DNA of 64,000 bases. It comes from Macrocystis pyrifera. Its lineage: Eukaryota > Sar > Phaeophyceae > Laminariales > Laminariaceae. The notes under the pieces are model-generated. The model did not search any database and was not told the origin of the DNA. It saw only the letters and a program-made list of their open reading frames with translations. Shown here one piece after another: positions 1-64,000 of this stretch (its first letter is position 1; every line of letters starts with the position of its first letter). Location: the NCBI GenBank assembly GCA_031763025.1, contig JASSKH010000027.1, positions 10,820,055 to 10,884,054 of the forward strand. The letters run 5' to 3'. A program made the translations under genes and the position numbers.

Positions 1-3000
1 GCCAGACAGAGCTCAGAATAATGGTCGTGAGCTTGCAGGGCGCAACAACCATCCTCGACCATCTCGGCTCTACGGCTAGGTGCACTTTATTACGGTTCGT
101 TGTACTGACTGACTCACAGAGATGTTCCTGGATGGTCACTAGTGGAGGTGGATCAGCTACGGGCTTCGTGCTATTGCTCCCCGTCCGACGAAACTTCTCG
201 TAACGTGCGTCTACACGATATATGAGTACGTGCTGTAATGGGCCGACTTCCGAACAGGAACCAGTTACGATTGCTGTATACACACCTGGCATCAAGCACG
301 AAGCAATAATAGATGACTGTGAGACTACACCCTTATTTTCCTAGTACTCTACGCTAGTGAATACCGGGTATTTACTATATATAGAGAGGCTGCTTCATGC
401 ACCTACTTGCTACCATAGACGGCATTGTTACGGGTCAGTGACTCGGTAGGCGACTGGTTACCGCTGGTGCAGCAAAGTACCTACATATCAACACACAAGG
501 GTCGGAGCCGGCATTTTGTTTCAGGTTCGGGCGCACGCCCGAGGGCAAAATAACGGCCCAGAAAATTGATGTCCGTCGCACCTAGCAGAGCCTACAGGGG
601 GGGAAACTTGTTGTATTACGCATGCGCAGCCGTTCGAAGAAGGCACGTGTCGTTTTCACGTGAGAAGATGGGTTCGAGTCGATTGCGATGGCCTCGGCAC
701 CACGTACTATTCATTTTATTTGGACTCACACACGCCTTTCCTTCCAGGTTTGTCTACTGAGCAGGTCCCGCATGTTCCACCTTCCTTGTGTCGTGTGTTT
801 AGCTAGAAGAGCTCAGCTATTTAATCCATTTCGGGCTGCGAAGAAGGCCTTAGACAAGGGGGCTCGGCTCCTGCCTCGTCTGTGCCTATGTGCCTTCTAG
901 ACCCTGACTCTTTTTGTGGGCATAGTAGTTGACAAAATTGGCTGTAGGAGCTATGAGCAAAGCTGTAAGCTGGAGGTAGCACGCGATTAGATTTTGGGCG
1001 CAGGGGGTGATATCACAAGAGAAATTATCATAGGGCTCCTATGCCACCTCTAGTTTGGGCGCTGGGTACGTCGACAGCCCGGCCAAAATGCCCAGCCGGC
1101 ATTGGGAACCGCGCCAACAGCATCAAAATCGGCTGATTCAGCAGTTTACGTTCACACACCCCGCTCATGGGGTTAAATACACCCCACTTATAGCAGCCTT
1201 AGACACATACTGATGCAATGGCATAACCTGCTGGCATAGTTCCCTTTATGGCGCTAAACCGACCGAAAAAACACGAACGGCCCCGAACAAAGGTGTATCA
1301 TGGCTACGATACCATATGGGCAAACTGTGGGAAAATGACCAAAACCTGGTGCCATCGATCGCTTGTTTGGACGGGTGCCTTTCCGCAAAAGCGGGCACGA
1401 GAAAAAGAGAAACATCAAATAGGTCAGGCCTTAACGCCTCCCAAGTAATCTTAGATTTTTTTCGGCATTCTTCATCCTGGGCCTTTACAGGCCTTCCAGA
1501 GCAGTACACCACAACAACTGTTTACGATTTTTCGTTACGGTTCGGCTCGGTCGGGTTAGATTCGTTTCCGTCGAGCTGGTGTATATCACACCCCACCCGT
1601 CTTTGATGCCTTCCACGATAAAGGCCGTCATGACGGGTATCGTTGAATATTGTTGATGCGTATCCGCGTGAGGCTAGACCTTGGCCGCTTTTTTCGGTCT
1701 AGGATTCCTTGTGCCGTCCCTGTTCTCCATCTCAGAAGGGTCTGAGGCGCGGTCGTAAGTTCATACTTGTACGCTTCCAGTTTTATTACACTGCGCTACT
1801 GGATGCAAGTGTAGATTTAGGGAGCGCCGGACATACGATATATCGTCCACAACAGACCCATTACAAAAGTGCATGGCATCACGGGCGAGAGTTTGAGCCG
1901 TCACTCGTTTGCGACACACCGTTCTAACGTACTTTTCATACGCCCTGTGCCATCCCACCGTTCACAGTGTCTAGGAGCACGTCAAGCTCGGAGGAGAGCT
2001 TCCGGCCCCGCTGTTGACAGTGAACGTCCTGGGCACGGCTGACCTCACTCACGTTGCGGACGGTTTGCCTCAGATAGGTTTCTCGAACCTTGGGAGGGGG
2101 AGTCTCTGGACCTGAGGCCCTTGCGCCTTTTTTGCGTTGGCTAAACGGTCATTTTGACCATGGCGACACGACAGAATTTTTTGCCAAGTTATTTTGCCTT
2201 TTGGCGTGCTTCAATTTATTTTTTCCCCGGCGACCTTCGGGAATTTCGGGGGGGTGTTGCCGAGAGTGGCAGGCAGTAAGCGTGTTTTGGAATCAGGTGC
2301 CGGATACCGTGCTTGTACAAGAGGTAGCACGCGACAGCATGAACGAGCATTATTCCCCGGGCGGCTGGTGCCTACGTTGTATCCAGGAGCTTTGGCTACC
2401 GCTCCGAGTCCGGAATCGAGTTTCGATGCTCCCTAAAACAAGGCACCTGCCACAAATGGCATCCGTGTTTTGTGTTTTACCTCCACATTTAGCGGGGATT
2501 CGTTATTCCGCCTCGTGCGCGTTCGCAGCTGTTCCGGTGGCAGACCAGGGCAAAACGATGGTCAGACCGCGATGAATTCCAACACGTATACAGCGTTTTT
2601 CGCGTCTACCCTGTCGTAAAAACAGCTGGTTCTCGATGAACATCACCGGGACGAAGATTTTGCAGGTATCACTACCATTCGACCACCGACCCCTATTTAT
2701 GGAGAGGCCTGTTCCCACCACTTGCTCGCGCTGCTGTAATCCGTGAAAACTAGGGACGCGACCTAAACTCTTCGCGAGTATATTCATTCACCCCAAGAGG
2801 ATACTATAAGCACACGTTTATCAATGCGATCGGGTGTCTAAGCCCCAAGGCTAGGACACCTTGGCAATAACGGCAGCGCATGCCGACGATCGCAGGAGCG
2901 CATGATCCATTGCCGCCGTGGGGGAACAGCATTCCGCGCTCGAGTCGTTCGCGTACAAGTTGCCGCTCCCGTTCCGATCACTCGATTGGACACCAACAGG

Positions 3001-4199
3001 CGCGACTCCAGCAAACGCTCGTAGGATGGTAGCTCAGCAAACACAACATGGCGGGTATAACGGTGGCTATCGCACTCACACAGACCATGGACAGCAGCAG
3101 CCTGCGCCTAACCTAAATGAGCAGTCTCACCCTTTTTCTCCTTTAACTGTTGGCCGGCATGACGGTGTACCGCCCTCAGCTACCTCTTCCTCTAGCGCCC
3201 CCGCCGCTGGTATCTGTTACGACTCCCCATATACATCTGGTAACCAACCCGAACGCCAGCCAGTCTGGTATACCCCGGGCTCGTCATAACGGACGCACCT
3301 AGAGGGCACGGCACCTCTACCGCCAGCATTCCGGAGAAACCGCATATTTGACATATGTGCTTGTGTTCCGAGTTCCTCCAGCGCGCCACGACGACTTGCC
3401 ACGACTGCTGCGTATTCTTTCCGAGCGCTGCCCGGCGATGGCGGCACCCTTCCTCAACCTATAGTGACGCGGTCATACTTGCTCTGCCGGGAGCCGTCGG
3501 GCTCCTCCGCCGCCCCGCGCCACCCAACTCCGCCGCGCCATGCCACCGATCCAGGTTGTGCGCCGTGCATCGAGGAGCTCGGCCTTCCGTTGAAGCTCGC
3601 TGCTGCGCAAAAATCATCGAGATCACGGCAAGGGCACCGCCCCTGCCGATCCTTCGTTTTGCGTTACGTCGACGCTCGTTTGCACGTCTAATAATAGCTT
3701 CAATGGTATACATCTCGCGGTGGGAGTTTACGCTTCGAACGTCCATTTTCCCTTTGCCAAGTCGCCACGCGTCCCAGAGCAGATTCTCATGGCCCACACC
3801 CGTACGATGCACCACCCACTCCCTCGCATACGACCACGCAGTGACGAGTGGTTGAAGTAAGCACTAGACCGTCACCGACTCCCGGATCCCCCTTTAGCGC
3901 TCGCTTCGGTGTTTCCTCGAAAAAATTGCACGCGTTCTACCTTTCTCTTGTCCAAAGGTATTTGGGCAGGCGTAGCTATCCCGTAGACATTGTCGGACAC
4001 GCCTATAGGGTTGACCTCTTCTCCCGTGGGAATTTATTTGCCACCTGTCCGAGACTTGTTCTCGAATTCGACTGTTGGATCAGGTGGTCAGCGTTCATCT
4101 ACGTGCACACTGCCCTACGTGCAGCTCCTTACAGCTGACACGGCTTGCAGTGGTGCGGAAGCGCCCGACACTGCCCGTCGAGCTAGTGCCGTCGAGCTG

Positions 4200-4635
4200 G
4201 CGGCGACTTCACAATCTCAGGGTAGATTCGCTGGACTGCAAACGACTGCCATTTCGCGGGTTATTCGCATATCTCGTCAAGGAGAAGCAACTCAGAGCTC
4301 CACCAGAACACGTTCTGGCAACTGCCCCTCTCAGCAGGGAATCGGGACAGCGGACCTGCCTCAGTCATCGGCGTTTCAGTGTCCCCGGAGGGCCGCGTTG
4401 TACGCTCCCTGCTTTTCGCCCACTTGCGACGGAGTTTCCAGGTCAGGTTTCGTGGGAGTAGACTTGCTTCACTCGCCGGCGGCTCAGTGTCTCCAGATGG
4501 ATGCGCCATACGCCGCTATTTTAGGCAGCTTGCAACGACACCTCTCAGCAGGAAATCATGGGCTCGGGCCTTTCTCACGAGTCGGCATTTCCATGTCCTC
4601 GAGGAGCTACGCTGCACGTCCCCCGGTTCTTCAAG
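4200..4635. repeat. Decayed tandem repeat, about 107-bp unit, about four copies
   Basis: Units starting near 4200, 4315, 4424 and 4529 can be aligned by eye. The best pair is 4315-4408 against 4528-4621, both holding CCTCTCAGCAGG followed by a CAGTGTC or CATGTCC block. The unit length is not a multiple of three and other indels are visible, so I do not read it as a protein repeat. Divergence is high, which suggests an old duplication. Confidence 0.5.
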
Positions 4636-7586
4636 TGTTAGTTAGGCTCCATGGACGCCGATTTCGTAGGTCACTCTATCTTTTCCGCGGGCGCACGCCC
4701 GAACGCGTGTCAAGTGTCGGCTTTGACCCCCACATGCTCATGCCGCGAGACCTGAAGCAGATTAGCTCTCGATTTTTGGTTGACCTGTCGAGGTACCGCA
4801 AATCGGTGTTTCCAAAACGAACATGACCGATTACCTCACTTCTCGAACAGCGTGTGATACATACGTTTTTATGCCCCCTATAGAGATAATCGTTCACATA
4901 ATTGTCACCGGACTCTCCGTTCCTCCCGTCTTGGTCTTCACCGATGATGATGCGGTCACGGACAGCTCTAGTCTTTATCGGGTGTACTGTGACTTTAGCA
5001 ATGATGTGCTTGGCATGGGCAAGAACAATCCGATAGCTCCGTGGGACGCATTGCCTACGTCAGCCGCGCTATCCTCGGCTTGGAACGACACTGAACTCCG
5101 CTCGCTCCGGAAGACGGCAGCAGTGTATGGGCCTTTGAACGTGTTTGAGTCTGCCTTCGGGGCACCGACTTCCTCGCATTTTCGGATCGCAAGGCACTGC
5201 TGATACATTCTGGCAAAGGCGGTAGCCACAACGCACGCTCGGACCGCAAGGGTAGCTCTAAAGAAAAATGCCATTTTCCTGTCCTGACCGCTACAACAGT
5301 CCATCGAGCACGACCTCAGCGAGGCTAGTTGACTCATCCCAGTGGACGACGGGGCAACATGGCTCAAGTTCCCTACCGCCTATGAACTTGCTCGTCTCCG
5401 GCTCCCACCGTCGGCTTGGGTGACCCACTGTCCCACCCCGAGAGTGCCGTTCAAGATGGCCTGCCGTTCGCCACTTTTGAGTTCCGTGGTTTTCGCGAAC
5501 ACGGACCATGTATGAGGCCGGACGACCTTTCTGGTCCTTAGGGGAGATCCGTTTCTAGTGCTTCAGTTTTTTATCACGACCAGTGATCGCCGTCCTGGTC
5601 AGGCACTCTGGTCGCCACCGACACCGCCTTCGTTTCGTTTCGGTTTGTGCCGTGCTCTCGATGGGCCGCACGGGATGCGTAGAAGCTCTCACTGATGCGG
5701 TAGACATCATCCGGCGTCGTCCTCCTTTACTAATGAGTACTACGCAGGCTGCCGGGCTCTGCCGTGACCTTTGACCTCGCCCGATCGGGCAAGCCGTCGT
5801 TTACTGCGAGACGGATATAATTGTGAAAGACACCGCAAGATAACAGGGGGGCTAGACCCTAAGCTTTGCACAACCAGCTTTACCCCCCTAGCCCTCCGCG
5901 ACGCATTGTACGTTAGGGGTGACACTTTTGGGACAAACAATTTCTAGCCAAACGGGCTCTTCCCCGACTGAAGAATCACCCGATTTTGTTTTTTTCAGTA
6001 TTTTTCTTGCAGACGTGGGCCTCGAAGGACAGTTTTCGGGGTGAGATGTAGAGCTACTCAAGTGAGGATCCTCAGAAAATTATCAGAAAATTTCTGCCTC
6101 ACCGTGGCATCCTTCCTGATCGTGACCGTATTTTCACTCGGAGGCTCCAACGAACAGCGGCCGCTACATGCGCTGTGCACATCGCTTTTGAATACGCCTG
6201 CGGACCCGAGGGGGGCCGTAGTTTGCCGCTTCGATGGGCCGGCACCTCGCCGCGTATTCTGCATCACCCTCGATACCTTTTCGCCGTCCACATCGTGCTC
6301 CCACGCCTGTCACGACGATGCTCAGTTCGTTCAACCGCGACAACGCCGAGCCATAGTGAGTTTGTAGTCAAGTTTTGAGCTCACCTAAGCGTTTTCGTAC
6401 TTTGTAGTTCGTTAGTCACATGGGTTCTTCTCTTTTTTCTTGGTCCGACCGAACCCCCTTCCGTTTATCACCGGGGGTGACATGGGAATCTGGCCGCTCA
6501 TAGTGATTTAGTACTAGATCATCGTGTAATTCCGTTCCGTCTTTTTGGACGATGCCATTCGCCCCCCTCCTTTTTTCCCTCTAAGCTGGGGGTGCGGTGT
6601 TAGCCTCAGCGTTTGGCTCATAGTTTTCGAATTCTTACGTGTTGGCTGCCTTTCCTTTGTCCTTCGTAGTCTTGAGAGCCTCGCAGGTTAGAGATTTCTA
6701 AAAATAGGTTTTAATAAGGAGCTGCAAGTTTCGATTAATATTGTTCTGAGTTAATGATTCGCCGAACCGCTGTTTCCTCGAGTCTTCAACATTTCTGCGT
6801 GTACGGCGGATGAGGGTGGTCTGCGTAGGGTTCGGTATTACCGGGAATACGCCTGAAGGTCCGGGGTTCGGAATGCTGCACGAGAAGGGGTGACGTATTC
6901 CCTGTAAGACCTATTCGAAGATGGGAAGCAGGAGGAGTAGGGTGACGAGTGACGGAGACAGCCAGGCTCGCTGCCGGAGGGTAACAACATTTCACCAAAG
7001 CCCTGTCAAGTATTTGATACGTAACGTAGCGCCGCTTTTCGAACTAAACACGAGCGGTCGTGAGCGATAAGGCGAGACCTTCAAACCTTGAAAGAGATAG
7101 CTGGCATCATATAACTTACAAGCGGGCTTCGCCGTGGCGAGCATACGCCCGTCTTCGGCTCTTTGCGTGCCCATATGGTCAAGGTTGTTGCCGAATCGAG
7201 GCCGTAAATGCGACAGTACCGCCAAGTGGTGCGTCCAGAAACTTCCGATGGTTGAGTCAGGTTGGGCAGAGGAATAACGAGAATACCCTACACCCTGCGC
7301 AAAAAGTTTCAAGTATTAACAACCTGAAAGCGTCACGGAGCTGCGTGTCCTGATGGATACGATACAACTGTACAGTAGTACGGTGGATCCGAGGTCGATG
7401 TACTACTCAGTCGCGCCAATGCCAATAAGCTTACATCTGGTATCATCGCAGCTCTGATGCTCTGATTGATTGTCATGCACTCATATCATACGCCAGTCTC
7501 TTCGATATTCTTTTTTATGGCGGTTTCACATGCGACCTACTGTAATTTGGGAAATACCCTCGGGCGCCATCCGCGGATGGATGTTT

Positions 7587-7618
7587 TTTTTTCAGGTGGC
7601 TTGGCCAACCTGAAAAAA
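7587..7618. other. Small perfect hairpin with T-run and A-run ends
   Basis: TTTTTTCAGGT at 7587-7597 pairs with ACCTGAAAAAA at 7608-7618 around a 10-base loop. It resembles a terminator-like stem, but no gene lies nearby and its role is unknown. It could be chance or a small foldback remnant. Confidence 0.4.
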
Positions 7619-10068
7619 TATATTCATAAAAAACTGATTTGAGGGATCGTCCCGAAACGCCCAAAACCGTCGTAAAAAAAAGATGAAAAAAAAAATACTT
7701 TTCGGATTGCCTTGAAAAAACAAAATCACCGCATTCCTGACTTTGCTCCTCATTGTACCTCTCGCTAATCGACTCGGCTTGACCGATTTGGTGGGGGTAA
7801 AACTCTAGAAGGAAACGATCAGAGCAAAGGTGGGGTGGGCAGAGGCTCGACAATGAGTAAAGCTCCGGCTGGCCTGGCGCTGGCAGCTGATCCGGCGCGG
7901 GCGCCGATCGCGAAGCCCGGCAGCTGCGAGCGAACTGAGCGTGTGGGTCCGAAAGAGTTTGTCGTAAGGCACGAGTGCAGGCCCGTCCGGCGAGGGCTCA
8001 AGTTGACCACCGCCCGCGTTAGTGGTGATGCGAGGCCCAAAAAGGCAGAGTTGCGCGAGCGAAGACGGTCTTCATCTACAACAACGAAGAAACTTTGATA
8101 TCGGAAAGTGCAGAGATGGTGCAGGATATGCGTCCTGCCATCGCTCATATTTCGTTGTGCCGAAATACGAGCGGTGCCACGCGCGCAGGATGTGCCCGGG
8201 TCTCGTACCGAAGATTGAAATGTGCAGGGTGCAGGAGAAGGTTGTAATGGACGCCCTGGGGTTGGGGGTCGAGGGCGCGAAACCTATCAAATTTCAACCC
8301 GGCGTTCAGAATGCGTCGTGAAAAGGTTTCTGCGGGGCGCAGTGGGTGAAAAACGCGTAACAAGGCTGAGAGATTGAACAGTTTGTGGAGTTCGCTTTGG
8401 GGTCGACGTGTTGTACTTTTTTTAGTTTTTGGTTAAAATTACGAGCAGGTGTGTGTAGCTAGGTGAGGCCGGAGCACACCAACACAACTGAGTACGAAAG
8501 ATCTGACCATGGATTAGTGATCCCCACCCTAAAATCAACCCACCCTAAATTTTTCACCTCGACCCAAGTTTTTGTTTTAGCGGGGACATTTTGGGACCGT
8601 CCCCGCTTTTCTGCGTTTTGGCGATTTTCTAACCAGGATCCTGTAAAAACCGTTGAAACCCGGGCGTACCCTGTCGTTTTTTTTTTTGTACTTTTTTGAA
8701 TTTCAATAACCTAGTGTCTGAAGCAACCCGAGAAAAAAAAAGTTCTTTGCAGGGGATTTTTAATATCCATCCCCCCCTTCCAGCCATTTTTGAACATGTA
8801 AACCGCGGATGGTGCCCTGGGCGAAATAGAGACCTCCCGATATAGACCCTGCCGCAAAAGCTTTAGCAGACCACAGTGAAAGAAGGTGCGTGTGACCCTG
8901 GAAACCCCGCGCAGCTCACTAGGCGAAAATATCCGTTGTCTCGCTGTATCGTACAGGTGGGACAACATCGAATGCAGGACAACGGCGGCAGAAATGAGTT
9001 GTTGCGAGCTCGTAAAATACAGCTGGTTGGTGAAAAATGGAAGTGCGCTCCCATTGTGGGAGATAAACATTTGGAAGTAGCGTCAAATTTAGGTACATCT
9101 GCAATGCAGTAGCAAAGGGGTTGAGCGCGATATTTTCCGAAGATATGCGGCACAAAAGCACACGACAGACGGAGTTTTTTTTTTTTCCCGAGCTCGTATT
9201 CTTACTATTAATGGTTGAGGAAAATGGAGCTCTCTCCGAGGCCGATGGATGTTTTGTACAATACGTCTACGTACGCGCGCATGGAAGGGTGTGCACAGAC
9301 AGTCATCATTCACAAACATGCTGGAGAGCTCCCCACCATAGACAAAAAAAAGAGTGGATTTCTAGGGTTACCAGCTCTGACCTTCGAACGTCGCGAAGCG
9401 GCACCTGCTTCCGTTTGGGAGACACTTGGCGTAGGATAGCGGGGTCAACGGTCGCGACGTTACGCAGAGGGTTTCGCTCGCTATCGCCAGCAGGCTGGGC
9501 AGATGCCATCTTTTACAATAAGTGAGACACTCCACTATCACACGGGAGACGGAGTACCGGTGTTCGATTCCTTCGAGTCGAATTTCGAGCGGCATCTTGA
9601 GAGCGTCCGAATAACATCAACGCTTTCTCAGGGGCAGTTTTCCCGAACAATGTTCCTCAGGCGTATACGGCGTGCGTACTGTCGGAAGTAGATAGCGTCA
9701 TAACGAGGGGGTGCCTCATCCGGTAGGCAGAAGTGAAGGCACCCCAGGACCCCTCGCGCCCTCGACCTGATGCTTCGTCAGTCGATTCGTCCAAGCTGAG
9801 GCGCAAAATTATCCATGGCCGCCTGTAGCGCCGGCTGCAGACAAGTGCTGTCCACTACGAACATAGTTATTAATATTAATAGTGACCCGAGCAGCCGGTG
9901 TCGGCAATATGGGTTTGTGTTAACTATCTTCGGGTGATAGATCAGGTCTTAATCATGCCTTACCACAGGTGAAAAACGCGGAGATCTCCCAGATTGGTGG
10001 CCCAGACGCACATCAACCCAAGGAGACACTCGTTTCGTGTTATCCCCTATATATAGCAGGTTTGCGTA

Positions 10069-10797
10069 CAGTTAAGGCCCGCCACTAAGAAATATGCCAG
10101 TAGGAAATTGAGCCTCAGCCTTGCACGAAAACTCAGGAATTCGGTGTAAGAAATGCAGCTTAGACTGACCGACAAGAGGTAGGAAATATCAGCATAAGAA
10201 ATAGCGGCGAATGGTGTCCTCACCAGATAAGAAACGAAGCTGAATCGGAAACGCCGAAAGGAAGAATAAGCGTGGATTGCTGCAGAACTTTTTTTTTTTT
10301 TTTTTAATCCTCCGGTGGATTGGTAAAAATAAAGCCTAAGCTCACCACACTTCCACGTTTACAAAATGTAGGTGTGCAACACCCCAGGACTCCTCCCTCT
10401 CGGTGTGGAGGTTGCTGGTTAGGTTTTCCTCCATTTTTTTTGTTCCTTTTTTTCCTTTTTTTTCAAAAATCTTCCAACCAGATATGCAGTCCCCTGGTGG
10501 CGGCAACATCAATATGAAACATGATTCTCGCTGAGCAGTGAAAAACGGACCCAACAATTACTGTTTTTTTAGATGTAACTTGGCCAAGAATTTGCCTTTG
10601 AAGAAATGCAGCGGTTGACAAGAGCCCAAAAACTATTAAATTCGGCGTTCAAGAAAAAACACAACCGTTCAAGAGAACCCAGATAAATAGGAAACGTCCG
10701 TGCAAGAAATGTTTGGCTTACAGCTGCATTGTGCCTACAAAATAGGGCACTGAGCCTCAGCGCTAAACTGACGTTTCTTAATAGCGGGCCTTAACTG
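10069..10797. mobile_element. 729-bp miniature DNA transposon with TA target duplication (Tc1/mariner-like)
   Basis: The two ends are inverted repeats of about 24 bp, beginning CAGTTAAGGCCCGC on both sides and continuing to TAAGAAA with two mismatches. Each end is bordered by TA (10067-10068 and 10798-10799), the classic target of the Tc1/mariner/pogo superfamily, whose ends often begin CAGT. The interior has no coding capacity. It is peppered with the short direct motif AAGAAA, and holds a 17-base T run near 10289. It is probably a non-autonomous deletion derivative, and it lies just upstream of the DIRS-type element. The superfamily call rests on target and end bases only. Confidence 0.75.
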
Positions 10798-11119
10798 TAA
10801 GCCACCCGGACTCTCTACGGCGTCACTGTGGTATGTAGGGAAATCGCCGGGTTAGGTCAGAGGATGATCGGGGCTACTCCACACCATCACGCCGAGGAAA
10901 GAAAGCGGGGTCTCGCATCATGTAACTTCCCGTAGGGAGGTGGAGTTTGTGGAGGCGTTTGGAATTCGAAGAAGTTGGGCAGAATCGTGAGACGAGGCGA
11001 GATCAGACGTCAGTTGAAAGCGTCTAGCCACCAGAGCTGCTTGGTCTTAGACGGCCACTGCGGCAACGAGAAATCGTAGCAGTAGTGGGCCCAGACAATT
11101 GATCGACTTTCTTCTCCGC

Positions 11120-12720
11120 ATTGGCAGACCGGCCCTCTCTCCCAGCAGGAGATGAGGATCTCCCGCTTGATGTGGTGGGAGGCGCGGACGCCCCGCTCCA
11201 CGTGGGTGGTGAGCAAGGGGAAGGAGCTGGCCTGCCTGGGCCCGGAGCACTTGCTGGAGGCATCGGCCAAGGCGGAGTCGCGGGCATTGGCCCGGGCCTT
11301 CCCGCAGCAGTAGCCGATCCCGCCATGATGGCGATGCTACAACATTTGTTGGCGAGCAACTACGCGATCGCGGCTCGGTTGACATGCCTAGAAAACACCC
11401 AGGCTCACCCGCAGCAGCAGGAGCCACAGCAGCAGCAGCAGCCACAGGAAATTCAACCACTACAGCAGGTGGCCCAACCCCCTGGGGGCGCTATCGCTGG
11501 CGGCCTGTTGGCCTCGTGGGCCGGCGGGGCCATGGGAGGTCAGCTGCTACCAGCTTCGCATACCGCAAACCAGCAGGCTGCGATCTCCGCGGGCGTCAAA
11601 GCGACCGCAAAGCAGGCAGCCGACCAATGGGACGCACCGGAAGATCCTAAGTTTTCATAGCGGAGGTTTCAACATGCAAGAGGTGGTAACCCGTCCACTC
11701 CTTCTCATGGCGCTCAACGAGGTGGCCTACGTCTCCGACGCCGTCACATAGCAGCTTCGATCCCTGTCGGAATTCGCGGTTGAAGCTTTTTACCTTCCTC
11801 TGCCAGCCGGGCAGGAGCCGGTGGACATGCCTGCCGAAGTACTTCTCCACGTTCGTTGCAGCGTTCATGGCGACTCTCGAGTACGGCATGGAGGGAGCGC
11901 AGGCGGTATGCAGGAACAGGGTGCGCACAGTGCGGGAGGAGCTCGAGCATCTACAAAAATCAGTGGAGGTCTACCTGCGTAGGCACTATAAAACACTCCT
12001 GGACCACAAGGACAAGGTCCGCGAGGTGCTTATCACAGCCCTGAATGTCGGTCTGCAGGTGGGGATGATCGACCTCGCGAAGCAGAGTGGCGTCCTGCAC
12101 CGGAAGCACAAATACGCAGCTCCCCCGGCCGGCACAGGCGTCCCTACGGCCCCTCTGGCTTTTACGCGGCTTAGAGAGCTGGTAGAGGAAGGCGTTGGAT
12201 CCAGTCTCACGGAGCGTCAGAGTTTCTGGACGCAGGCGCCTGAAAAATCAGGCTCCAAGAGGAAGGGAGCCCCCAACGCGGGAGGGCAGCGGAGTGCCCA
12301 AACGCAAGCCCGGGCCGGCGCCAGAGGAGGAGGCGGGTCCACGTTCGAGGCTCGCATGCTGGAGCGGGGGACTCCGCCTGGCGTGAGCGATTTTGCTTGG
12401 TGCGGCGACCCGTGCCCGCGGGTAAACTGCACGTTTTCCCTCCTCTTACCCGCCGGAAAAGGTCCGTCGGTCGCCGCGTCGCAGCTGCAGCTCCAAGCAC
12501 TGCCGCCGCCGCCGCCGCCACCACCACCGCCGCCCCCGGCGCTGCTGCACCAGCCGCCGCAGTGTCAGGCGGCCGCTGCAGCCGGCGGGAGAACGGCGGC
12601 AGGAGAGGGGGAGGCGTCACGGCAGCCGAGCGTCGCACGGTTCAGCAGAAACCACGTGGTCGGCGGCCGGGGTGGTGCGTCCGCCGGGGGTGGAGCGGGC
12701 CGGGGGAATGGCAGGATCTG
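11120..12720 (+). pseudogene. Gag-like region of the DIRS-type element
   Basis: This is the first coding part of the fossil. It is rich in Gln, Ala, Gly and Pro, including a Gln-rich stretch and a long proline run near the end, with a helical, charged middle section around 11.85-12.1 kb. I see no zinc knuckle. The gag assignment is by position and composition, since DIRS gag proteins are poorly conserved. Confidence 0.5.
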
Positions 12721-13214
12721 ATAATACGGGCTCTGCCATTCGGCAGGGCCGACCGAAGGGGGGGCAGGGGCGACCGGAGAATGGATAGTTTTCGGAGACG
12801 CCAGGTGGGAATTCTCCATGCACGCACTCCCGGGTCGGTGTCGCCGGCCCTGTTTCACGGTGAGAGTCAGGTACCGAAAAACAGAATAAGTGAACCAAGC
12901 AGCAGATCATTTGAGACAGCGCCTCGGCAATAGACCGTAAGGCAAGAAGAAAAAAAGATAAACGCAGGAGCTCAGGGTTGCAGCAAGCCAGCCCACTCGT
13001 CCCATTCACCCTCGCATGACCGACACACGCACCCTCCCACCCCCCGCCGCAATGCGCACGCACACGGATCCCTATCGCCAGCCAAGTCGTTCCACTCAGC
13101 TTTGCAAAAACCACACGCCCAATCCCCCGCGAAAAAAAAACACTGAGACATATCAGACGCGCACGCATCAGCGAAAAACCAGAAGAAGGGAGTACTTGAT
13201 AAAAGGGACATTCA

Positions 13215-13480
13215 GCCTGAACAGAGGGCCAGATTACCCCACTTTTCTGCGAATCGGGACAGTACCGAGGTTGCGGAAGGTTCAGTACAGCAGGCTTGGT
13301 GTGGGCAGAGGGCCAGATTACCCCCTCCCGACGGAAACCGAGACAGTATCGGCTACGCGGAAGACTCACACCACAGCACAGAACAGCTTGAGCAGAGGGC
13401 CAGATTGCCCCACTTTCACGCGAGTCGATACAGTGTCGATCCCGCAGAAGGCTCAAATCAGGAGGGCCGTCCACCCGTTC
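13215..13480. repeat. Three diverged tandem units of about 85 bp inside the DIRS-type element
   Basis: Units anchored on CAGAGGGCCAGATT start at about 13222, 13306 and 13393 and differ by substitutions and small indels. They lie between the gag-like and reverse transcriptase regions, where no protein is recognisable. They may be part of the element or a later expansion. Confidence 0.6.
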
Positions 13481-13749
13481 AGTACAGAGAAATCTCCACA
13501 CCAGCACAGTCGTCACACATAGCCTGGTAGAGAGAGCAAGGGCAAGCCCAGCCACCCTTGCAGCAGTTAGTTGAAACAGCGCTCGTTGCGGTCGACGCGC
13601 GGGAGAGTAGCGGGTTAGCACGCTCACGGCTTCCCAATGGGGAGTCGCTCAGTCGAAAACGATCAGAATGCATGATACAACAATAGCACGCAAAAAGAGA
13701 AAAACTCGGAAAGGATGATCTTGACGCGCGAGAAAGAGATGAACTGCTT

Positions 13750-15745
13750 TATACGCCCGCTAACATTTGCACAGCCATGATGCGCGATAAGCAAGGAGTC
13801 GTGGGGGACGTAGCTCGAGCATTAGGAGGATCCCTGGTCGCACCGCCGATAGACCCCGCACACATAAAACGATACTTCGGAGACCTGAAAGGTTTCGGGG
13901 GGGTGGACGAGCTCGTCGCGATCGTCACGGGGGGGGGGGTACCGGTGAAGGCAGCAGCGACGGGTGTGGATCTAGAGCGCGCATTACAATACGGAAACCA
14001 CCCCAGTGTCAACGAGCATTTGCCAGCAGTCTGGGAAAAAATTGGCGAAGATGTAAGACGTCAAAAATGCGTCGTGATCCAAAAGTCATCTGCGCACGAA
14101 ATCCTTATTCTACGAGTGTCCCCGTTGGCGGCCGTAGTGACACACAAGGTTAGGATCATTAATGATTTATCGTTCGATGCACAGAGTCGAGGGGAGAAAG
14201 GGGGACTCAACAGCGATACCGACCCTGACACTGTCCCCCAATGCCTGTGCACACACGCGCTGCCCAAATTCCTGGACGAACTCCTGACACTGAGAAAAAA
14301 GTTCCCAGTAGAGAGGATACTGATGGGTAAGGCCGACGTGTCGGACGCCTTCAGGAACGTGCGGATGGACCCGGACCAAGCTCACAATTTTTGCTACTCA
14401 GCAGGAGATCTGGTTTTGATTGATTTTCGTTCAACGTTCGGATGGTCGGGATCGCCGGGTTTCTGGGGTGTCATGTCGGCCGCGGCCGAACACGCGCACT
14501 GCAACACCACACTCAAGTCGAGCCAGCTACCAGAAGAAGGAAAAAACATGAAGGCCCACGTTATGGTCGTAGATCGATGGGAAGAAGGCACTCCCACGCC
14601 GATTCCCCCAGACGCCAAAATCAGAGCGCACAGCGGGGGAGAGATCTCTGACCCATTTTTCACAACCGTGTATGTAGACGACTACCTCCTAATCAGGGTT
14701 CAACATTCAGACGACGACCAGATCGCAACAGTCTCTCTTGCCTCGGATCACGTGCGTTTATTGGTCCTGGAGAGGAGGGAGTAACGCCCATCTTAGCCCC
14801 GAAAAGAGTACGGACTGGGACTCCACGATGGACGCGATAGGGTTCACTATCAACTCGCACACAATGAGAATCTCTTTCCCGCGCGAAAAAACTGACGCTA
14901 TAAAAAGGTTGCTGCTGGAGCAGTGGCCCTTGAACAGAAAGCGAGCGACCGCAAGGGACGTTCTCAGCATGGCCGGGAAGCTGTGGAACCTCACGTACGT
15001 GGTGCGAGCGGGCAGATATTTCGTATGGAGGCTGTTGCGTCTGACCGGATTACACGATTCGAGCGCAAGGAAAAACCAAAAGCGCATGGTAGATCTCGGC
15101 AGAGAGTTTCACGCTGACCTCTTGTTTTGGAAGTGGGCGATAGATCACGAGCTTCTACTAGAAGGAGGGACGCTTAGTGCGCTCTGTTACGCGGCGATAA
15201 CACGACCCGCCAAAAGGCACTACCTGTCGGACGCGAGTTTCGAGGCTGTGGGAGGATTCTGTGCTGAGAAGAAGGTTTTGGAGATACGACTTGCCGATAG
15301 AGCTGACTGCCGAACTTAAAAGGAAAGCCGATCTCCAGGAGACCTTTACCATCACTATCAACCTGTTAGAACTACTGGGAATGGTTGTGACTGCGTGGGT
15401 CATGCTCGAATTGGTGGGAGACCGGCCGGATGCGGCAGGGGACCCGATCTTGATGCGGGGGGACGACGTGGCCGCCGTATCATGGGTATGTCGAAGCGGT
15501 GGGGCGACAGACAAAAGGGCGTGCTTACTTTTGAGAATGCGGGGGCGCCTTGAACTCGCGGGAGGTTGGAACCACACTGCAAAACATATTCCGGGCGTAC
15601 AGAACACTTTAGCTGATAGGATTTCACGGTGGCCTAGAAAGATACTGGCAGACAAGGTCAGGGAGCTGACCCACACCAGCGAATGGTACGAACAAACCAT
15701 TGGTCGGCGGGGGTTCGGGGATTTTCGATGTTGTGCTCCAGACAA
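13750..15745 (+). pseudogene. Reverse transcriptase and RNase H region of the DIRS-type element
   Basis: The reverse transcriptase fingers and palm are clear: a KADVSDAFRNV block, an FGWSGSPGFWG block and the catalytic YVDD box near 14.67 kb. A downstream RNase H-like part is marked by YLSDAS near 15.23 kb. This form of palm followed by RNase H is typical of DIRS and Ngaro elements. The region belongs to a broken copy. Confidence 0.8.
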
Positions 15746-15829
15746 AGAACATCCTCACCAAACACGACGACATTCTACGGAACCTCATGGTGAACGACGC
15801 AGAAGAACTCGGCTGACTCGCGCGCTTTT

Positions 15830-16970
15830 TATAATGCATGCCTCGCTCAACGCATGGTATGCATACCACACGCCCACGCGCCTCGCAGGAACAGGGGACG
15901 ACAACGGAGGAAAGAAGGAAGAGGTGGCGAGGTTGGTCGAAATGCTCGCGCTTGGTTCAGTCGCGAAGAGTTCTCAGAAAAACTATACTTAGCGAAGAGA
16001 AACACCTCGGTAAAAGAGAGACAAGGACAGGGGAAAGGGCCGTGGTTGCAGACTATTGACGGTTCGGATGCAACGCTGACGGAACTGCTCGAATTCATGA
16101 CGTCCCGCTGTTTCGTGCATAACAACCAGCAATCGACCGTCAGAGGGTACTTAGCGGCCATTAACTTTTTCCACAAGATGTTCGTAGGACGGGAGCTACC
16201 CTTGTCTCATTGCATGATAGTCGCAGTGGGGAAGGGGATAGATAGGGCGCACGGTATATCTAAAAAGAAAAAAAACAAGTGAGATTGCCCCTGACGTGGG
16301 CAATGCTTGCGGAAGAGCGACAGACAGTCGTGAGCATGGCAGACGGGGGTTACGTGATGTGGTTAGGACTCGCCGTTTCGTATTTCCTTTTGTGCCGAGC
16401 GTCAGAGTTGTGGGCGTACGCAAACGGACAGGTTCATCCCGAGTTTAGTCTGACGCGGAAATGCATTTCTTTTTTTCACAAGGGGGTGCAGGTGGCGTTT
16501 GAGAACAGAGCGATCGCCACAGCAGTGCAGGTAAAGTTGTTGGCGTCAAAGTGCGACCAAAAAAGGGCAGGGTGCACCATCACGCGCACACGTCTTGCAA
16601 AGGAGAAGATGTCCGGGGGGCGCAGATGGGGGCGTTTGAAACTCTGCTCGACCTGCTGGATGTATACCCCTTGCTACCAGCGGAAGCGCCGTTGACCGTT
16701 AGGAGCACCACGGTCGGGTGGAAACTGTTTACTAGGACGGAAGCGGTCGGTGCGCTGAGACTCATGGTAGGTAGCAGCGGTAGAGGCCCCATGCAGTTCG
16801 CACTGCACTCAGGAAGAATCGGGGGGGCCACCCAGCTTGCGTCCCAAGAAATCTCGGATTTGCAAATTCAGCGCGCAGGAAGGTGGAAGTCTCGGGCGTT
16901 TATGACGTACGTGAGGGAGGCAGGAGAAGGCTCCAACTCCGTTTCTGTTGCACTCGCCAAAACGTAGGAT
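15830..16970 (+). pseudogene. Tyrosine recombinase region of the DIRS-type element
   Basis: The C-terminal part carries the recombinase signature HSGRIGGATQL, a following GRWKS segment and YVREA with the presumed nucleophile Tyr, in the usual order and spacing. An upstream helical N-terminal part contains a YFLLCRASEL segment with the first conserved Arg. DIRS elements use this enzyme to integrate circular DNA without target duplication. The region belongs to a broken copy. Confidence 0.75.
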
Positions 16971-17192
16971 AACGGTAATAGCATGGAAATATGTTTGGAG
17001 TGGTCAGGCTGGCCATATGGGGTGAGTGTTAGTTATAGCCTCGCAGAGATTGGAGCGGGGCCCTCAGAGTTCGGGCTAGCTTGATCCATGAAACGTAGGA
17101 GGGTTTTCATCAAAGGTAGAAGGGGGGATAAGAACGGGGCTTCTGACGGTGTGAGTGATCGTTCGTATCATATTTGGGTTTTGACTGAATTT

Positions 17193-18082
17193 CAGGGCTT
17201 TTCGCGGGTCAGGTCAAATCTCACGGGTCGGGTCGGGTCGGGTCAGCTAACCCGACCCGACCCGCGAGATTTTGAAAGCCTCTTGACCCGACCCGACCCG
17301 ACCCGCGAGATTTAAAAAGTTGTTGACCCGACCCGACCCGACCCGTGAGATTTGAAAATATCCTGACCCGACCCGACCCGACCCGCGAGATTTCAAAATA
17401 TCCTGACCCGACCCGACCCGACCCGCCACCTTCGGATTGACCCGTAAGACACGGGTTTCATGCGGGTCGGGTCACCTTGACCCGTGAGACTATTTATCTT
17501 GACCCGCAGGTCCGACCTGCGGATCCGGCCCGTGGGTCGACACTTCAAAAACAATTTATTATTCATTTTTGTGCCCACAAGCGATATGTGGCCCGGCTGT
17601 AGTGGGCATAAATGGGTGCGGGCATGCGTATACGGATTTGGCAGTGTTTTAATGCGTGAATAAGATACCAAAGGAGTACTATTGAGCATTTGTACGAGAA
17701 AAGCCTTTGGGTAAGAAAGCGGGAAGTGCTTTGAGTGTCGGATCCGCGGGCCGGATGCGCGGGTCCGACCTGCGGGTCAGCAGAAAAGAACTCGCGGGTC
17801 ACGCTGGGCCGACCCGCGAGTGACCCGTTTCTCGCGGGTCATGACTTGACCCGACCCGTGAGCTTTTCATCACCTCTTGACCCGACCCGACCCGACCCGT
17901 GAGATTTGAAAAACTTTTGACCCGACCCGACCCGACCCGACCCGTGAGATTTGAAAACCTCTTGACCCGACCCGACCCATGAGATTTTGAACACTTCCTG
18001 ACCCGACCCGACCCGACCCGTGACATTTTGAACACCCCGTGACCCGACCCGCGGGTCGGGTCATGACCCGCGAAAAGCCCTG
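17193..18082. mobile_element. 890-bp non-autonomous hAT-type transposon with GACCC-rich arms
   Basis: The element begins CAGGGCTTTTCGCGGGTCA and ends with its near-perfect inverse. It is bordered by an exact 8-bp direct repeat, CTGAATTT, at 17185-17192 and 18083-18090. An 8-bp duplication with CAGGG ends is the hallmark of the hAT superfamily. Both arms (about 17.2-17.5 and 17.75-18.08 kb) are minisatellites of repeated GACCC blocks separated by GTGAGATTTGAAAA-like spacers, mostly in the same orientation. Around the roughly 200-bp unique centre lies a second inverted repeat near 17.50 and 17.75 kb. There is no transposase. The exact duplication suggests a recent insertion. Confidence 0.88.
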
Positions 18083-18475
18083 CTGAATTTACCCACCAAG
18101 AGTAGTCTTCATGTGAAAAATTAATCCAGAATTCTTGAGCCATAACAAAAAGTGGCCCACAACCTAAGAAATTGCAAAATTACTGTATATATATACAGCC
18201 TTCCGAGGAAGAGATCCCCAAGGTATGCAAACAAGTGTATGTATACAGGCCCAGAGGAAAATGGCAGCACGAGCCAGACAGGCTACGTAGGTGATAAGGA
18301 CAATCAGAACAAAGCTAAAACAACAGCTTGGAAGTGAAGTGTGGGTGATACCATCACCAAGGGCTGGAGACCTCATTCCAACTGCCATAATGGCAGAGCA
18401 TACATGGGTAGTCAGTCTACACTGCAGTTCCGTACTTGTAGTCTGCTTTGAAAAAAGCCGTGGGAATCTACATAA

Positions 18476-18775
18476 TTTTATTTATTTATTTGGGATTCTT
18501 CTCCTTTCCTTTTTCTTTTTCGGTTTGGTTTCTTCGTTGCTTCTCTTTCTTCATGGTGTATTTTGGTTGCTGGCGTATTATGTATGTTGGGTCGGCCGCA
18601 CCTAGTGCGAAGGCATGGTATTGCGTAGGCTATTAATGCATTACGGTGTGTTATCTCTGTGTCGTAGTCTGTGACCACAGAGCTCGTATCTTTCTAGGGT
18701 GAAGAATCAGCACGGACACTGGGCTTGCTGGATGTCGACGAGTAGAAGAACGGTTCAATGTGAAGAACACACATG
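18476..18775 (+). repeat. Dispersed repeat family D, long copy 1
   Basis: About 300 bp is nearly identical to 23438-23728. The 3' part (a GACCACAG box, then GGATGTCGACG, GTAGAAAG and ending near GAAGAACACAC) recurs in at least five other places in the window on both strands. No ends, tail or target duplication could be fixed, so the family class is unknown. Because this copy is uninterrupted it gives an empty-site reference for miniature transposons inserted in other copies. Confidence 0.7.
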
Positions 18776-18791
18776 TACTACTACTACTATA

Positions 18792-18909
18792 GTACGGGGG
18801 ACCATAGTAAATAGGACCATCAAATATTGTTAGTAAACATATTTAAATGTATACCCTGGTATAGGTTTTTGTGTGTTCCATAGGTCCTGTTAACTATGAA
18901 CCCCCGTAA
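18792..18909. mobile_element. TA-target miniature transposon family M1, copy 1
   Basis: M1 elements are 96-118 bp near-palindromes whose ends read TTACGGGGGTCCATAGTTAA inward, with a GGACC box and an AT-rich centre holding TATATAGGTTTTTATG. Nine copies occur in the window, and most are flanked by TA, so they fit Tc1/mariner-type or Stowaway-like miniature elements. This is the longest and most diverged copy; its left end has lost the first bases of the consensus. Confidence 0.8.
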
Positions 18910-19222
18910 TACTACTGCACTATTAACTACTACTATACGTATTATAATACTATTATTACTACTACTGCTGCTGCTTCCACTTTATTGATACTATATCAAT
19001 ACCTGTGCTATTATTATGCCATTAATAACTAACTAACTGCTGTACAACACCGCAAGCAGCGTAGCAGGTAGGAACGACGTAGTGATGAGTAAACATTTGC
19101 TTTTTTTATTAGACAGTGTTCGTCCTTGGGGTAGTGTGTATGAGCGAACATCAGTACCATCCATCTCTAACTAACTGCTGTACATAGATATAATACATCA
19201 CATATATTATACCAGGTAGATA

Positions 19223-19330
19223 TTACGGGGGACCATACATAGTTAATAGGACCAAATATTGTTAGTAAAAAAAGTGAATATATAGGTTTTTATGTACACC
19301 ATAGGTCCTGTTAACTATGGACCCCCGTAA
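19223..19330. mobile_element. M1 copy 2
   Basis: This 108-bp copy is flanked by TA on both sides (19221-19222, 19331-19332). It has a 4-bp ACAT insertion in the left arm relative to the family. Confidence 0.88.
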
Positions 19331-19333
19331 TAG

Positions 19334-19571
19334 TATAGCTTTGCGACCACAGAACTTGTATCCTCTCTATTACGGGGGTCCATAGTTAACGGGACCAAAT
19401 TTTGATAGTAAAAATAGGTAAATATATAGGTTTTTATGTATACTATAGATCCTATTAACTATGTACCCCCGTATTAGGGTCGTTCAAGAATCGCCACGGA
19501 CACTGATGGTTGTGCTGGATGGATGTCGACGGGTAGAAAGCACGGTTTAATGTGTAGAAAACAATAAATAA
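19334..19571 (+). repeat. Family D copy 3, interrupted by an M1 element
   Basis: The D sequence runs to TCTCTC, is broken by M1 copy 3, and resumes with TAGGGT. The uninterrupted copy near 23640 reads TCTCTAGGGT at this point, so the single TA of the empty site became two TAs. Confidence 0.8.
19370..19474. mobile_element. M1 copy 3, inserted in repeat D
   Basis: This 105-bp copy lies inside a D repeat with TA at 19368-19369 and 19475-19476. The uninterrupted D copies show only one TA, which proves target-site duplication. Confidence 0.92.
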
Positions 19572-19872
19572 TAAGTGTTACAGATGACATCAACGTTCGC
19601 ACAGCAGGGAGGGGTGGTGTCCAACAGCAACCACTCTGAGACTCGTAGTATTGTACAACACACATATATATACCTGGTATACGTCACGATGTCCCGATTC
19701 ACTTACTTCTTTTCCTGTGGTAGGTTCGAAATTTTTGCAGACGGATCCTCGCTTTTTTGAGACGGGTCGGCCCTCTGCCCTCGATCCCTGGTGCTCGGCG
19801 ATTTATTTAAAATCCTGTCGGTTGAACTCAGAGCTGTGACGTGCTATTTTAGTTTTTTCTATTTTTTTTTTT

Positions 19873-19946
19873 TTTTTATAAATTTTGAACTACGTCAGCT
19901 GTAAGTTCGACTGATTTTAAATAGTTGATACTCAACTTTGCATAAA
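19873..19946 (+). repeat. Single arm of the CGTCAGCTG foldback family
   Basis: The stretch holds TACGTCAGCTGTAAGTTCGA followed by a TAGTTGATACTCAACTTTGC segment, the same arm that is found in multiple orientations at 22.4-22.9 kb. Confidence 0.7.
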
Positions 19947-22431
19947 AAAAAATCCTGGACAATTAATTTCTTTTTGGGTACCTAATTTTATTTTACTTTG
20001 ACTTTTGACAAATATCTGCTGATTTTCGGGTGGAAAAGCCTAGATTCGATCACCAACAGAAACTTCCCAGCATCGATGTAATGCAGAAAAAAATGTTCGG
20101 GTATATAATCACTGTTTTTATTCTTAATTTTGTATCTAAACATTTCTTATATTTCCGGACAGAGTACGCAGGAGTAGGGTGGACAAAAATGAAACACAAA
20201 TTAAATTATTTGCAGACCAGGGCACGACCTGTTTGCCCACACTCCACCACAGCCTGGTCAAGCGCAGCCGCGTTTTGCCTTCACATAAAGCGGACTGCAT
20301 CTATCTGTATATCTATCTTCTGCGTGCAACGCTGCTTATTGCTCCTTTGCTCTGCGTGTTATAAGGTGAGCGGATAGATAGGTTGAGCTTGTTCCACCAC
20401 ATCATCGTGTTCGTTGTGGCACATCCAGGTGCAACCGCGTTGCTGTTTGCAATTTTTTCAACCTACCCATCTATGCATTTCCTTTTCCGTGGGACCCCAT
20501 ACGTTTTTCTCCGAACCAGCATATTGCAGCGACCAGCTCATCATGCATCTGGGCGCAGCGCAATCGCGAGGGATAGCGTGTGTTCGTCAAGGCCTGTCGT
20601 ACGTCTTGCACACCTGAATTTGGCGCACGGTGACAGCCTGTACGTAGTATGTTATATATACACGACATACGAGTATTATTGCGCGCGCTTCTTCCGTTTC
20701 CGAAAATTAAAAACGACCATCAACGACGAGTCGGCACGCCGTCTCTTTTCCGTCTCCAGGCTTTCCCGCGCTTCGTTATCTTGTGACATCGTGACCCCCT
20801 GCGCGGGGAAACAGTATGTGCAACTTTGTCCTCTCGAGCATGCATGTATGTCGAGCAACCCGGCGGTCGTGCCATGCACAGCCGGCCAAAAGTTCGCGTT
20901 GTCATCGTGTCAATTGCAGTGTTCCTAAAAAAAGCGGTCGGGCAGAAAAAACGTGAACGTGCATGTTGGCTGTGAGTTGCAACATACCTCGTATATATGC
21001 AAGTCTTAGAGGACTATACTGCTGTACGAACGAGCTCTATGCTTGTACCAGGTGAGTATGACATACTGGTAGCAAACAACAGAGAGGACTGAATGGAGGG
21101 TTGATTTGCCGTACCCACGATGTGCTCGGAACCCACGCAACAACATAGATAGATAGCTCGCGGACAAGAGCACGCGGTCATTGCACGTTACTCTTCCAAC
21201 CGCCAAGCCTGGTGTTGTTCTTGTCCCCTCTCGGATCGAACCGATTGCCTCTGTTTATCCGCCAAGCGGAATACCATCAGCACAACAAGTGGCTGCATTT
21301 TCGTATTCTCATCATGATATCATCATGATGCATTTATTAAATATAATAGTTGGAGTTTGCCGATCTTGCCGATCTTGCCGATCTTGAGGCACTCCCTTTT
21401 CTGCACCACTCCCTCTCCTGCCGTGCTGTTATGCTCTCTGCTGTCTGCCGCAGCTTGAATGCCGCGATGCCACCAGTGCTATTCGCGACTGCGAGGGACG
21501 CGGTGTGGTTTCCAGTTTTCGGTCCTTATATTACTCGCTGGTCCGGAAAGATATGAATATGTATGCAGAGTACTCATAAATATGTATGTAGACTACTTGT
21601 ACCTAATAACAGCAGTGCAACCACGGTCGTGAAATGGCGGGGTCTGGATATCGGCCCCGGCTATGATACGCATCTTTAACTATTAATACTATTATTATTG
21701 TTATGTTTTTGTTTTTTTTTAAGGTGGGTTCTTCGCTTGCCTTTTTAACTTTGGCTCCCAATTTTCTTATTGCCCCGGAAATCTTAGGCTGAGGGTCTTG
21801 TGGGTCTCTCTCTCTTGCTACTACAGCAGTTGTAGTAGGCACCAGGCGTTGCTGGTCTCAGGTAGCGGTTGGGTTGGCCGGCAGTGTATGTAGTCTATGC
21901 TGCTGGTTCAACAAGAAATGACGCATCACTCCAATAATTATTCATTGCCCGCTGGTTCAACAAGAAATAAACCCTGCTGGCTCTTTTTTGCAGATGCAGA
22001 TGATGTATACTATATAAGTACAATAATATTTTTTTCGTGCTGCTGTACCTGGTACCAGACTTGTTCCGGTTTCTTCTTCTCGAAAAATATAATTTTTGCG
22101 TGCGCGTTGCGCCTCTCGCAGTAAGTCGCAGGCACGACCGACCGCCAAAGGGATTGACCGGGCTCGACGCCAACCGATTTACGACGAGTACTCGTAGGCC
22201 TTTTACGGAAGTACCCTATTAAAATAGGGTACAGCAGTGGTACCAGGGTAAAGGCATAGTGGGCTAAATAAAGCCAGAGCGCGTGAGGCACGCCTTGGGG
22301 TCGCCTCAATTTTTCACACCTTGAATACAAGGCAAATGCCATACCAACGCCCTTTCTTTGACGTGCCATCCGCCTTTTTCCATTATTATTATTTGTTGTT
22401 GGGATCTTCATCTTTGTCATGATTCAGTTTT

Positions 22432-22920
22432 TATAAATTCACAGCTAACGTATTTCAAAATTTATAAAAAAAAAAATAAAAATTGAAATACGTCAGCTGT
22501 GAGTTCGACTGATTAAATAGTTGATACTCAACTTTGCAAGCTGCGTAGTAGGTCTGGTCTATATTCCATTTTTACTGAATTTTACAAGTATTTTATTTAT
22601 GGAATATAGACGAGGCGTATTACGCAGCTTGTTTGCAAAATTGAGTATCAACTATTTACGAAATCAGTCGAACTCACAGCTGACGTATTTCAAAATTTAT
22701 AAAAAAAGTATTGTGATAAACCGAACGCGCGTATTCTATATTTCATAAATTTTGAAATACGTCAGCTGTGAGTTCGACCAAAGTTCGACTGATTAAATAG
22801 TTGACACTCAACTTTGCAAGCTGCGTGATACCTCTCGTCTATATGTAATTCCTTGTCAAAGATATAGGCCAATTTTTTATAAATTTTGAAATACGTCAGC
22901 TGTGAGTTCGACTGAATACC
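22432..22920. repeat. Foldback cluster: multiple arms in alternating orientation
   Basis: About five copies of one arm (AATTTTGAAATACGTCAGCTG, ATAGTTGATACTCAACTTTG, then AAGCTGCGTA) lie head-to-head and tail-to-tail, separated by short AT-rich loops. The arm at 22480-22550 and its inverse at 22620-22705 could form a long hairpin. This looks like a foldback-type DNA element or nested insertions of a miniature transposon. No coding capacity is visible. Confidence 0.75.
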
Positions 22921-23437
22921 TTTTTACCTGTTTGCGCCGCGCATCCGCTGCGAGTAGTGATAAAGGGAACGGGGGGAGGGGTAACAGCAGGAGGGGTAGA
23001 AGGAGCACCGTACAAGTGTATGGGGGCAGGGGGGGGGACGGGAGGAAACCGTGTTAGAAGAGAGTAAGTAGCAAAGAGACCGCAGACAGGGTAGCAAGGT
23101 ACCAGGCCGACTAATAGGTTAGACTTTCTTTGCTACTCGTACCGCCAACTGCTGTGGCCGTTCGATATGTATTGGCTTGGTGCTTTTTTTTCTTTTTTTT
23201 TTTCCATGACTTTACTTGTTCCTATATTTTCCCCTTCTTATCCTTATGAAAGAAGTACTACACAGCAGTGGGTGGGTGACGAGTGTATTTTGGCCCACTC
23301 ATTCTTGCTCTTTTTACTTCGTTAAGTGTTCCCCGGGATGCATACTTCCCATATTTCCCTTTTTCCTTCCCGTTTATTCCCCCTTGCACGTCCATTTTGG
23401 CTCATGCTCGGGGTATGTGTCTGAGCTTTGGCTTCCC

Positions 23438-23728
23438 ATTTTATTTATTTATTTGGGATTCTTCTCCTTTTCTTTTTCAGTTTGGTTTCTTCGTTGCTTC
23501 TATTTCTTCATGGTGTATTTTGGTTGCTGGCGTATGCATGTATGTTGTGTTGGCCGCATCTAGTGCGAAGGCATGGTATTGCATAGGCTATTAATGCATT
23601 ACGGTGTGTCGTAGTCTGTGACCACAGAGCTCGTATCTCTCTAGGGTGAAGAATCAGCACGGACACTGGGCTTGCTGGATGTCGACGAGTAGAAGAACGG
23701 TTAATATGAAGAACACACACACGTAAAC
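23438..23728 (+). repeat. Dispersed repeat family D, long copy 2
   Basis: This copy is nearly identical to 18476-18775, differing by short deletions such as the loss of the TTATCTCTG segment near 23609. It reads TCTCTAGGGTGAAG without interruption and so serves as the empty site for M1 copy 3. Confidence 0.75.
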
Positions 23729-24589
23729 ATAGAAGATAAATAGTAATATACTTCGAACTAACAGAATATCGTCGATAAAGAATAGGAGAAGGTAGACATA
23801 CAGTAGAAGATAGATAGACCTTGTGCATATGTTCCCTTTGTTTCCGGGCATTTCTTCTTTCAGGAATGTTTATACCTAGTGATCAACGTTCAAGCTCATC
23901 ATGACATGCTGCACATTGTCGGGTGGCAGGCATCATAACATGGGTATTAATGTCAATGTTGGTACAAAACGGTCCTTATATTGCCGCCCAGAGTGGTATA
24001 ATACGCCTTTAATGCCATTTTTGGATAAGGCCAAACCTTAGACGTGTCGTCTTGAAGGGCCCCCGAAACCCGATTGTAGGCTTTATTCGCTGTATAATAT
24101 GTGCAGGAGAACTTGGTCGTCACGAGAACTTGCTTGTTTCGGACGTGTGGTGTGTGTGGTCAATATCAACCTTGCACGTTCGCTTACTGTAGACCAACCC
24201 GACCCTAGCCCTAGCTAGCCCTACTTTGTATAATCGTAACCCTTACTCTAATCCTAACCCGAATCCGAACCCGAACTTGTGAACCCGAACCCTGACCCCA
24301 ACCAACCCCTTTGGGGTGCTCGGGATCGGCAGGGGCAGTCACGCGGCTCCGCCGCCGCCACCGCCGCGTGTTTCGGTGTTGTTTTTCCAACACAAGTCCT
24401 GGTGGCAAAAAGGCCAGCCCCCACCAATAAGAATCGCATCCTGCACAAGTTTTGTGCCGACTAGTCCTGCACATCTAGGGCGAGTGTTATGATACTGCCT
24501 TGAATAAGGTTGAAAGCCCGGTAATTACCTGGCTGGCTGGGTTCAGGCACTGGGGTCGTTTTAGTAATACTCCACACCCCGGACAGCTC

Positions 24590-25260
24590 ATGAGCTAGCT
24601 CATCTGCCGTGTATAGCTCAAGCTTCGAAAACATGTGCAGATGAGCTACCGCCTATAGCTCAAGCCGGGGGAAACATGTGTAGCTCATGTAGCTCCTATA
24701 GCTCATCTTGGGGGCTGGTGAGCTAGCTCATGCAGCTCCTATAGCTCAGCCTGGGTAAATGTGTGTAGATGAGCTATCGCGTGTAGCTCAACATTCGAAA
24801 ACATGTGCAGATGAGCTACCGCCTATAGCTCAAGCGGAGGGAAACATGTGTAGCTCAGGTAGCTCCTATAGCTCATCTCGGGGGCAGATGAGCTAGCTCA
24901 TGTAGCTCCTATAGCTCAGCCTTGGAAAATATGTGTAGATGAGCTATCTTCTATAGCTCAAGCCTTCAAAACATGTGCAAATGAGCTACCGCCTATAGCT
25001 CAAGCCTTCCAAACATGTGCAGATGAGCTACTGTCTATAGCTCAAGCCTTCAAAACATGTGCAGATGAGCTACCGTCTATAGCTCAAGCCTTCAAAACAT
25101 GTGCAGATGAGCTACCGCCTATAGCTCAAGCCTTCATAACACGTGCAGATGAGCTACCGCCTATAGCTCAAGCAGGGAAAACATGGGCAGCTGAGCTATC
25201 GCCTATAGCTCACCCCAGGAGAACGTCATCATAGCTCATGCACACAGCTCATTGTAGCTC
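24590..25260. repeat. 42-bp minisatellite, left subterminal array of the hAT element
   Basis: The unit consists of GATGAGCTACCGCC, TATAGCTCAAGCC and TTCAAAACATGTGCA, repeated with few changes at 24930-25180 and less regularly further left. Each unit holds TGAGCTA and its inverse TAGCTCA. Spacer variants with TGTAGCTCCTATAGCTCA occur at 24680-24740 and 24850-24920. Confidence 0.88.
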
Positions 25261-25819
25261 TTTCTCGGCCACACATGCGTGTAAGATAAGTAGGTAGAAA
25301 AACCCACCCTCCAGGACAAGTACGTATGTATAGGGATAATATGGGTTGTACAGCTCACTATGCTTCAGCTTACTATGCTTATTTAATTTCAACGACGGTA
25401 CGAGCGACAGCAGTCAAGATTAAGATGATCAGATATTGATGTAATTATTAGCATATATTAACGTACTTGCATTTGACTCATATATCAAAATAAAATGATC
25501 AGGATTATTATGGCTACTGCTATTAATAGTGGTGCGCTGCAACGCCAGCGAAAAACCAATCCGCCAATCCACCCACCCGCCACTCATTAACAAGGCTATA
25601 ATTAGTTACAGTATAATCTGAATCCCGTACATACCGTTCCTTATACACGACTTCCGTGGCTGGAGCCTACCACAAGGTGCAAAAGAAGAGACAGAGAGGA
25701 AGGAACAAAAAACCACCTACATTGCCGAAAAATCACGCAGACAAAACAGATGAAGTCCATTAACGAAAACAAAACGCAGAAGATCCACCGCTGCCCCCAT
25801 TTATCCCCATGGTGTCTAC

Positions 25820-26313
25820 GTCAAGCTTGAGCTTTCTCCTTCGTACTCGTCGAAGACATCCTCGTCCTTCTCCTCGCCCGCAGAAAGGGCCACCACCTCT
25901 GCCGATGGGTTAGTACGCCTCCGAGGTATGGCCTGAAGCACCTGCTCAGGTGACAGGGCGGGCACTTCGATGGGAATATAGTCCTGGTTTCCGTTTAGGA
26001 ACAGCACCATCTCCGCGTAGGCCGCGGAGAGGCTGCTCCTTGGGGTCTGGCTCCGAGCAATCTTGCTCGAATCGTACGCCATCGTCGTACACGATAGACC
26101 GGGTAGCTGTTTTGCCGGGTATGACACACCGCCTAAACCCGCTTGGTGCTGGTATGTCACGAAGGGCTGTCTCCTTCGCCTCCTGTTGGTGAGCGCAGCG
26201 CGAGAAGATGCACAGCACGCGTAAGAGCGCCGACCAAGCGAGGCATCTCGGATACACATCATGTACGTCGTATGATACTGCTGCATTATTTTTATTTGAA
26301 AAATAAAGGACAC
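25820..26313 (-). pseudogene. hAT transposase C-terminal remnant
   Basis: The end of the frame carries RSSLSAAYAEMVLFLNGN followed by an acidic tail. This matches the last helix of the hAT dimerisation domain (family pattern R-x-x-L-S, A-E, hydrophobic, F-L-x-x-N). The preceding part of the domain, including the usual SERxFS motif, and the RNase H-like catalytic core are not recognisable upstream. The piece is a truncated remnant and cannot encode an active transposase. Confidence 0.6.
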
Positions 26314-26576
26314 AACGTCACTGTGAAAGAAGCATAATAAATAAGATCAGCCCACGGTCATCGTTACTGCTGTACTCGTGCAAGTTCGGTTTACAAACAC
26401 AAAAGACCTGCGCGAGCAATGAAACCCCGCACAGCTACGAGTACAGCTCGCTACTTACATGTACATCACCTTGCGCCTACAGTAGTACAGTCCCCTACCC
26501 TTCAACCAGGAAATGAGAGGCATATAGATTGGATGATGCAGCTCAAACAGCAGCATCATGGTCTAGGTGGGCAAAA

Positions 26577-26759
26577 TCATACGACCTCAGTAACGCGCAC
26601 CTTGCTTTCGGATTGAGTTTGATCCTCATCCTTGTCCTCATCCACATGTATGACGTCGTCGGAGGGGTCTACATCCATCGATGGATCCCGTTGCTGCCCG
26701 CCGCCAGCCTGGTGTAAGGTCGAAGTGCCTCTGGAGCTTCCACCCCGGGTCGTGGGCAT
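26577..26759 (-). pseudogene. Probable hAT transposase N-terminal remnant
   Basis: A 60-codon frame begins with Met, is rich in Gly, Arg and Ser, then turns strongly acidic (DDVIHVDEDKDEDQ). Such low-complexity leaders precede the BED zinc finger in hAT transposases. It lies upstream of the C-terminal piece on the same strand inside the same element, with the BED finger and core missing. The assignment is by context and is weak on sequence alone. Confidence 0.4.
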
Positions 26760-27042
26760 GCTAGGGTGTTGCTGTGTGGTGCGTCGGTGTTGTGTTCTGT
26801 TCTGTTCGAGCGCCTCTTGTGGTGTGCACAGGGTGACGGCTGACAGCTGCTGCTGTATTTAGCTGTTGTAAAAAAACGACACTTCAAATCCTGTTGGGTG
26901 TCGACCTATCGTCAGTGTTTTCAGAACAAAAGCAGATCCGATCTCATATAATATCACATACTGTACCTGGTATGTACAAAAATACATACGGTTGTTGGTG
27001 TTTATATCGTTCTATTCTGCGTACTTGTATTGGTCACTACTA

Positions 27043-27605
27043 CAGCTCAGGAGCTAGCTCATCTATCCCCTATAGCTCAAGCCTTGAAAACGTGTGCAGA
27101 TGAGCTATCGCCTATAGCTCAAGCTTTGAAAGTATGTGCAGATGAGCTACCCCCTATAGCTCAAGCTTTGAAAACATATGCGGATGAGCTACCGCCCATA
27201 GCTCAAGCATCGAAAACATGTGCAGATGAGCTACCGCCTATAGCTCAAGCTTCGAAAACATGTGCAGATGAGCTACCGCCTATAGCTCAAGCTTCGAAAA
27301 CATGTGCAGATGAGCTACCGCCTATAGCTCAACTTTCGAAAACATGTGCAGATGAGCTACCGCCTATAGCTCAAGCCGAGGGAAACATGTGTAGCTCATG
27401 TAGCTCCTATAGCTCATGTCGGGAGTAGATGAGCTAGCTCATGTAGCTCCTATAGCTCACTCTGGACATATATGAGCAGATGAGCTATCCCCTATAGCTC
27501 AAACTTTGAAAACATGTGCAGATGAGCTACCCTCCTATAGCTCAAGCCAGGAAAACATGTGTAGCTCACGTAGCTCACGTAGCTCACCGGTGAGCTAGCT
27601 CCTTA
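27043..27605. repeat. 42-bp minisatellite, right subterminal array of the hAT element
   Basis: This is the same unit and the same orientation as the left array, best preserved at 27190-27370 where successive units differ by one or two bases. Because 42 is divisible by three, one frame stays open as a 14-residue repeat (ADELPPIAQASKTC). The distal part degenerates into AGCTCACG and AGCTAGCTC strings toward the terminus. Confidence 0.88.
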
Positions 27606-29097
27606 AAGAGCTAGCTCGAGCTACCGTGAGCTGATCTGTCCGGGGTGTGTAATACTCGGAAGGCGTATCTTAAATGAAAAATCAGAGGTTTTCTAGAGGG
27701 GCACGAGCTTGGTCTCAGTCTCCGCGTGCACGAAAGGAATAAAACTGCTCTTGTTCTATAGCTAAGCAAGCAACACACGTGAGTACCAACGAGTACCGAC
27801 TTAATGAGCAGACCTGTCCAGGGATACGAAGTGTACCGCCTGCATGATGTTAAAAAGTGGCGTCGTCGGCAGGACAAAAATCGCAGTTGTAAGGAGTTCG
27901 TACTACTGCTGTGACTGCATTGTTTTGGCGTATTTTTAAACGTGATTTATTGCCCCCTTATCGGGCGCAGATACGTCACCATACATACCGAAGAAGCACG
28001 TACTAATGGTAAGGTATCAAACAGCTGAGAAAGGGCTCTACAAGGTAATATTTAAAGGGATGCTGGGATGCTGTCAGGAATGCGACCTCAAGCACCCGCG
28101 CGTAGGCGTTTCGGCAGCATATACATACGACTTGGAATTAGTGTTAGGGATTTGCAACCAAGATCCGTATTTCGTAAATAATTATAGAATAATATTAATA
28201 GTCCTGCCGTCGACGCCAATAAGATTCGTAGTCAATCGCACCGCCGGTGGGTCGTGATCCCACGTCTCTCTGCGTTAGCAGAGTGTTCTTACTGTTGAAT
28301 GAACTACGACGGTTAGAGTCTAGGACAGCTCGGGCTGAGACAGCAGCCCGATGACAAGATCAGACAGGGAGATATGAGGAGTGAGAGCCGAGGCGCGAGC
28401 AATCATCGTTGCTCTCGCGGCACTCGGGTCAAAGGACAGTTCAGCGGGGCCTTGCTATGTCCCGCTGCGGAGAATCCGCTAGGCAGAATAGCCGCCGCCG
28501 AGGATCCGTCAGCGGAACGTGAAGGAGAAGGCTCCGTGGCGAGATCCAGACATGACAATCTCCCGAGTTCCCCTATCAAAGCTTCTGGAAGAGCTTTCTC
28601 GAAGGATGAGGGGGTTTGGACTATTTGGGCAGGCGTGTTGGTTCCGGGGACATGGTATCCACTGTTGTTGCAAAAATATTTCAAGATAATTTTCACTGCT
28701 GAGCTTTAGCTTTTTAGCCCTTTTTTGCCTTTTTTTGGGCCCAAGCAATTACTAATAATACCCAACATATACCCAACATGGTAAAGAAGTTTCTCCTCCC
28801 GCCCCATCTTCGACGACGACTCTCTAAGAGATATATCATCCGCTTGAAGAAGAGCATCATTATAGTGAAGGCCATTGCTTCATCGGGGACATACTTACTC
28901 CCTTTTGCGTGAAATGAAACATTTTCGCGTTTTAAGCGAGCTTTTTTGCGCTACTCGCTCGCAACTTCGAATTCACCAAAACACCTCGTGAGTCGCTTCT
29001 GGGTGCCTGCGATTGCCGTCTGGCGCACCCTATACCCTCACAACATCCCACCCACCAAGAGCATCCCTCAATTTCGCGCGCTGTAGTATTTTTTTTT

Positions 29098-29202
29098 TTA
29101 CGGGGGTCCATAGTTAATAGGACCTATGGTAAATATAAAAACCTATATATTTACCTATTTTTACTAACAAAATTTGGTCCCGTTAACTATGGACCCCCGT
29201 AG
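29098..29202. mobile_element. M1 copy 4
   Basis: The left end abuts a T run, so the TA duplication cannot be read there. The right end reads GTAG rather than GTAA. The arms are otherwise close to the family. Confidence 0.85.
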
Positions 29203-29924
29203 TTAGTATCCTGTGAGGAGCTGTAGCTGTCCGCAAGTAAGTGAGGTGCAAACGTTCAGTTGGGGGTTGGTTTTTGCATAACTTTGTGCATCCCATATTT
29301 CGACCAATTTCGACCACTGCAGCACCTCTAAGTCGAGATGTAGGCCTCTGTTGAGAACAGGCGGGAGATCAATCTCGAGGGAAACACAAGCTGCTGTGGT
29401 GAACCTCTTTCGAGTCACCGTCGCTCTCTGGTAAGCACGAACCAGCCGAAGTTCTAGACGCAGCGTGTTAAACTAGCGACGACGTGTTCTTCTGTTCCGA
29501 TAAAACATTTACATATTAGGGTGACCGGAAACCCGGGAACCAGACGACGCTTGGGCGCCAGCGTCCCCATAAGGCATACCTGGTAAGCCTTGGGCGCTAG
29601 GGCTTAGCGTAATAAGGCCTAACGAATGCCGGCAAGAAATACCCGATGAGCTGTTAATTATTAGAACAGGATAAGGCACACTATTTGGACGACACGAAAA
29701 AAAAATGGATTGAGAAATCGTGGTCAGCGGCGAGTGCTGCGCTGAATCCTACCAGCCTACATGTACAATTTATATTATTATAGCAATAATAGTTCAAGGA
29801 TGGTGTGTTTTACAGTAAGCTTTGCTTTGGACTGCACTCCCCCGTTTTGGGGACAATTGGGGACACATCACTTGGAATTAATTACGGTAGACTCACAGAT
29901 ACACGTTTTTGGACAGTGTGTTAC

Positions 29925-30035
29925 TGTGTGTGTTGCCTTCACTTTGAGTCGTCCTTTCTACCCGGCTTCACAGTACACCCAGTGTCCGTCCTGATTCCTT
30001 GTCCTAGAGAGAGACTAATTCTGTGTGTCACAGAC
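29925..30035 (-). repeat. Family D, short inverted copy
   Basis: The stretch holds the complement of the GTAGAAAG, GTCGAC-type and GGACACTGG boxes, with several changes. Only the 3' portion of the family is present. Confidence 0.55.
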
Positions 30036-30140
30036 TGACGGAGAAAGCCCACACACAGCAGTGCAGTACTAAAAGGATTGTTGCGCGTTTGTGAAGGCGA
30101 GTCCGCTTTTTTTTTCCTCTTCTTTTCCCTGTCTCACGTA

Positions 30141-30245
30141 CAACGGGGGTACATAGTTAATAGGACCTATGGTATACATAAAAACCTATATATTTACCTA
30201 TTTTTACTATCAAAATTTGGTCCCGTTAACTATGGACCCCCGTAA
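30141..30245. mobile_element. M1 copy 5
   Basis: The left end is altered (ACAACGGGGG), while the right end is intact and followed by TA. It lies about 170 bp from the M1 copy inside the nested cluster. Confidence 0.85.
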
Positions 30246-30413
30246 TAGTATTGTCTTCCCTCTTCTCTTCTCTTCCCTTTCCCTCCCACTGCTTGCTGTT
30301 GTACTATTGATATTAATAGTCGAAGTTAGATCCGGGGGCACAGAGCAAGCTCCCCGCCCCCCCTAAGGATCTTGACGGTTTTAGAACCGCAATCCCGTTT
30401 TGGGGACTAACTA

Positions 30414-30522
30414 TTACGGGGGACCTTATTAATTACTGTAGGACCAAATCGTGTTAGTAAAAATAGGCAAATATATAGGTTTTCATGTTTCCCCAGGTCC
30501 TATTAACTATGGACCCCCGTAA
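30414..30522. mobile_element. M1 copy 6, nested in M2
   Basis: The left end is preceded by TA at 30412-30413. The right end reads GTAA and runs directly into the M3 element, so the right TA has been lost or used by M3. Confidence 0.85.
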
Positions 30523-30523
30523 A

Positions 30524-30718
30524 AGGGCCCATCTTAACGGGGACTTTCGGCTCTTTTCAGTTTGACTTGATTTTTTTTTTTTCTAATTTAATTTAAGGGT
30601 CCATCTTATCGAGGACTTTCGGTTCTTTCAATTTTACTAGATTTTTTTTTTTTTTTCTAATTTAATTTACATCTGATTGGACGAAATTTTTAAAGTGTTC
30701 CCCGTTAAGATGGGCTCT
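30524..30718. mobile_element. Miniature transposon M3, about 195 bp
   Basis: The ends read AGGGCCCATCTTAACGGGGA on the left and the inverse of AGAGCCCATCTTAACGGGGA on the right. The left half is present twice in tandem as a 75-80-bp unit (CATCTTAACGGGGACTTTCGG, a T run, then CTAATTTAATTTA). No coding capacity is visible. Target and superfamily are undetermined. Confidence 0.65.
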
Positions 30719-31044
30719 AATAGTCAAATTCTATTAGAGTAATTTGTCCCAGAAACGGGACTACTGCAGTCCTAAAAGGGTCAACATTGATAACATTAAT
30801 GATAATAGTAGATGTCGCTTGCGTCTTGCGTCAAGTTTCATATAGATATAACCGGCACGTTGATATACATGAGTTTATTGATAACTCATCGTGTTCTCTT
30901 ACCTCTAACATACATATCGGGCAAACATATTTCCCTGTTCTTCTATGGTGTATTGTTAATGCGTACATTGTTATTTAATAGTCGAATTTTCCTTGAAGTA
31001 TACCTGGTGGATGCCTGGTGTGCTTACTGCATACGTACGTGGCC

Positions 31045-31272
31045 ACGTAGTAGCTTTGTAACCACAGCACCTTGTACATATCTCTTCTAGGACTGAGGAT
31101 TGAAGAATCGGCAAGGACACTGGTTGTGCTGGATGTCGACGGGTAGAAAGAACGGTTTCACCCCTTTAGTACCGCAGTCCCGATTTGGGGACAAACCAGT
31201 GTAATTTTAAGTCATTTGTCCTCAGAACGGGACTGCGGTGCTAAAAGGGTAAATGTGAAGAACACACACAAA
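31045..31272 (+). repeat. Family D copy interrupted by an M2 element
   Basis: The D sequence runs to AGAACGGTTT, is broken by the 89-bp M2 element, and resumes with AATGTGAAGAACACAC. The uninterrupted copy 3 at about 19543 reads ACGGTTTAATGTG, so the target was TTAA. Confidence 0.8.
31161..31249. mobile_element. TTAA-target miniature transposon M2, copy a (piggyBac-like)
   Basis: M2 elements are 89-bp near-perfect palindromes with ends CCCTTTTAGTACCGCAGTCC and a GGGGACAAA box near the centre. The other whole copies are flanked by exact TTAA, the fixed target of piggyBac transposons, whose ends also begin with CC. Here the flanks are TTCA and TAAA, each one change from TTAA, inside a D repeat whose empty site has a single TTAA. 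Confidence 0.85.
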
Positions 31273-32115
31273 GCAAGGTCCGACAAGGCGAATATAGTTA
31301 TCAATCGGCGGGGAAAGTTCATGGGTCCCAGGATTTTGATACTGGTTGCTGTACGAGTACCGAGCGGTAGATGGTTTGATGTGCTTCGAGAGCCAATCGT
31401 TTTCAGTTTGTTTTGTGATGATTTCGTTCGGTTCGTCCGAGTCAACAGCAGTAGTATAATAGTACGCACATATTTTTGCCAATTACAGAGGAGAAAACTT
31501 GACGAATTTTCCGCAGGTAGGTGGTGCGGACTTTTGGGCATTTCCATCTTGATCCCAGGCGCACCCTGATCCCACCCGGATACCTCATATTATCCGTTTT
31601 GGTACCCTACTGCTCCCATCCACAAGGTGCAGAAATGATTTACCTCTCCGCGGGAGCCCCCGGAGGTCCACCAGCTATTATTATTAATACCCTGATCTCA
31701 TGTAGGCGGTAGTAGCGATTGTCCACAGCCACGAAAACAACAAAACGCTACCTGGTATTATTGAAAAACAAGAACAAAAAACAAACCCGATGTGTTACTG
31801 GGTATATATTAATAGCCGTTATCGAACCTGGAACCGGTAGAATTGCAACAACCTGTCGGTATAGGCCGCGGAGGCATACATATTACATCACATATTTTTG
31901 TAGAGCTAGTTGCAGTCACGACTCGGAACCTAACAATTTTCTTGGAACAAGGTTTGCTCTATGAGTCGTTAGTACAATCTCCCGAAACGTCCGAGTGCGA
32001 GTATGTACTCTACATTGATTGGGTCATCATGATAAAATAGGACGAACTACTTTACGGGAAAGCTTTAGAACGACTCTCTGAACTGTTTTGTTTTCGGCCG
32101 AAAACCCACGAATTA

Positions 32116-32456
32116 CTCGACGGGACTGTCAAAAATACCGTTAAGCTTCTCGACGGGATGCTCCCCTTGGTTTTCCGAGAGCTTTTCCATTTCTCCAGAG
32201 CCGTGGTTGGACTGTTCGTCCATATTCTCAGTTCTGAGGACATCATGATTTTTCGTTCACAATCTTGGAAAATCCCTTATTCCTGGCCCCAGTTCTGACA
32301 AGCAAGCTTATTTTTGACCCACCAGAGAAAACTGAGCGGCTGCTCCAAAAATCAAACTAGGACTCCGGAGAAACGAAAAACTATCCCAGAAAGCTCCCAG
32401 AAAATTCCGGGGAGCATTCTGACAAGTTTAACGGTATTTTTGACTGTCCCGGCGAG
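32116..32456. mobile_element. 341-bp miniature transposon with long inverted ends (M4)
   Basis: Inverted repeats of at least 60 bp begin CTCGACGGGACTGTCAAAAA on the left, with CTCGCCGGGACAGTCAAAAA as the right counterpart. Each end is bordered by TA (32114-32115 and 32457-32458). The centre has no coding capacity. Target and size fit Tc1/mariner-type miniature elements. It lies 25 bp from M2 copy b. Confidence 0.8.
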
Positions 32457-32481
32457 TAAAACGCGGATATTTGGCATTTAA

Positions 32482-32570
32482 CCCCTTTAGAACCGCAGTC
32501 TCGTTTTGGGGACAAACCAGTCTATTTCCAAGTGATTTGTCCCCAAAACGGGACTGCGGTACTAAAAGGG
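32482..32570. mobile_element. M2 copy b
   Basis: This 89-bp copy is flanked by exact TTAA at 32478-32481 and 32571-32574. Its arms pair along almost their full length. Confidence 0.92.
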
Positions 32571-32664
32571 TTAACCTTTGTCCCTGGTGCCCCAGAAACG
32601 GTTTCGCATAATAGTTAGTCTAAGTTTACGATACCTGATGATCTTATTCTGCTCGTTGCCGGCT

Positions 32665-32795
32665 CATGGTCTGTGTTCTTCGCTTTAAAATTAAACCGTC
32701 CTTTCTACCCGTCGACGTCCAGCACAACCAGTGTCCGTGCCGATTCTTCAGTCTTAAAAAAGAGATACAAGGTCTGTGGTTACAAAACTACTTAC
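32665..32795 (-). repeat. Family D, inverted copy
   Basis: The stretch holds the complement of the 3' part of the family (GTTCTTCGC, CTTTCTACCCGTCGACGTCC) and continues to the GACCACAG-type box near 32780. Confidence 0.7.
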
Positions 32796-32939
32796 GCCAC
32801 AGAGCTATATACTTCATTGTTGTGCTGCAAGCAAAGTAGAAGCCAACGCAATGTCAATGACATGTCATCATACGGGATACGACAGGCACGAGGCACACAT
32901 TCTACGAACAAGAGAAAGCTAAACAAAAAAAAAAAAATC

Positions 32940-33035
32940 GCAAGAGAAAAAGGGAATACTCGTAGGGATCAGGCTCAATCCACGCATCAGTTAAGGTCTT
33001 CGACCATTGGGCTACTACTGGTAAAAGGTTGTTAA
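32940..33035 (-). repeat. tRNA-like SINE remnant 1
   Basis: On the minus strand the stretch reads GTAGCCCAATGGTCGAAG, which resembles a pol III A box. A degenerate B-box-like GAGCCTGATCCC lies downstream. A similar segment occurs at 33480-33600. Low divergence across the A-box region and divergence elsewhere suggest old tRNA-derived retroposons. Confidence 0.35.
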
Positions 33036-33064
33036 CCAAGTGCCTGCTCAATCTAAGCCTTACG

Positions 33065-33299
33065 CCGTATAACGCGCAAGACAACACACCCCCTCGGACG
33101 ATTTTGAAAGCCGAGTTTCTCGACAACGCGGAAGGCGTGCTGAGGGTGACGAGCGATGACTCTATATGCAACCTTCTCGACGAAATATTTCGAAAGGCCA
33201 CTATTTTCGTTGTGTGTGCCCTCCCTTAAGGCACGTTTTGGAGGAAACCGGGTCTGAGACTCGTTCCAGGGGGCGTGTTGTCCTGCGTGTTGTACGGGA
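33065..33299. mobile_element. 235-bp inverted-repeat element
   Basis: Arms of about 62 bp, each starting CCGTAYAACRCGCARGACAA and containing the CACACCCCCT or CACGCCCCCT box, face each other around a 100-bp centre. Arm identity is roughly three quarters by eye. No target duplication was resolved, so it may be a miniature transposon or an inverted duplication. Confidence 0.6.
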
Positions 33300-33479
33300 A
33301 CACTCCCCCCCCCCTTCGGACAAGCGGGGTTCTTGGTCTTCGTATCGGGCCGTACGTGGCTAGTCCCACGTATATCTGGGGACCGACCCACCGGAAGAAG
33401 CGTGTTTTTTTTTTTTTATCAGACTCTTGACATGAGGAAATTCGCTTTGTTTTCCTGAAAAATCTTTCTTCATGGTGGG

Positions 33480-33605
33480 TCAGGGTTAGGGTTAGGGTTG
33501 GCGTGAGATTCGGATTCACGACCAACGGGTCAGCCATGTGCTGCTGACGACGCCATTTGTTAAGATCTTGGTCCGTTGGGCTACCGGTAAAGAGGTTCGC
33601 CAGTT
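33480..33605 (-). repeat. tRNA-like SINE remnant 2 ending at telomere-like repeats
   Basis: The minus strand reads GTAGCCCAACGGACCAAG (A-box-like), then about 50 bp later GTGAATCCGAATC (B-box-like). It runs into three CCCTAA units at 33481-33500. It pairs with the segment at 32940-33035. Function is unlikely. Confidence 0.4.
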
Positions 33606-33765
33606 ACCTGCCCAATCTAAGCCATATCGCACATCCTCGCGAGGAAGGCATACTATTAATATCCTGATCAGGACTTTATCCCACCACCCCCCCTTCCCCA
33701 CCACGGTGCGTGCCTTGCTCGTTTTTTAGTCGCGAGAAGACATCATCAGCCGTAAATATACGGAG

Positions 33766-33872
33766 GACGGTGTGTGTGTTCTTCGCACTAAAAACCGTTC
33801 TTTCTACCCGTCGACGTTCAGCCCACAAAATCCAGCAGCGTCCGTGCCCATTTTTCATCCTTGAGGAGTACA
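33766..33872 (-). repeat. Family D, short inverted copy
   Basis: The stretch is the complement of the 3' part of family D (GTTCTTCGC, TTCTACCCGTCGACGTTC), more diverged than the copy at 32.7 kb. Confidence 0.65.
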
Positions 33873-34561
33873 ACAACTGTTAACAGCAGTAGTAGTACCG
33901 GCTCTCTCGTAAGAAAACACACTTTTCATGTGAAATCTGGCCTACACTTTTCATACGATTAAGAAAGTACGCAGTCTAGGCACTAGCTGTCCATAGCAAC
34001 ATGGTACTCGTAAAAAAATCTCCCCGCTCGGCGAGGATAGGGATCCAGCCTACAGCTTACAGCTTACAGCTTACAGCCGGATTTCAGAGACGCCGATACT
34101 GGCTGTGCATACAACGTGCTCTATACCGAGTACTCTATACCGAGTATCTAGTATTGATAAGCATATAATGTATCCTGGTATATATTGTTGCCCACCCCCC
34201 ATGGTGTGATTGACCCTGTACAGCAGGGGTTGACACTTACCCCCTGCGCAGCACAGCGCTGCCGGCGCGCTTGTTTGTTGTTTGCACCGTGAAGATGTCT
34301 GGTATGAGGGCACGCGAGATCGAAGTATCAGACCTATAGCTGTAGCTTGCAAATATGAGCTTTGAGGAATTTTCGATCGCACGACTTTTGTTTCGTTTTT
34401 TTAGACTTTTTTTTCAAATTAGTACCCAGGTATGTGAGAGCGGCGTTGCGGGGCCTTCCACAGTATTATTGTGGTGTGTACGGGTTGTATAGACCTTGGC
34501 CCAGCTGCGATCCAACGAGTAATTAAACTATACCACCCTAACCCTGCCCCTCCCCCCCCCC

Positions 34562-34650
34562 GGTACCCCGTCTCGAAAGGGATGCTTGGTCAATGGTCGA
34601 GTGATTAAGGCAAGCAAAAAACTGAGTACCCCCCCCCCCCCCCCCCCCAT
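34562..34650 (+). mobile_element. Short LINE 3'-end copy with 22-base C tail, just upstream of the lipoxygenase
   Basis: Starting with GGTACCCCGTCTCGAA directly after a 10-base C run, the stretch matches the last 22 or so codons of the LINE at 55.2 kb, then TGAGTA and 22 C. It ends 51 bp before the lipoxygenase start codon, so it lies in the promoter or 5' untranslated region. The copy at 60245 begins at the same point after a C run. Confidence 0.75.
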
Positions 34651-34701
34651 CGCGTCCCTTCCGTCCCTGTTTGGTAACGCCGACGTCGAAAAAAAAAACA
34701 G

Positions 34702-34948
34702 ATGAATAACGCACGAACCTTCAAGGCGGTTGTTACCATCGCCACCTGTTCGGCAACCGCGGCCTTCGTCCCCCCCGCTCCTCTTGGCAAGACCTGTTCC
34801 GCCGCGCCCGCTTCGTCGCCGCGATCCGGCGGCGGCAAGACGGGCCAGGCGCTCGAGAGCCGCGGCGCGACCTCGGCCGTCGCCCCCCTGAACATTGGCG
34901 GGTTTTCGTTTTCGAGCATCGGCGAGAGCATCGGCGAACTCTTCAACG
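34702..34948 (+). CDS. Lipoxygenase exon 1: signal and transit peptide
   Basis: The exon opens with MNNARTFKAVVTIATCSATA, then the AAFVPP cleavage motif and a Ser/Ala/Gly-rich leader, ending FNG in phase 1. The donor is GTGAGT. The Met is the first in the frame downstream of the inserted C tail. Confidence 0.85.
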
Positions 34949-37900
34949 GTGAGTGAGGTCCAGCGAAGCGAGAGCGCCTTCGGCTTCGATCAGAATGGGT
35001 GTTATTGTGTTCCGGTGTGCCGTACTCACACGTACCAGGCGGTACTCAGAACGGGTTAACTGATGCGATACCGAAAAAAACGAAAACACTACCACTCTGT
35101 AGCCATATACATGTACCGTTTCGACTGAACATTAATGTACAACCTGTACTCATATTTCGGGACATATTGGTATAATTCATACCGGTATTAAATGATCGAC
35201 GGGAGGAACATACGAGTTCACGATTTCGATATACTTACTTAACACCATATATATGATATAAACAGCCGGTTTTCCTTTGAATAATTGAGAATTGAGTTCA
35301 CGATTTCGATGTACTTACTTGACATCATATATGTGATATAAACAGCCGGTTTTCCTTTGAATAATTGAGAATTGAGTTCACGATTTCGATATACTTACTT
35401 GACGTCATATATATGATATAAACAGCCGGTTTTCCTTTGAATAATTGAGAATTGCCTTTCCGGTGAGCAAAAACAACCGATATTTTCTTTTTTTTTTTTT
35501 TTTTTTTTCTTAGAATTATATTTTTCTCACAGATGAAACGTAACCTACTCTAGAACATGCTATACGTTCAATAATGATTATTATTACGGGGGTCTATAGT
35601 TAGCAGGACCTATGGCATACATAAAAACCTATATATTTTGCGTGTTTTTTACAAACAATATTTGGTCCTGTTAACTATGGACCCCCGTAATAAATAGGTA
35701 TCGATCCACAAAAAAAAACAAAAATCAAAATCATGCGTGACAGGCTCGTAAAACAGAGGGTACGTATTATTAATAGTATTTGGAGACGAGGCGCCTCGCC
35801 CATAAATCCCGATTTCCTTGGATCTTTGAAATCTCGAGACTGCCAATGCCGATTTTTTTTTTTTTTTTTTTTGTTGTGTTGTTGGTATCATCGACCGATG
35901 TCACAAATGACGACCTTTTGTTGCAGTGAAAACATTTTGACTGAGAGGGAAATACAACTCTTGACAAAATGGAAACCAGCATCTTCGATTCTCACTCTCA
36001 TCGGAGATCGATACCTGGTACCAGGTACCAGGTACCAGGTAGTCAATTAGGAAAATCGGCTGTTAACCCTTTTAGTACCGCAGTCCCGATTTGGGGACAA
36101 ACCAGTCTAATTCCAAGTGTTTTGTCCACAAAACGGGACTGCGGTACTAAAAGCGTTAACAGCGGTTGTTACATGATACATCGACTATTATAGTTCGTTC
36201 ACTATCAGCATCAAAAACACGGGCATGCCAGGGGATGAATGGACAAAATACGTTCGATACGATATGCCGAGTTTTCGATATTTCGAAATATCGAAAAACT
36301 TGATACGATATCCGAAACCACCAATAGAACGAACGAACGAACGGACGAACGAGAGGCAACTTCGAGGGCGGAAGGCGAGATAGCAAAAGCAGCGCCCCTG
36401 TCTCTTCTCTGAAGCAGTTCAGGAAATTATCTGCCCTGAAAGATGTATTGCTGTATGTAGATCATCATGGATTCTCTTTCCCGAAACTTGCGCTTCGTGC
36501 CCGGCCTGTATACAGCAGCAGTATAAGGAACCCCCCCCCCCCCCCCTCCCCGAAGCTGTGATATTGAAAATTTTCTCAAAGCTCATCTTTGCAAGCTGAA
36601 GTTTGGCGTGATAATTCGGTTGCGCATTCTACGGGTGTGTGGGTTTTCAATGCAGCAGTATATGGCAATCGTGTTGTTGGAACTAACAGCGTTATCTGCG
36701 TACACGCTCAGAGTTGTGCCGTGCAAGCACTGCTGACTGCCTGCACCCGCGCCCAGTACTCCGAAGGCGGTTTCCATGTATTTCTATGTTCTACTACTAT
36801 AGCCTCTGTGCTTGTAGCTTCCATCAAATATAGGTTTTCGCTCGAGGGCGTTATTTTCGATCATGGGTTGGGTTTTGTGGCAGAGGCGGAGTCTGCAGTT
36901 CCAGTACATGTTACGAGTTCTCACTATTAATAGAATTCAGAATGGATTCCGATCGGTTAGCCTCCCGTTTTGATTCCGTCCGTTTGTTGTCGTGATTTGT
37001 AAATTTGCTTATGTTTTCGACGAGTAGGCCCCGCCAGGGACACCGGAACCTGTCTCCCGCAAGACGACAAAGCCGACCAGCCGGGCCGCAAGAAGCAGCT
37101 GGAGAAGAAGCAGGAGGACTACAAGTGGAGCACGTCGGTAAGAATCGACTGAACGACTGACTGTCCGCGACGGACCGACAGGCAGACTGACTGAATGACT
37201 TACTGACCGACAGACCGACATATCGACCGACCGACCGACGGACTGACCTACGAACCGGCCTTTGGACAGACCTACGGACCGACGAACCGACGGATTATCT
37301 GACTGCCTCACTGAATTACCGAGTGGCCGAAGGGCCGACAGACCGACGGGCCGACTTACGGACCGACGGACTGACGGACTGACGGACTGGCTGACTAAGT
37401 GAATAAATTAATATCAGAATGACCGACCGACCGACCGACTTACCTACCGATCTACAGATGTCCAGTGCGACTGCTCCGTCCATTCAGTATTAGTCCGGTC
37501 CCTCCGTTGTTGACTTTTTTCTTGTTCGCTTGGGGTCAAAACGTGGTGTAAATTAAGTCTTGCGCTGCTGGGGGCCACGGAAACGAACTACTTTAACGCA
37601 GCAGCGATCACTCTCTCGCCTTCATGGTGCTGCCCCGGCCCCAAGTGCTTTGTCCCTGCAATCGCAGTTGCGAGGCGGTGGTGCAAATGGTAGTGATATC
37701 TCAACGAACAACTGACCGCCCCGTTCTACCCGCGTGCTTGTTCTGGCCCTGTTATCGCGATGCTGTGCGGTGCAAATTGGGCCTATCAACGATAACACCA
37801 ACCACACCTCGGACAGACAGATCCTGATCTGTGCTGTAGATGATCTAGTTCATCTCCTGCAGTTGTGAGAGATTGTGCAGGGTCTGCATAGTACAGATCC

Positions 37901-40900
37901 ATCCCAGAAAACATGTGCTAGATCATGCAGACATCACGGGTCCCACCCAACAACATGAGCTGGATAATACAAGATCAGGAGTAGAGCTTTTGCTGAAAGA
38001 TCTAGATTATCAAGTGGGAATCGGTGATATTTCCGGCGTGTACGTACAACCTTTTCATAAGTGCACACAAACTTCGGGGGCAAACGACTTTGGAGATTAT
38101 TAGAGTGGTTGTGGTATTTGCCGCGTGGCAAAAGGGAGTGACTGACAGCTCGGTTTTTTTCCCCTTTCCTTTCCTCTCCCCTCGTCCATCTCGTCGGGCT
38201 CTTGCGGTTTTCGGTCTTTGTTGCACCTGCGAATCGGTTTTGGATATATATATATATATATTCGTTCTCACTGGACACGGAAAGGGCATCCCCGTCGGCA
38301 CCCCGTACCTGGAAGGCTTTCCTCCGGGCGAGGAGTTCCCGAAGGTGACCTGGATCGCTCAGCTCGTCGGCGCGCTCCTCAGTATCTCGGTCGGCACTTT
38401 CAGGTGATGGGTACTTCCATACTTTTTTCATTCGCTCGTTTCGTTGTCGAGGCTTGAAGCCCCACCTCTTTAGTCTATACAGTCTATTATAGCCCCCTTC
38501 AGGTCTTTTCATTCTCTCACTTTTGGTAGGGGGTCAACAAATCGGAGTTATTAGTTTTTTTTTTTTTTTTTTTTTCGATCCTAGTGCTGAGTGTTGTAAA
38601 GGTCGGCATGTTTTCGTACTCGTGGGTTCGAATCCCACGGTGGTCACGAATGTAGATCCTGTGCTCGTCGTTGGTACCGATGTAGCCGCGGAGACGTCGC
38701 AGTGTAGAAAACGCGGAGAAGCCGCCATGGTGAGGTCGCGAGGCGAGGGTCCTTTGTAGCCGTCGTTGCGGCCGACGTAAGCCGAGCAGAGTTCTTCGTC
38801 GATATTTAGCAAGGAGATGCTAGACCTAGTCCGACTCGGTGGGGAGGACTTTTCGTCCCCCGCGGAGTCTTGCGGCGAAATAGTCTCCCGATAGCTATCT
38901 CCCGGGGACGGGTCAACGCCGTCAATGACGTGAGACTCCTAGTGACCCGAGATCTGATATTGCTTGACCGGTGACGTGTCCTTCCGAGCGTGCGTGTTAC
39001 GAGATCTACGATAGGTATCTCCGACCCTGGCTTCCACAAGTAGCTGTATTTGTTTATTCATAGTTGGAAACCACGCGGTGCTCTGGGCTATTGCTGTCAA
39101 GCAGTAGCTGTATCTTTTCGGGAGTTGGAAACACCCAAAACACGATGCTTCAGCGTGCAGGGCGATTTGAGACCTATTCCGGAGACCAAGAAAACGGTTT
39201 GGGCGCTTCGGTAGGGTAAACGCCGGTAGCTCTCGGGGGGGTTTCGCGTTCTTTGTAGCTGAACGGAACCACCGTCCAGGTTTTCCGTTCTTTTTTTTTC
39301 GAACCACCGCACACTTGTCTCTTTTTGCATGCATTGAAAACGCATCGATAGCCGACGACATGCCCCTCGTGGCCCAGGCGAGGGCGGCGATGACATGCCC
39401 CCCAGGTTGCACCTAGTGACGGCGTCGGTGGAAACGTGATATGCAGGTAGATCCGCCGTGTCAAAACGTTTACATATAATATGCAAGGCGCTTCGCTCCG
39501 CGGGCGGCCTACGCCGCCCGCTACGCTCGCTCAGGAAGGAAACATCAAATTATGCGAAGCGGACAGAGGTCCATGATTGAATATTTTTTTTTTTTTGGCC
39601 CCTGTAGTTAGCTGCAAACTGGCGACTTGATAATGCCAAGAGTCCCGCCGCCATGCTTCAGGAGAAAACAGCTCGGACGCCACATATGCTTCGCGTCGCG
39701 GGCGGTTTTCCGCTACGCTCGCTCACACGTCGTACATACGTACATACCCCAGGCAGGGTACTTATTTTCTTCTTTCGGTATGCTCTGTGTCTGTGTACTC
39801 GTCGTATGTACGAAAGATAAAGCACAGAACGGCACAGCAACACAGCAAAAACAATGAAAATGAAACCGAAAATTTCTAAAAGAAAAAAATCCCCGTCCCT
39901 TTTCGTGTAATTAATAATTTACTACTTGAGTGGAACACCTTACACCAGTCAAAAAAGAAAAAATGAAAAAAAGAAATCTTACAGCAGAGCTTCTCTCTCA
40001 GCCCCGTTCGCCGCCCGCCCCTCTCGCGACCATCTCGCCACCGATTCAGTCCGGGTAAAGCTTCCCTCCCTCTCTTCCACAGTGAGCCCCGTCGCCCGCC
40101 TCGCGTGAAGCCCGGTGCTCACCGTGGACCTCGACGCAGGCTCGACAATGTTGGTGCTCATTCGGGATAACTCCCTCTTGTGACTCTCAGCCCGGTCGCA
40201 AAAATATGCACCACTTGAATATTATCTTACAATCCCGAACGAACCTTAAATACTCGTACGTACTCTATCCAAAATCACAAATGGAGGCCAGACAGAGCCT
40301 ATTGATGCATCCCTCGTGTCTCGAGGCACACGCGACGCCTAGGCACGAAAGCGGCGACCGCGCTCCTTGCAACTCCCCCTCTACTCGCCAGCATCCGCTG
40401 ACACCCGCGACGGTGCCGGGTTCGCCCGCGCAACCGTGCTCGGAGTACACGCACGCACACGAAACGAAAGAAGAAAAAAGGAAAGAAGGACTGAAAGTAC
40501 GACGAGAAATGGAGAAAACAAAGACTCGCTGGAACGGTCCGGCAACTAATAAACGGAGGCGATTCCCAAGTGGGAGCTCTGAGAGGCCAGGGATGTACCA
40601 ACCGAGCACGCTCAGAGGTTGAGATATCTATAAGCAGTTCTATATATATATATATTCGCTGGCAACATCAATGTTGATCTGCGATATGCCAGCTTAGGTC
40701 ACCACGAGGGTAACACCCCACTCCCCGAAGGGGAGCCTTGCGCAATATATACCAGGTACATGGTATGTATTTTATCCTCCGGCGTTGTGGTAAGAATAGA
40801 GCTTATGCGAGACACGTTCGGGTTGAAATTATGTGTATAGGATGCGAGGTTCAAAAATGGGGGCACCACATTTCGGGAAAGTTGTTTGTGACAGCCGGGG

Positions 40901-43900
40901 CGATGCTCTTCGGCTGATGAAATAGCTACCCAACATCGCTGGAAAACCAGTTTTGTTTCCATTATTTTTCGATATGTCCCCAAGACATGGCGTTGTTTAC
41001 CGGAGAAGACGTCTCGATATTTTTTGTCGAGATCAGGTTTTGACTCACTAATAGTATGGAGCTCCTCAAGCGAGGCGCTTCAGAAAACATTTACTGTGGG
41101 TGAACATCTATCGTAGCATACACCATCATCGACATCAACAGACAGACTTTGACGGACAGATACCCACCAAGCTATTGGGACGCACAGACACCAACACATG
41201 ACATGTGTGACGCCCACCCGCCAAGCTAATGGGACGCACAGAAACGAACACCCTAGGGACGCACTCGCGGGGGAAGCAACCCACCCGGCCCCTGCTGTGA
41301 CGTTCACCCTTCCACGCTACTGGGACGTAGGCACACATGCCGACTACATTTGTGATGGCACACGCGGTCGGTGCATCGTGACGCAGAGGCGATCGAAGCG
41401 AGTCTTTGGCACACGGGCAGTGGGTATTGGGACGCGCAGACGTCCATCACAGTGCTGCGACGCAGCCGTCATGGTTGCATAACGTTACGCGCTTCTCTTT
41501 CGCCCGCTGTTGGTGTGGAAACCCCCGCCCGCTCTGGCAGTCCGAAGGGCAGAACGGGGTCCCACATCTGATGAACATGTCATGCACGCATGAGTTATCG
41601 TGTAGTTTTGCAAGTATTTATGTATAGATATATGTTTCGATATTTCGATATTTTAAGTAACTTTGATCTTTTGATATATATATATGTCGATGTGCTGGTG
41701 TTGTGATGCTGTGATGTCGTGATGTTGTGATGTTGTGATACTCGTAGTGTTGGCACGGGTCTATGGTCGTACGACTGCGGCCATGCATGATAATGACTAC
41801 ACCCCTCCCCCTCTCCCCTCTCGATGTGCCGCCGCATCTGCCGCTATCGAAATGCCCCGAAGGGGGACGCTAGGTGCCGGAGAGATCGTGGAGGCCCTGT
41901 CCAGCCTTGACAGAGCGAAAACCTTCGTCAACAGGGTGTCAAACCTCGTCAAGGCTAACCCCCCGGCCAGGGAGAGGGTGAGCGTGAGGATTCGTTTTTT
42001 GGCGAAAGAGTTGTATTGTAGGCATTTGTGTTTGCGAAAAGGTCAGCGGTGATTGACGCTGCGCTGTCGAGAGTGAGCGCGAAGAAAGAGCGGTTGCTGG
42101 TGGAAGAGTTTGTGTTGGCGATGGTGTCGTCGACGTTTCGGGCATCGGCGGTGCTTCGTACCAAGCGTGTCCCAAATTGAAAGAAAATTTTGTGTTGTAT
42201 ATTTTTATACGAACGGTCCACATATTTAAGGGCATATTAGTACATGGTAAGCTGTGCTTTCGGAGCGTGGTCGGCTTGCGCCATATATACCTATGTATAT
42301 GTATCGCGCGTGCATGATGTTTTGCGACGTGATCAGTGCTTCGTACCGATCTGTCCCATCATAGAAGGAAGTTTTGTATGAAACGGTAGTACAAATTGAA
42401 AAGCGGGAAGCGCGAGATCGCGAGTCAGCAAGAGATCGCGAGTCAGCAATATCAGATGAAACTCGATCAGCAGTGGGAATGGTGAATGAACCCTATGCGC
42501 GACAAAAATGAAGGCATGTTTATGCCGGGGAGGGAGAAGGGACGACACTTGTTACCATGGCGTGTCCAGAAGCTGGAAAGTAAAGCGATGATCCGGGTGA
42601 AGCAAAAAAGCAAGAACGATACGTACCCCGCTTTTTGTAGTCCCAGGCAGAAGGGGGTGTACTAAAATCAAGTAAAACAAAACGTAACAACATGGTTTTC
42701 ATTTTTGACTAAAAAAAAACCCAACCCGCTAGTTTGTTTTCAATTCCGACATGGTGGCGAGTGTGGCTCCGTTTTTTTTAAAAAAATTTTTTTTTCGTGG
42801 AACCCCTGGATGATTTTAGAAAAAAGAAAAAAGTAATATAAAAAAGGGTCCTTTTATTTAGGGGGAGAATGGTGCATAATAAGCGTTTTTTTTATTCCCC
42901 GGTTCCGTGAGTGCAATTGGCGTTTATGTCAGCCGAGGGTTCTCCACTACACTGTCGAACGACCCACGGGATTTTTTTCGCCTTTTTTTTTTCTAATGCA
43001 CTTACTTCTTCGAGCTGTTTTGCTTATTTATTTACGTACCATGTACGTTTTTTTTTTTTTTTTTTTTCACTTTTTTTTATGTAGGGGGAAAGTTACAGGT
43101 ACGTTGAATTTTGTACGTCAAGAACTTTGATGGAATTAAAGAACTATCAATAGCTGGTTCCGTGCAAAAAAGTACGCAGGGTATGTCACTCCCTTCGACA
43201 GTCATGTACTCGGTGTATTTCACGACCTATCCTTCCGTGCTCGAGCGCTGAACTGCCAGAAAGCTAGCTGCGACGAAATCAGTCTTGGGGTTACCACGGC
43301 GATTTTGGGGGAAATATTAGTTATTCCAGTTTTTTTTTTTTTTTTCGTGCCCACGTTCTCTTGCGATAGCGACCATTTTTGGTGTTACGGTAGGTAGGTA
43401 TAATCGTAAAAAAAACTAAAAATGACACGCCACTTTTTTTTCGGAGTCCAAGACAAGAGGGTATACCAAAAACAACGTACACACACGTATTTTCAATAAC
43501 AAGCCATTTTTTGCAAAAAAAAAATGTCCGAAAAATCTCTCGGCGTTCTGGTTCGTTTCTCATTCTGACCTTGAGAAGAAATGTGTCAAAAAAGGTCGGG
43601 TTTTTTTTGTCTCTTTTTTTTTCGTGTACTCTCGTTGGAGGCTGAGTTTTGTTTTGTTTTCCCGTCTGTCTGCTGCGTGCTCGATATTCACTCACTTTCA
43701 GGCGATCGACATTGAGGACTACGAGGAGCTGCACGCCTTCCCCGTCAGAAACCCCGACTCCATGTATGACTTCGAAGACGATGACACTTTTTCGCGCGCC
43801 TCCGCCTGCAGGGTAAGGATTTTCAAGGGGGGGGCGTACTCATCAGTTGCTTGCCTCGGTAACTGGACCATCGACCACGCACTCCTTTCGAAGCGGAGCA

Positions 43901-46900
43901 CCGTTTCCCTACTCTTCTTATTAATCGAAACGCCCCCAACATTTGGACGCTCATCTCGTTTTTTTTCCATACTGAAGTATAACCTGTATTACAGTACGTT
44001 GCAGGGTTTGCCTACCTTGTTATCCCCTTCCTTTTTTTGCCTTTGGTGGCCACCGTCTATCTCCACACACCGCGGTACATGCTTCTTATCATATCGTACA
44101 CCACTCTGGGCGGAAACACAAGGAGCGCTTATACAGAAATATGAAGACTCAACGGACCTAATATTTTCCGGCCATCGTGGTGTTACGCAAGGTGGCACAC
44201 CCACCCCCTGGAGTGATTTTCCGAGCCGGCTTTTTCCAAAGCATGCCTTGGGGGGGGCACATACCACGAAAACGGTGGCCTAAATCGGAAATATCACGTC
44301 GCGGTCTTTCCCGTAGACGCGTTCATCGCTTCGGGGTTTTTTATTAACACTCTTCCCGTTGTTATAACGTACGAGCAAAATCAGTTTTTTTTTTTTTTTT
44401 TTCGAGGGGGTTTGTCACCTCGCGTGTGGTACGTACGGTATATAACGCTTTGGACGGAAATGTATGGACGGTTTGGTATTCATATCAATGGTTAAAATGT
44501 TCCTATATTTTCGTCCAGAGCGGTACTGACGTTATTAATAGATGATGTCGATATTGATTTGACATTCGTATTCCGAACTTATCTCCATACACTCCGTATC
44601 CTGCTATGCGTAATCTGATACCAGGTACCAGTATATACCGCTTAGGTTTCCTTGTTTCGTCGCTAAAATGTGTGTGGCTTCCACGAGCACGGTGCGGCCC
44701 GGTGGCGACGAGACGAGCTTCCGCTCAAGGAGAAGGCTGACAGTTTCTGACGCGCTTGACCAATCTGTCTTTTCTTCGTCTCCCCCTTCGCGCGTTTGCC
44801 GTGCCGTGTTTATGTTGTGTCGTGTTGTGTTTTGCTGTGCTCTGTTGTGTTGTGTTGCGGTGCTACTTTGTGCCTGCGTTTGGTTTTTCATTCCGGGCGG
44901 GCGGGCGGGCGGGCGGGCGGGCGGACGGGCGTGCGTGCAACGAGCAGGCGCCAACTGCGTTGTGATCGAGAAGTGCACACAGGCCACCCGCGCCAAGCTG
45001 AAAGTGTTGGACAGCGACCCTGCCTACAAGGTGAGAGAGCGGGCGTGCCCCAATAGCCAAATAGTATAGACGGCATACATCGTGTCACACCGTCACGTTG
45101 CCTGGAATCATCGCGATGTCGCATTGCGTCGTCGCGGTAAGACCACGTGGTACGAGCGCAAGCAAGCAAGGCCGCTCCGCGAAAGAAAGCGGGGTTCCGC
45201 TTCTCCGAAGCGGGGAGCGCGGCGCCGAAGACGGCCGAGTCCATCGCGTTGTCTCGAGCAAGGCGTCATCGCCATGCGCGAGTACCGTAAAGGACCAGAT
45301 AGTAGCGGTCCGTGTTCACGGCACGCGTACAGGACCCGCGATGGTTGACTGAAGTGCCTTCAGGTGGTCGCCAATAAGCCGCGGTTGGCGTGGGGTAGGC
45401 GTGAAAAACCACCACTTGTGCGTTTCTCGACGACTCCGTTGTCGGCGATGCTGTGCCTGATGTTGTGTTTTGTACAGCAGTAGTGTTTTCTTTACTTATC
45501 GATGGGGGTGGACGTTTTGTCTAGTGTTGATGTTGCCTTGGTTGCGTCGTGGTGGTGCTCTTTTGCTCTTTGCCTTTCACCCTATTAGTTGTCGTGCTTT
45601 CTCACCGACACCCCCGTTCCCTGCCTGCACACACCATGTGCGGACGATGGACCCGAGCGCGCCGTCGATGCAACCGTACACTGAAACAGACCTCAAACAC
45701 CGAAATATATATCCAAACTCGCCATTCTGTTCACCCCCCTCCCCCCTTTCTACGCACTCACCTGTGTTGCATTACCCACAGAAAATACTATTTTTGGCCG
45801 ATTCTACAATCAAATAAATGCCTGCAAGCACCTCTACGTCCGTTTATTTCCTTGCCGATATATCTCGTAATTCTGCTCGAGCTCATAAACTTTTCCATTG
45901 ATCCAATATTTTGGCAAGGCGGATGTGGGCTCCTTAGTTTACTCCCATGACGGTGGCAAAGCGGCAGCAGTTTCCGCGCCCTGCTTCCAGTCGGACCTCG
46001 TCGCCGAAGTTTGAAAATGGGTAAACCATATGGCCCCAGGCGTTTGAACTTGATTTTCTTGTACTGGAGCCAAGCATATTTTTGGCCGCTGTAGAAGAAT
46101 AGTCTCGTATCATGCTCGTACTAGTTTGCTTGGTAATTTTAGTATCGATATTTAATGATTTTTTGGTAGATCTCAGCACGGCAGCAGAAGCTTAGCACAT
46201 GGTCCGTCGCTCTGCCGTTGCTCTTCCCCAGGATACAGTAGCTGCTGTATTATTACGGGGGTCCATAGTTAACGGGACCAAATTTTGTTGGTAAAAGTAG
46301 GCAAATATATAGGTTTTTATGAACACCATAGGTCCTGTTAACTATGGACCCCCGTAATAGTAAGGCCAGCACGTACCACGTGCTTGCGTATGCGTCGGGA
46401 CAGAAACCGGAGTTCTTTGGCGTGTTTCGACTGTCGGCACAAGCGAGAGCAGGATGATAGCCGTTTTGTTGCATGTTTTGGGTGTTTTTTTAGGCACCAT
46501 TCTCAGGTCGATCGTGGCAGCTGGAGGTTCGATCCCTAATTTCGCAACGCGGAAATGACATGGCTGGCTGTGTGCGAGCACACAGACGGAAATCTGGTAA
46601 ATTTCGTCAAGGTCTTCGAGTCGGACCTCGGCCGTGAAAATGGCCTAATCGGGCGGCGCAATTGCCTCGACCGAAACTGCCGTTTTGCTTGAAGCTGCGG
46701 TGAACCGAATTGATCCAACCCTAGGACGGCCAAGCGGCAACCAGCCACAGAACAGACCCTGCCATGACTTGATTGAGTTCTTCTGAGCGTCGTGTGTCAT
46801 TTGGAGGCTTCAGTGGGCAGCACGGCGACCGTGAAGAGTGCCTTAAAAGGCACTGTGTAGGGCTGATCTCTTGCCGAACGAACCCCGGTCTCAATAATAT

Positions 46901-48754
46901 TCGTGTTTTTTTAGTGCACCTGAGAAAACATTTTGTGGGCAATGCAACACCGGTGACTCACAGCTGCATACGCACCTCCATCCCGTTTTCCCCAGCGCCC
47001 CCTACCAAAAATTCCCCCTTCTCTACTTGTCCAGTCGGTATTTATGTATTTGTTTCATTTCCTGCCCCCGGCCATGCGTGTCATGAGTATCCCCCCTCCC
47101 CGTTTCGCGCACGCACTCGCGCACGTCGTTGTCTTTAAGGCCCTCAAGACGAAGGTGGACTCGCTCATGAAGGCCGGAAAACTGTTCGTCGTCGACCACG
47201 AGCTGCTCGCGGTAAGAGGAAACCCTGCCGTACTGCTGTCGTACACGGCGTGCTGCCACCAGCAAGCTAGCTCTCCCTCCGTGGGTCGAACTCGGTGCTT
47301 GGGGGGGGGGGGGTGGTCGTTGTTTTTCGCTTTACGTGGCAAACATGTCATGTTGGAGCGTATGTGGGAGGTTTTGCTGGTGGGGATGTTCGTGGCAGAT
47401 GTCGAAAAGAAAACGGTCCTGCACTCCACGGGCCCAGGTCGGGTCGGTCGCGCGCCCGTGCGTACTCCTCGTCAGCTATATACGCCAGTTGGCCTTGCCG
47501 CAGGTGTAGGCTTTCTCGTATCGGGGCCGTTCCTAACGAACCAAAAAAATCACGATTCGTGACTTTTAGGCAAGACGAAAGAGCACGATCCGTGACGTTT
47601 TCAGTTTTGACGAAAAAGGTGAAAGACGTCACGTTTCGTGATATTTTCAAACTGTAAAAAATCCGATCTTTCAAAACCAACGGTTTTTGGCGAGTGGAGT
47701 CAACTCTCGCGAGCGGGAACATGGCCAGGCCATGCCGGGCCGGACCGACCGAGCCTCGCGCGGCCCGTGTTATATTTACAATCACGGACTGAAGCCTGAC
47801 CCAGCCTGCGAGGTTCCAGTCTTACCCACTGTCGGCCAAACCCGGTCCACGACATTCCAATCTCACAGCCGTCTGTCCGTCCTGGACCGTGAGATTTTGA
47901 GAACATTTTCTCTTTTTCTTCGAGCGGTGGCTCCTCCTCCTCGGATTTTCGAGGCCACAACGTGGTCGTTAGCCCGCGCCCAGAGGTGTCTTTGGGCAGC
48001 TAGCCGCCCGATGTCCACACGCGGCATCCGAAGCATAGTCTGCAATGCCTCTATACCGGCCTTAAGACCGTTGATGCGTGTTGGTTGCGTAGTGCCTTGA
48101 TTAGGCGTGTTTCGAGCCACGACTAAAGTCACGAATCGTGTTTTTGTTTTTTTTTCAGGGAAGAGATAAAAAATCGGCGTCATGAATCGAATTTTATGTT
48201 TATATTGCCATGATTGACGACAAAAAAACAGGATTCATGACAAAAAAAACTTGATTGGTGATTGTTTTCGTTAAAAGGTGCCCCCAGGTGAAGGTTTGGT
48301 GTGTCTCGGGGAGGTACGGCCTTCCTCGTGTGCATGAGCTGCCAGGCTTTCTTACGTAGGATTCCTCAAGAGCCCCCCCATCAGCACCCCCCCCCCCGCC
48401 CGTCCCTATCCTCCTTGGCCTCCTGCTCCCCCTGGTGTCTGTCCTCGTACCGACCGTGTTACGGTGATACAATGGCGTTTGTCTGCAGGGGATGGAAGCG
48501 ACGCCTGTGGACGGTTGGCCGAGGTACCTGACCCCGAGCATCGCGCTGTTCGAAGTGGTTAACGATGACTTGCTGCCTATCAGGCCCATCGCATTCAGGT
48601 GGCTGAACACGTATCTGCCGTGTGTTGGGTCCGCTAGTAGGAGTCCCTCTGTTTTTGTCAGTTGTTGGTGTTGTCGGTGTTGTTGTCGCGTCATTTAGGT
48701 AACGGGTTCTGCTGGTTGTACGTACGTACCACACACTCTGTCTGTTCTGCCTGT

Positions 48755-48804
<50 letters not shown>

Positions 48805-51800
48805 TGCTGTCAGCTGAGCCAAGGTGAGGAGGCCACCCCAATCTTCATGCCTGGCGAGGGCAACAACTGGAAGATTGCCAAGGCGTGCTTCGAGTCCGCT
48901 GACTTCATGTGAGCTTGGCGCCAGCCCTGGAGTTTCTCCTCGAACACACATGACAACGATAAACTCATGAGGATAGAGGAGGTGTTCTCCTGTGTGACTT
49001 CTTGCGGGGTTCAGCACAGAACAACACAAACAATGAAACCAAGCTGGTCGGGGAAAAACTAAATCCGTGCTTTTGGTTTCTCGTCAGGCCGTTCGTAGGA
49101 CCCCGTGTGCGCGCAGTACAGTTTTGCGCCGCCAACAGTTTCAGGTTGCTGCAATCGGTGACAGGGAGAACTGAGCGCAAGAGGTCCTGACGACGGCCCT
49201 TCGCGTCCGTCTTTTCGCCGCTGCTTTTCTTTGCTCCTTCCTTGTTTCGCTCGCGCCCCACCGGCAGCATCCACGAAATAGTTTCTCACCTCGGCAACAC
49301 CCACATCGTCCTGGAAGGGCCCGTCGTCGCGATGAACCGCCAGCTGCCCAAGGAGCACCCTATCTACGACCCTGCTGCAGCCCCACCTCGAAGGAACCGC
49401 GTTCATCAACTACTTCGCGCAGCAGGTGTGCCGTCGTTTCTATCATCGCGCCAACGGTTACCACTCCCAACGGAAACCCACCACAACCGTAACCACGCCC
49501 AACGGATATACCCCCAACGGTAGCAATAAATATCAAACGGTGCGTAGCATTGCGATGTAGGTATAACCCCCTCGGTCAACCGTGAAAGGCACACCGCGGG
49601 CAGATCATCTACAGATCATCTGCGGTTCATGTACAGATCATGTACAGATCATGTACAGATCATGTACAGATCATCTGCACATCATCTACAGATCATTTCT
49701 ACTGGATGATGTAGATATTTCAGGGAAGATTGGATAGATCCCTGATCTGCATGATCTATCGTAGCTTGCGTTGCCGGGTGGGAGCCATACAGTCTGCACG
49801 GTCTACATACAGCAGGACACGCTTCCTGGGTTAGACCTGTGGTGTGCAGGTTCTGCACAGCACCTCGGAACGCGGCAGTTTATTTTCCACAGTAAATGGT
49901 CTATTTGTAGATACTGCGACGCTTTGCATTCTTCGGTAGGAGAAGGTGTTGATCAATCACCGCAGCTGGCGCTTGGTGAGCGGGGAAGGGGTAGTTTCGA
50001 GTGACGGCGATTTGGTTTGGACCGTCGTCGTCAGCGCCGTTTCAGTTCACGCGCGCCGGAATTTTTGATGCTGACGGTGCTATTCGAAAGGGTTCCGTAT
50101 CTCGCTCGATAAGTGGGCGTCTCGTGAACCCTGTGGCTGCCGCTGCTGCCGCTGCTTGTACCTATTGGCAGTGCTGTCGATACACCCGTCGCCATCGCAC
50201 GCGCCCAAAAGGTGCGAGCTGATCGGGTTGGTGCAGATTTCAAGTGCAGCGTTGCGAAACGCCTGGCTCGCTTGGTCTCATGCCTACTGCCGTTGTTGCC
50301 TTAGTCCATGCTACGCTTGTGTCTTGCGTCTGTGTAGTCTGAGTTTTGACGTTAAATGTTAGTTTTTTCCCCCCCCCCCCCCCCCCCCCCCCGTTTTTCG
50401 GGGCAAACCGAGGGAGGCGTTGCGTCACTTTATTTTGATTTTGGTAAACGGAGGGAAGAGACGACTGGGGTTCGGGTCACGGACCGAGTCACTCTGGCAC
50501 CCGAGCACGCCCGACAGCATTCCTCAAAGCGGTATATCCGGCCAGGCGACACTTCCTGCAAAATTCGAGTGCCAGAGTGATTCGGTCCATGATCCGTACG
50601 CCGACCGTCTCTTCCCCCTCGGTTTTTTGGTTTCACTCCCTCCCCCCCCCCCCCCCCCCCCCCGATTTTCTTAGCGAAACAACACGAAGCAACATTATTT
50701 TGGCTTCATCATCAAGCGCGTGACACGCGAAAAAGAACGAAACATCATTATTTTTTTTAGCTTCATCAGGCGCGTGACACGCGAAAAAGAAAATAACAGG
50801 AGTGTTGTATTTACATAAGTTTACGTATCCCCCCCTCTGTGTGCCTGACCGCTATACATAAGAGCGTCTTCGCGTAGAACAAAAAAATAAACAAACACAC
50901 ACACACACATTGCTCATAAACACGCCCGGCATCCTCCTTCCCGCCGCGATGTTCTTTTTTGTGCGTCGTGTTTTCTGTCCGCGATCTCTACGTTTTTTTT
51001 TTTTTTTTTTTTTTTGCGTCGCCGTCGCCAGCTGCTCATCATCGAGGGCGGTGCCGTTGACCGCCTTCAGGCCAACGACATCAAGGACTCTTTGGACCTC
51101 GTCCTCGCTCAGGTGCGTTTCAACCGACCGACATCGAACACCCCGCGGCGCCTGTGTCGTTACGATACGGTGGCGCGAGAGCTCCGTCCATGGTACTGAG
51201 GTGTTTGACCCGTATTTGTTTCTTGGGCACGCTGTTTTTGCACGTGTGAGCGGTTCGGGAATATAGAGAAAATTACTACTTTTTTTTCAGTAACGGGGTG
51301 TTTTGTTCGCGAGCGGTTCGAGATGTGAGAGAAATGCCATTTTGTGGTCATTCGGACGGGAAAAGGAAGCGTCTTTTCGTCTATCGAACTGAACAAAAAA
51401 TAAGCTGAACGTTGTAAATAAAACCTGCGTCGTTTGGGCGCGCCGTGTTTTCGTGGGCTACGAGCAGTTGTTCCGGTAGAACCACCCGAGTCCCCCTCGA
51501 CGCGATACAATATCCCACATTATCATGTGAAACCCATACGCGATTTGCGCACCGAGGCGATTACACTTTCAACCAAAACAGCGCAAGTGTGGGTTACGTG
51601 CTTGTTTGGGGGAAAACCGGCCGAACAAGTCTTATTTTATCCCCGCGTCCGCGACGCGATATAATAGAAAACCCACAGCATCATGTGATACCCTTACGCG
51701 CAAGGCGTACGTACACCCAAGTGGCAGCATTTTGAAAATCCACGGCCAACTAAAAAACGAAAACATGTGACAGGCGTATGATACTTACCTCCCGGCCTGA

Positions 51801-52915
51801 AAAAGCCGAGTAGCAACCCCGCTTTTTTTGTCGAACTCACAGCTCACGCGTTTCTTCTACAGTTTTTTCTTGCACGCTATGTACCAACGATCTTTCAATG
51901 CATAGGAAATTAATTGGATCGGGTGAGGCGTTCTGCTCCGAAGCAGGGGGGCCTCGCCCGGGGTAGACTCCGCGCTGAGTGCGTCCTCACCGCGGCGCCC
52001 CACCCCTGGGATTGAAATGACCGTGCAGATAGCGGCTCTCTCGGTTTTCTTAATGTCAGCTCGCTCGTTGACGAGGTGTGTTGTTGTTGTCGAACTAGGG
52101 GTTGGCCGAGCTCCGATGTCGCCCGGCGAGAACAGCGCCGTGAGTGCAGGCACAGGGCCCCGCGTCGGGGCGCTGCTTGGTGTCGACCTCGTCAGTGGGC
52201 GAGGCCTCGCGTGAATCCTTTGTGTTCTTCCGGTTCCCACCCTGTTCTCACAGGGTAGCTATTACGGGGGTTCATAGTTAACGGGACCAAATTCTGTCAG
52301 TAAAAATAGGCAAATACAAAGGTTTTTATGTACACCATAGGTCCTGGACCCCCGTAATAGAGTTCGACGGAATGATCGTCTCCTGCATGTAGTCTCTTGA
52401 AAAGTTCGGACCAGAACTGGATTCACCTCTTTTTGTGCCGAAAGGGATTGGTTTGATTGGCTCGCGATTTTTATGTAGTGCTTTATTGAAATAGGTGAGG
52501 CAGCTAGCGTGCACCGAATCGATGTTTGTGTCCCAGGTGTATGCGTATCATCAGGCCCTTGACGTGGCGTGGCATGACGGCCTCTACCCCTAGTTTCGAT
52601 GCGGTCATCCATATGCAAGCCAGGCCCATACGTGGTTCGTAGTAGGATGCATGCATGCAAGCCTGCATGCAGCCCCTCCTTCGTGCGACTCGCCCAACAC
52701 CTCAAGGCTCTTCGCGCTTGATGCAAGCACCAATGTCTGTCTGATCGGTGAAGACCCGACGTGCTCCGTCCCGGCATTGTAGGGATGCGAGGGTCTAAGG
52801 TCACACGACTGCAGCCATGCATGATAAGGAGTACAACCCCCCCCCCCCCCCCCCCCCCCACCCCAAAGAAAACAAAGCAAAACAAACCCAAACCAGCAAA
52901 CCAAATCCAACAAAC

Positions 52916-52968
<53 letters not shown>

Positions 52969-54421
52969 CCCTGATGCCGCCAACGCACCAGACGCTGGAG
53001 CGCATCAAGAAGGACTTCTCCCCCGAGGCCGACTTTGAAGCCCGCCAGGTTACCAAGAAGGACTTTCCCGGCCGGTACATGTACCGCGACGTTGGGACCC
53101 AGTACTGGGAGGCCACGCACACCTGGGTCAAGGAATACCTCGACGTGAGTGCTCTTGTTTTTGCCACGTGGTACGAATAGTTTTTTTTTTTTTTTTTTTT
53201 TTTGGTTCTTGCAGGGTGCATCGTCGATGCTCGGTGCAACGCACGCGTGCGCGGTGTGTCCGCAGATTTCATTAAGCCTTCATCCCCACCGATTCCCAAT
53301 GCAACACATATGCTCGGTGAGTTGCAAAGTTCATCGTAGTAAAACTTACGAAGCTGGGCCGAAAAGTGGACATGCCTCCAATTGCTGATGATGCGATCCG
53401 GCCCTGGTTACATTTCAACCAACACATGCGCGTTTGTTTGTATGTTGCACGCTTTTCTTTTTTTTTTTTTTTTTCTTTTTTTTTTTTTGTTTTCTGCGTT
53501 CGATGTCACGAGTTCTTGTGTGTCGGATGCGGCACATCTGTGGGTGAGCGAGACGGTCAATCCATCACTCGGCTGTTTTTTTACTCCTACGTGTCATAGT
53601 AACGCCTACACCACGCATGCTCACTTTAAATTGTAGTTTTCTACTCGACTTCAAAGCATGCGTCCACCAAAGCATACGTTTCACCAGGTATACGTTTACG
53701 TTGATTGTACTTATTATATACTCATACGTGTACCGGAGCCAGCAATTTCGGCGTGTTTGTTGCCTGCCAAGGAGAGCACGAGGTGCCTTTTGCTCGTATT
53801 TTCGGTTTTTTTTTTTTTTTTTTTTTTTTTTTCCCTCCCATCACGTTTGTCATCTTCGCCATTCTCTTCTCTCCGCCTCCTAGTCGTAATTCAAGATCCG
53901 CGACCACGTAGCAGGCTCTTCTCCCCCCTACCCGCTACAACTCGTGCCTTGCATTTTTTATCGCGAGAAGACTCCAGCCCTTTCTTCCCTCGTCGACTCG
54001 CGTCGAGTACCTGGCCGCGGGTGTTCCCCCCCTCGCACTCTATAGTCAGTCCGGCTTCTGAAATGGTGACCGGACGATGTCGACGTGCCACACCTAGAAT
54101 TTTCTGGGGGATTCGGGTCGTGGCGCAGACAAACCTCGAGACCCCTCTGTGGTCTGCTAGGATTCACGTATCGGCAGCGAGGTCCTTCGTCAGAAGTACT
54201 CGGCAAATCGGTCTGCTGTTGCAGCGGGAGCGACGGTTGAATTGACGCACGGCACGTACCCGGTATTTTGCACGTGGAAGTGTGGTGTTTATTTTTCCCA
54301 ATCGGTCGGAGCATAAAGAATATCAATGAAAAAAAGTACTCGGTGAAGCGCGCGGCCCGCTTCCTGCCCCCCCCCCCCCCCCCCCCCCCTTCCACGACTA
54401 CGGCCATGCATGATAGTGAGT

Positions 54422-54478
<57 letters not shown>

Positions 54479-57400
54479 TGACCTCTCTCACTGACGCTTT
54501 CTTCGCTCGCTCTATTTTGCTTTTGATCGGTCTCGTTCTTTGCACCCTATGTGGCCGGTCGGTCGGTTTGCCTTGACCTTGCTTCGCTATGCCATGCTTC
54601 GCCTTGCCTTCTTTTTCCAACGGACAACTTGACCGACTTTTGGCCCTGACACGTACACCGATGCAGCTGTACTACAAGAGCGACACGGACATGGTCGAGG
54701 ACTATGAGCTGCAGGTACGGGCGGTGTGGCGACCGGAAGAGAGAGTCGGACTGGTCGTGGGTGTATTGTGCGGGTATGGTGTTTCTCAAGGGCCGCGCCG
54801 TGATCAGGCCGCCGCCGTATGCAATCGGTCCGTCAAGGCGCGTGTTTTCACTTGTTGTCGTGTTCAGCGGAAGGCACGGGGTGGAGACGGAATGTGTGCG
54901 AGTGCGTGTTGGCGTGTGTCTTTTGGTTATCGGCGGCTCGTCTGTTTGTTTGCAAGTGCGCGTCGTGGCTCGAGCTGGACGCCTACATCGTTCTTTATGC
55001 CTCTCGTCTAGACAACTCATTGAAGCCATATGCAAGTCCGCCTCATGTTTCTTAGTAGGATGCAGCTCTCTCACCCTTGATACGACTCGCGGAAAACCTC
55101 ACGGAACTTTGCGCTTGTCGCAAGCAATGTCTGCCTGGTCGGTGAAAACCCGGCGTGCTCCGTCCCGGCATTGTAGGCGGATGCGAGGGTCTATGGTCAT
55201 ACGACTACGGCCATGCATGATATTGAGTACCCCCCCCCCCCCCCCCCGGTGAATCCTGTAAATTTCAGTTGGAAGTGGGGAGGATATGAGTTCTCGATCG
55301 TAGACCAGTATACGTACCTTGGCGCAGAGATCTCTAAATACTGCTCTCGGGATACACACATAGCACGAGTAATAGGAAAGGGTAAAGCGCAGATAGGCAA
55401 GATGGATGCGGTTCTAATAGACTCGTTCCTGAGCACTAGGATCAAGAGGTGCACCCTGATGAATGTGATGGTACCAAAGCTGAAATATGCGGGACGCGGA
55501 GTTCTTAAAACAGCTGGAAACAGTAAAAAATGGCAGCAGCTACAGAAATACGAGGATGCTCAAGTACGAAGAGTAATACAGCAATACTATTAACAAGAGC
55601 TGGGAATGCACTCACTGAAGACAAATAGAGACATAAGGAAGTTGAAATGGAGGTATGAACTACCTGGCAAGGAACATGCAAAAAAAGAGGTTGCCAGCCA
55701 TGGTTGATAGGGCTTTACGGGAGAAAGTAACAAAAGGGCGAGGTGGAATAAGGTAGGAGGTGGAATAAGGTGGGATAGCGTAGTCGGGGGAGTATGGAAG
55801 GATATAGGAGGAAATCAAGAAGAGATGATGTCCGTAGCGAAGTTTGGGAGGTTCCAAGATAGAAATGCAAAAAAACATACAAATGGAAAGACTAGTGCCA
55901 ATAAATAAAAGGTGACAGCGGAGAAAATTTGGAGATATACGGGGGATTAAGCGAAGGGCTAGGGATGAAAACGCATTTGCACTGCCCAATGGACTTTGTG
56001 AAAACGATGTGTTAGAAGAGGATAATGTGAAATTTATAACGAGGAACGGAATGTGTTAGAAGAGGAGACGAGGGAAATAGACGAACGTGACATGGAGGAG
56101 ATTGATAAACTAGATAGCAGCGAAAAAACGATCGCTTTGCTAGGAGATAGATGGTGGTCACAGGCGGCGAAGCAGGAACGGCATATGATTTGCAAAAGTG
56201 TTCAATGTAATACATGGAAACAACGTAATGAGCGCCCAACTGTTGGAGGTGTCTCTGTTAGGACTAGGAACGTGTCTCGAAAGGGATGCGTGGTCAATGG
56301 TCGAAAGACTAAGGCAACCAAGAAATGAGTACGCCGCCCCCCTCCCCTGCAAGCAATGTCCGTCTGGTCGGTGAATATTCGACGTGCTCCGTCCCGGCAT
56401 TGTAAGGATGCGAGGGCCCGCGGCCATACGGCTACGGCCATGCATGACATGGGTACCCCCCCCCCCCCCCCCCCCCCGCGCTCCCTCTTCCGTCGTCTTC
56501 ACCCTTCCACATTGTGTCGATACACGCACATTCTCACACAAACAGGCGTTCATGACCGAGATGACCGACATCGCCCAGATGAAGTGGTTCAAGGACTTCG
56601 AGACCACCAACGACAAGAAGGCCCTCGTAGCGAAGGTGAGTACGGTACGGTACGGTACGGTGCGATAGCGCCTTGTGTGGAGAACTCCGGACGGGCGGAA
56701 GTCACAGGCTGGGCGGCCGCGTCTGCGGCGTAAAGAAAAAAAAAAAGCCTTTCTACTCGTACGGCAGGGGTGTTTTTTTTTTTTTTTTTTTTTTTGCTGT
56801 TGATCCTCACCCGAGGAAGCTTCAAACCTCACCCAAAAACTGATTTCGTTTCGGAAGTGTAGCACGCTGAACCCAATGGGCAAGGCCTTGGCCTACGTGG
56901 GTATATGGCGCACAACTCATGCAATGGACCAGTCGAGAAGCCCCGTGGGCCTGAAATATTTTTGGCCCAAAAGCGCTGGTACCCTCGTTGTGGCGCGCAC
57001 GCCTCCAAAACTCGTTTGCGTCATCCGGGCTGTGTTATGGTGTAGCTGGCAGTGGAGGAAAGACGCGTCACCACCTACCGCAGGTCTGTCTGTACCGGAG
57101 TCCGGAAAAATAAGACCGTTGAAACCGTGCTCTTCCGCCTGGGGCACCGGTCATGTTTGGATTATCGCATGTAGAAGGCCTTGACAGCAGTGATCGATGT
57201 TTTGTTATTCGTGCAGCGCTTGACGTTGAAGTACAGTGCGGGTCTTTGGGCGCGCCTGGGGCGTTTAGTTTAGCCCCTTCGCGTGTCATGAGCGCACATA
57301 CCCGATGTATATTGCTCTGTCAAATGGTTAATTTTCCAAGCCAGTCCGGCCAAGGGGTGGACAGATAGATCCGCAAGCAAGCAGCAACATTCAGTGCTGC

Positions 57401-59229
57401 TTGTGCATACGTGCGTGCGTGCGCGTGCATGCGTGCGTGAGATCGCGCGTGCGAGCATTCCGACACTTGTGATCATCACGTCGCACTAGGCAAACGCCTA
57501 CACAGCTGATGCCTACAGTTCTCCGCTTCACCCCTCCAATCCGTCACGTCGCGGTGGCAAGAAGAAAATACCCACCTACATGTTACGTGAACTTTGGCTA
57601 CTGTTAACCCGTACGCGCCCCTCCCCTCCCTGCCCCCCGCCCCTCCGCCTTCCACCGTTCACCGCCTGCCGTGCGTTGAATTGGACTCCAGATTCTTGCG
57701 AGCATCATCTACTCGGCCAGCACTCTGCACGCCGCCGTCAACTTCCCTCAGAAGCCTTCCATGTCCTTCGTGCCATCCTGCCCGGGGTCGATGTTTGCCC
57801 CGCCCCCCACCGACAAGGTACGCCGCTTGTGCTGGGAATGCGAAACCCGCCCTGTTTGCGGGTGGTGGCAATTTTCCCGATCGTAGTGGTGCTCATAGCA
57901 AGCCGCGGTAATCAATCCTAGAGAGGGGATGTGGGCAGCCTCCGGCCGGAGCAGGTTCGGAGTAAAAATAGTCCTGTAGGGGCATGCCAGGCACTTTCTA
58001 CGTTGCCGAGAATCGTACCCCCAATGCACGCACTGTTGCGGCAGTAGCGAGCACCGCTGTATATAGCAGGGCTTCAGCCACGTGCGGCTAGCAGTGGCAT
58101 GCGCATGCATGCATGCATGACGGCGTGCACGCGCGCGCGCGAAAACGAAATGAACACCACAGATGCATTATTGCGGGCAAGCAAGCGAGCAAGATGCCGG
58201 TTCCCTCAACCAACGCAACACAACTTTTGCGGCGATCCAAACAGCGGGTGCAGCGAGAGAGAGGAACATGGCCGTTTTATGGTACAGTCGATAAACGGCA
58301 TGGTATTCAATCAAAGACAGGACACGCTTCCTTTTTTTAATTTTTGGTTTTTTCCTGCACCGATTTTTGTTCTGTTGTGTCTCTTCCGTGTGCAGGCGGG
58401 GAGGACCTTTGAAGAGTACATGTCTTACCTGGTCCCCATGGAAATTGCCACCACCCACGTCTCGGTCCTCACGCTGCTCGGGTCTGTCTACCACACCAAG
58501 TGAGTCTTGTCCACGTTTACGTTTCCCGGAGTTGGGTCTATACGATGCACGGGATCCAGATCATGATTTTCTGAGTGGGGTCTGTACGCTCTAGGTCTGG
58601 CAGAGACAGATCACAATCGGCAAACATGTACAGATCATGCAGGTTCGCCAAAGGTCGATCTCGTGCTTTCCATCCCCCCCCCCCCCGGTGGATGCGTCGG
58701 TCGGTGACGGATGACGGGTGCGTTTCTGCCGAGGCGTTCTATAAAAAGAGGTTCACCCCAAAAATATCTGAGGTTCCTCACTTGACCTTAAGGAGCTCCA
58801 TACCTCATCCTAAAACTGACTTTAGCCAAAATCAAATTGCATCCCGATTGATAATTTCATGGCCCAAGTATTCAAAAACGTTATTTTTCGAAACTAGATT
58901 GTCATTCCGACGATTGTGGGTTGAGGAGCCCCGTCATTCAGATAAATAATTTAGCGGAAATGTGCTACCTCTATCGTAGAACAACCCGTCTGCCACCGCA
59001 TCGCGCGGGCGATTCGCTGGTCTAGTCGCCCTCTGGGTTTAGGAGGTAGAAGAACGGGCGTCATTTCACGCCGTGTGATGCACTTGACTGGTACATACTA
59101 CTAGACTGACTGGCTAGCTGGCTGAGGATCGGTTGATCGAGTTGCGGTGGGTTTGGTTGGCGTGTTCGATTCGCGAGATGGGGATGGCGTAGATCGATTG
59201 ATTGGTGAGTTTGACTGGTTGGTTGGTTG

Positions 59230-59277
<48 letters not shown>

Positions 59278-60060
59278 AATTGATTGGTCGATTTGTTGAG
59301 TGGTAGGTAGATGTAGATGTATTGATTGGCTCGGTGAAGCAGAGCGGATGTGTGTATCTCATGGACATACAGACATTGCCGCACGCAATACTGCTGTTGG
59401 CCACAGGATAATCACGAGATATAAATACCGAGCCACGCCTCTTCCAGTGCCGGCTGGGTACTGTTTCGTTCTTCCTTGCTCCCCACTTACCCGAGGGCCT
59501 CGCTGTGTTGTGCTGTGCTGAGCAGGCTTGGGCAATACAACACGGACCAGTTCGATGACGACCGCGTGCGTGTGCCGCTTGCCAAATTCCAGCAGACCAT
59601 CGAGGATATCGAGATCGATCTGATGGAGACGTGAGTTGCTTCTTATTGTGCTGGGTTGGGTTGGGTCGGGTTGGGTCTTTGTTGGGTCGGGATGGCTTCG
59701 CTCGGCTTTGTTCGTTTTCGATCGTTTTCGATCGTTTTCGATCGTTTTCGATCGTTTTCGATCATTTTCGATCGGTGGTTTCCATCAGTTTCGGTTCGGT
59801 TTTTTGTTTTTTTGGTTTGTTAGTTGGCTGCCTCAGCCCCCCCCGCCCGCCAGGGGTTGACCTTAACCGATGTTTTGGTGATTACGAGTTGCGAGAGATA
59901 CAGATAAATGTGGTCGTTGGATTCTCCTGGAGGAAGAGTGAGCATCGCGGAAGTCTGCTCTTGAGACTTCCCTTGATCCTTCGTTTTACTCACATGCCAG
60001 GTATACCATTTTTTCCCGTTGCATTTTCTAAGCGCTACGAATCTCACAAGGCAACGCTGT

Positions 60061-60093
<33 letters not shown>

Positions 60094-60320
60094 GCTTTTC
60101 AGAGGAACTTGCGTAATCGCCTGAAGCCTTGATCTCTTTTGAAACTTATTTGCTCTGACCCAAAGATCTCGTAGCGAGGCCTTTAAGTCGTCCATTATCA
60201 CAAAGCCTGAGCACTTATCTTAAGGCACGACTGACCCCCCCCCCGGTGCCCCGTCTCGAATGGGATGCGTGGTCAATAGTCGAAGGACTAAGGCAAGGAA
60301 CACATAAGAAACACATAAGT

Positions 60321-60390
<70 letters not shown>

Positions 60391-60543
60391 CCCTCTCTCT
60401 GCCCTCTCCCCCTTTTATAACGTTGCAGTAACGCCCACCTTGTGAGCGAGTGGCGCAAGAGGGGCAAGGAGAAGAAGGACGCCACGAACTTCGGCTACAC
60501 CACGCTCCTGCCCGACAACATCCCCCAGTCGACCAACATCTAA
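34702..60543 (+). CDS. Plastid-targeted lipoxygenase, 18 exons
   Basis: Lipoxygenases add O2 to polyunsaturated fatty acids, giving hydroperoxides that feed oxylipin synthesis. Exons: 34702-34948, 37028-37137, 38285-38403, 41863-41977, 43702-43812, 44948-45030, 47140-47211, 48489-48598, 48814-48908, 49268-49425, 51032-51112, 52992-53144, 54667-54714, 56546-56635, 57692-57817, 58396-58499, 59526-59630, 60429-60543. All introns are GT-AG. Allowing for three one-base phase breaks (exons 5, 8 and 10), the exons sum to 681 codons, or 680 residues. Residues 1-25 or so are a signal peptide with AAFVPP, then a Ser/Ala-rich transit region. There is no PLAT domain. Iron ligands are His357 and His362 (HEIVSHLGNTHIVLE), His544 and Asn548 (LHAAVN) and C-terminal Ile680 (PQSTNI). 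Residue 364 is Gly where the family signature usually has Leu or Met. Substrate and regiospecificity cannot be read. Confidence 0.9.
35214..35453. repeat. Three nearly identical 80-bp tandem units in intron 1
   Basis: Units start at 35214, 35294 and 35374. Each begins GAGTTCACGATTTCGAT, contains CAGCCGGTTTTCC and ends AATTGAGAATT. They differ at only a handful of positions around a CATATATRTGATAT core, indicating a recent expansion. Confidence 0.95.
35584..35690. mobile_element. M1 copy 7, in intron 1
   Basis: This 107-bp copy is flanked by TA at 35582-35583 and 35691-35692. Confidence 0.9.
36067..36155. mobile_element. M2 copy c, in intron 1
   Basis: This 89-bp copy is flanked by exact TTAA at 36063-36066 and 36156-36159. 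One terminal base differs between the arms (CCC against GCG). Confidence 0.92.
37028..37137 (+). CDS. Lipoxygenase exon 2
   Basis: The exon completes Gly83 and encodes PARDTGTCLPQDDKAD and a basic helical stretch ending EDYKWSTS. The LPQDD box and the following Lys/Glu-rich helix match the start of the lipoxygenase catalytic domain in PLAT-less enzymes. The exon ends in phase 0; the donor is GTAAGA. Confidence 0.8.
37138..38284 (+). other. Lipoxygenase intron 2 with degenerate GACC/GACT repeats
   Basis: 37141-37440 is a long degenerate tetranucleotide run (ACCG, ACTG, ACCG). 37820-37970 holds several AGATC and GATCATG motifs also seen at 49.6 and 58.6 kb. A TA run lies at 38244-38261. No exon is seen. 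Confidence 0.7.
38285..38403 (+). CDS. Lipoxygenase exon 3
   Basis: The exon encodes GIPVGTPYLEGFPPGEEFPK, then VTWIAQLVGALLSISVGTF, and ends in phase 2. The acceptor is after GGAAAG and has a poor pyrimidine tract. The donor, GTGATG, is acceptable. The PxGEEFP-W pattern fits the family. Confidence 0.75.
38574..38646 (+). repeat. tRNA-like pseudogene or tRNA-derived SINE head
   Basis: A perfect T arm and B box (GTGGGTTCGAATCCCAC, 38622-38638) is followed by seven bases and an A. The acceptor stem and the anticodon stem do not pair properly, and the A-box region (TAGTGCTGAGTGTTG) is degenerate. A long T run precedes it. I take it as a decayed tRNA-derived sequence, not a working tRNA. Confidence 0.55.
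39482..39730. repeat. Pair of GC-rich hairpins ending CGCTACGCTCGCTCA
   Basis: The first (39488-39533) contains GGGCGGCCTACGCCGCCC, a near-perfect stem. The second (39688-39726) is a looser version with GCGTCGCGGGCGG and the same CGCTACGCTCGCTCA end. They are about 200 bp apart in AT-richer surroundings. Their origin is unknown. Confidence 0.6.
41753..41820 (+). mobile_element. 5'-truncated SINE-like S2 copy, 43 bp before exon 4
   Basis: The stretch holds GGGTCTATGGTCGTACGACT and the CGGCCATGCATGATAATGA 3' end of family S2. The terminus reads GACTAC, one change from GAGTAC, followed by an interrupted C/T tract. The pyrimidine-rich tail lies in the position of the polypyrimidine tract of the exon 4 acceptor. 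Confidence 0.7.
41863..41977 (+). CDS. Lipoxygenase exon 4
   Basis: The exon joins exon 3 in phase to give Arg, then GTLGAGEIVEALSSLDRAKT, a helical stretch ending NPPARER in phase 0. The acceptor is CCGAAG and the donor GTGAGC. The phase fits both neighbours, which is the main support, because this segment is poorly conserved in the family. Confidence 0.75.
41978..43701 (+). other. Lipoxygenase intron 4
   Basis: The intron contains many T homopolymers (for example near 42965-43080 and 43330-43345) and a small direct repeat GATCGCGAGTCAGCAA near 42415-42448. No element or exon is recognised. Confidence 0.6.
43702..43812 (+). CDS. Lipoxygenase exon 5, with a one-base phase break
   Basis: The exon opens AIDIEDYEELHAFPVRNPDS and runs to FEDDDTF. 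From there the family pattern FARLRLQG is encoded one frame over, up to the phase-1 donor GTAAGG. The switch lies at the T run 43788-43792, which is one T short of what both the family alignment and the exon 6 phase require. Either a real indel or a homopolymer sequencing error would explain it. Confidence 0.8.
43813..44947 (+). other. Lipoxygenase intron 5
   Basis: The intron begins with an inverted LINE fragment, then unique DNA, a T run near 44384-44402 and a GCGG/GGGC microsatellite at 44897-44933 just before the exon 6 acceptor. Confidence 0.65.
43827..43985 (-). mobile_element. Inverted 3'-end LINE copy with short poly(C) tail
   Basis: Read on the minus strand, it encodes KKRDERPNVGGVSI and a diverged version of the last codons of the LINE at 55.2 kb, then ATGAGTACG and eight C. 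It starts only 15 bp from the exon 5 donor and is the only antisense copy of the family seen here. Confidence 0.75.
44948..45030 (+). CDS. Lipoxygenase exon 6
   Basis: The exon completes Gly after RLRLQ and encodes ANCVVIEKCTQATRAKLKVL ending DPAYK in phase 0. The RLQG-x-N box across the exon 5-6 junction is a strong family landmark. The donor is GTGAGA. Confidence 0.85.
45031..47139 (+). other. Lipoxygenase intron 6
   Basis: The intron is 2.1 kb and contains one M1 copy and a B-box-like GGTTCGATCCC at 46527-46537 without a recognisable A box. Otherwise nothing is recognised. Confidence 0.6.
46253..46357. mobile_element. M1 copy 8, in intron 6
   Basis: This 105-bp copy is flanked by TA at 46251-46252 and 46358-46359. 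Its arms are almost perfectly complementary. Confidence 0.92.
47140..47211 (+). CDS. Lipoxygenase exon 7
   Basis: The 24 codons ALKTKVDSLMKAGKLFVVDH plus ELLA match the G-[RK]-LFVVD segment of the family. Both ends are phase 0. The donor is GTAAGA. Confidence 0.88.
47212..48488 (+). other. Lipoxygenase intron 7 with TCACGATTCGTGAC motifs
   Basis: 47545-48270 holds repeated near-palindromes of the type TCACGATTCGTGA: at about 47550, 47590 (diverged), 47620, 48130, 48180 and 48230. The leftmost and one right-side copy face each other. This may be a small transposon with subterminal motifs, but no ends or target duplication were fixed. A 14-base G run lies at 47298-47311. Confidence 0.5.
48489..48598 (+). 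CDS. Lipoxygenase exon 8, with a phase break at its end
   Basis: The exon encodes GMEATPVDGWPRYLTPSIAL, then FEVVNDDLLPIRPIAF and a final AG before the weak donor GTGGCT. Families end this segment P-I-A-x-Q, joined to L-S-Q in the next exon. That needs one extra base in the terminal TTCAG. As read, exons 8 and 9 are out of phase by one. Confidence 0.8.
48814..48908 (+). CDS. Lipoxygenase exon 9
   Basis: The exon encodes LSQGEEATPIFMPGEGNNWK, then IAKACFESADF, the W-x-x-AK and AD landmarks directly before the iron-binding helix. It ends in phase 2. The donor is GTGAGC. The preceding intron is a short TCTG microsatellite-bearing one (48744-48795). Confidence 0.9.
49268..49425 (+). CDS. Lipoxygenase exon 10: iron-binding helix, with a one-base phase break
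   Basis: The exon encodes IHEIVSHLGNTHIVLEGPVV and AMNRQLPKEHPIYD. The family continuation LLQPHLEGTAFINYFAQQ follows one frame over. The switch lies at the CCC run 49370-49372, which has one C too many for the family alignment and for the phase-0 junction with exon 11. The two His of H-E-x-x-x-H are iron ligands. Confidence 0.92.
49600..49765. repeat. GTACAGATCAT short tandem array
   Basis: Eleven-base units (ACAGATCATCT, ACAGATCATGT) are repeated about eight times between 49606 and 49700, followed by looser GATC motifs. Related motifs occur near 37.82-37.97 and 58.55-58.65 kb, so this may be a subterminal array of a dispersed element whose ends I could not fix. Confidence 0.6.
50446..50624. 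mobile_element. Inverted-repeat element of about 180 bp between two C tracts
   Basis: Arms of about 60 bp, both holding GGAAGAGACG, GGACCGARTCACTCTGGCAC and CTCGA-type boxes, face each other. The element is bracketed at 50369-50392 and 50642-50663 by C runs of 24 and 22. No target duplication is resolved. Confidence 0.6.
51032..51112 (+). CDS. Lipoxygenase exon 11
   Basis: The 27 codons LLIIEGGAVDRLQANDIKDS plus LDLVLAQ are in phase 0 at both ends. This corresponds to the family segment after the A-R-x-x-L-I region. The donor is GTGCGT. Confidence 0.85.
52262..52357. mobile_element. M1 copy 9, internally shortened
   Basis: This 96-bp copy has lost the GTTAACTAT segment of its right arm but is still flanked by TA on both sides (52260-52261, 52358-52359). 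Confidence 0.88.
52611..52859 (+). mobile_element. SINE-like S2 retroposon with 23-base C tail
   Basis: The S2 family has a conserved 3' part: GGTGAARACCCG, GTGCTCCGTCCCGGCATTGT, GATGCGAGGGTCTA, ACGACTRCGGCCATGCATGA, then GAGTAC and poly(C). Homology with the copy at 55022 reaches back to TATGCAAG here. Five copies in the window share the 3' end and differ in 5' extent, as retroposons do. No promoter boxes or coding capacity are recognised. In this copy AA intrudes between GTAC and the C run. Confidence 0.75.
52992..53144 (+). CDS. Lipoxygenase exon 12
   Basis: The exon encodes TLERIKKDFSPEADFEARQV, then TKKDFPGRYMYRDVGTQYW and EATHTWVKEYLD. The Y-W-x-A-x-x-TWV-x-EY-L landmark is strong. The acceptor follows a poly(C) tract and a CACCAG. 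Both ends are phase 0; the donor is GTGAGT. Confidence 0.9.
53145..54666 (+). other. Lipoxygenase intron 12
   Basis: The intron contains T runs near 53181-53203, 53457-53488 and 53808-53832, and a truncated S2 copy between two long C tracts. No exon is recognised. Confidence 0.65.
54390..54477 (+). mobile_element. Strongly truncated S2 copy between two C tracts
   Basis: Only about 31 bp of the S2 3' end (ACGACTACGGCCATGCATGA and TAGTGAGTA) remains. It starts right after a 23-base C run (54367-54389) and is followed by a 55-base C run (54423-54477). Confidence 0.75.
54667..54714 (+). CDS. Lipoxygenase exon 13
   Basis: The 16 codons LYYKSDTDMVEDYELQ match the YY-x-SD and D-x-ELQ landmark of lipoxygenases. 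Both ends are phase 0. The donor is GTACGG. Confidence 0.92.
55022..55247 (+). mobile_element. SINE-like S2 retroposon with 18-base C tail
   Basis: This is the best-preserved S2 copy. Its C tail (55230-55247) is followed without a gap by the 5'-truncated LINE. Confidence 0.8.
55248..56348 (+). mobile_element. 5'-truncated LINE with its 3' end at TGAGTAC and a C-rich tail
   Basis: The first 115 codons (to about 55593) encode the region after the reverse transcriptase palm: FSWKWGGYEFSIVDQYTYLG and the helical stretch that follows. Later pieces read MQKKRLPAMVDRALREKVTK and, at 56053-56328, LDSSEKTIALLGDRWW, RNERPTVGGVSVR and GCVVNGRKTKATKK. Frame changes and an internal deletion lie between. 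The stop codon TGA of the last frame is the TGA of TGAGTAC, so there is almost no 3' untranslated region before the C-rich tail GTACGCCGCCCCCCTCCCC. From memory, this C-terminus resembles LINEs common in Ectocarpus-type genomes. Confidence 0.82.
56349..56477 (+). mobile_element. S2 retroposon with 22-base C tail, joined to the LINE tail
   Basis: The copy starts at GCAAGCAATGTCC directly after the LINE's C-rich tail. The 3' end is CATGCATGACAT, GGGTA, then C (56456-56477). Exon 14 begins 68 bp further on. Confidence 0.8.
56546..56635 (+). CDS. Lipoxygenase exon 14
   Basis: The 30 codons AFMTEMTDIAQMKWFKDFET plus TNDKKALVAK are in phase 0 at both ends. The position between ELQ and the second iron-binding segment fits. 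The acceptor is AACAG and the donor GTGAGT. Confidence 0.85.
56636..57691 (+). other. Lipoxygenase intron 14
   Basis: The intron begins with a GTACG tandem run (56639-56660) and carries a T run near 56773-56795. A GTGC/GCGT-rich stretch lies near 57405-57450. No element or exon is recognised. Confidence 0.6.
57692..57817 (+). CDS. Lipoxygenase exon 15: second iron-binding segment
   Basis: The exon encodes ILASIIYSASTLHAAVNFPQ, then KPSMSFVPSCPGSMFAPPPT and DK. His544 and Asn548 of LHAAVN are iron ligands in this family, and the FPQ and FVP-x-x-P continuation matches. Both ends are phase 0. The donor is GTACGC. Confidence 0.95.
57818..58395 (+). other. Lipoxygenase intron 15
   Basis: The intron holds short ATGC runs near 58098-58118 and a CGCG run near 58131-58140. 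Nothing else is recognised. Confidence 0.55.
58396..58499 (+). CDS. Lipoxygenase exon 16
   Basis: The exon encodes AGRTFEEYMSYLVPMEIATT, then HVSVLTLLGSVYHT, ending in phase 2. This is the usual L-P segment before the LG-x-Y/R motif. The donor is GTGAGT. Confidence 0.88.
58500..59525 (+). other. Lipoxygenase intron 16
   Basis: The intron contains GATC motifs near 58.55-58.65 kb, a C run near 58674-58686 and a GATT/GGTT microsatellite (59213-59290). No exon is recognised. Confidence 0.6.
59213..59290. repeat. GATT/GGTT microsatellite
   Basis: GGTT units pass into more than ten uninterrupted GATT units, ending in ATTAATTGATTGG. Confidence 0.9.
59526..59630 (+). CDS. Lipoxygenase exon 17
   Basis: The exon completes Lys and encodes LGQYNTDQFDDDRVRVPLAK, then FQQTIEDIEIDLME, ending in phase 2. 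It matches the LGQ-x-x-T and F-x-x-x-L/I-x-x-IE segments near the family's C-terminus. The donor is GTGAGT. Confidence 0.9.
59631..60428 (+). other. Lipoxygenase intron 17
   Basis: The intron contains a 10-bp tandem TTTTCGATCG repeated about seven times (59706-59775), a 29-base G run (60063-60091), and a short LINE copy with a 68-base C tail ending 39 bp before exon 18. Confidence 0.75.
60245..60389 (+). mobile_element. Short LINE 3'-end copy with 68-base C tail
   Basis: The copy starts GGTGCCCCGTCTCGAA directly after a 10-base C run (60235-60244), the same start point as the copy at 34562. It carries a small ACACATAAGA duplication before AGTA and then 68 uninterrupted C (60322-60389). Confidence 0.8.
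60429..60543 (+). CDS. Lipoxygenase exon 18: C-terminus
   Basis: The exon joins in phase as Thr, then NAHLVSEWRKRGKEKKDATN, FGYTTLLPDNIPQSTNI and TAA. The Y-x-x-LLP and P-x-S-x-x-I-stop end is the family's C-terminal signature, and the last Ile supplies a carboxylate iron ligand. Confidence 0.95.
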
Positions 60544-63500
60544 CGATGCCGCTTTGTGAAGCAAGAAAACGAGTATCGCCTTCTCGACCATTGACGTACA
60601 TACGGTGCCCGAAGCACCGTCTTTTTCGGCTGGTTACGGGAGGTCGAGTCTATCCCCACGTCTATTTTCGTACTTGGTGATCCCCCTCAGGAGGAGGGTT
60701 CAGGTATGTATCCCTGTTTCATGCCGATCTTGGTCAATTTTGTTGAATGTTGCGAGAGCTAGAGCCAGACTTTGAGCCAGGGCCAGGGCCGCATTACAAA
60801 TTGTTTTTTTCCCTGCGTCCGGGAAACTATAGAGGTAGAGTTGAAATTTTCTCGAACGTCCTGCGTTTTAGCAGTTTCGGCCCAGTTATGTCCCCAATCC
60901 AGATCCACGCGTGTACGATAGGAAAGCGGGGGGGCTGGTGGAAGAGACCCCGCCCGCGTGGTGTACAGCGGAGCGGAGCGTTGAAGTCAGGGACGGTCTG
61001 CTTTAAGCGCACCCGCGTACGGGTTGGGAGAAGGCTGTGCGTGGGGATGTACCAGAAACTACTTGTAAAAGAGCAATGCGTTTGTTGGAGTCGGCGCTAG
61101 ACCATTCTTTCATTCTGAACATGTTCTTATAGCCGGCAAAAGTTGACCCAGCCCTATTATTAATAGTGTAGACACAGCATCCGAAAAAGTAGTGTAGGTT
61201 GTGTGTAGAGCAGCAGAAGGAAGAAGAGAATGGGGAGGGAGAGAGATCGACCGCTCACTTCTCCAACAACCATTCATAGTTGCAGCCTGAGACTACAGGC
61301 GCGCTGCCTACGTGCACTGGTATGCGGAGCGCACTTGTTGTTCTCGGATGTGAACAGCACAGGTGACGATTTAGGGAGGAAGGGGGGAGGGGGATGATCA
61401 TGTCAACTCGTTGTAGTATCTCACGATTTCGGTCACGCGGGGTATGGATATGTCCTCGTGGCTTACCGACGTGTGGTTTCCATGTATCACAACATCAAAA
61501 TAACACACAATGCAAAATCTTTGTCCCAATATCAAGCTACGGAATTAAGGCAATGATGCATTCCATGACGCACGGCTGACGGTCGGCCGTGCTTTGTGCC
61601 CGCACTGGCTGACATCACTACGCAGGCCATCGCTAGACCAACGCTAAGCTTCTTGAACTCTTTGACGACGGCGTAGGACTCAAAAACAGGCATCGAACAA
61701 AGCTATTCGATTCATGCCTCGTATGTTGCATCACTTGTAGTGCGTACACTAGAGGCCGAGAGGAGTCGGCATCACGGGAGGAGACAGACCCTACGGGATG
61801 CTGCAGTGACCGACTGTCCGTCGCACCCCATCGTTCCCTGATAATTTTTGTGGCAAGTTAGCCACTTGTGACAATGCCAGCTTCTAAAGACAGACAACAG
61901 AGAGAAAGAGATTTCGAGTAGGAACTACCTTTAAAAAAAACCAAGACAACTAGGAACTACTCCTGGCGTTGGTGCGTTCGGGGACCGTTGACGCAGTCCC
62001 ATACCGGGAAGGTTGCAACAGCAGACGGTGTTTTCAAGATGGAATTAGAGATCGATCTAATTGGATCCCTTCGCCCCCTACCGTTCGGTGTAAGCGAAGT
62101 GGGCTGGTCTCGTGCGGTCGCGCGATCGTCCGCCGTCGCGGCCGCGGTCGGGGCCGCGATCGCGTTCGGGACATTCTTATTTCCCACGGACTTCACGAGG
62201 GGGCCCTTGACGATTCGCTCACGAGCGCGTCTCAGACTATTATTCTGAAGCGTCGGCAACGGTCTGCGTCGTATCCCTGGGGGGAATCACGTCGCCTTCG
62301 TCAACGCTCCCGGGCCACCTTCGATATAAAGGACCACCACCGCATGGCCCACACCACGCATCGGACGCAGTGCTGCCCCAGGAGGCAATCATCAATAAAC
62401 AGGGAGAGGGCGACGTAGACTCTGCGTCGGGTGTGTTGTCTAAAATGCAGTGAACTTCGTCATTACACCACCAGACAACTCTCATGCATCCATGTTCAAT
62501 ATAGTAGTATATTATACGAGATACCACTTCCATCGGTCACGCTGCGGTAAGTATCTCATGTGTGATCGTTCTGTGTCGTCAGAGATAAAATTCTAGAGCA
62601 GCAGCTAGCTGCAGTAGTACAGACATAATATCTTTTCTACTTTTTGGTTGCCTGTCTTTGTGATGACACCCCCCCGACCCTTCACCTGCAACAAAAAATA
62701 TACCGGCACTGCCAGACTACCCGGAAAGTACCAGGTAATCCAACGTCAAAAACGGCAATCGGATTTTATCTCGAACAGATATGCACTATTACTTGAAGTC
62801 GACTTTTAACGTTGAAAACGAAGTCTTGCCCTCTACCTCAACATAGGTAAAAGAGCCCACTGTGAGAGTAATTGACAGGAAAATACGAAATTTGATAGCG
62901 GTCATACTGAAGTCAGCATAAAACGTCCCGTTCACGAATAAGAAATTCGGACTGGACGAGCGGTCCTGTTTCTTGTTTTCCCCCACTATTATTAAGTGCT
63001 TTGAATTGTAGCTCGCCAGAGAAAATCACCTTTATTTTTTTCTATATATATTTCTTGACCCCTACCCATGGTCCGTGAGCCTTTTCGTATGTGTTCATAC
63101 CAATAGCCAAGCGTAGGTTATATTTCTGAACAAATAACTCACGAATTAGAAAAATACCAAAAAAGGACGAAACCGAGGAAAAACGTCAAGAATTGGCAAA
63201 AAAACGAAAACAAAAAAAATGCAGCATCTTCAAACGAAAGTAAAAGTCTACCTAGCAAATATTTATGTCGCGAGTCGCGGGAGAATTTCCATACCTCCGT
63301 CCAACCTTTTATTAAATGGTAACCCCTAGGGAACAGCAGGGCAACCCTTGCCCTGCTCTACAATCATCAATAAACAGGGAGAGGGCCCAGTCTCACTCGC
63401 TTTTGACAAGCATGTGGGAGCGGGCTCGCCGTGCAGGCGGCATGATGCCTGGATCAAAATCGCTTGGCGCCGACTGTGGGCGGGGAGCTAAAGGGGCCTA

Positions 63501-64000
63501 GCTTTTACACCAGGACACCGCTGCTACTAATGGGTCTAGCAGTCCTATCTCTGACGATGCTGGGGCAGGGGCCGGTGGTTTCGATGGATGGTGGGTACAG
63601 AAAGCGAAGAAGGGGCGAGGCACTCGGCGCGACCGGTCGGGGCCTTTTCCGAGGGGGGGGGGGGGACGGTGGTGGGTCTGCCCACGTACCTGCCAGCAGC
63701 GAGGGCACACAGCCTGTGAACGCCAAGTATCCGCGCGCATACGGCCAGCGCAGTAAAGGCATCAGGTCATGCGCCTCTCTGGCCATCGTCAGGACCACCC
63801 GGACCCGAGGACCAACGTCGACGGGGATGGATGGAGCTGACACCCCTTCCTTGCCACCCGGGACAGTGTATGGATCTTGGAGTATCACCCGGACTGCTGG
63901 TTGGGGGGCGAGACAGTCTAAGCGCCTTCAGGACACGGCCGAGCGCGCGGGGGGGGGGGGGGCAGGCAGCACCCACGGGGGTTAGTAAAGAGGAAGCTGG
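60544..64000. other. Downstream 3.5 kb without a recognised gene
   Basis: The lipoxygenase 3' untranslated region must begin here, but no polyadenylation signal can be called. An 87-codon frame at 61988-62248 (+) contains one hydrophobic stretch (AVAAAVGAAIAFGTFLF) but no family signature. A 22-25-bp segment holding CAATCATCAATAAACAGGGA occurs at both 62390 and 63361. Confidence 0.5.
63310..64000 (+). mobile_element. Possible 5' end of an LTR-type retroelement, running off the window
   Basis: A segment with an AATAAA-like box (63370) is followed by TGGCGCCGACTGTGGG at about 63465, which resembles a tRNA primer-binding site. A GC-rich open frame then continues to the window edge. A related AATAAA segment at 62390, preceded by a TATA-like box at about 62325, could be a second repeat remnant. 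No protein domain is visible, so the call is tentative. State and age cannot be judged from this piece. Confidence 0.25.

Follow-up and report, generated by a model that had tools for sequence, protein, structure and literature searches.

The DNA analysed here, a stretch of 64,000 nucleotides of the kelp Macrocystis pyrifera that we term the window, contains copies of two retroposon families (Table 1). One is a LINE, and the other (S2) is a non-autonomous family of about 510 nt at full length. The 3′ ends of both terminate in GAGTAC, followed by C-runs. The C tracts and 5′ junctions listed in the initial annotation of this DNA were all located in the sequence, although the tract it placed at 34629-34650 ends two nucleotides earlier, its extent being 34629-34648 (C20). 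Its list of elements was incomplete, as there are three further copies, i.e. S2 at 41744-41800 and 52598-52834, and a LINE end on the minus strand at 43836-44064. The short LINE pieces had been described as having a fixed start. They do begin within a narrow zone (LINE ref 3196-3204), but not at a single base.

Table 1. Copies of the LINE and S2, and the C tracts that adjoin them, in the window. Coordinates of 3′ C-runs include the final C of GTAC.
Position	Strand	Feature
34552-34561	+	C10, target-side C tract at 5′ junction
34562-34628	+	Short LINE 3′ piece, alignment from LINE ref 3196; shared 3′ structure zone
34629-34648	+	C20 at 3′ end
41744-41800	+	S2, 5′-truncated (ref 455-510), then C-rich tail ACCCCTCCCCCTCTCCCCTC
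43836-44064	-	LINE 3′ fragment (ref 3068-3263); C8 behind it is G8 on the + strand (43827-43834)
52598-52834	+	S2 (ref 297-510); tail 52837-52965 comprises C23, an A-rich stretch and C49
54367-54389	+	C23 at 5′ junction
54394-54422	+	S2 3′ piece, very short (ref 481-510)
54423-54477	+	C55 at 3′ end
55014-55229	+	S2 (ref 289-510)
55230-55247	+	C18, both S2 tail and LINE 5′ junction
55248-56332	+	LINE, decayed, 5′-truncated (ref 2068-3263), TGAGTAC end
56333-56347	+	C-rich GCCGCCCCCCTCCCC, both LINE tail and 5′ junction of the following S2
56348-56455	+	S2, 5′-truncated (ref 401-510)
56456-56477	+	C22 at 3′ end
60235-60244	+	C10 at 5′ junction
60245-60321	+	Short LINE 3′ piece, alignment from LINE ref 3196; repeated ACACATAAG at 3′ end
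60322-60389	+	C68 at 3′ end

The LINE and its shared 3′ end with S2

The 870-amino acid open frame of one genomic copy of the LINE (L058) contains a reverse transcriptase (RT) domain (PF00078, E = 4.6e-31), and by sequence the RT matches R2 and LINE-1 chains. Upstream of the RT there is a weak match to an AP endonuclease (PF14529, E = 0.0089), the score of 16.3 bits falling short of the cut-off (27.4). Pfam searches of the decayed open reading frames of the window and of L016 gave nothing useful. In L058 the stop codon TGA lies within TGAGTAC, with the C-run next to it. A tail of simple repeats other than A together with a very short 3′ UTR is a trait of RTE and RTE-X elements, and it is present in this LINE. 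The element is probably APE-bearing and a candidate member of the RTE or RTE-X group.

Copies of the LINE are 5′-truncated. The starts of 45 of them are distributed across ref 2068-3231 and one further copy starts at 1, while the 3′ end is common. A 29-mer from the LINE end occurs 3455 times in the genome and its control 0 times; the LINE 3′ end is present in thousands of copies. A tRNA-like origin of this end, an idea formed by eye, was dropped because the stretch is the end of the open reading frame. ARAGORN, and Rfam at the gathering score, found nothing in the window, and Rfam gave one match in L058 with E = 4.5.

S2 had been regarded as unrelated to the LINE apart from a GTAC end common to both. 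The common end is real, but it extends much further, the last ~70 nt being homologous between the two families. The alignment of the LINE and S2 3′ ends scores 35.5, a value matched by 0 of 2000 shuffles. Of the columns that are paired in the LINE 41/42 are identical in S2, compared with 14/33 of the other columns, and none of 74 circular shifts reached 41 identical paired columns. The predicted stems are conserved between the LINE and S2 consensuses, but RNAalifold gave no base pair for an alignment of 95 copies (98 candidate 3′ ends, less two failing a length and identity filter and one left out), and the fold z-scores are modest (-1.8 for the LINE and -0.7 for S2). We note that the base following GTAC differs between the families, being G in 21/35 LINE copies and A in 33/56 S2 copies. 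This suggests that the RNA of the elements extends past GTAC.

C-runs at the junctions, and stacking

The junctions were analysed in a blind sample of twenty 10-kb stretches (200 kb), all from one contig, containing 18 LINE and S2 elements with a 3′ end. A C-run was scored as at least 6 C located no more than 40 nt downstream or 25 nt upstream of the element. By this measure a downstream C-run is found in all 18 elements and an upstream C-run in 13. The background for the latter is 1.3%, giving a binomial p of 3e-21 in a calculation that takes stacked elements as independent. Five of the 18 have no upstream run of at least 6 C, and upstream runs of A, G or T are found in 0/18 each. The proposal that both families end in C-runs is borne out in the blind sample, in which most copies also begin at one. 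In the window itself a C-run lies upstream of 5/9 elements and downstream of 8/9. An earlier, coarser count had given an upstream run of at least 6 C in 7/19 and a downstream run of at least 7 C in 16/19; this used shorter profiles, and predated knowledge of the longer upstream reach of S2.

Six of the 18 blind elements lie directly behind another on the same strand and none on the opposite strand, in agreement with the initial suggestion that copies land in the tails of earlier ones. Stacked elements in the window are likewise on the same strand. Of the 12 non-stacked elements, 7 have an upstream C-run that is not the tail of any detected copy (p = 5e-11), so stacking alone is insufficient to account for the excess of C-runs. 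Moreover, 42 of 59 tracts of at least 10 C in 19 of the blind stretches adjoin neither the LINE nor S2. The idea of a self-seeding system can thus be retained in the sense that earlier tails serve as targets, but the tails are not the sole target.

One clear duplication of a C-run plus flanking sequence was found, where an S2 at 4092 in L048 has C11 and TACTT on both sides. In general, target-site duplications extending beyond the Cs are not convincing. A first test gave 16/126 against 16.1 in the control, and a second gave p = 0.08. In a third test duplications of at least 2 nt were found in 14/77 against 7.4 (p = 0.012), while for at least 4 nt there were 4 against 2.3 (p = 0.2) and for at least 5 nt 1 against 1.5. 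No empty site was found in the DNA retrieved; in one of 70 clusters both flanks matched a common locus, but the matches stopped short of the insertion.

A proposed mechanism of insertion at C tracts

Most of the elements have C-runs on both sides, in one orientation, and some are stacked. Together with the RT domain, the copy number and the 3′ end that the two families share, this is the basis for a reading in which the LINE, and S2 moved by the LINE, undergo target-primed insertion at C tracts by means of one shared 3′ RNA end. We consider this to be the probable explanation. S2, being non-autonomous, would be mobilised by the machinery of the LINE, whose RT would recognise the shared 3′ RNA end of ~70 nt, probably through a fold in which the helix GUGCUC/GAGUAC is predicted to close two arms. 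The G-run strand of a C tract would be nicked, and the G 3′ end could then prime on the Cs that lie behind the GUAC of the RNA, followed by reverse transcription. The inserted element would be flanked on both sides by Cs on the sense strand, and the RNA's own Cs may contribute to the tail. The C-run behind each copy would constitute a new C tract that later copies could enter, generating same-strand head-to-tail stacks. In a more extended form the homing to C tracts would be self-propagating. The LINE and S2 would prime on G-runs, and slippage on the C tails would lengthen tracts with every insertion and so create more targets, leading to the same-strand stacks and to part of the genome's unusual load of C tracts. 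This extension we put forward tentatively, as a possibility that we would not favour at present.

The RNA might alternatively carry no C tail, with the elements requiring a homopolymer C/G target only, so that the flanking Cs would be split or duplicated target DNA and there would be no self-seeding growth. C-run lengths in 12 blind copies agree with this, having medians of 13.5 upstream and 11.0 downstream, with the longer run downstream in 7 and upstream in 5. The splitting of a pre-existing tract would also yield such similar lengths, and the tail may derive from the RNA or from the target. The many tracts free of either family show that targets exist independently of the elements. On the other hand, a tail-less RNA does not readily explain why every blind copy has a downstream run when just 13 have one upstream, why the downstream run is the longer in 5/6 cases in the window, or why some runs are as long as 55, 68 and 119 C, and we think it unlikely.

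C-runs are very common in the genome, and it could be argued that, being fragile or open, they take in retroposons of any kind, without a preference for C on the part of the LINE. Against this, the elements are oriented in one way only, an upstream G-run of at least 6 being found in 0/18 blind, 0/9 window and 0/90 biased copies. In addition, at unexplained tracts of at least 9 C the upstream ends are shared by no pair (130 flanks) and the downstream start by one pair (160 flanks), and therefore no third family is clearly visible in the sample. We find this explanation scarcely credible. A different origin for the stacks is suggested by the end-to-end template jumping known for R2-type enzymes, whereby rows of S2-LINE-S2 would be concatemers made in one event as the RT jumped from RNA to RNA, and not successive landings. 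The uniform strand of stacked elements in both the blind sample and the window would accord with this, as would L009 and L024, where almost no C separates neighbouring elements. It leaves unexplained the upstream C-runs of 7 of the 12 elements that are not stacked, and seems to us decidedly improbable.

Relationship to known retroposons

Most LINEs and SINEs are regarded as A-tailed and A/T-targeted. If target-primed insertion at C tracts is correct, this abundant LINE and S2 pair shows that C/G, too, can become the homopolymer for which an element is specific, and provides a natural case of an element's own tail acting as its next landing site. The use of C tracts by the pair could account for some of the poly(C) in the kelp genome, and the shared 3′ end of ~70 nt offers a template RNA ready for biochemical testing.

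A literature search for poly(C)-tailed non-LTR retrotransposons found nothing, and pattern and protein searches of viral contigs and genome contigs revealed no relatives outside this genome. A 16-mer pattern present in seven contigs was rejected as a sign of relatives, there being no likeness beyond about 21 nt.

The tails listed for plant RTE elements are (TTG)n and (TTGATG)n, and those of green-algal RTEX elements are (CA)n, (CAA)n, (CCAT)n, (ACAATG)n and (CTTGTAA)n (PMC3747384). Like the kelp LINE, these RTE and RTE-X elements have a simple-repeat tail that is not poly(A) and hardly any 3′ UTR; however, poly(C) is absent from the tail list of that paper, and its account of these elements mentions neither insertion into the same repeat nor stacking. 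In the brown alga Ectocarpus RTE and RTE-X are present in thousands of copies, and RTEX-N1 is a non-autonomous element of ~600 bp with the same 3′ end as autonomous RTE-X (PMC12477816). Compared by description only, these resemble the LINE and S2 in their brown-algal host, copy number and shared 3′ end. A search of the main text of that paper by relevant terms showed no mention of C tails or of C tracts as targets.

In SINE/LINE pairs of the stringent type the non-autonomous element has the 3′ end of the LINE with a stem structure (PMC3747384, PMC5135761). S2 similarly has the 3′ end of the LINE, with a proposed stem structure. The kelp pair differs in its C tail and in that the terminal GAGTAC closes the proposed structure, which overlaps the last codons of the LINE. 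Togen is specific for (TG)n microsatellites and has been placed close to NeSL, a group with a restriction-like endonuclease (PMC4640811). The kelp elements differ in having a homopolymer as their tract and an endonuclease that, from a weak match, seems to be AP-like; what they have in common with Togen is that a repeat tract is the target.

C-runs at the ends of LINE and S2 copies

Twenty 10-kb stretches taken at 1-Mb steps along contig C189, chosen regardless of content, contained 18 elements with a 3′ end, of which 11 were S2 and 7 LINE. Elements were called by alignment to long LINE and S2 references, and four short T-rich matches lacking a 3′ end were excluded before the blind, window and biased copies were counted. 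A C-run of at least 6 lies within 40 nt behind all 18 elements, so the poly(C) reported behind the 3′ ends of both families in the initial annotation is found throughout this blind sample. At the other end of the element a C-run of at least 6 is present within 25 nt in front of 13 of the 18, compared with 1.3% of 40,000 random windows drawn from 19 stretches (binomial p = 3e-21, counting stacked elements as independent), which bears out the proposed excess of C tracts at 5′ junctions. Runs of A, G or T of at least 6 were found within 25 nt in front of none of the 18. One of the five upstream misses, the element in locus L044, has its start set too far inside by this alignment; a profile search finds a C-rich stretch containing a C76 run in front of it, and the element still counts as a miss here. 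Shorter profiles, used in an earlier count, ended S2 where many copies actually continue and gave a C-run of at least 7 behind 16/19 and of at least 6 in front of 7/19. Loci L009-L037, retrieved with a LINE-plus-S2 query and biased towards stacks, have a tail in 76/94 and an upstream C-run in 58/90.

The C tracts and junctions listed initially are present in the window sequence. Of the nine copies there that have a 3′ end, five are S2 and four LINE, and three had been missed (see the table); a C-run of at least 6 lies within 40 nt behind eight of the nine, and within 25 nt in front of five. The assembly totals 537 Mb in 223 contigs, the largest of 26 Mb, at 50.4% GC; it was built from PacBio reads (PMC10498591), and the precise lengths of homopolymers may therefore be inaccurate. 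The GC content of the window is near 50%.

Coordinates of copies and other features (window positions unless a locus or contig is named)
Feature	Position	Strand	Remark
S2	41744-41800		missing from initial annotation
S2	52598-52834		missing from initial annotation
LINE end	43836-44064	minus	missing from initial annotation
Same-strand stack	55014-56477		S2-C18-LINE-C-rich-S2-C22
LINE copy L058	C201:9099951-9104300	minus	870-aa open frame
S2-like stretch in L058	592-787 (plus strand 3564-3759)	minus	directly upstream of LINE coding part, no C tail between
Four S2 pieces in a row, L012	1946-2690	minus	
C-rich array, L050 (C189:13000001-13010000)	about 1777-3052		well over one kilobase; C-runs up to 60, interrupted by single A, T or G
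Lipoxygenase-like gene pieces	52965-60545		retroposons 52598-60389 sit among them
Long open frames	11103-16967		YVDD-like motif; tyrosine-recombinase-like HSGR...GR stretch
Repeat of ~50-110 nt with GTTAACTATGGACCCCCGTAATA	18817-52369		both orientations, at least six places
42-nt tandem repeat (CCTATAGCTCAAGC...GATGAGCTACC)	24597-27588		two arrays, ~2 kb apart

Origin of the tails and choice of landing site

If insertion simply split a C tract, the tail would be purely target-born. Blind copies with both C-runs (12/17) have median lengths of 13.5 in front and 11.0 behind, seven being longer behind and five in front, and this similarity fits such a split. The corresponding medians are 10 and 20 in the window (6/9 copies; five longer behind, one in front) and 6.5 and 9 in the biased loci (62/83 copies; 32 and 24). 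However, copies that have no upstream C-run still have one downstream, and the base following GTAC differs between the families (G in 21/35 LINE and A in 33/56 S2 copies), both of which argue against a tail derived wholly from the target. Behind the S2 that starts at 52598, C23 is followed by an A-rich stretch of AAAC/CCAAA type (52860-52916) and then by C49, which is either a mixed tail or the product of two events.

Target-site duplications sought by exact match were no more frequent than in the decoy control (16/126 against a mean of 16.1). Local alignment at score 6 gave 26/119 against 14.5 expected (overall p = 0.08). Among 77 copies, extension past the C-run by at least 2 nt was seen in 14 against 7.4 (p = 0.012), by at least 4 nt in 4 against 2.3 (p = 0.2) and by at least 5 nt in 1 against 1.5. 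Duplications, if made, therefore lie mostly inside the Cs, where they are indistinguishable from a plain split. A good single case is the S2 at 4092 in L048, with a C-run plus TACTT on both sides. A search of the retrieved DNA yielded no empty site. In the L012 row, ACCTCCC(A/T) after a C-run precedes three of the four pieces, two of these being identical in extent; this reflects either duplication on insertion or a tandem duplication of the local sequence.

The initial annotation had proposed that each tail seeds the next insertion. Older tails do serve as landing sites, since 6/18 blind elements begin no more than 130 nt behind another element, in every case with both on one strand and never on opposite strands. 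Tails are not the whole story, however, as an upstream C-run is also present in 7/12 blind elements with no other element ahead (p = 5e-11). With L050 and its kilobase-long C-rich array set aside, 19 blind stretches contain 59 C tracts of at least 10; 13 are tails and 8 precede an element (some do both), and 42 adjoin neither LINE nor S2. Flanks of C tracts of at least 9 that are not LINE or S2 tails were compared across the window and every retrieved locus of the genome except L050, giving no pair with a common upstream end among 130 flanks and one pair with a common downstream start among 160.

The common 3′ end and the LINE machinery

The LINE and S2 consensus 3′ ends align with a score of 35.5, reached in 0/2000 shuffles. 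The common end that was claimed thus stands, and the description of the two bodies as unrelated fails at the 3′ end. For both consensuses the predicted fold has a terminal GUGCUC/GAGUAC helix that closes two arms. When gaps are set by hand after the consensus alignment, the LINE-paired columns are identical in 41/42 and the remainder in 14/33 (14/25 without gaps), and 0/74 circular shifts reach 41 identical paired columns. Compared with shuffled sequences, fold energies deviate by only -1.8 sd (LINE) and -0.7 sd (S2). One S2 of four window copies folded retains the end helix and second arm, the rest folding otherwise. RNAalifold applied to 95 copies predicted no base pair, a result that may be expected of decayed copies yet lends no support. 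Short LINE pieces begin at reference positions 3196-3204, near the 5′ foot of the predicted helix at 3198; such starts occur in 2/7 blind, 2/4 window and 14/34 biased LINE copies.

The open frame of L058 matches the reverse transcriptase domain PF00078 (E = 4.6e-31). It stops at the TGA belonging to TGAGTAC, where the C-run is 31 including the C of GTAC. Upstream, in another frame, is a weak endonuclease match below cut-off (PF14529, E = 0.0089). The S2-like stretch in this copy indicates either that S2 borrowed the 5′ region of the LINE or that the LINE landed in S2. A search with the reverse transcriptase piece of the window gave 2591 candidates, with at least 150 of them scored as matches and the weakest listed having E = 3.9e-37, and a 29-mer from the LINE end occurs exactly 1704 + 1751 times (control 0). 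Full-length S2 is ~510 nt, with no long open frame seen in the single copy translated; it resembles in kind, by description only, the Ectocarpus RTEX-N1 (~600 bp; PMC12477816).

We take both families to undergo target-primed insertion at C tracts by a single LINE machinery that recognises the common 3′ end. That most copies are flanked by C on either side is directly seen, as are the orientation, the stacking, the common end and the reverse transcriptase. The G strand would be nicked at the C tract, with priming on C, and the machinery would recognise the fold of the end common to LINE and S2. Self-seeding is plausibly a by-product, tails being C tracts that are used.

RTE-type LINEs normally carry simple-repeat tails, but a tail of C alone, as in the kelp LINE, is absent from those in Table 3 of PMC3747384; repeat-specific LINEs have also been described (PMC4640811). 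We found no report of C-tailed or C-targeted retroposons in the open-licence literature searched, although Ectocarpus family notes may already describe them.

Neighbouring features of the window

When joined, five exon pieces of the lipoxygenase-like gene show similarity to PF00305 (E = 8e-7) and to lipoxygenases of known structure. The long open frames at 11103-16967 have motifs like those of DIRS/Ngaro elements; a Pfam scan of four pieces gave no match below E 0.1. The repeat with GTTAACTATGGACCCCCGTAATA was also seen by eye in loci L013, L038 and L054.
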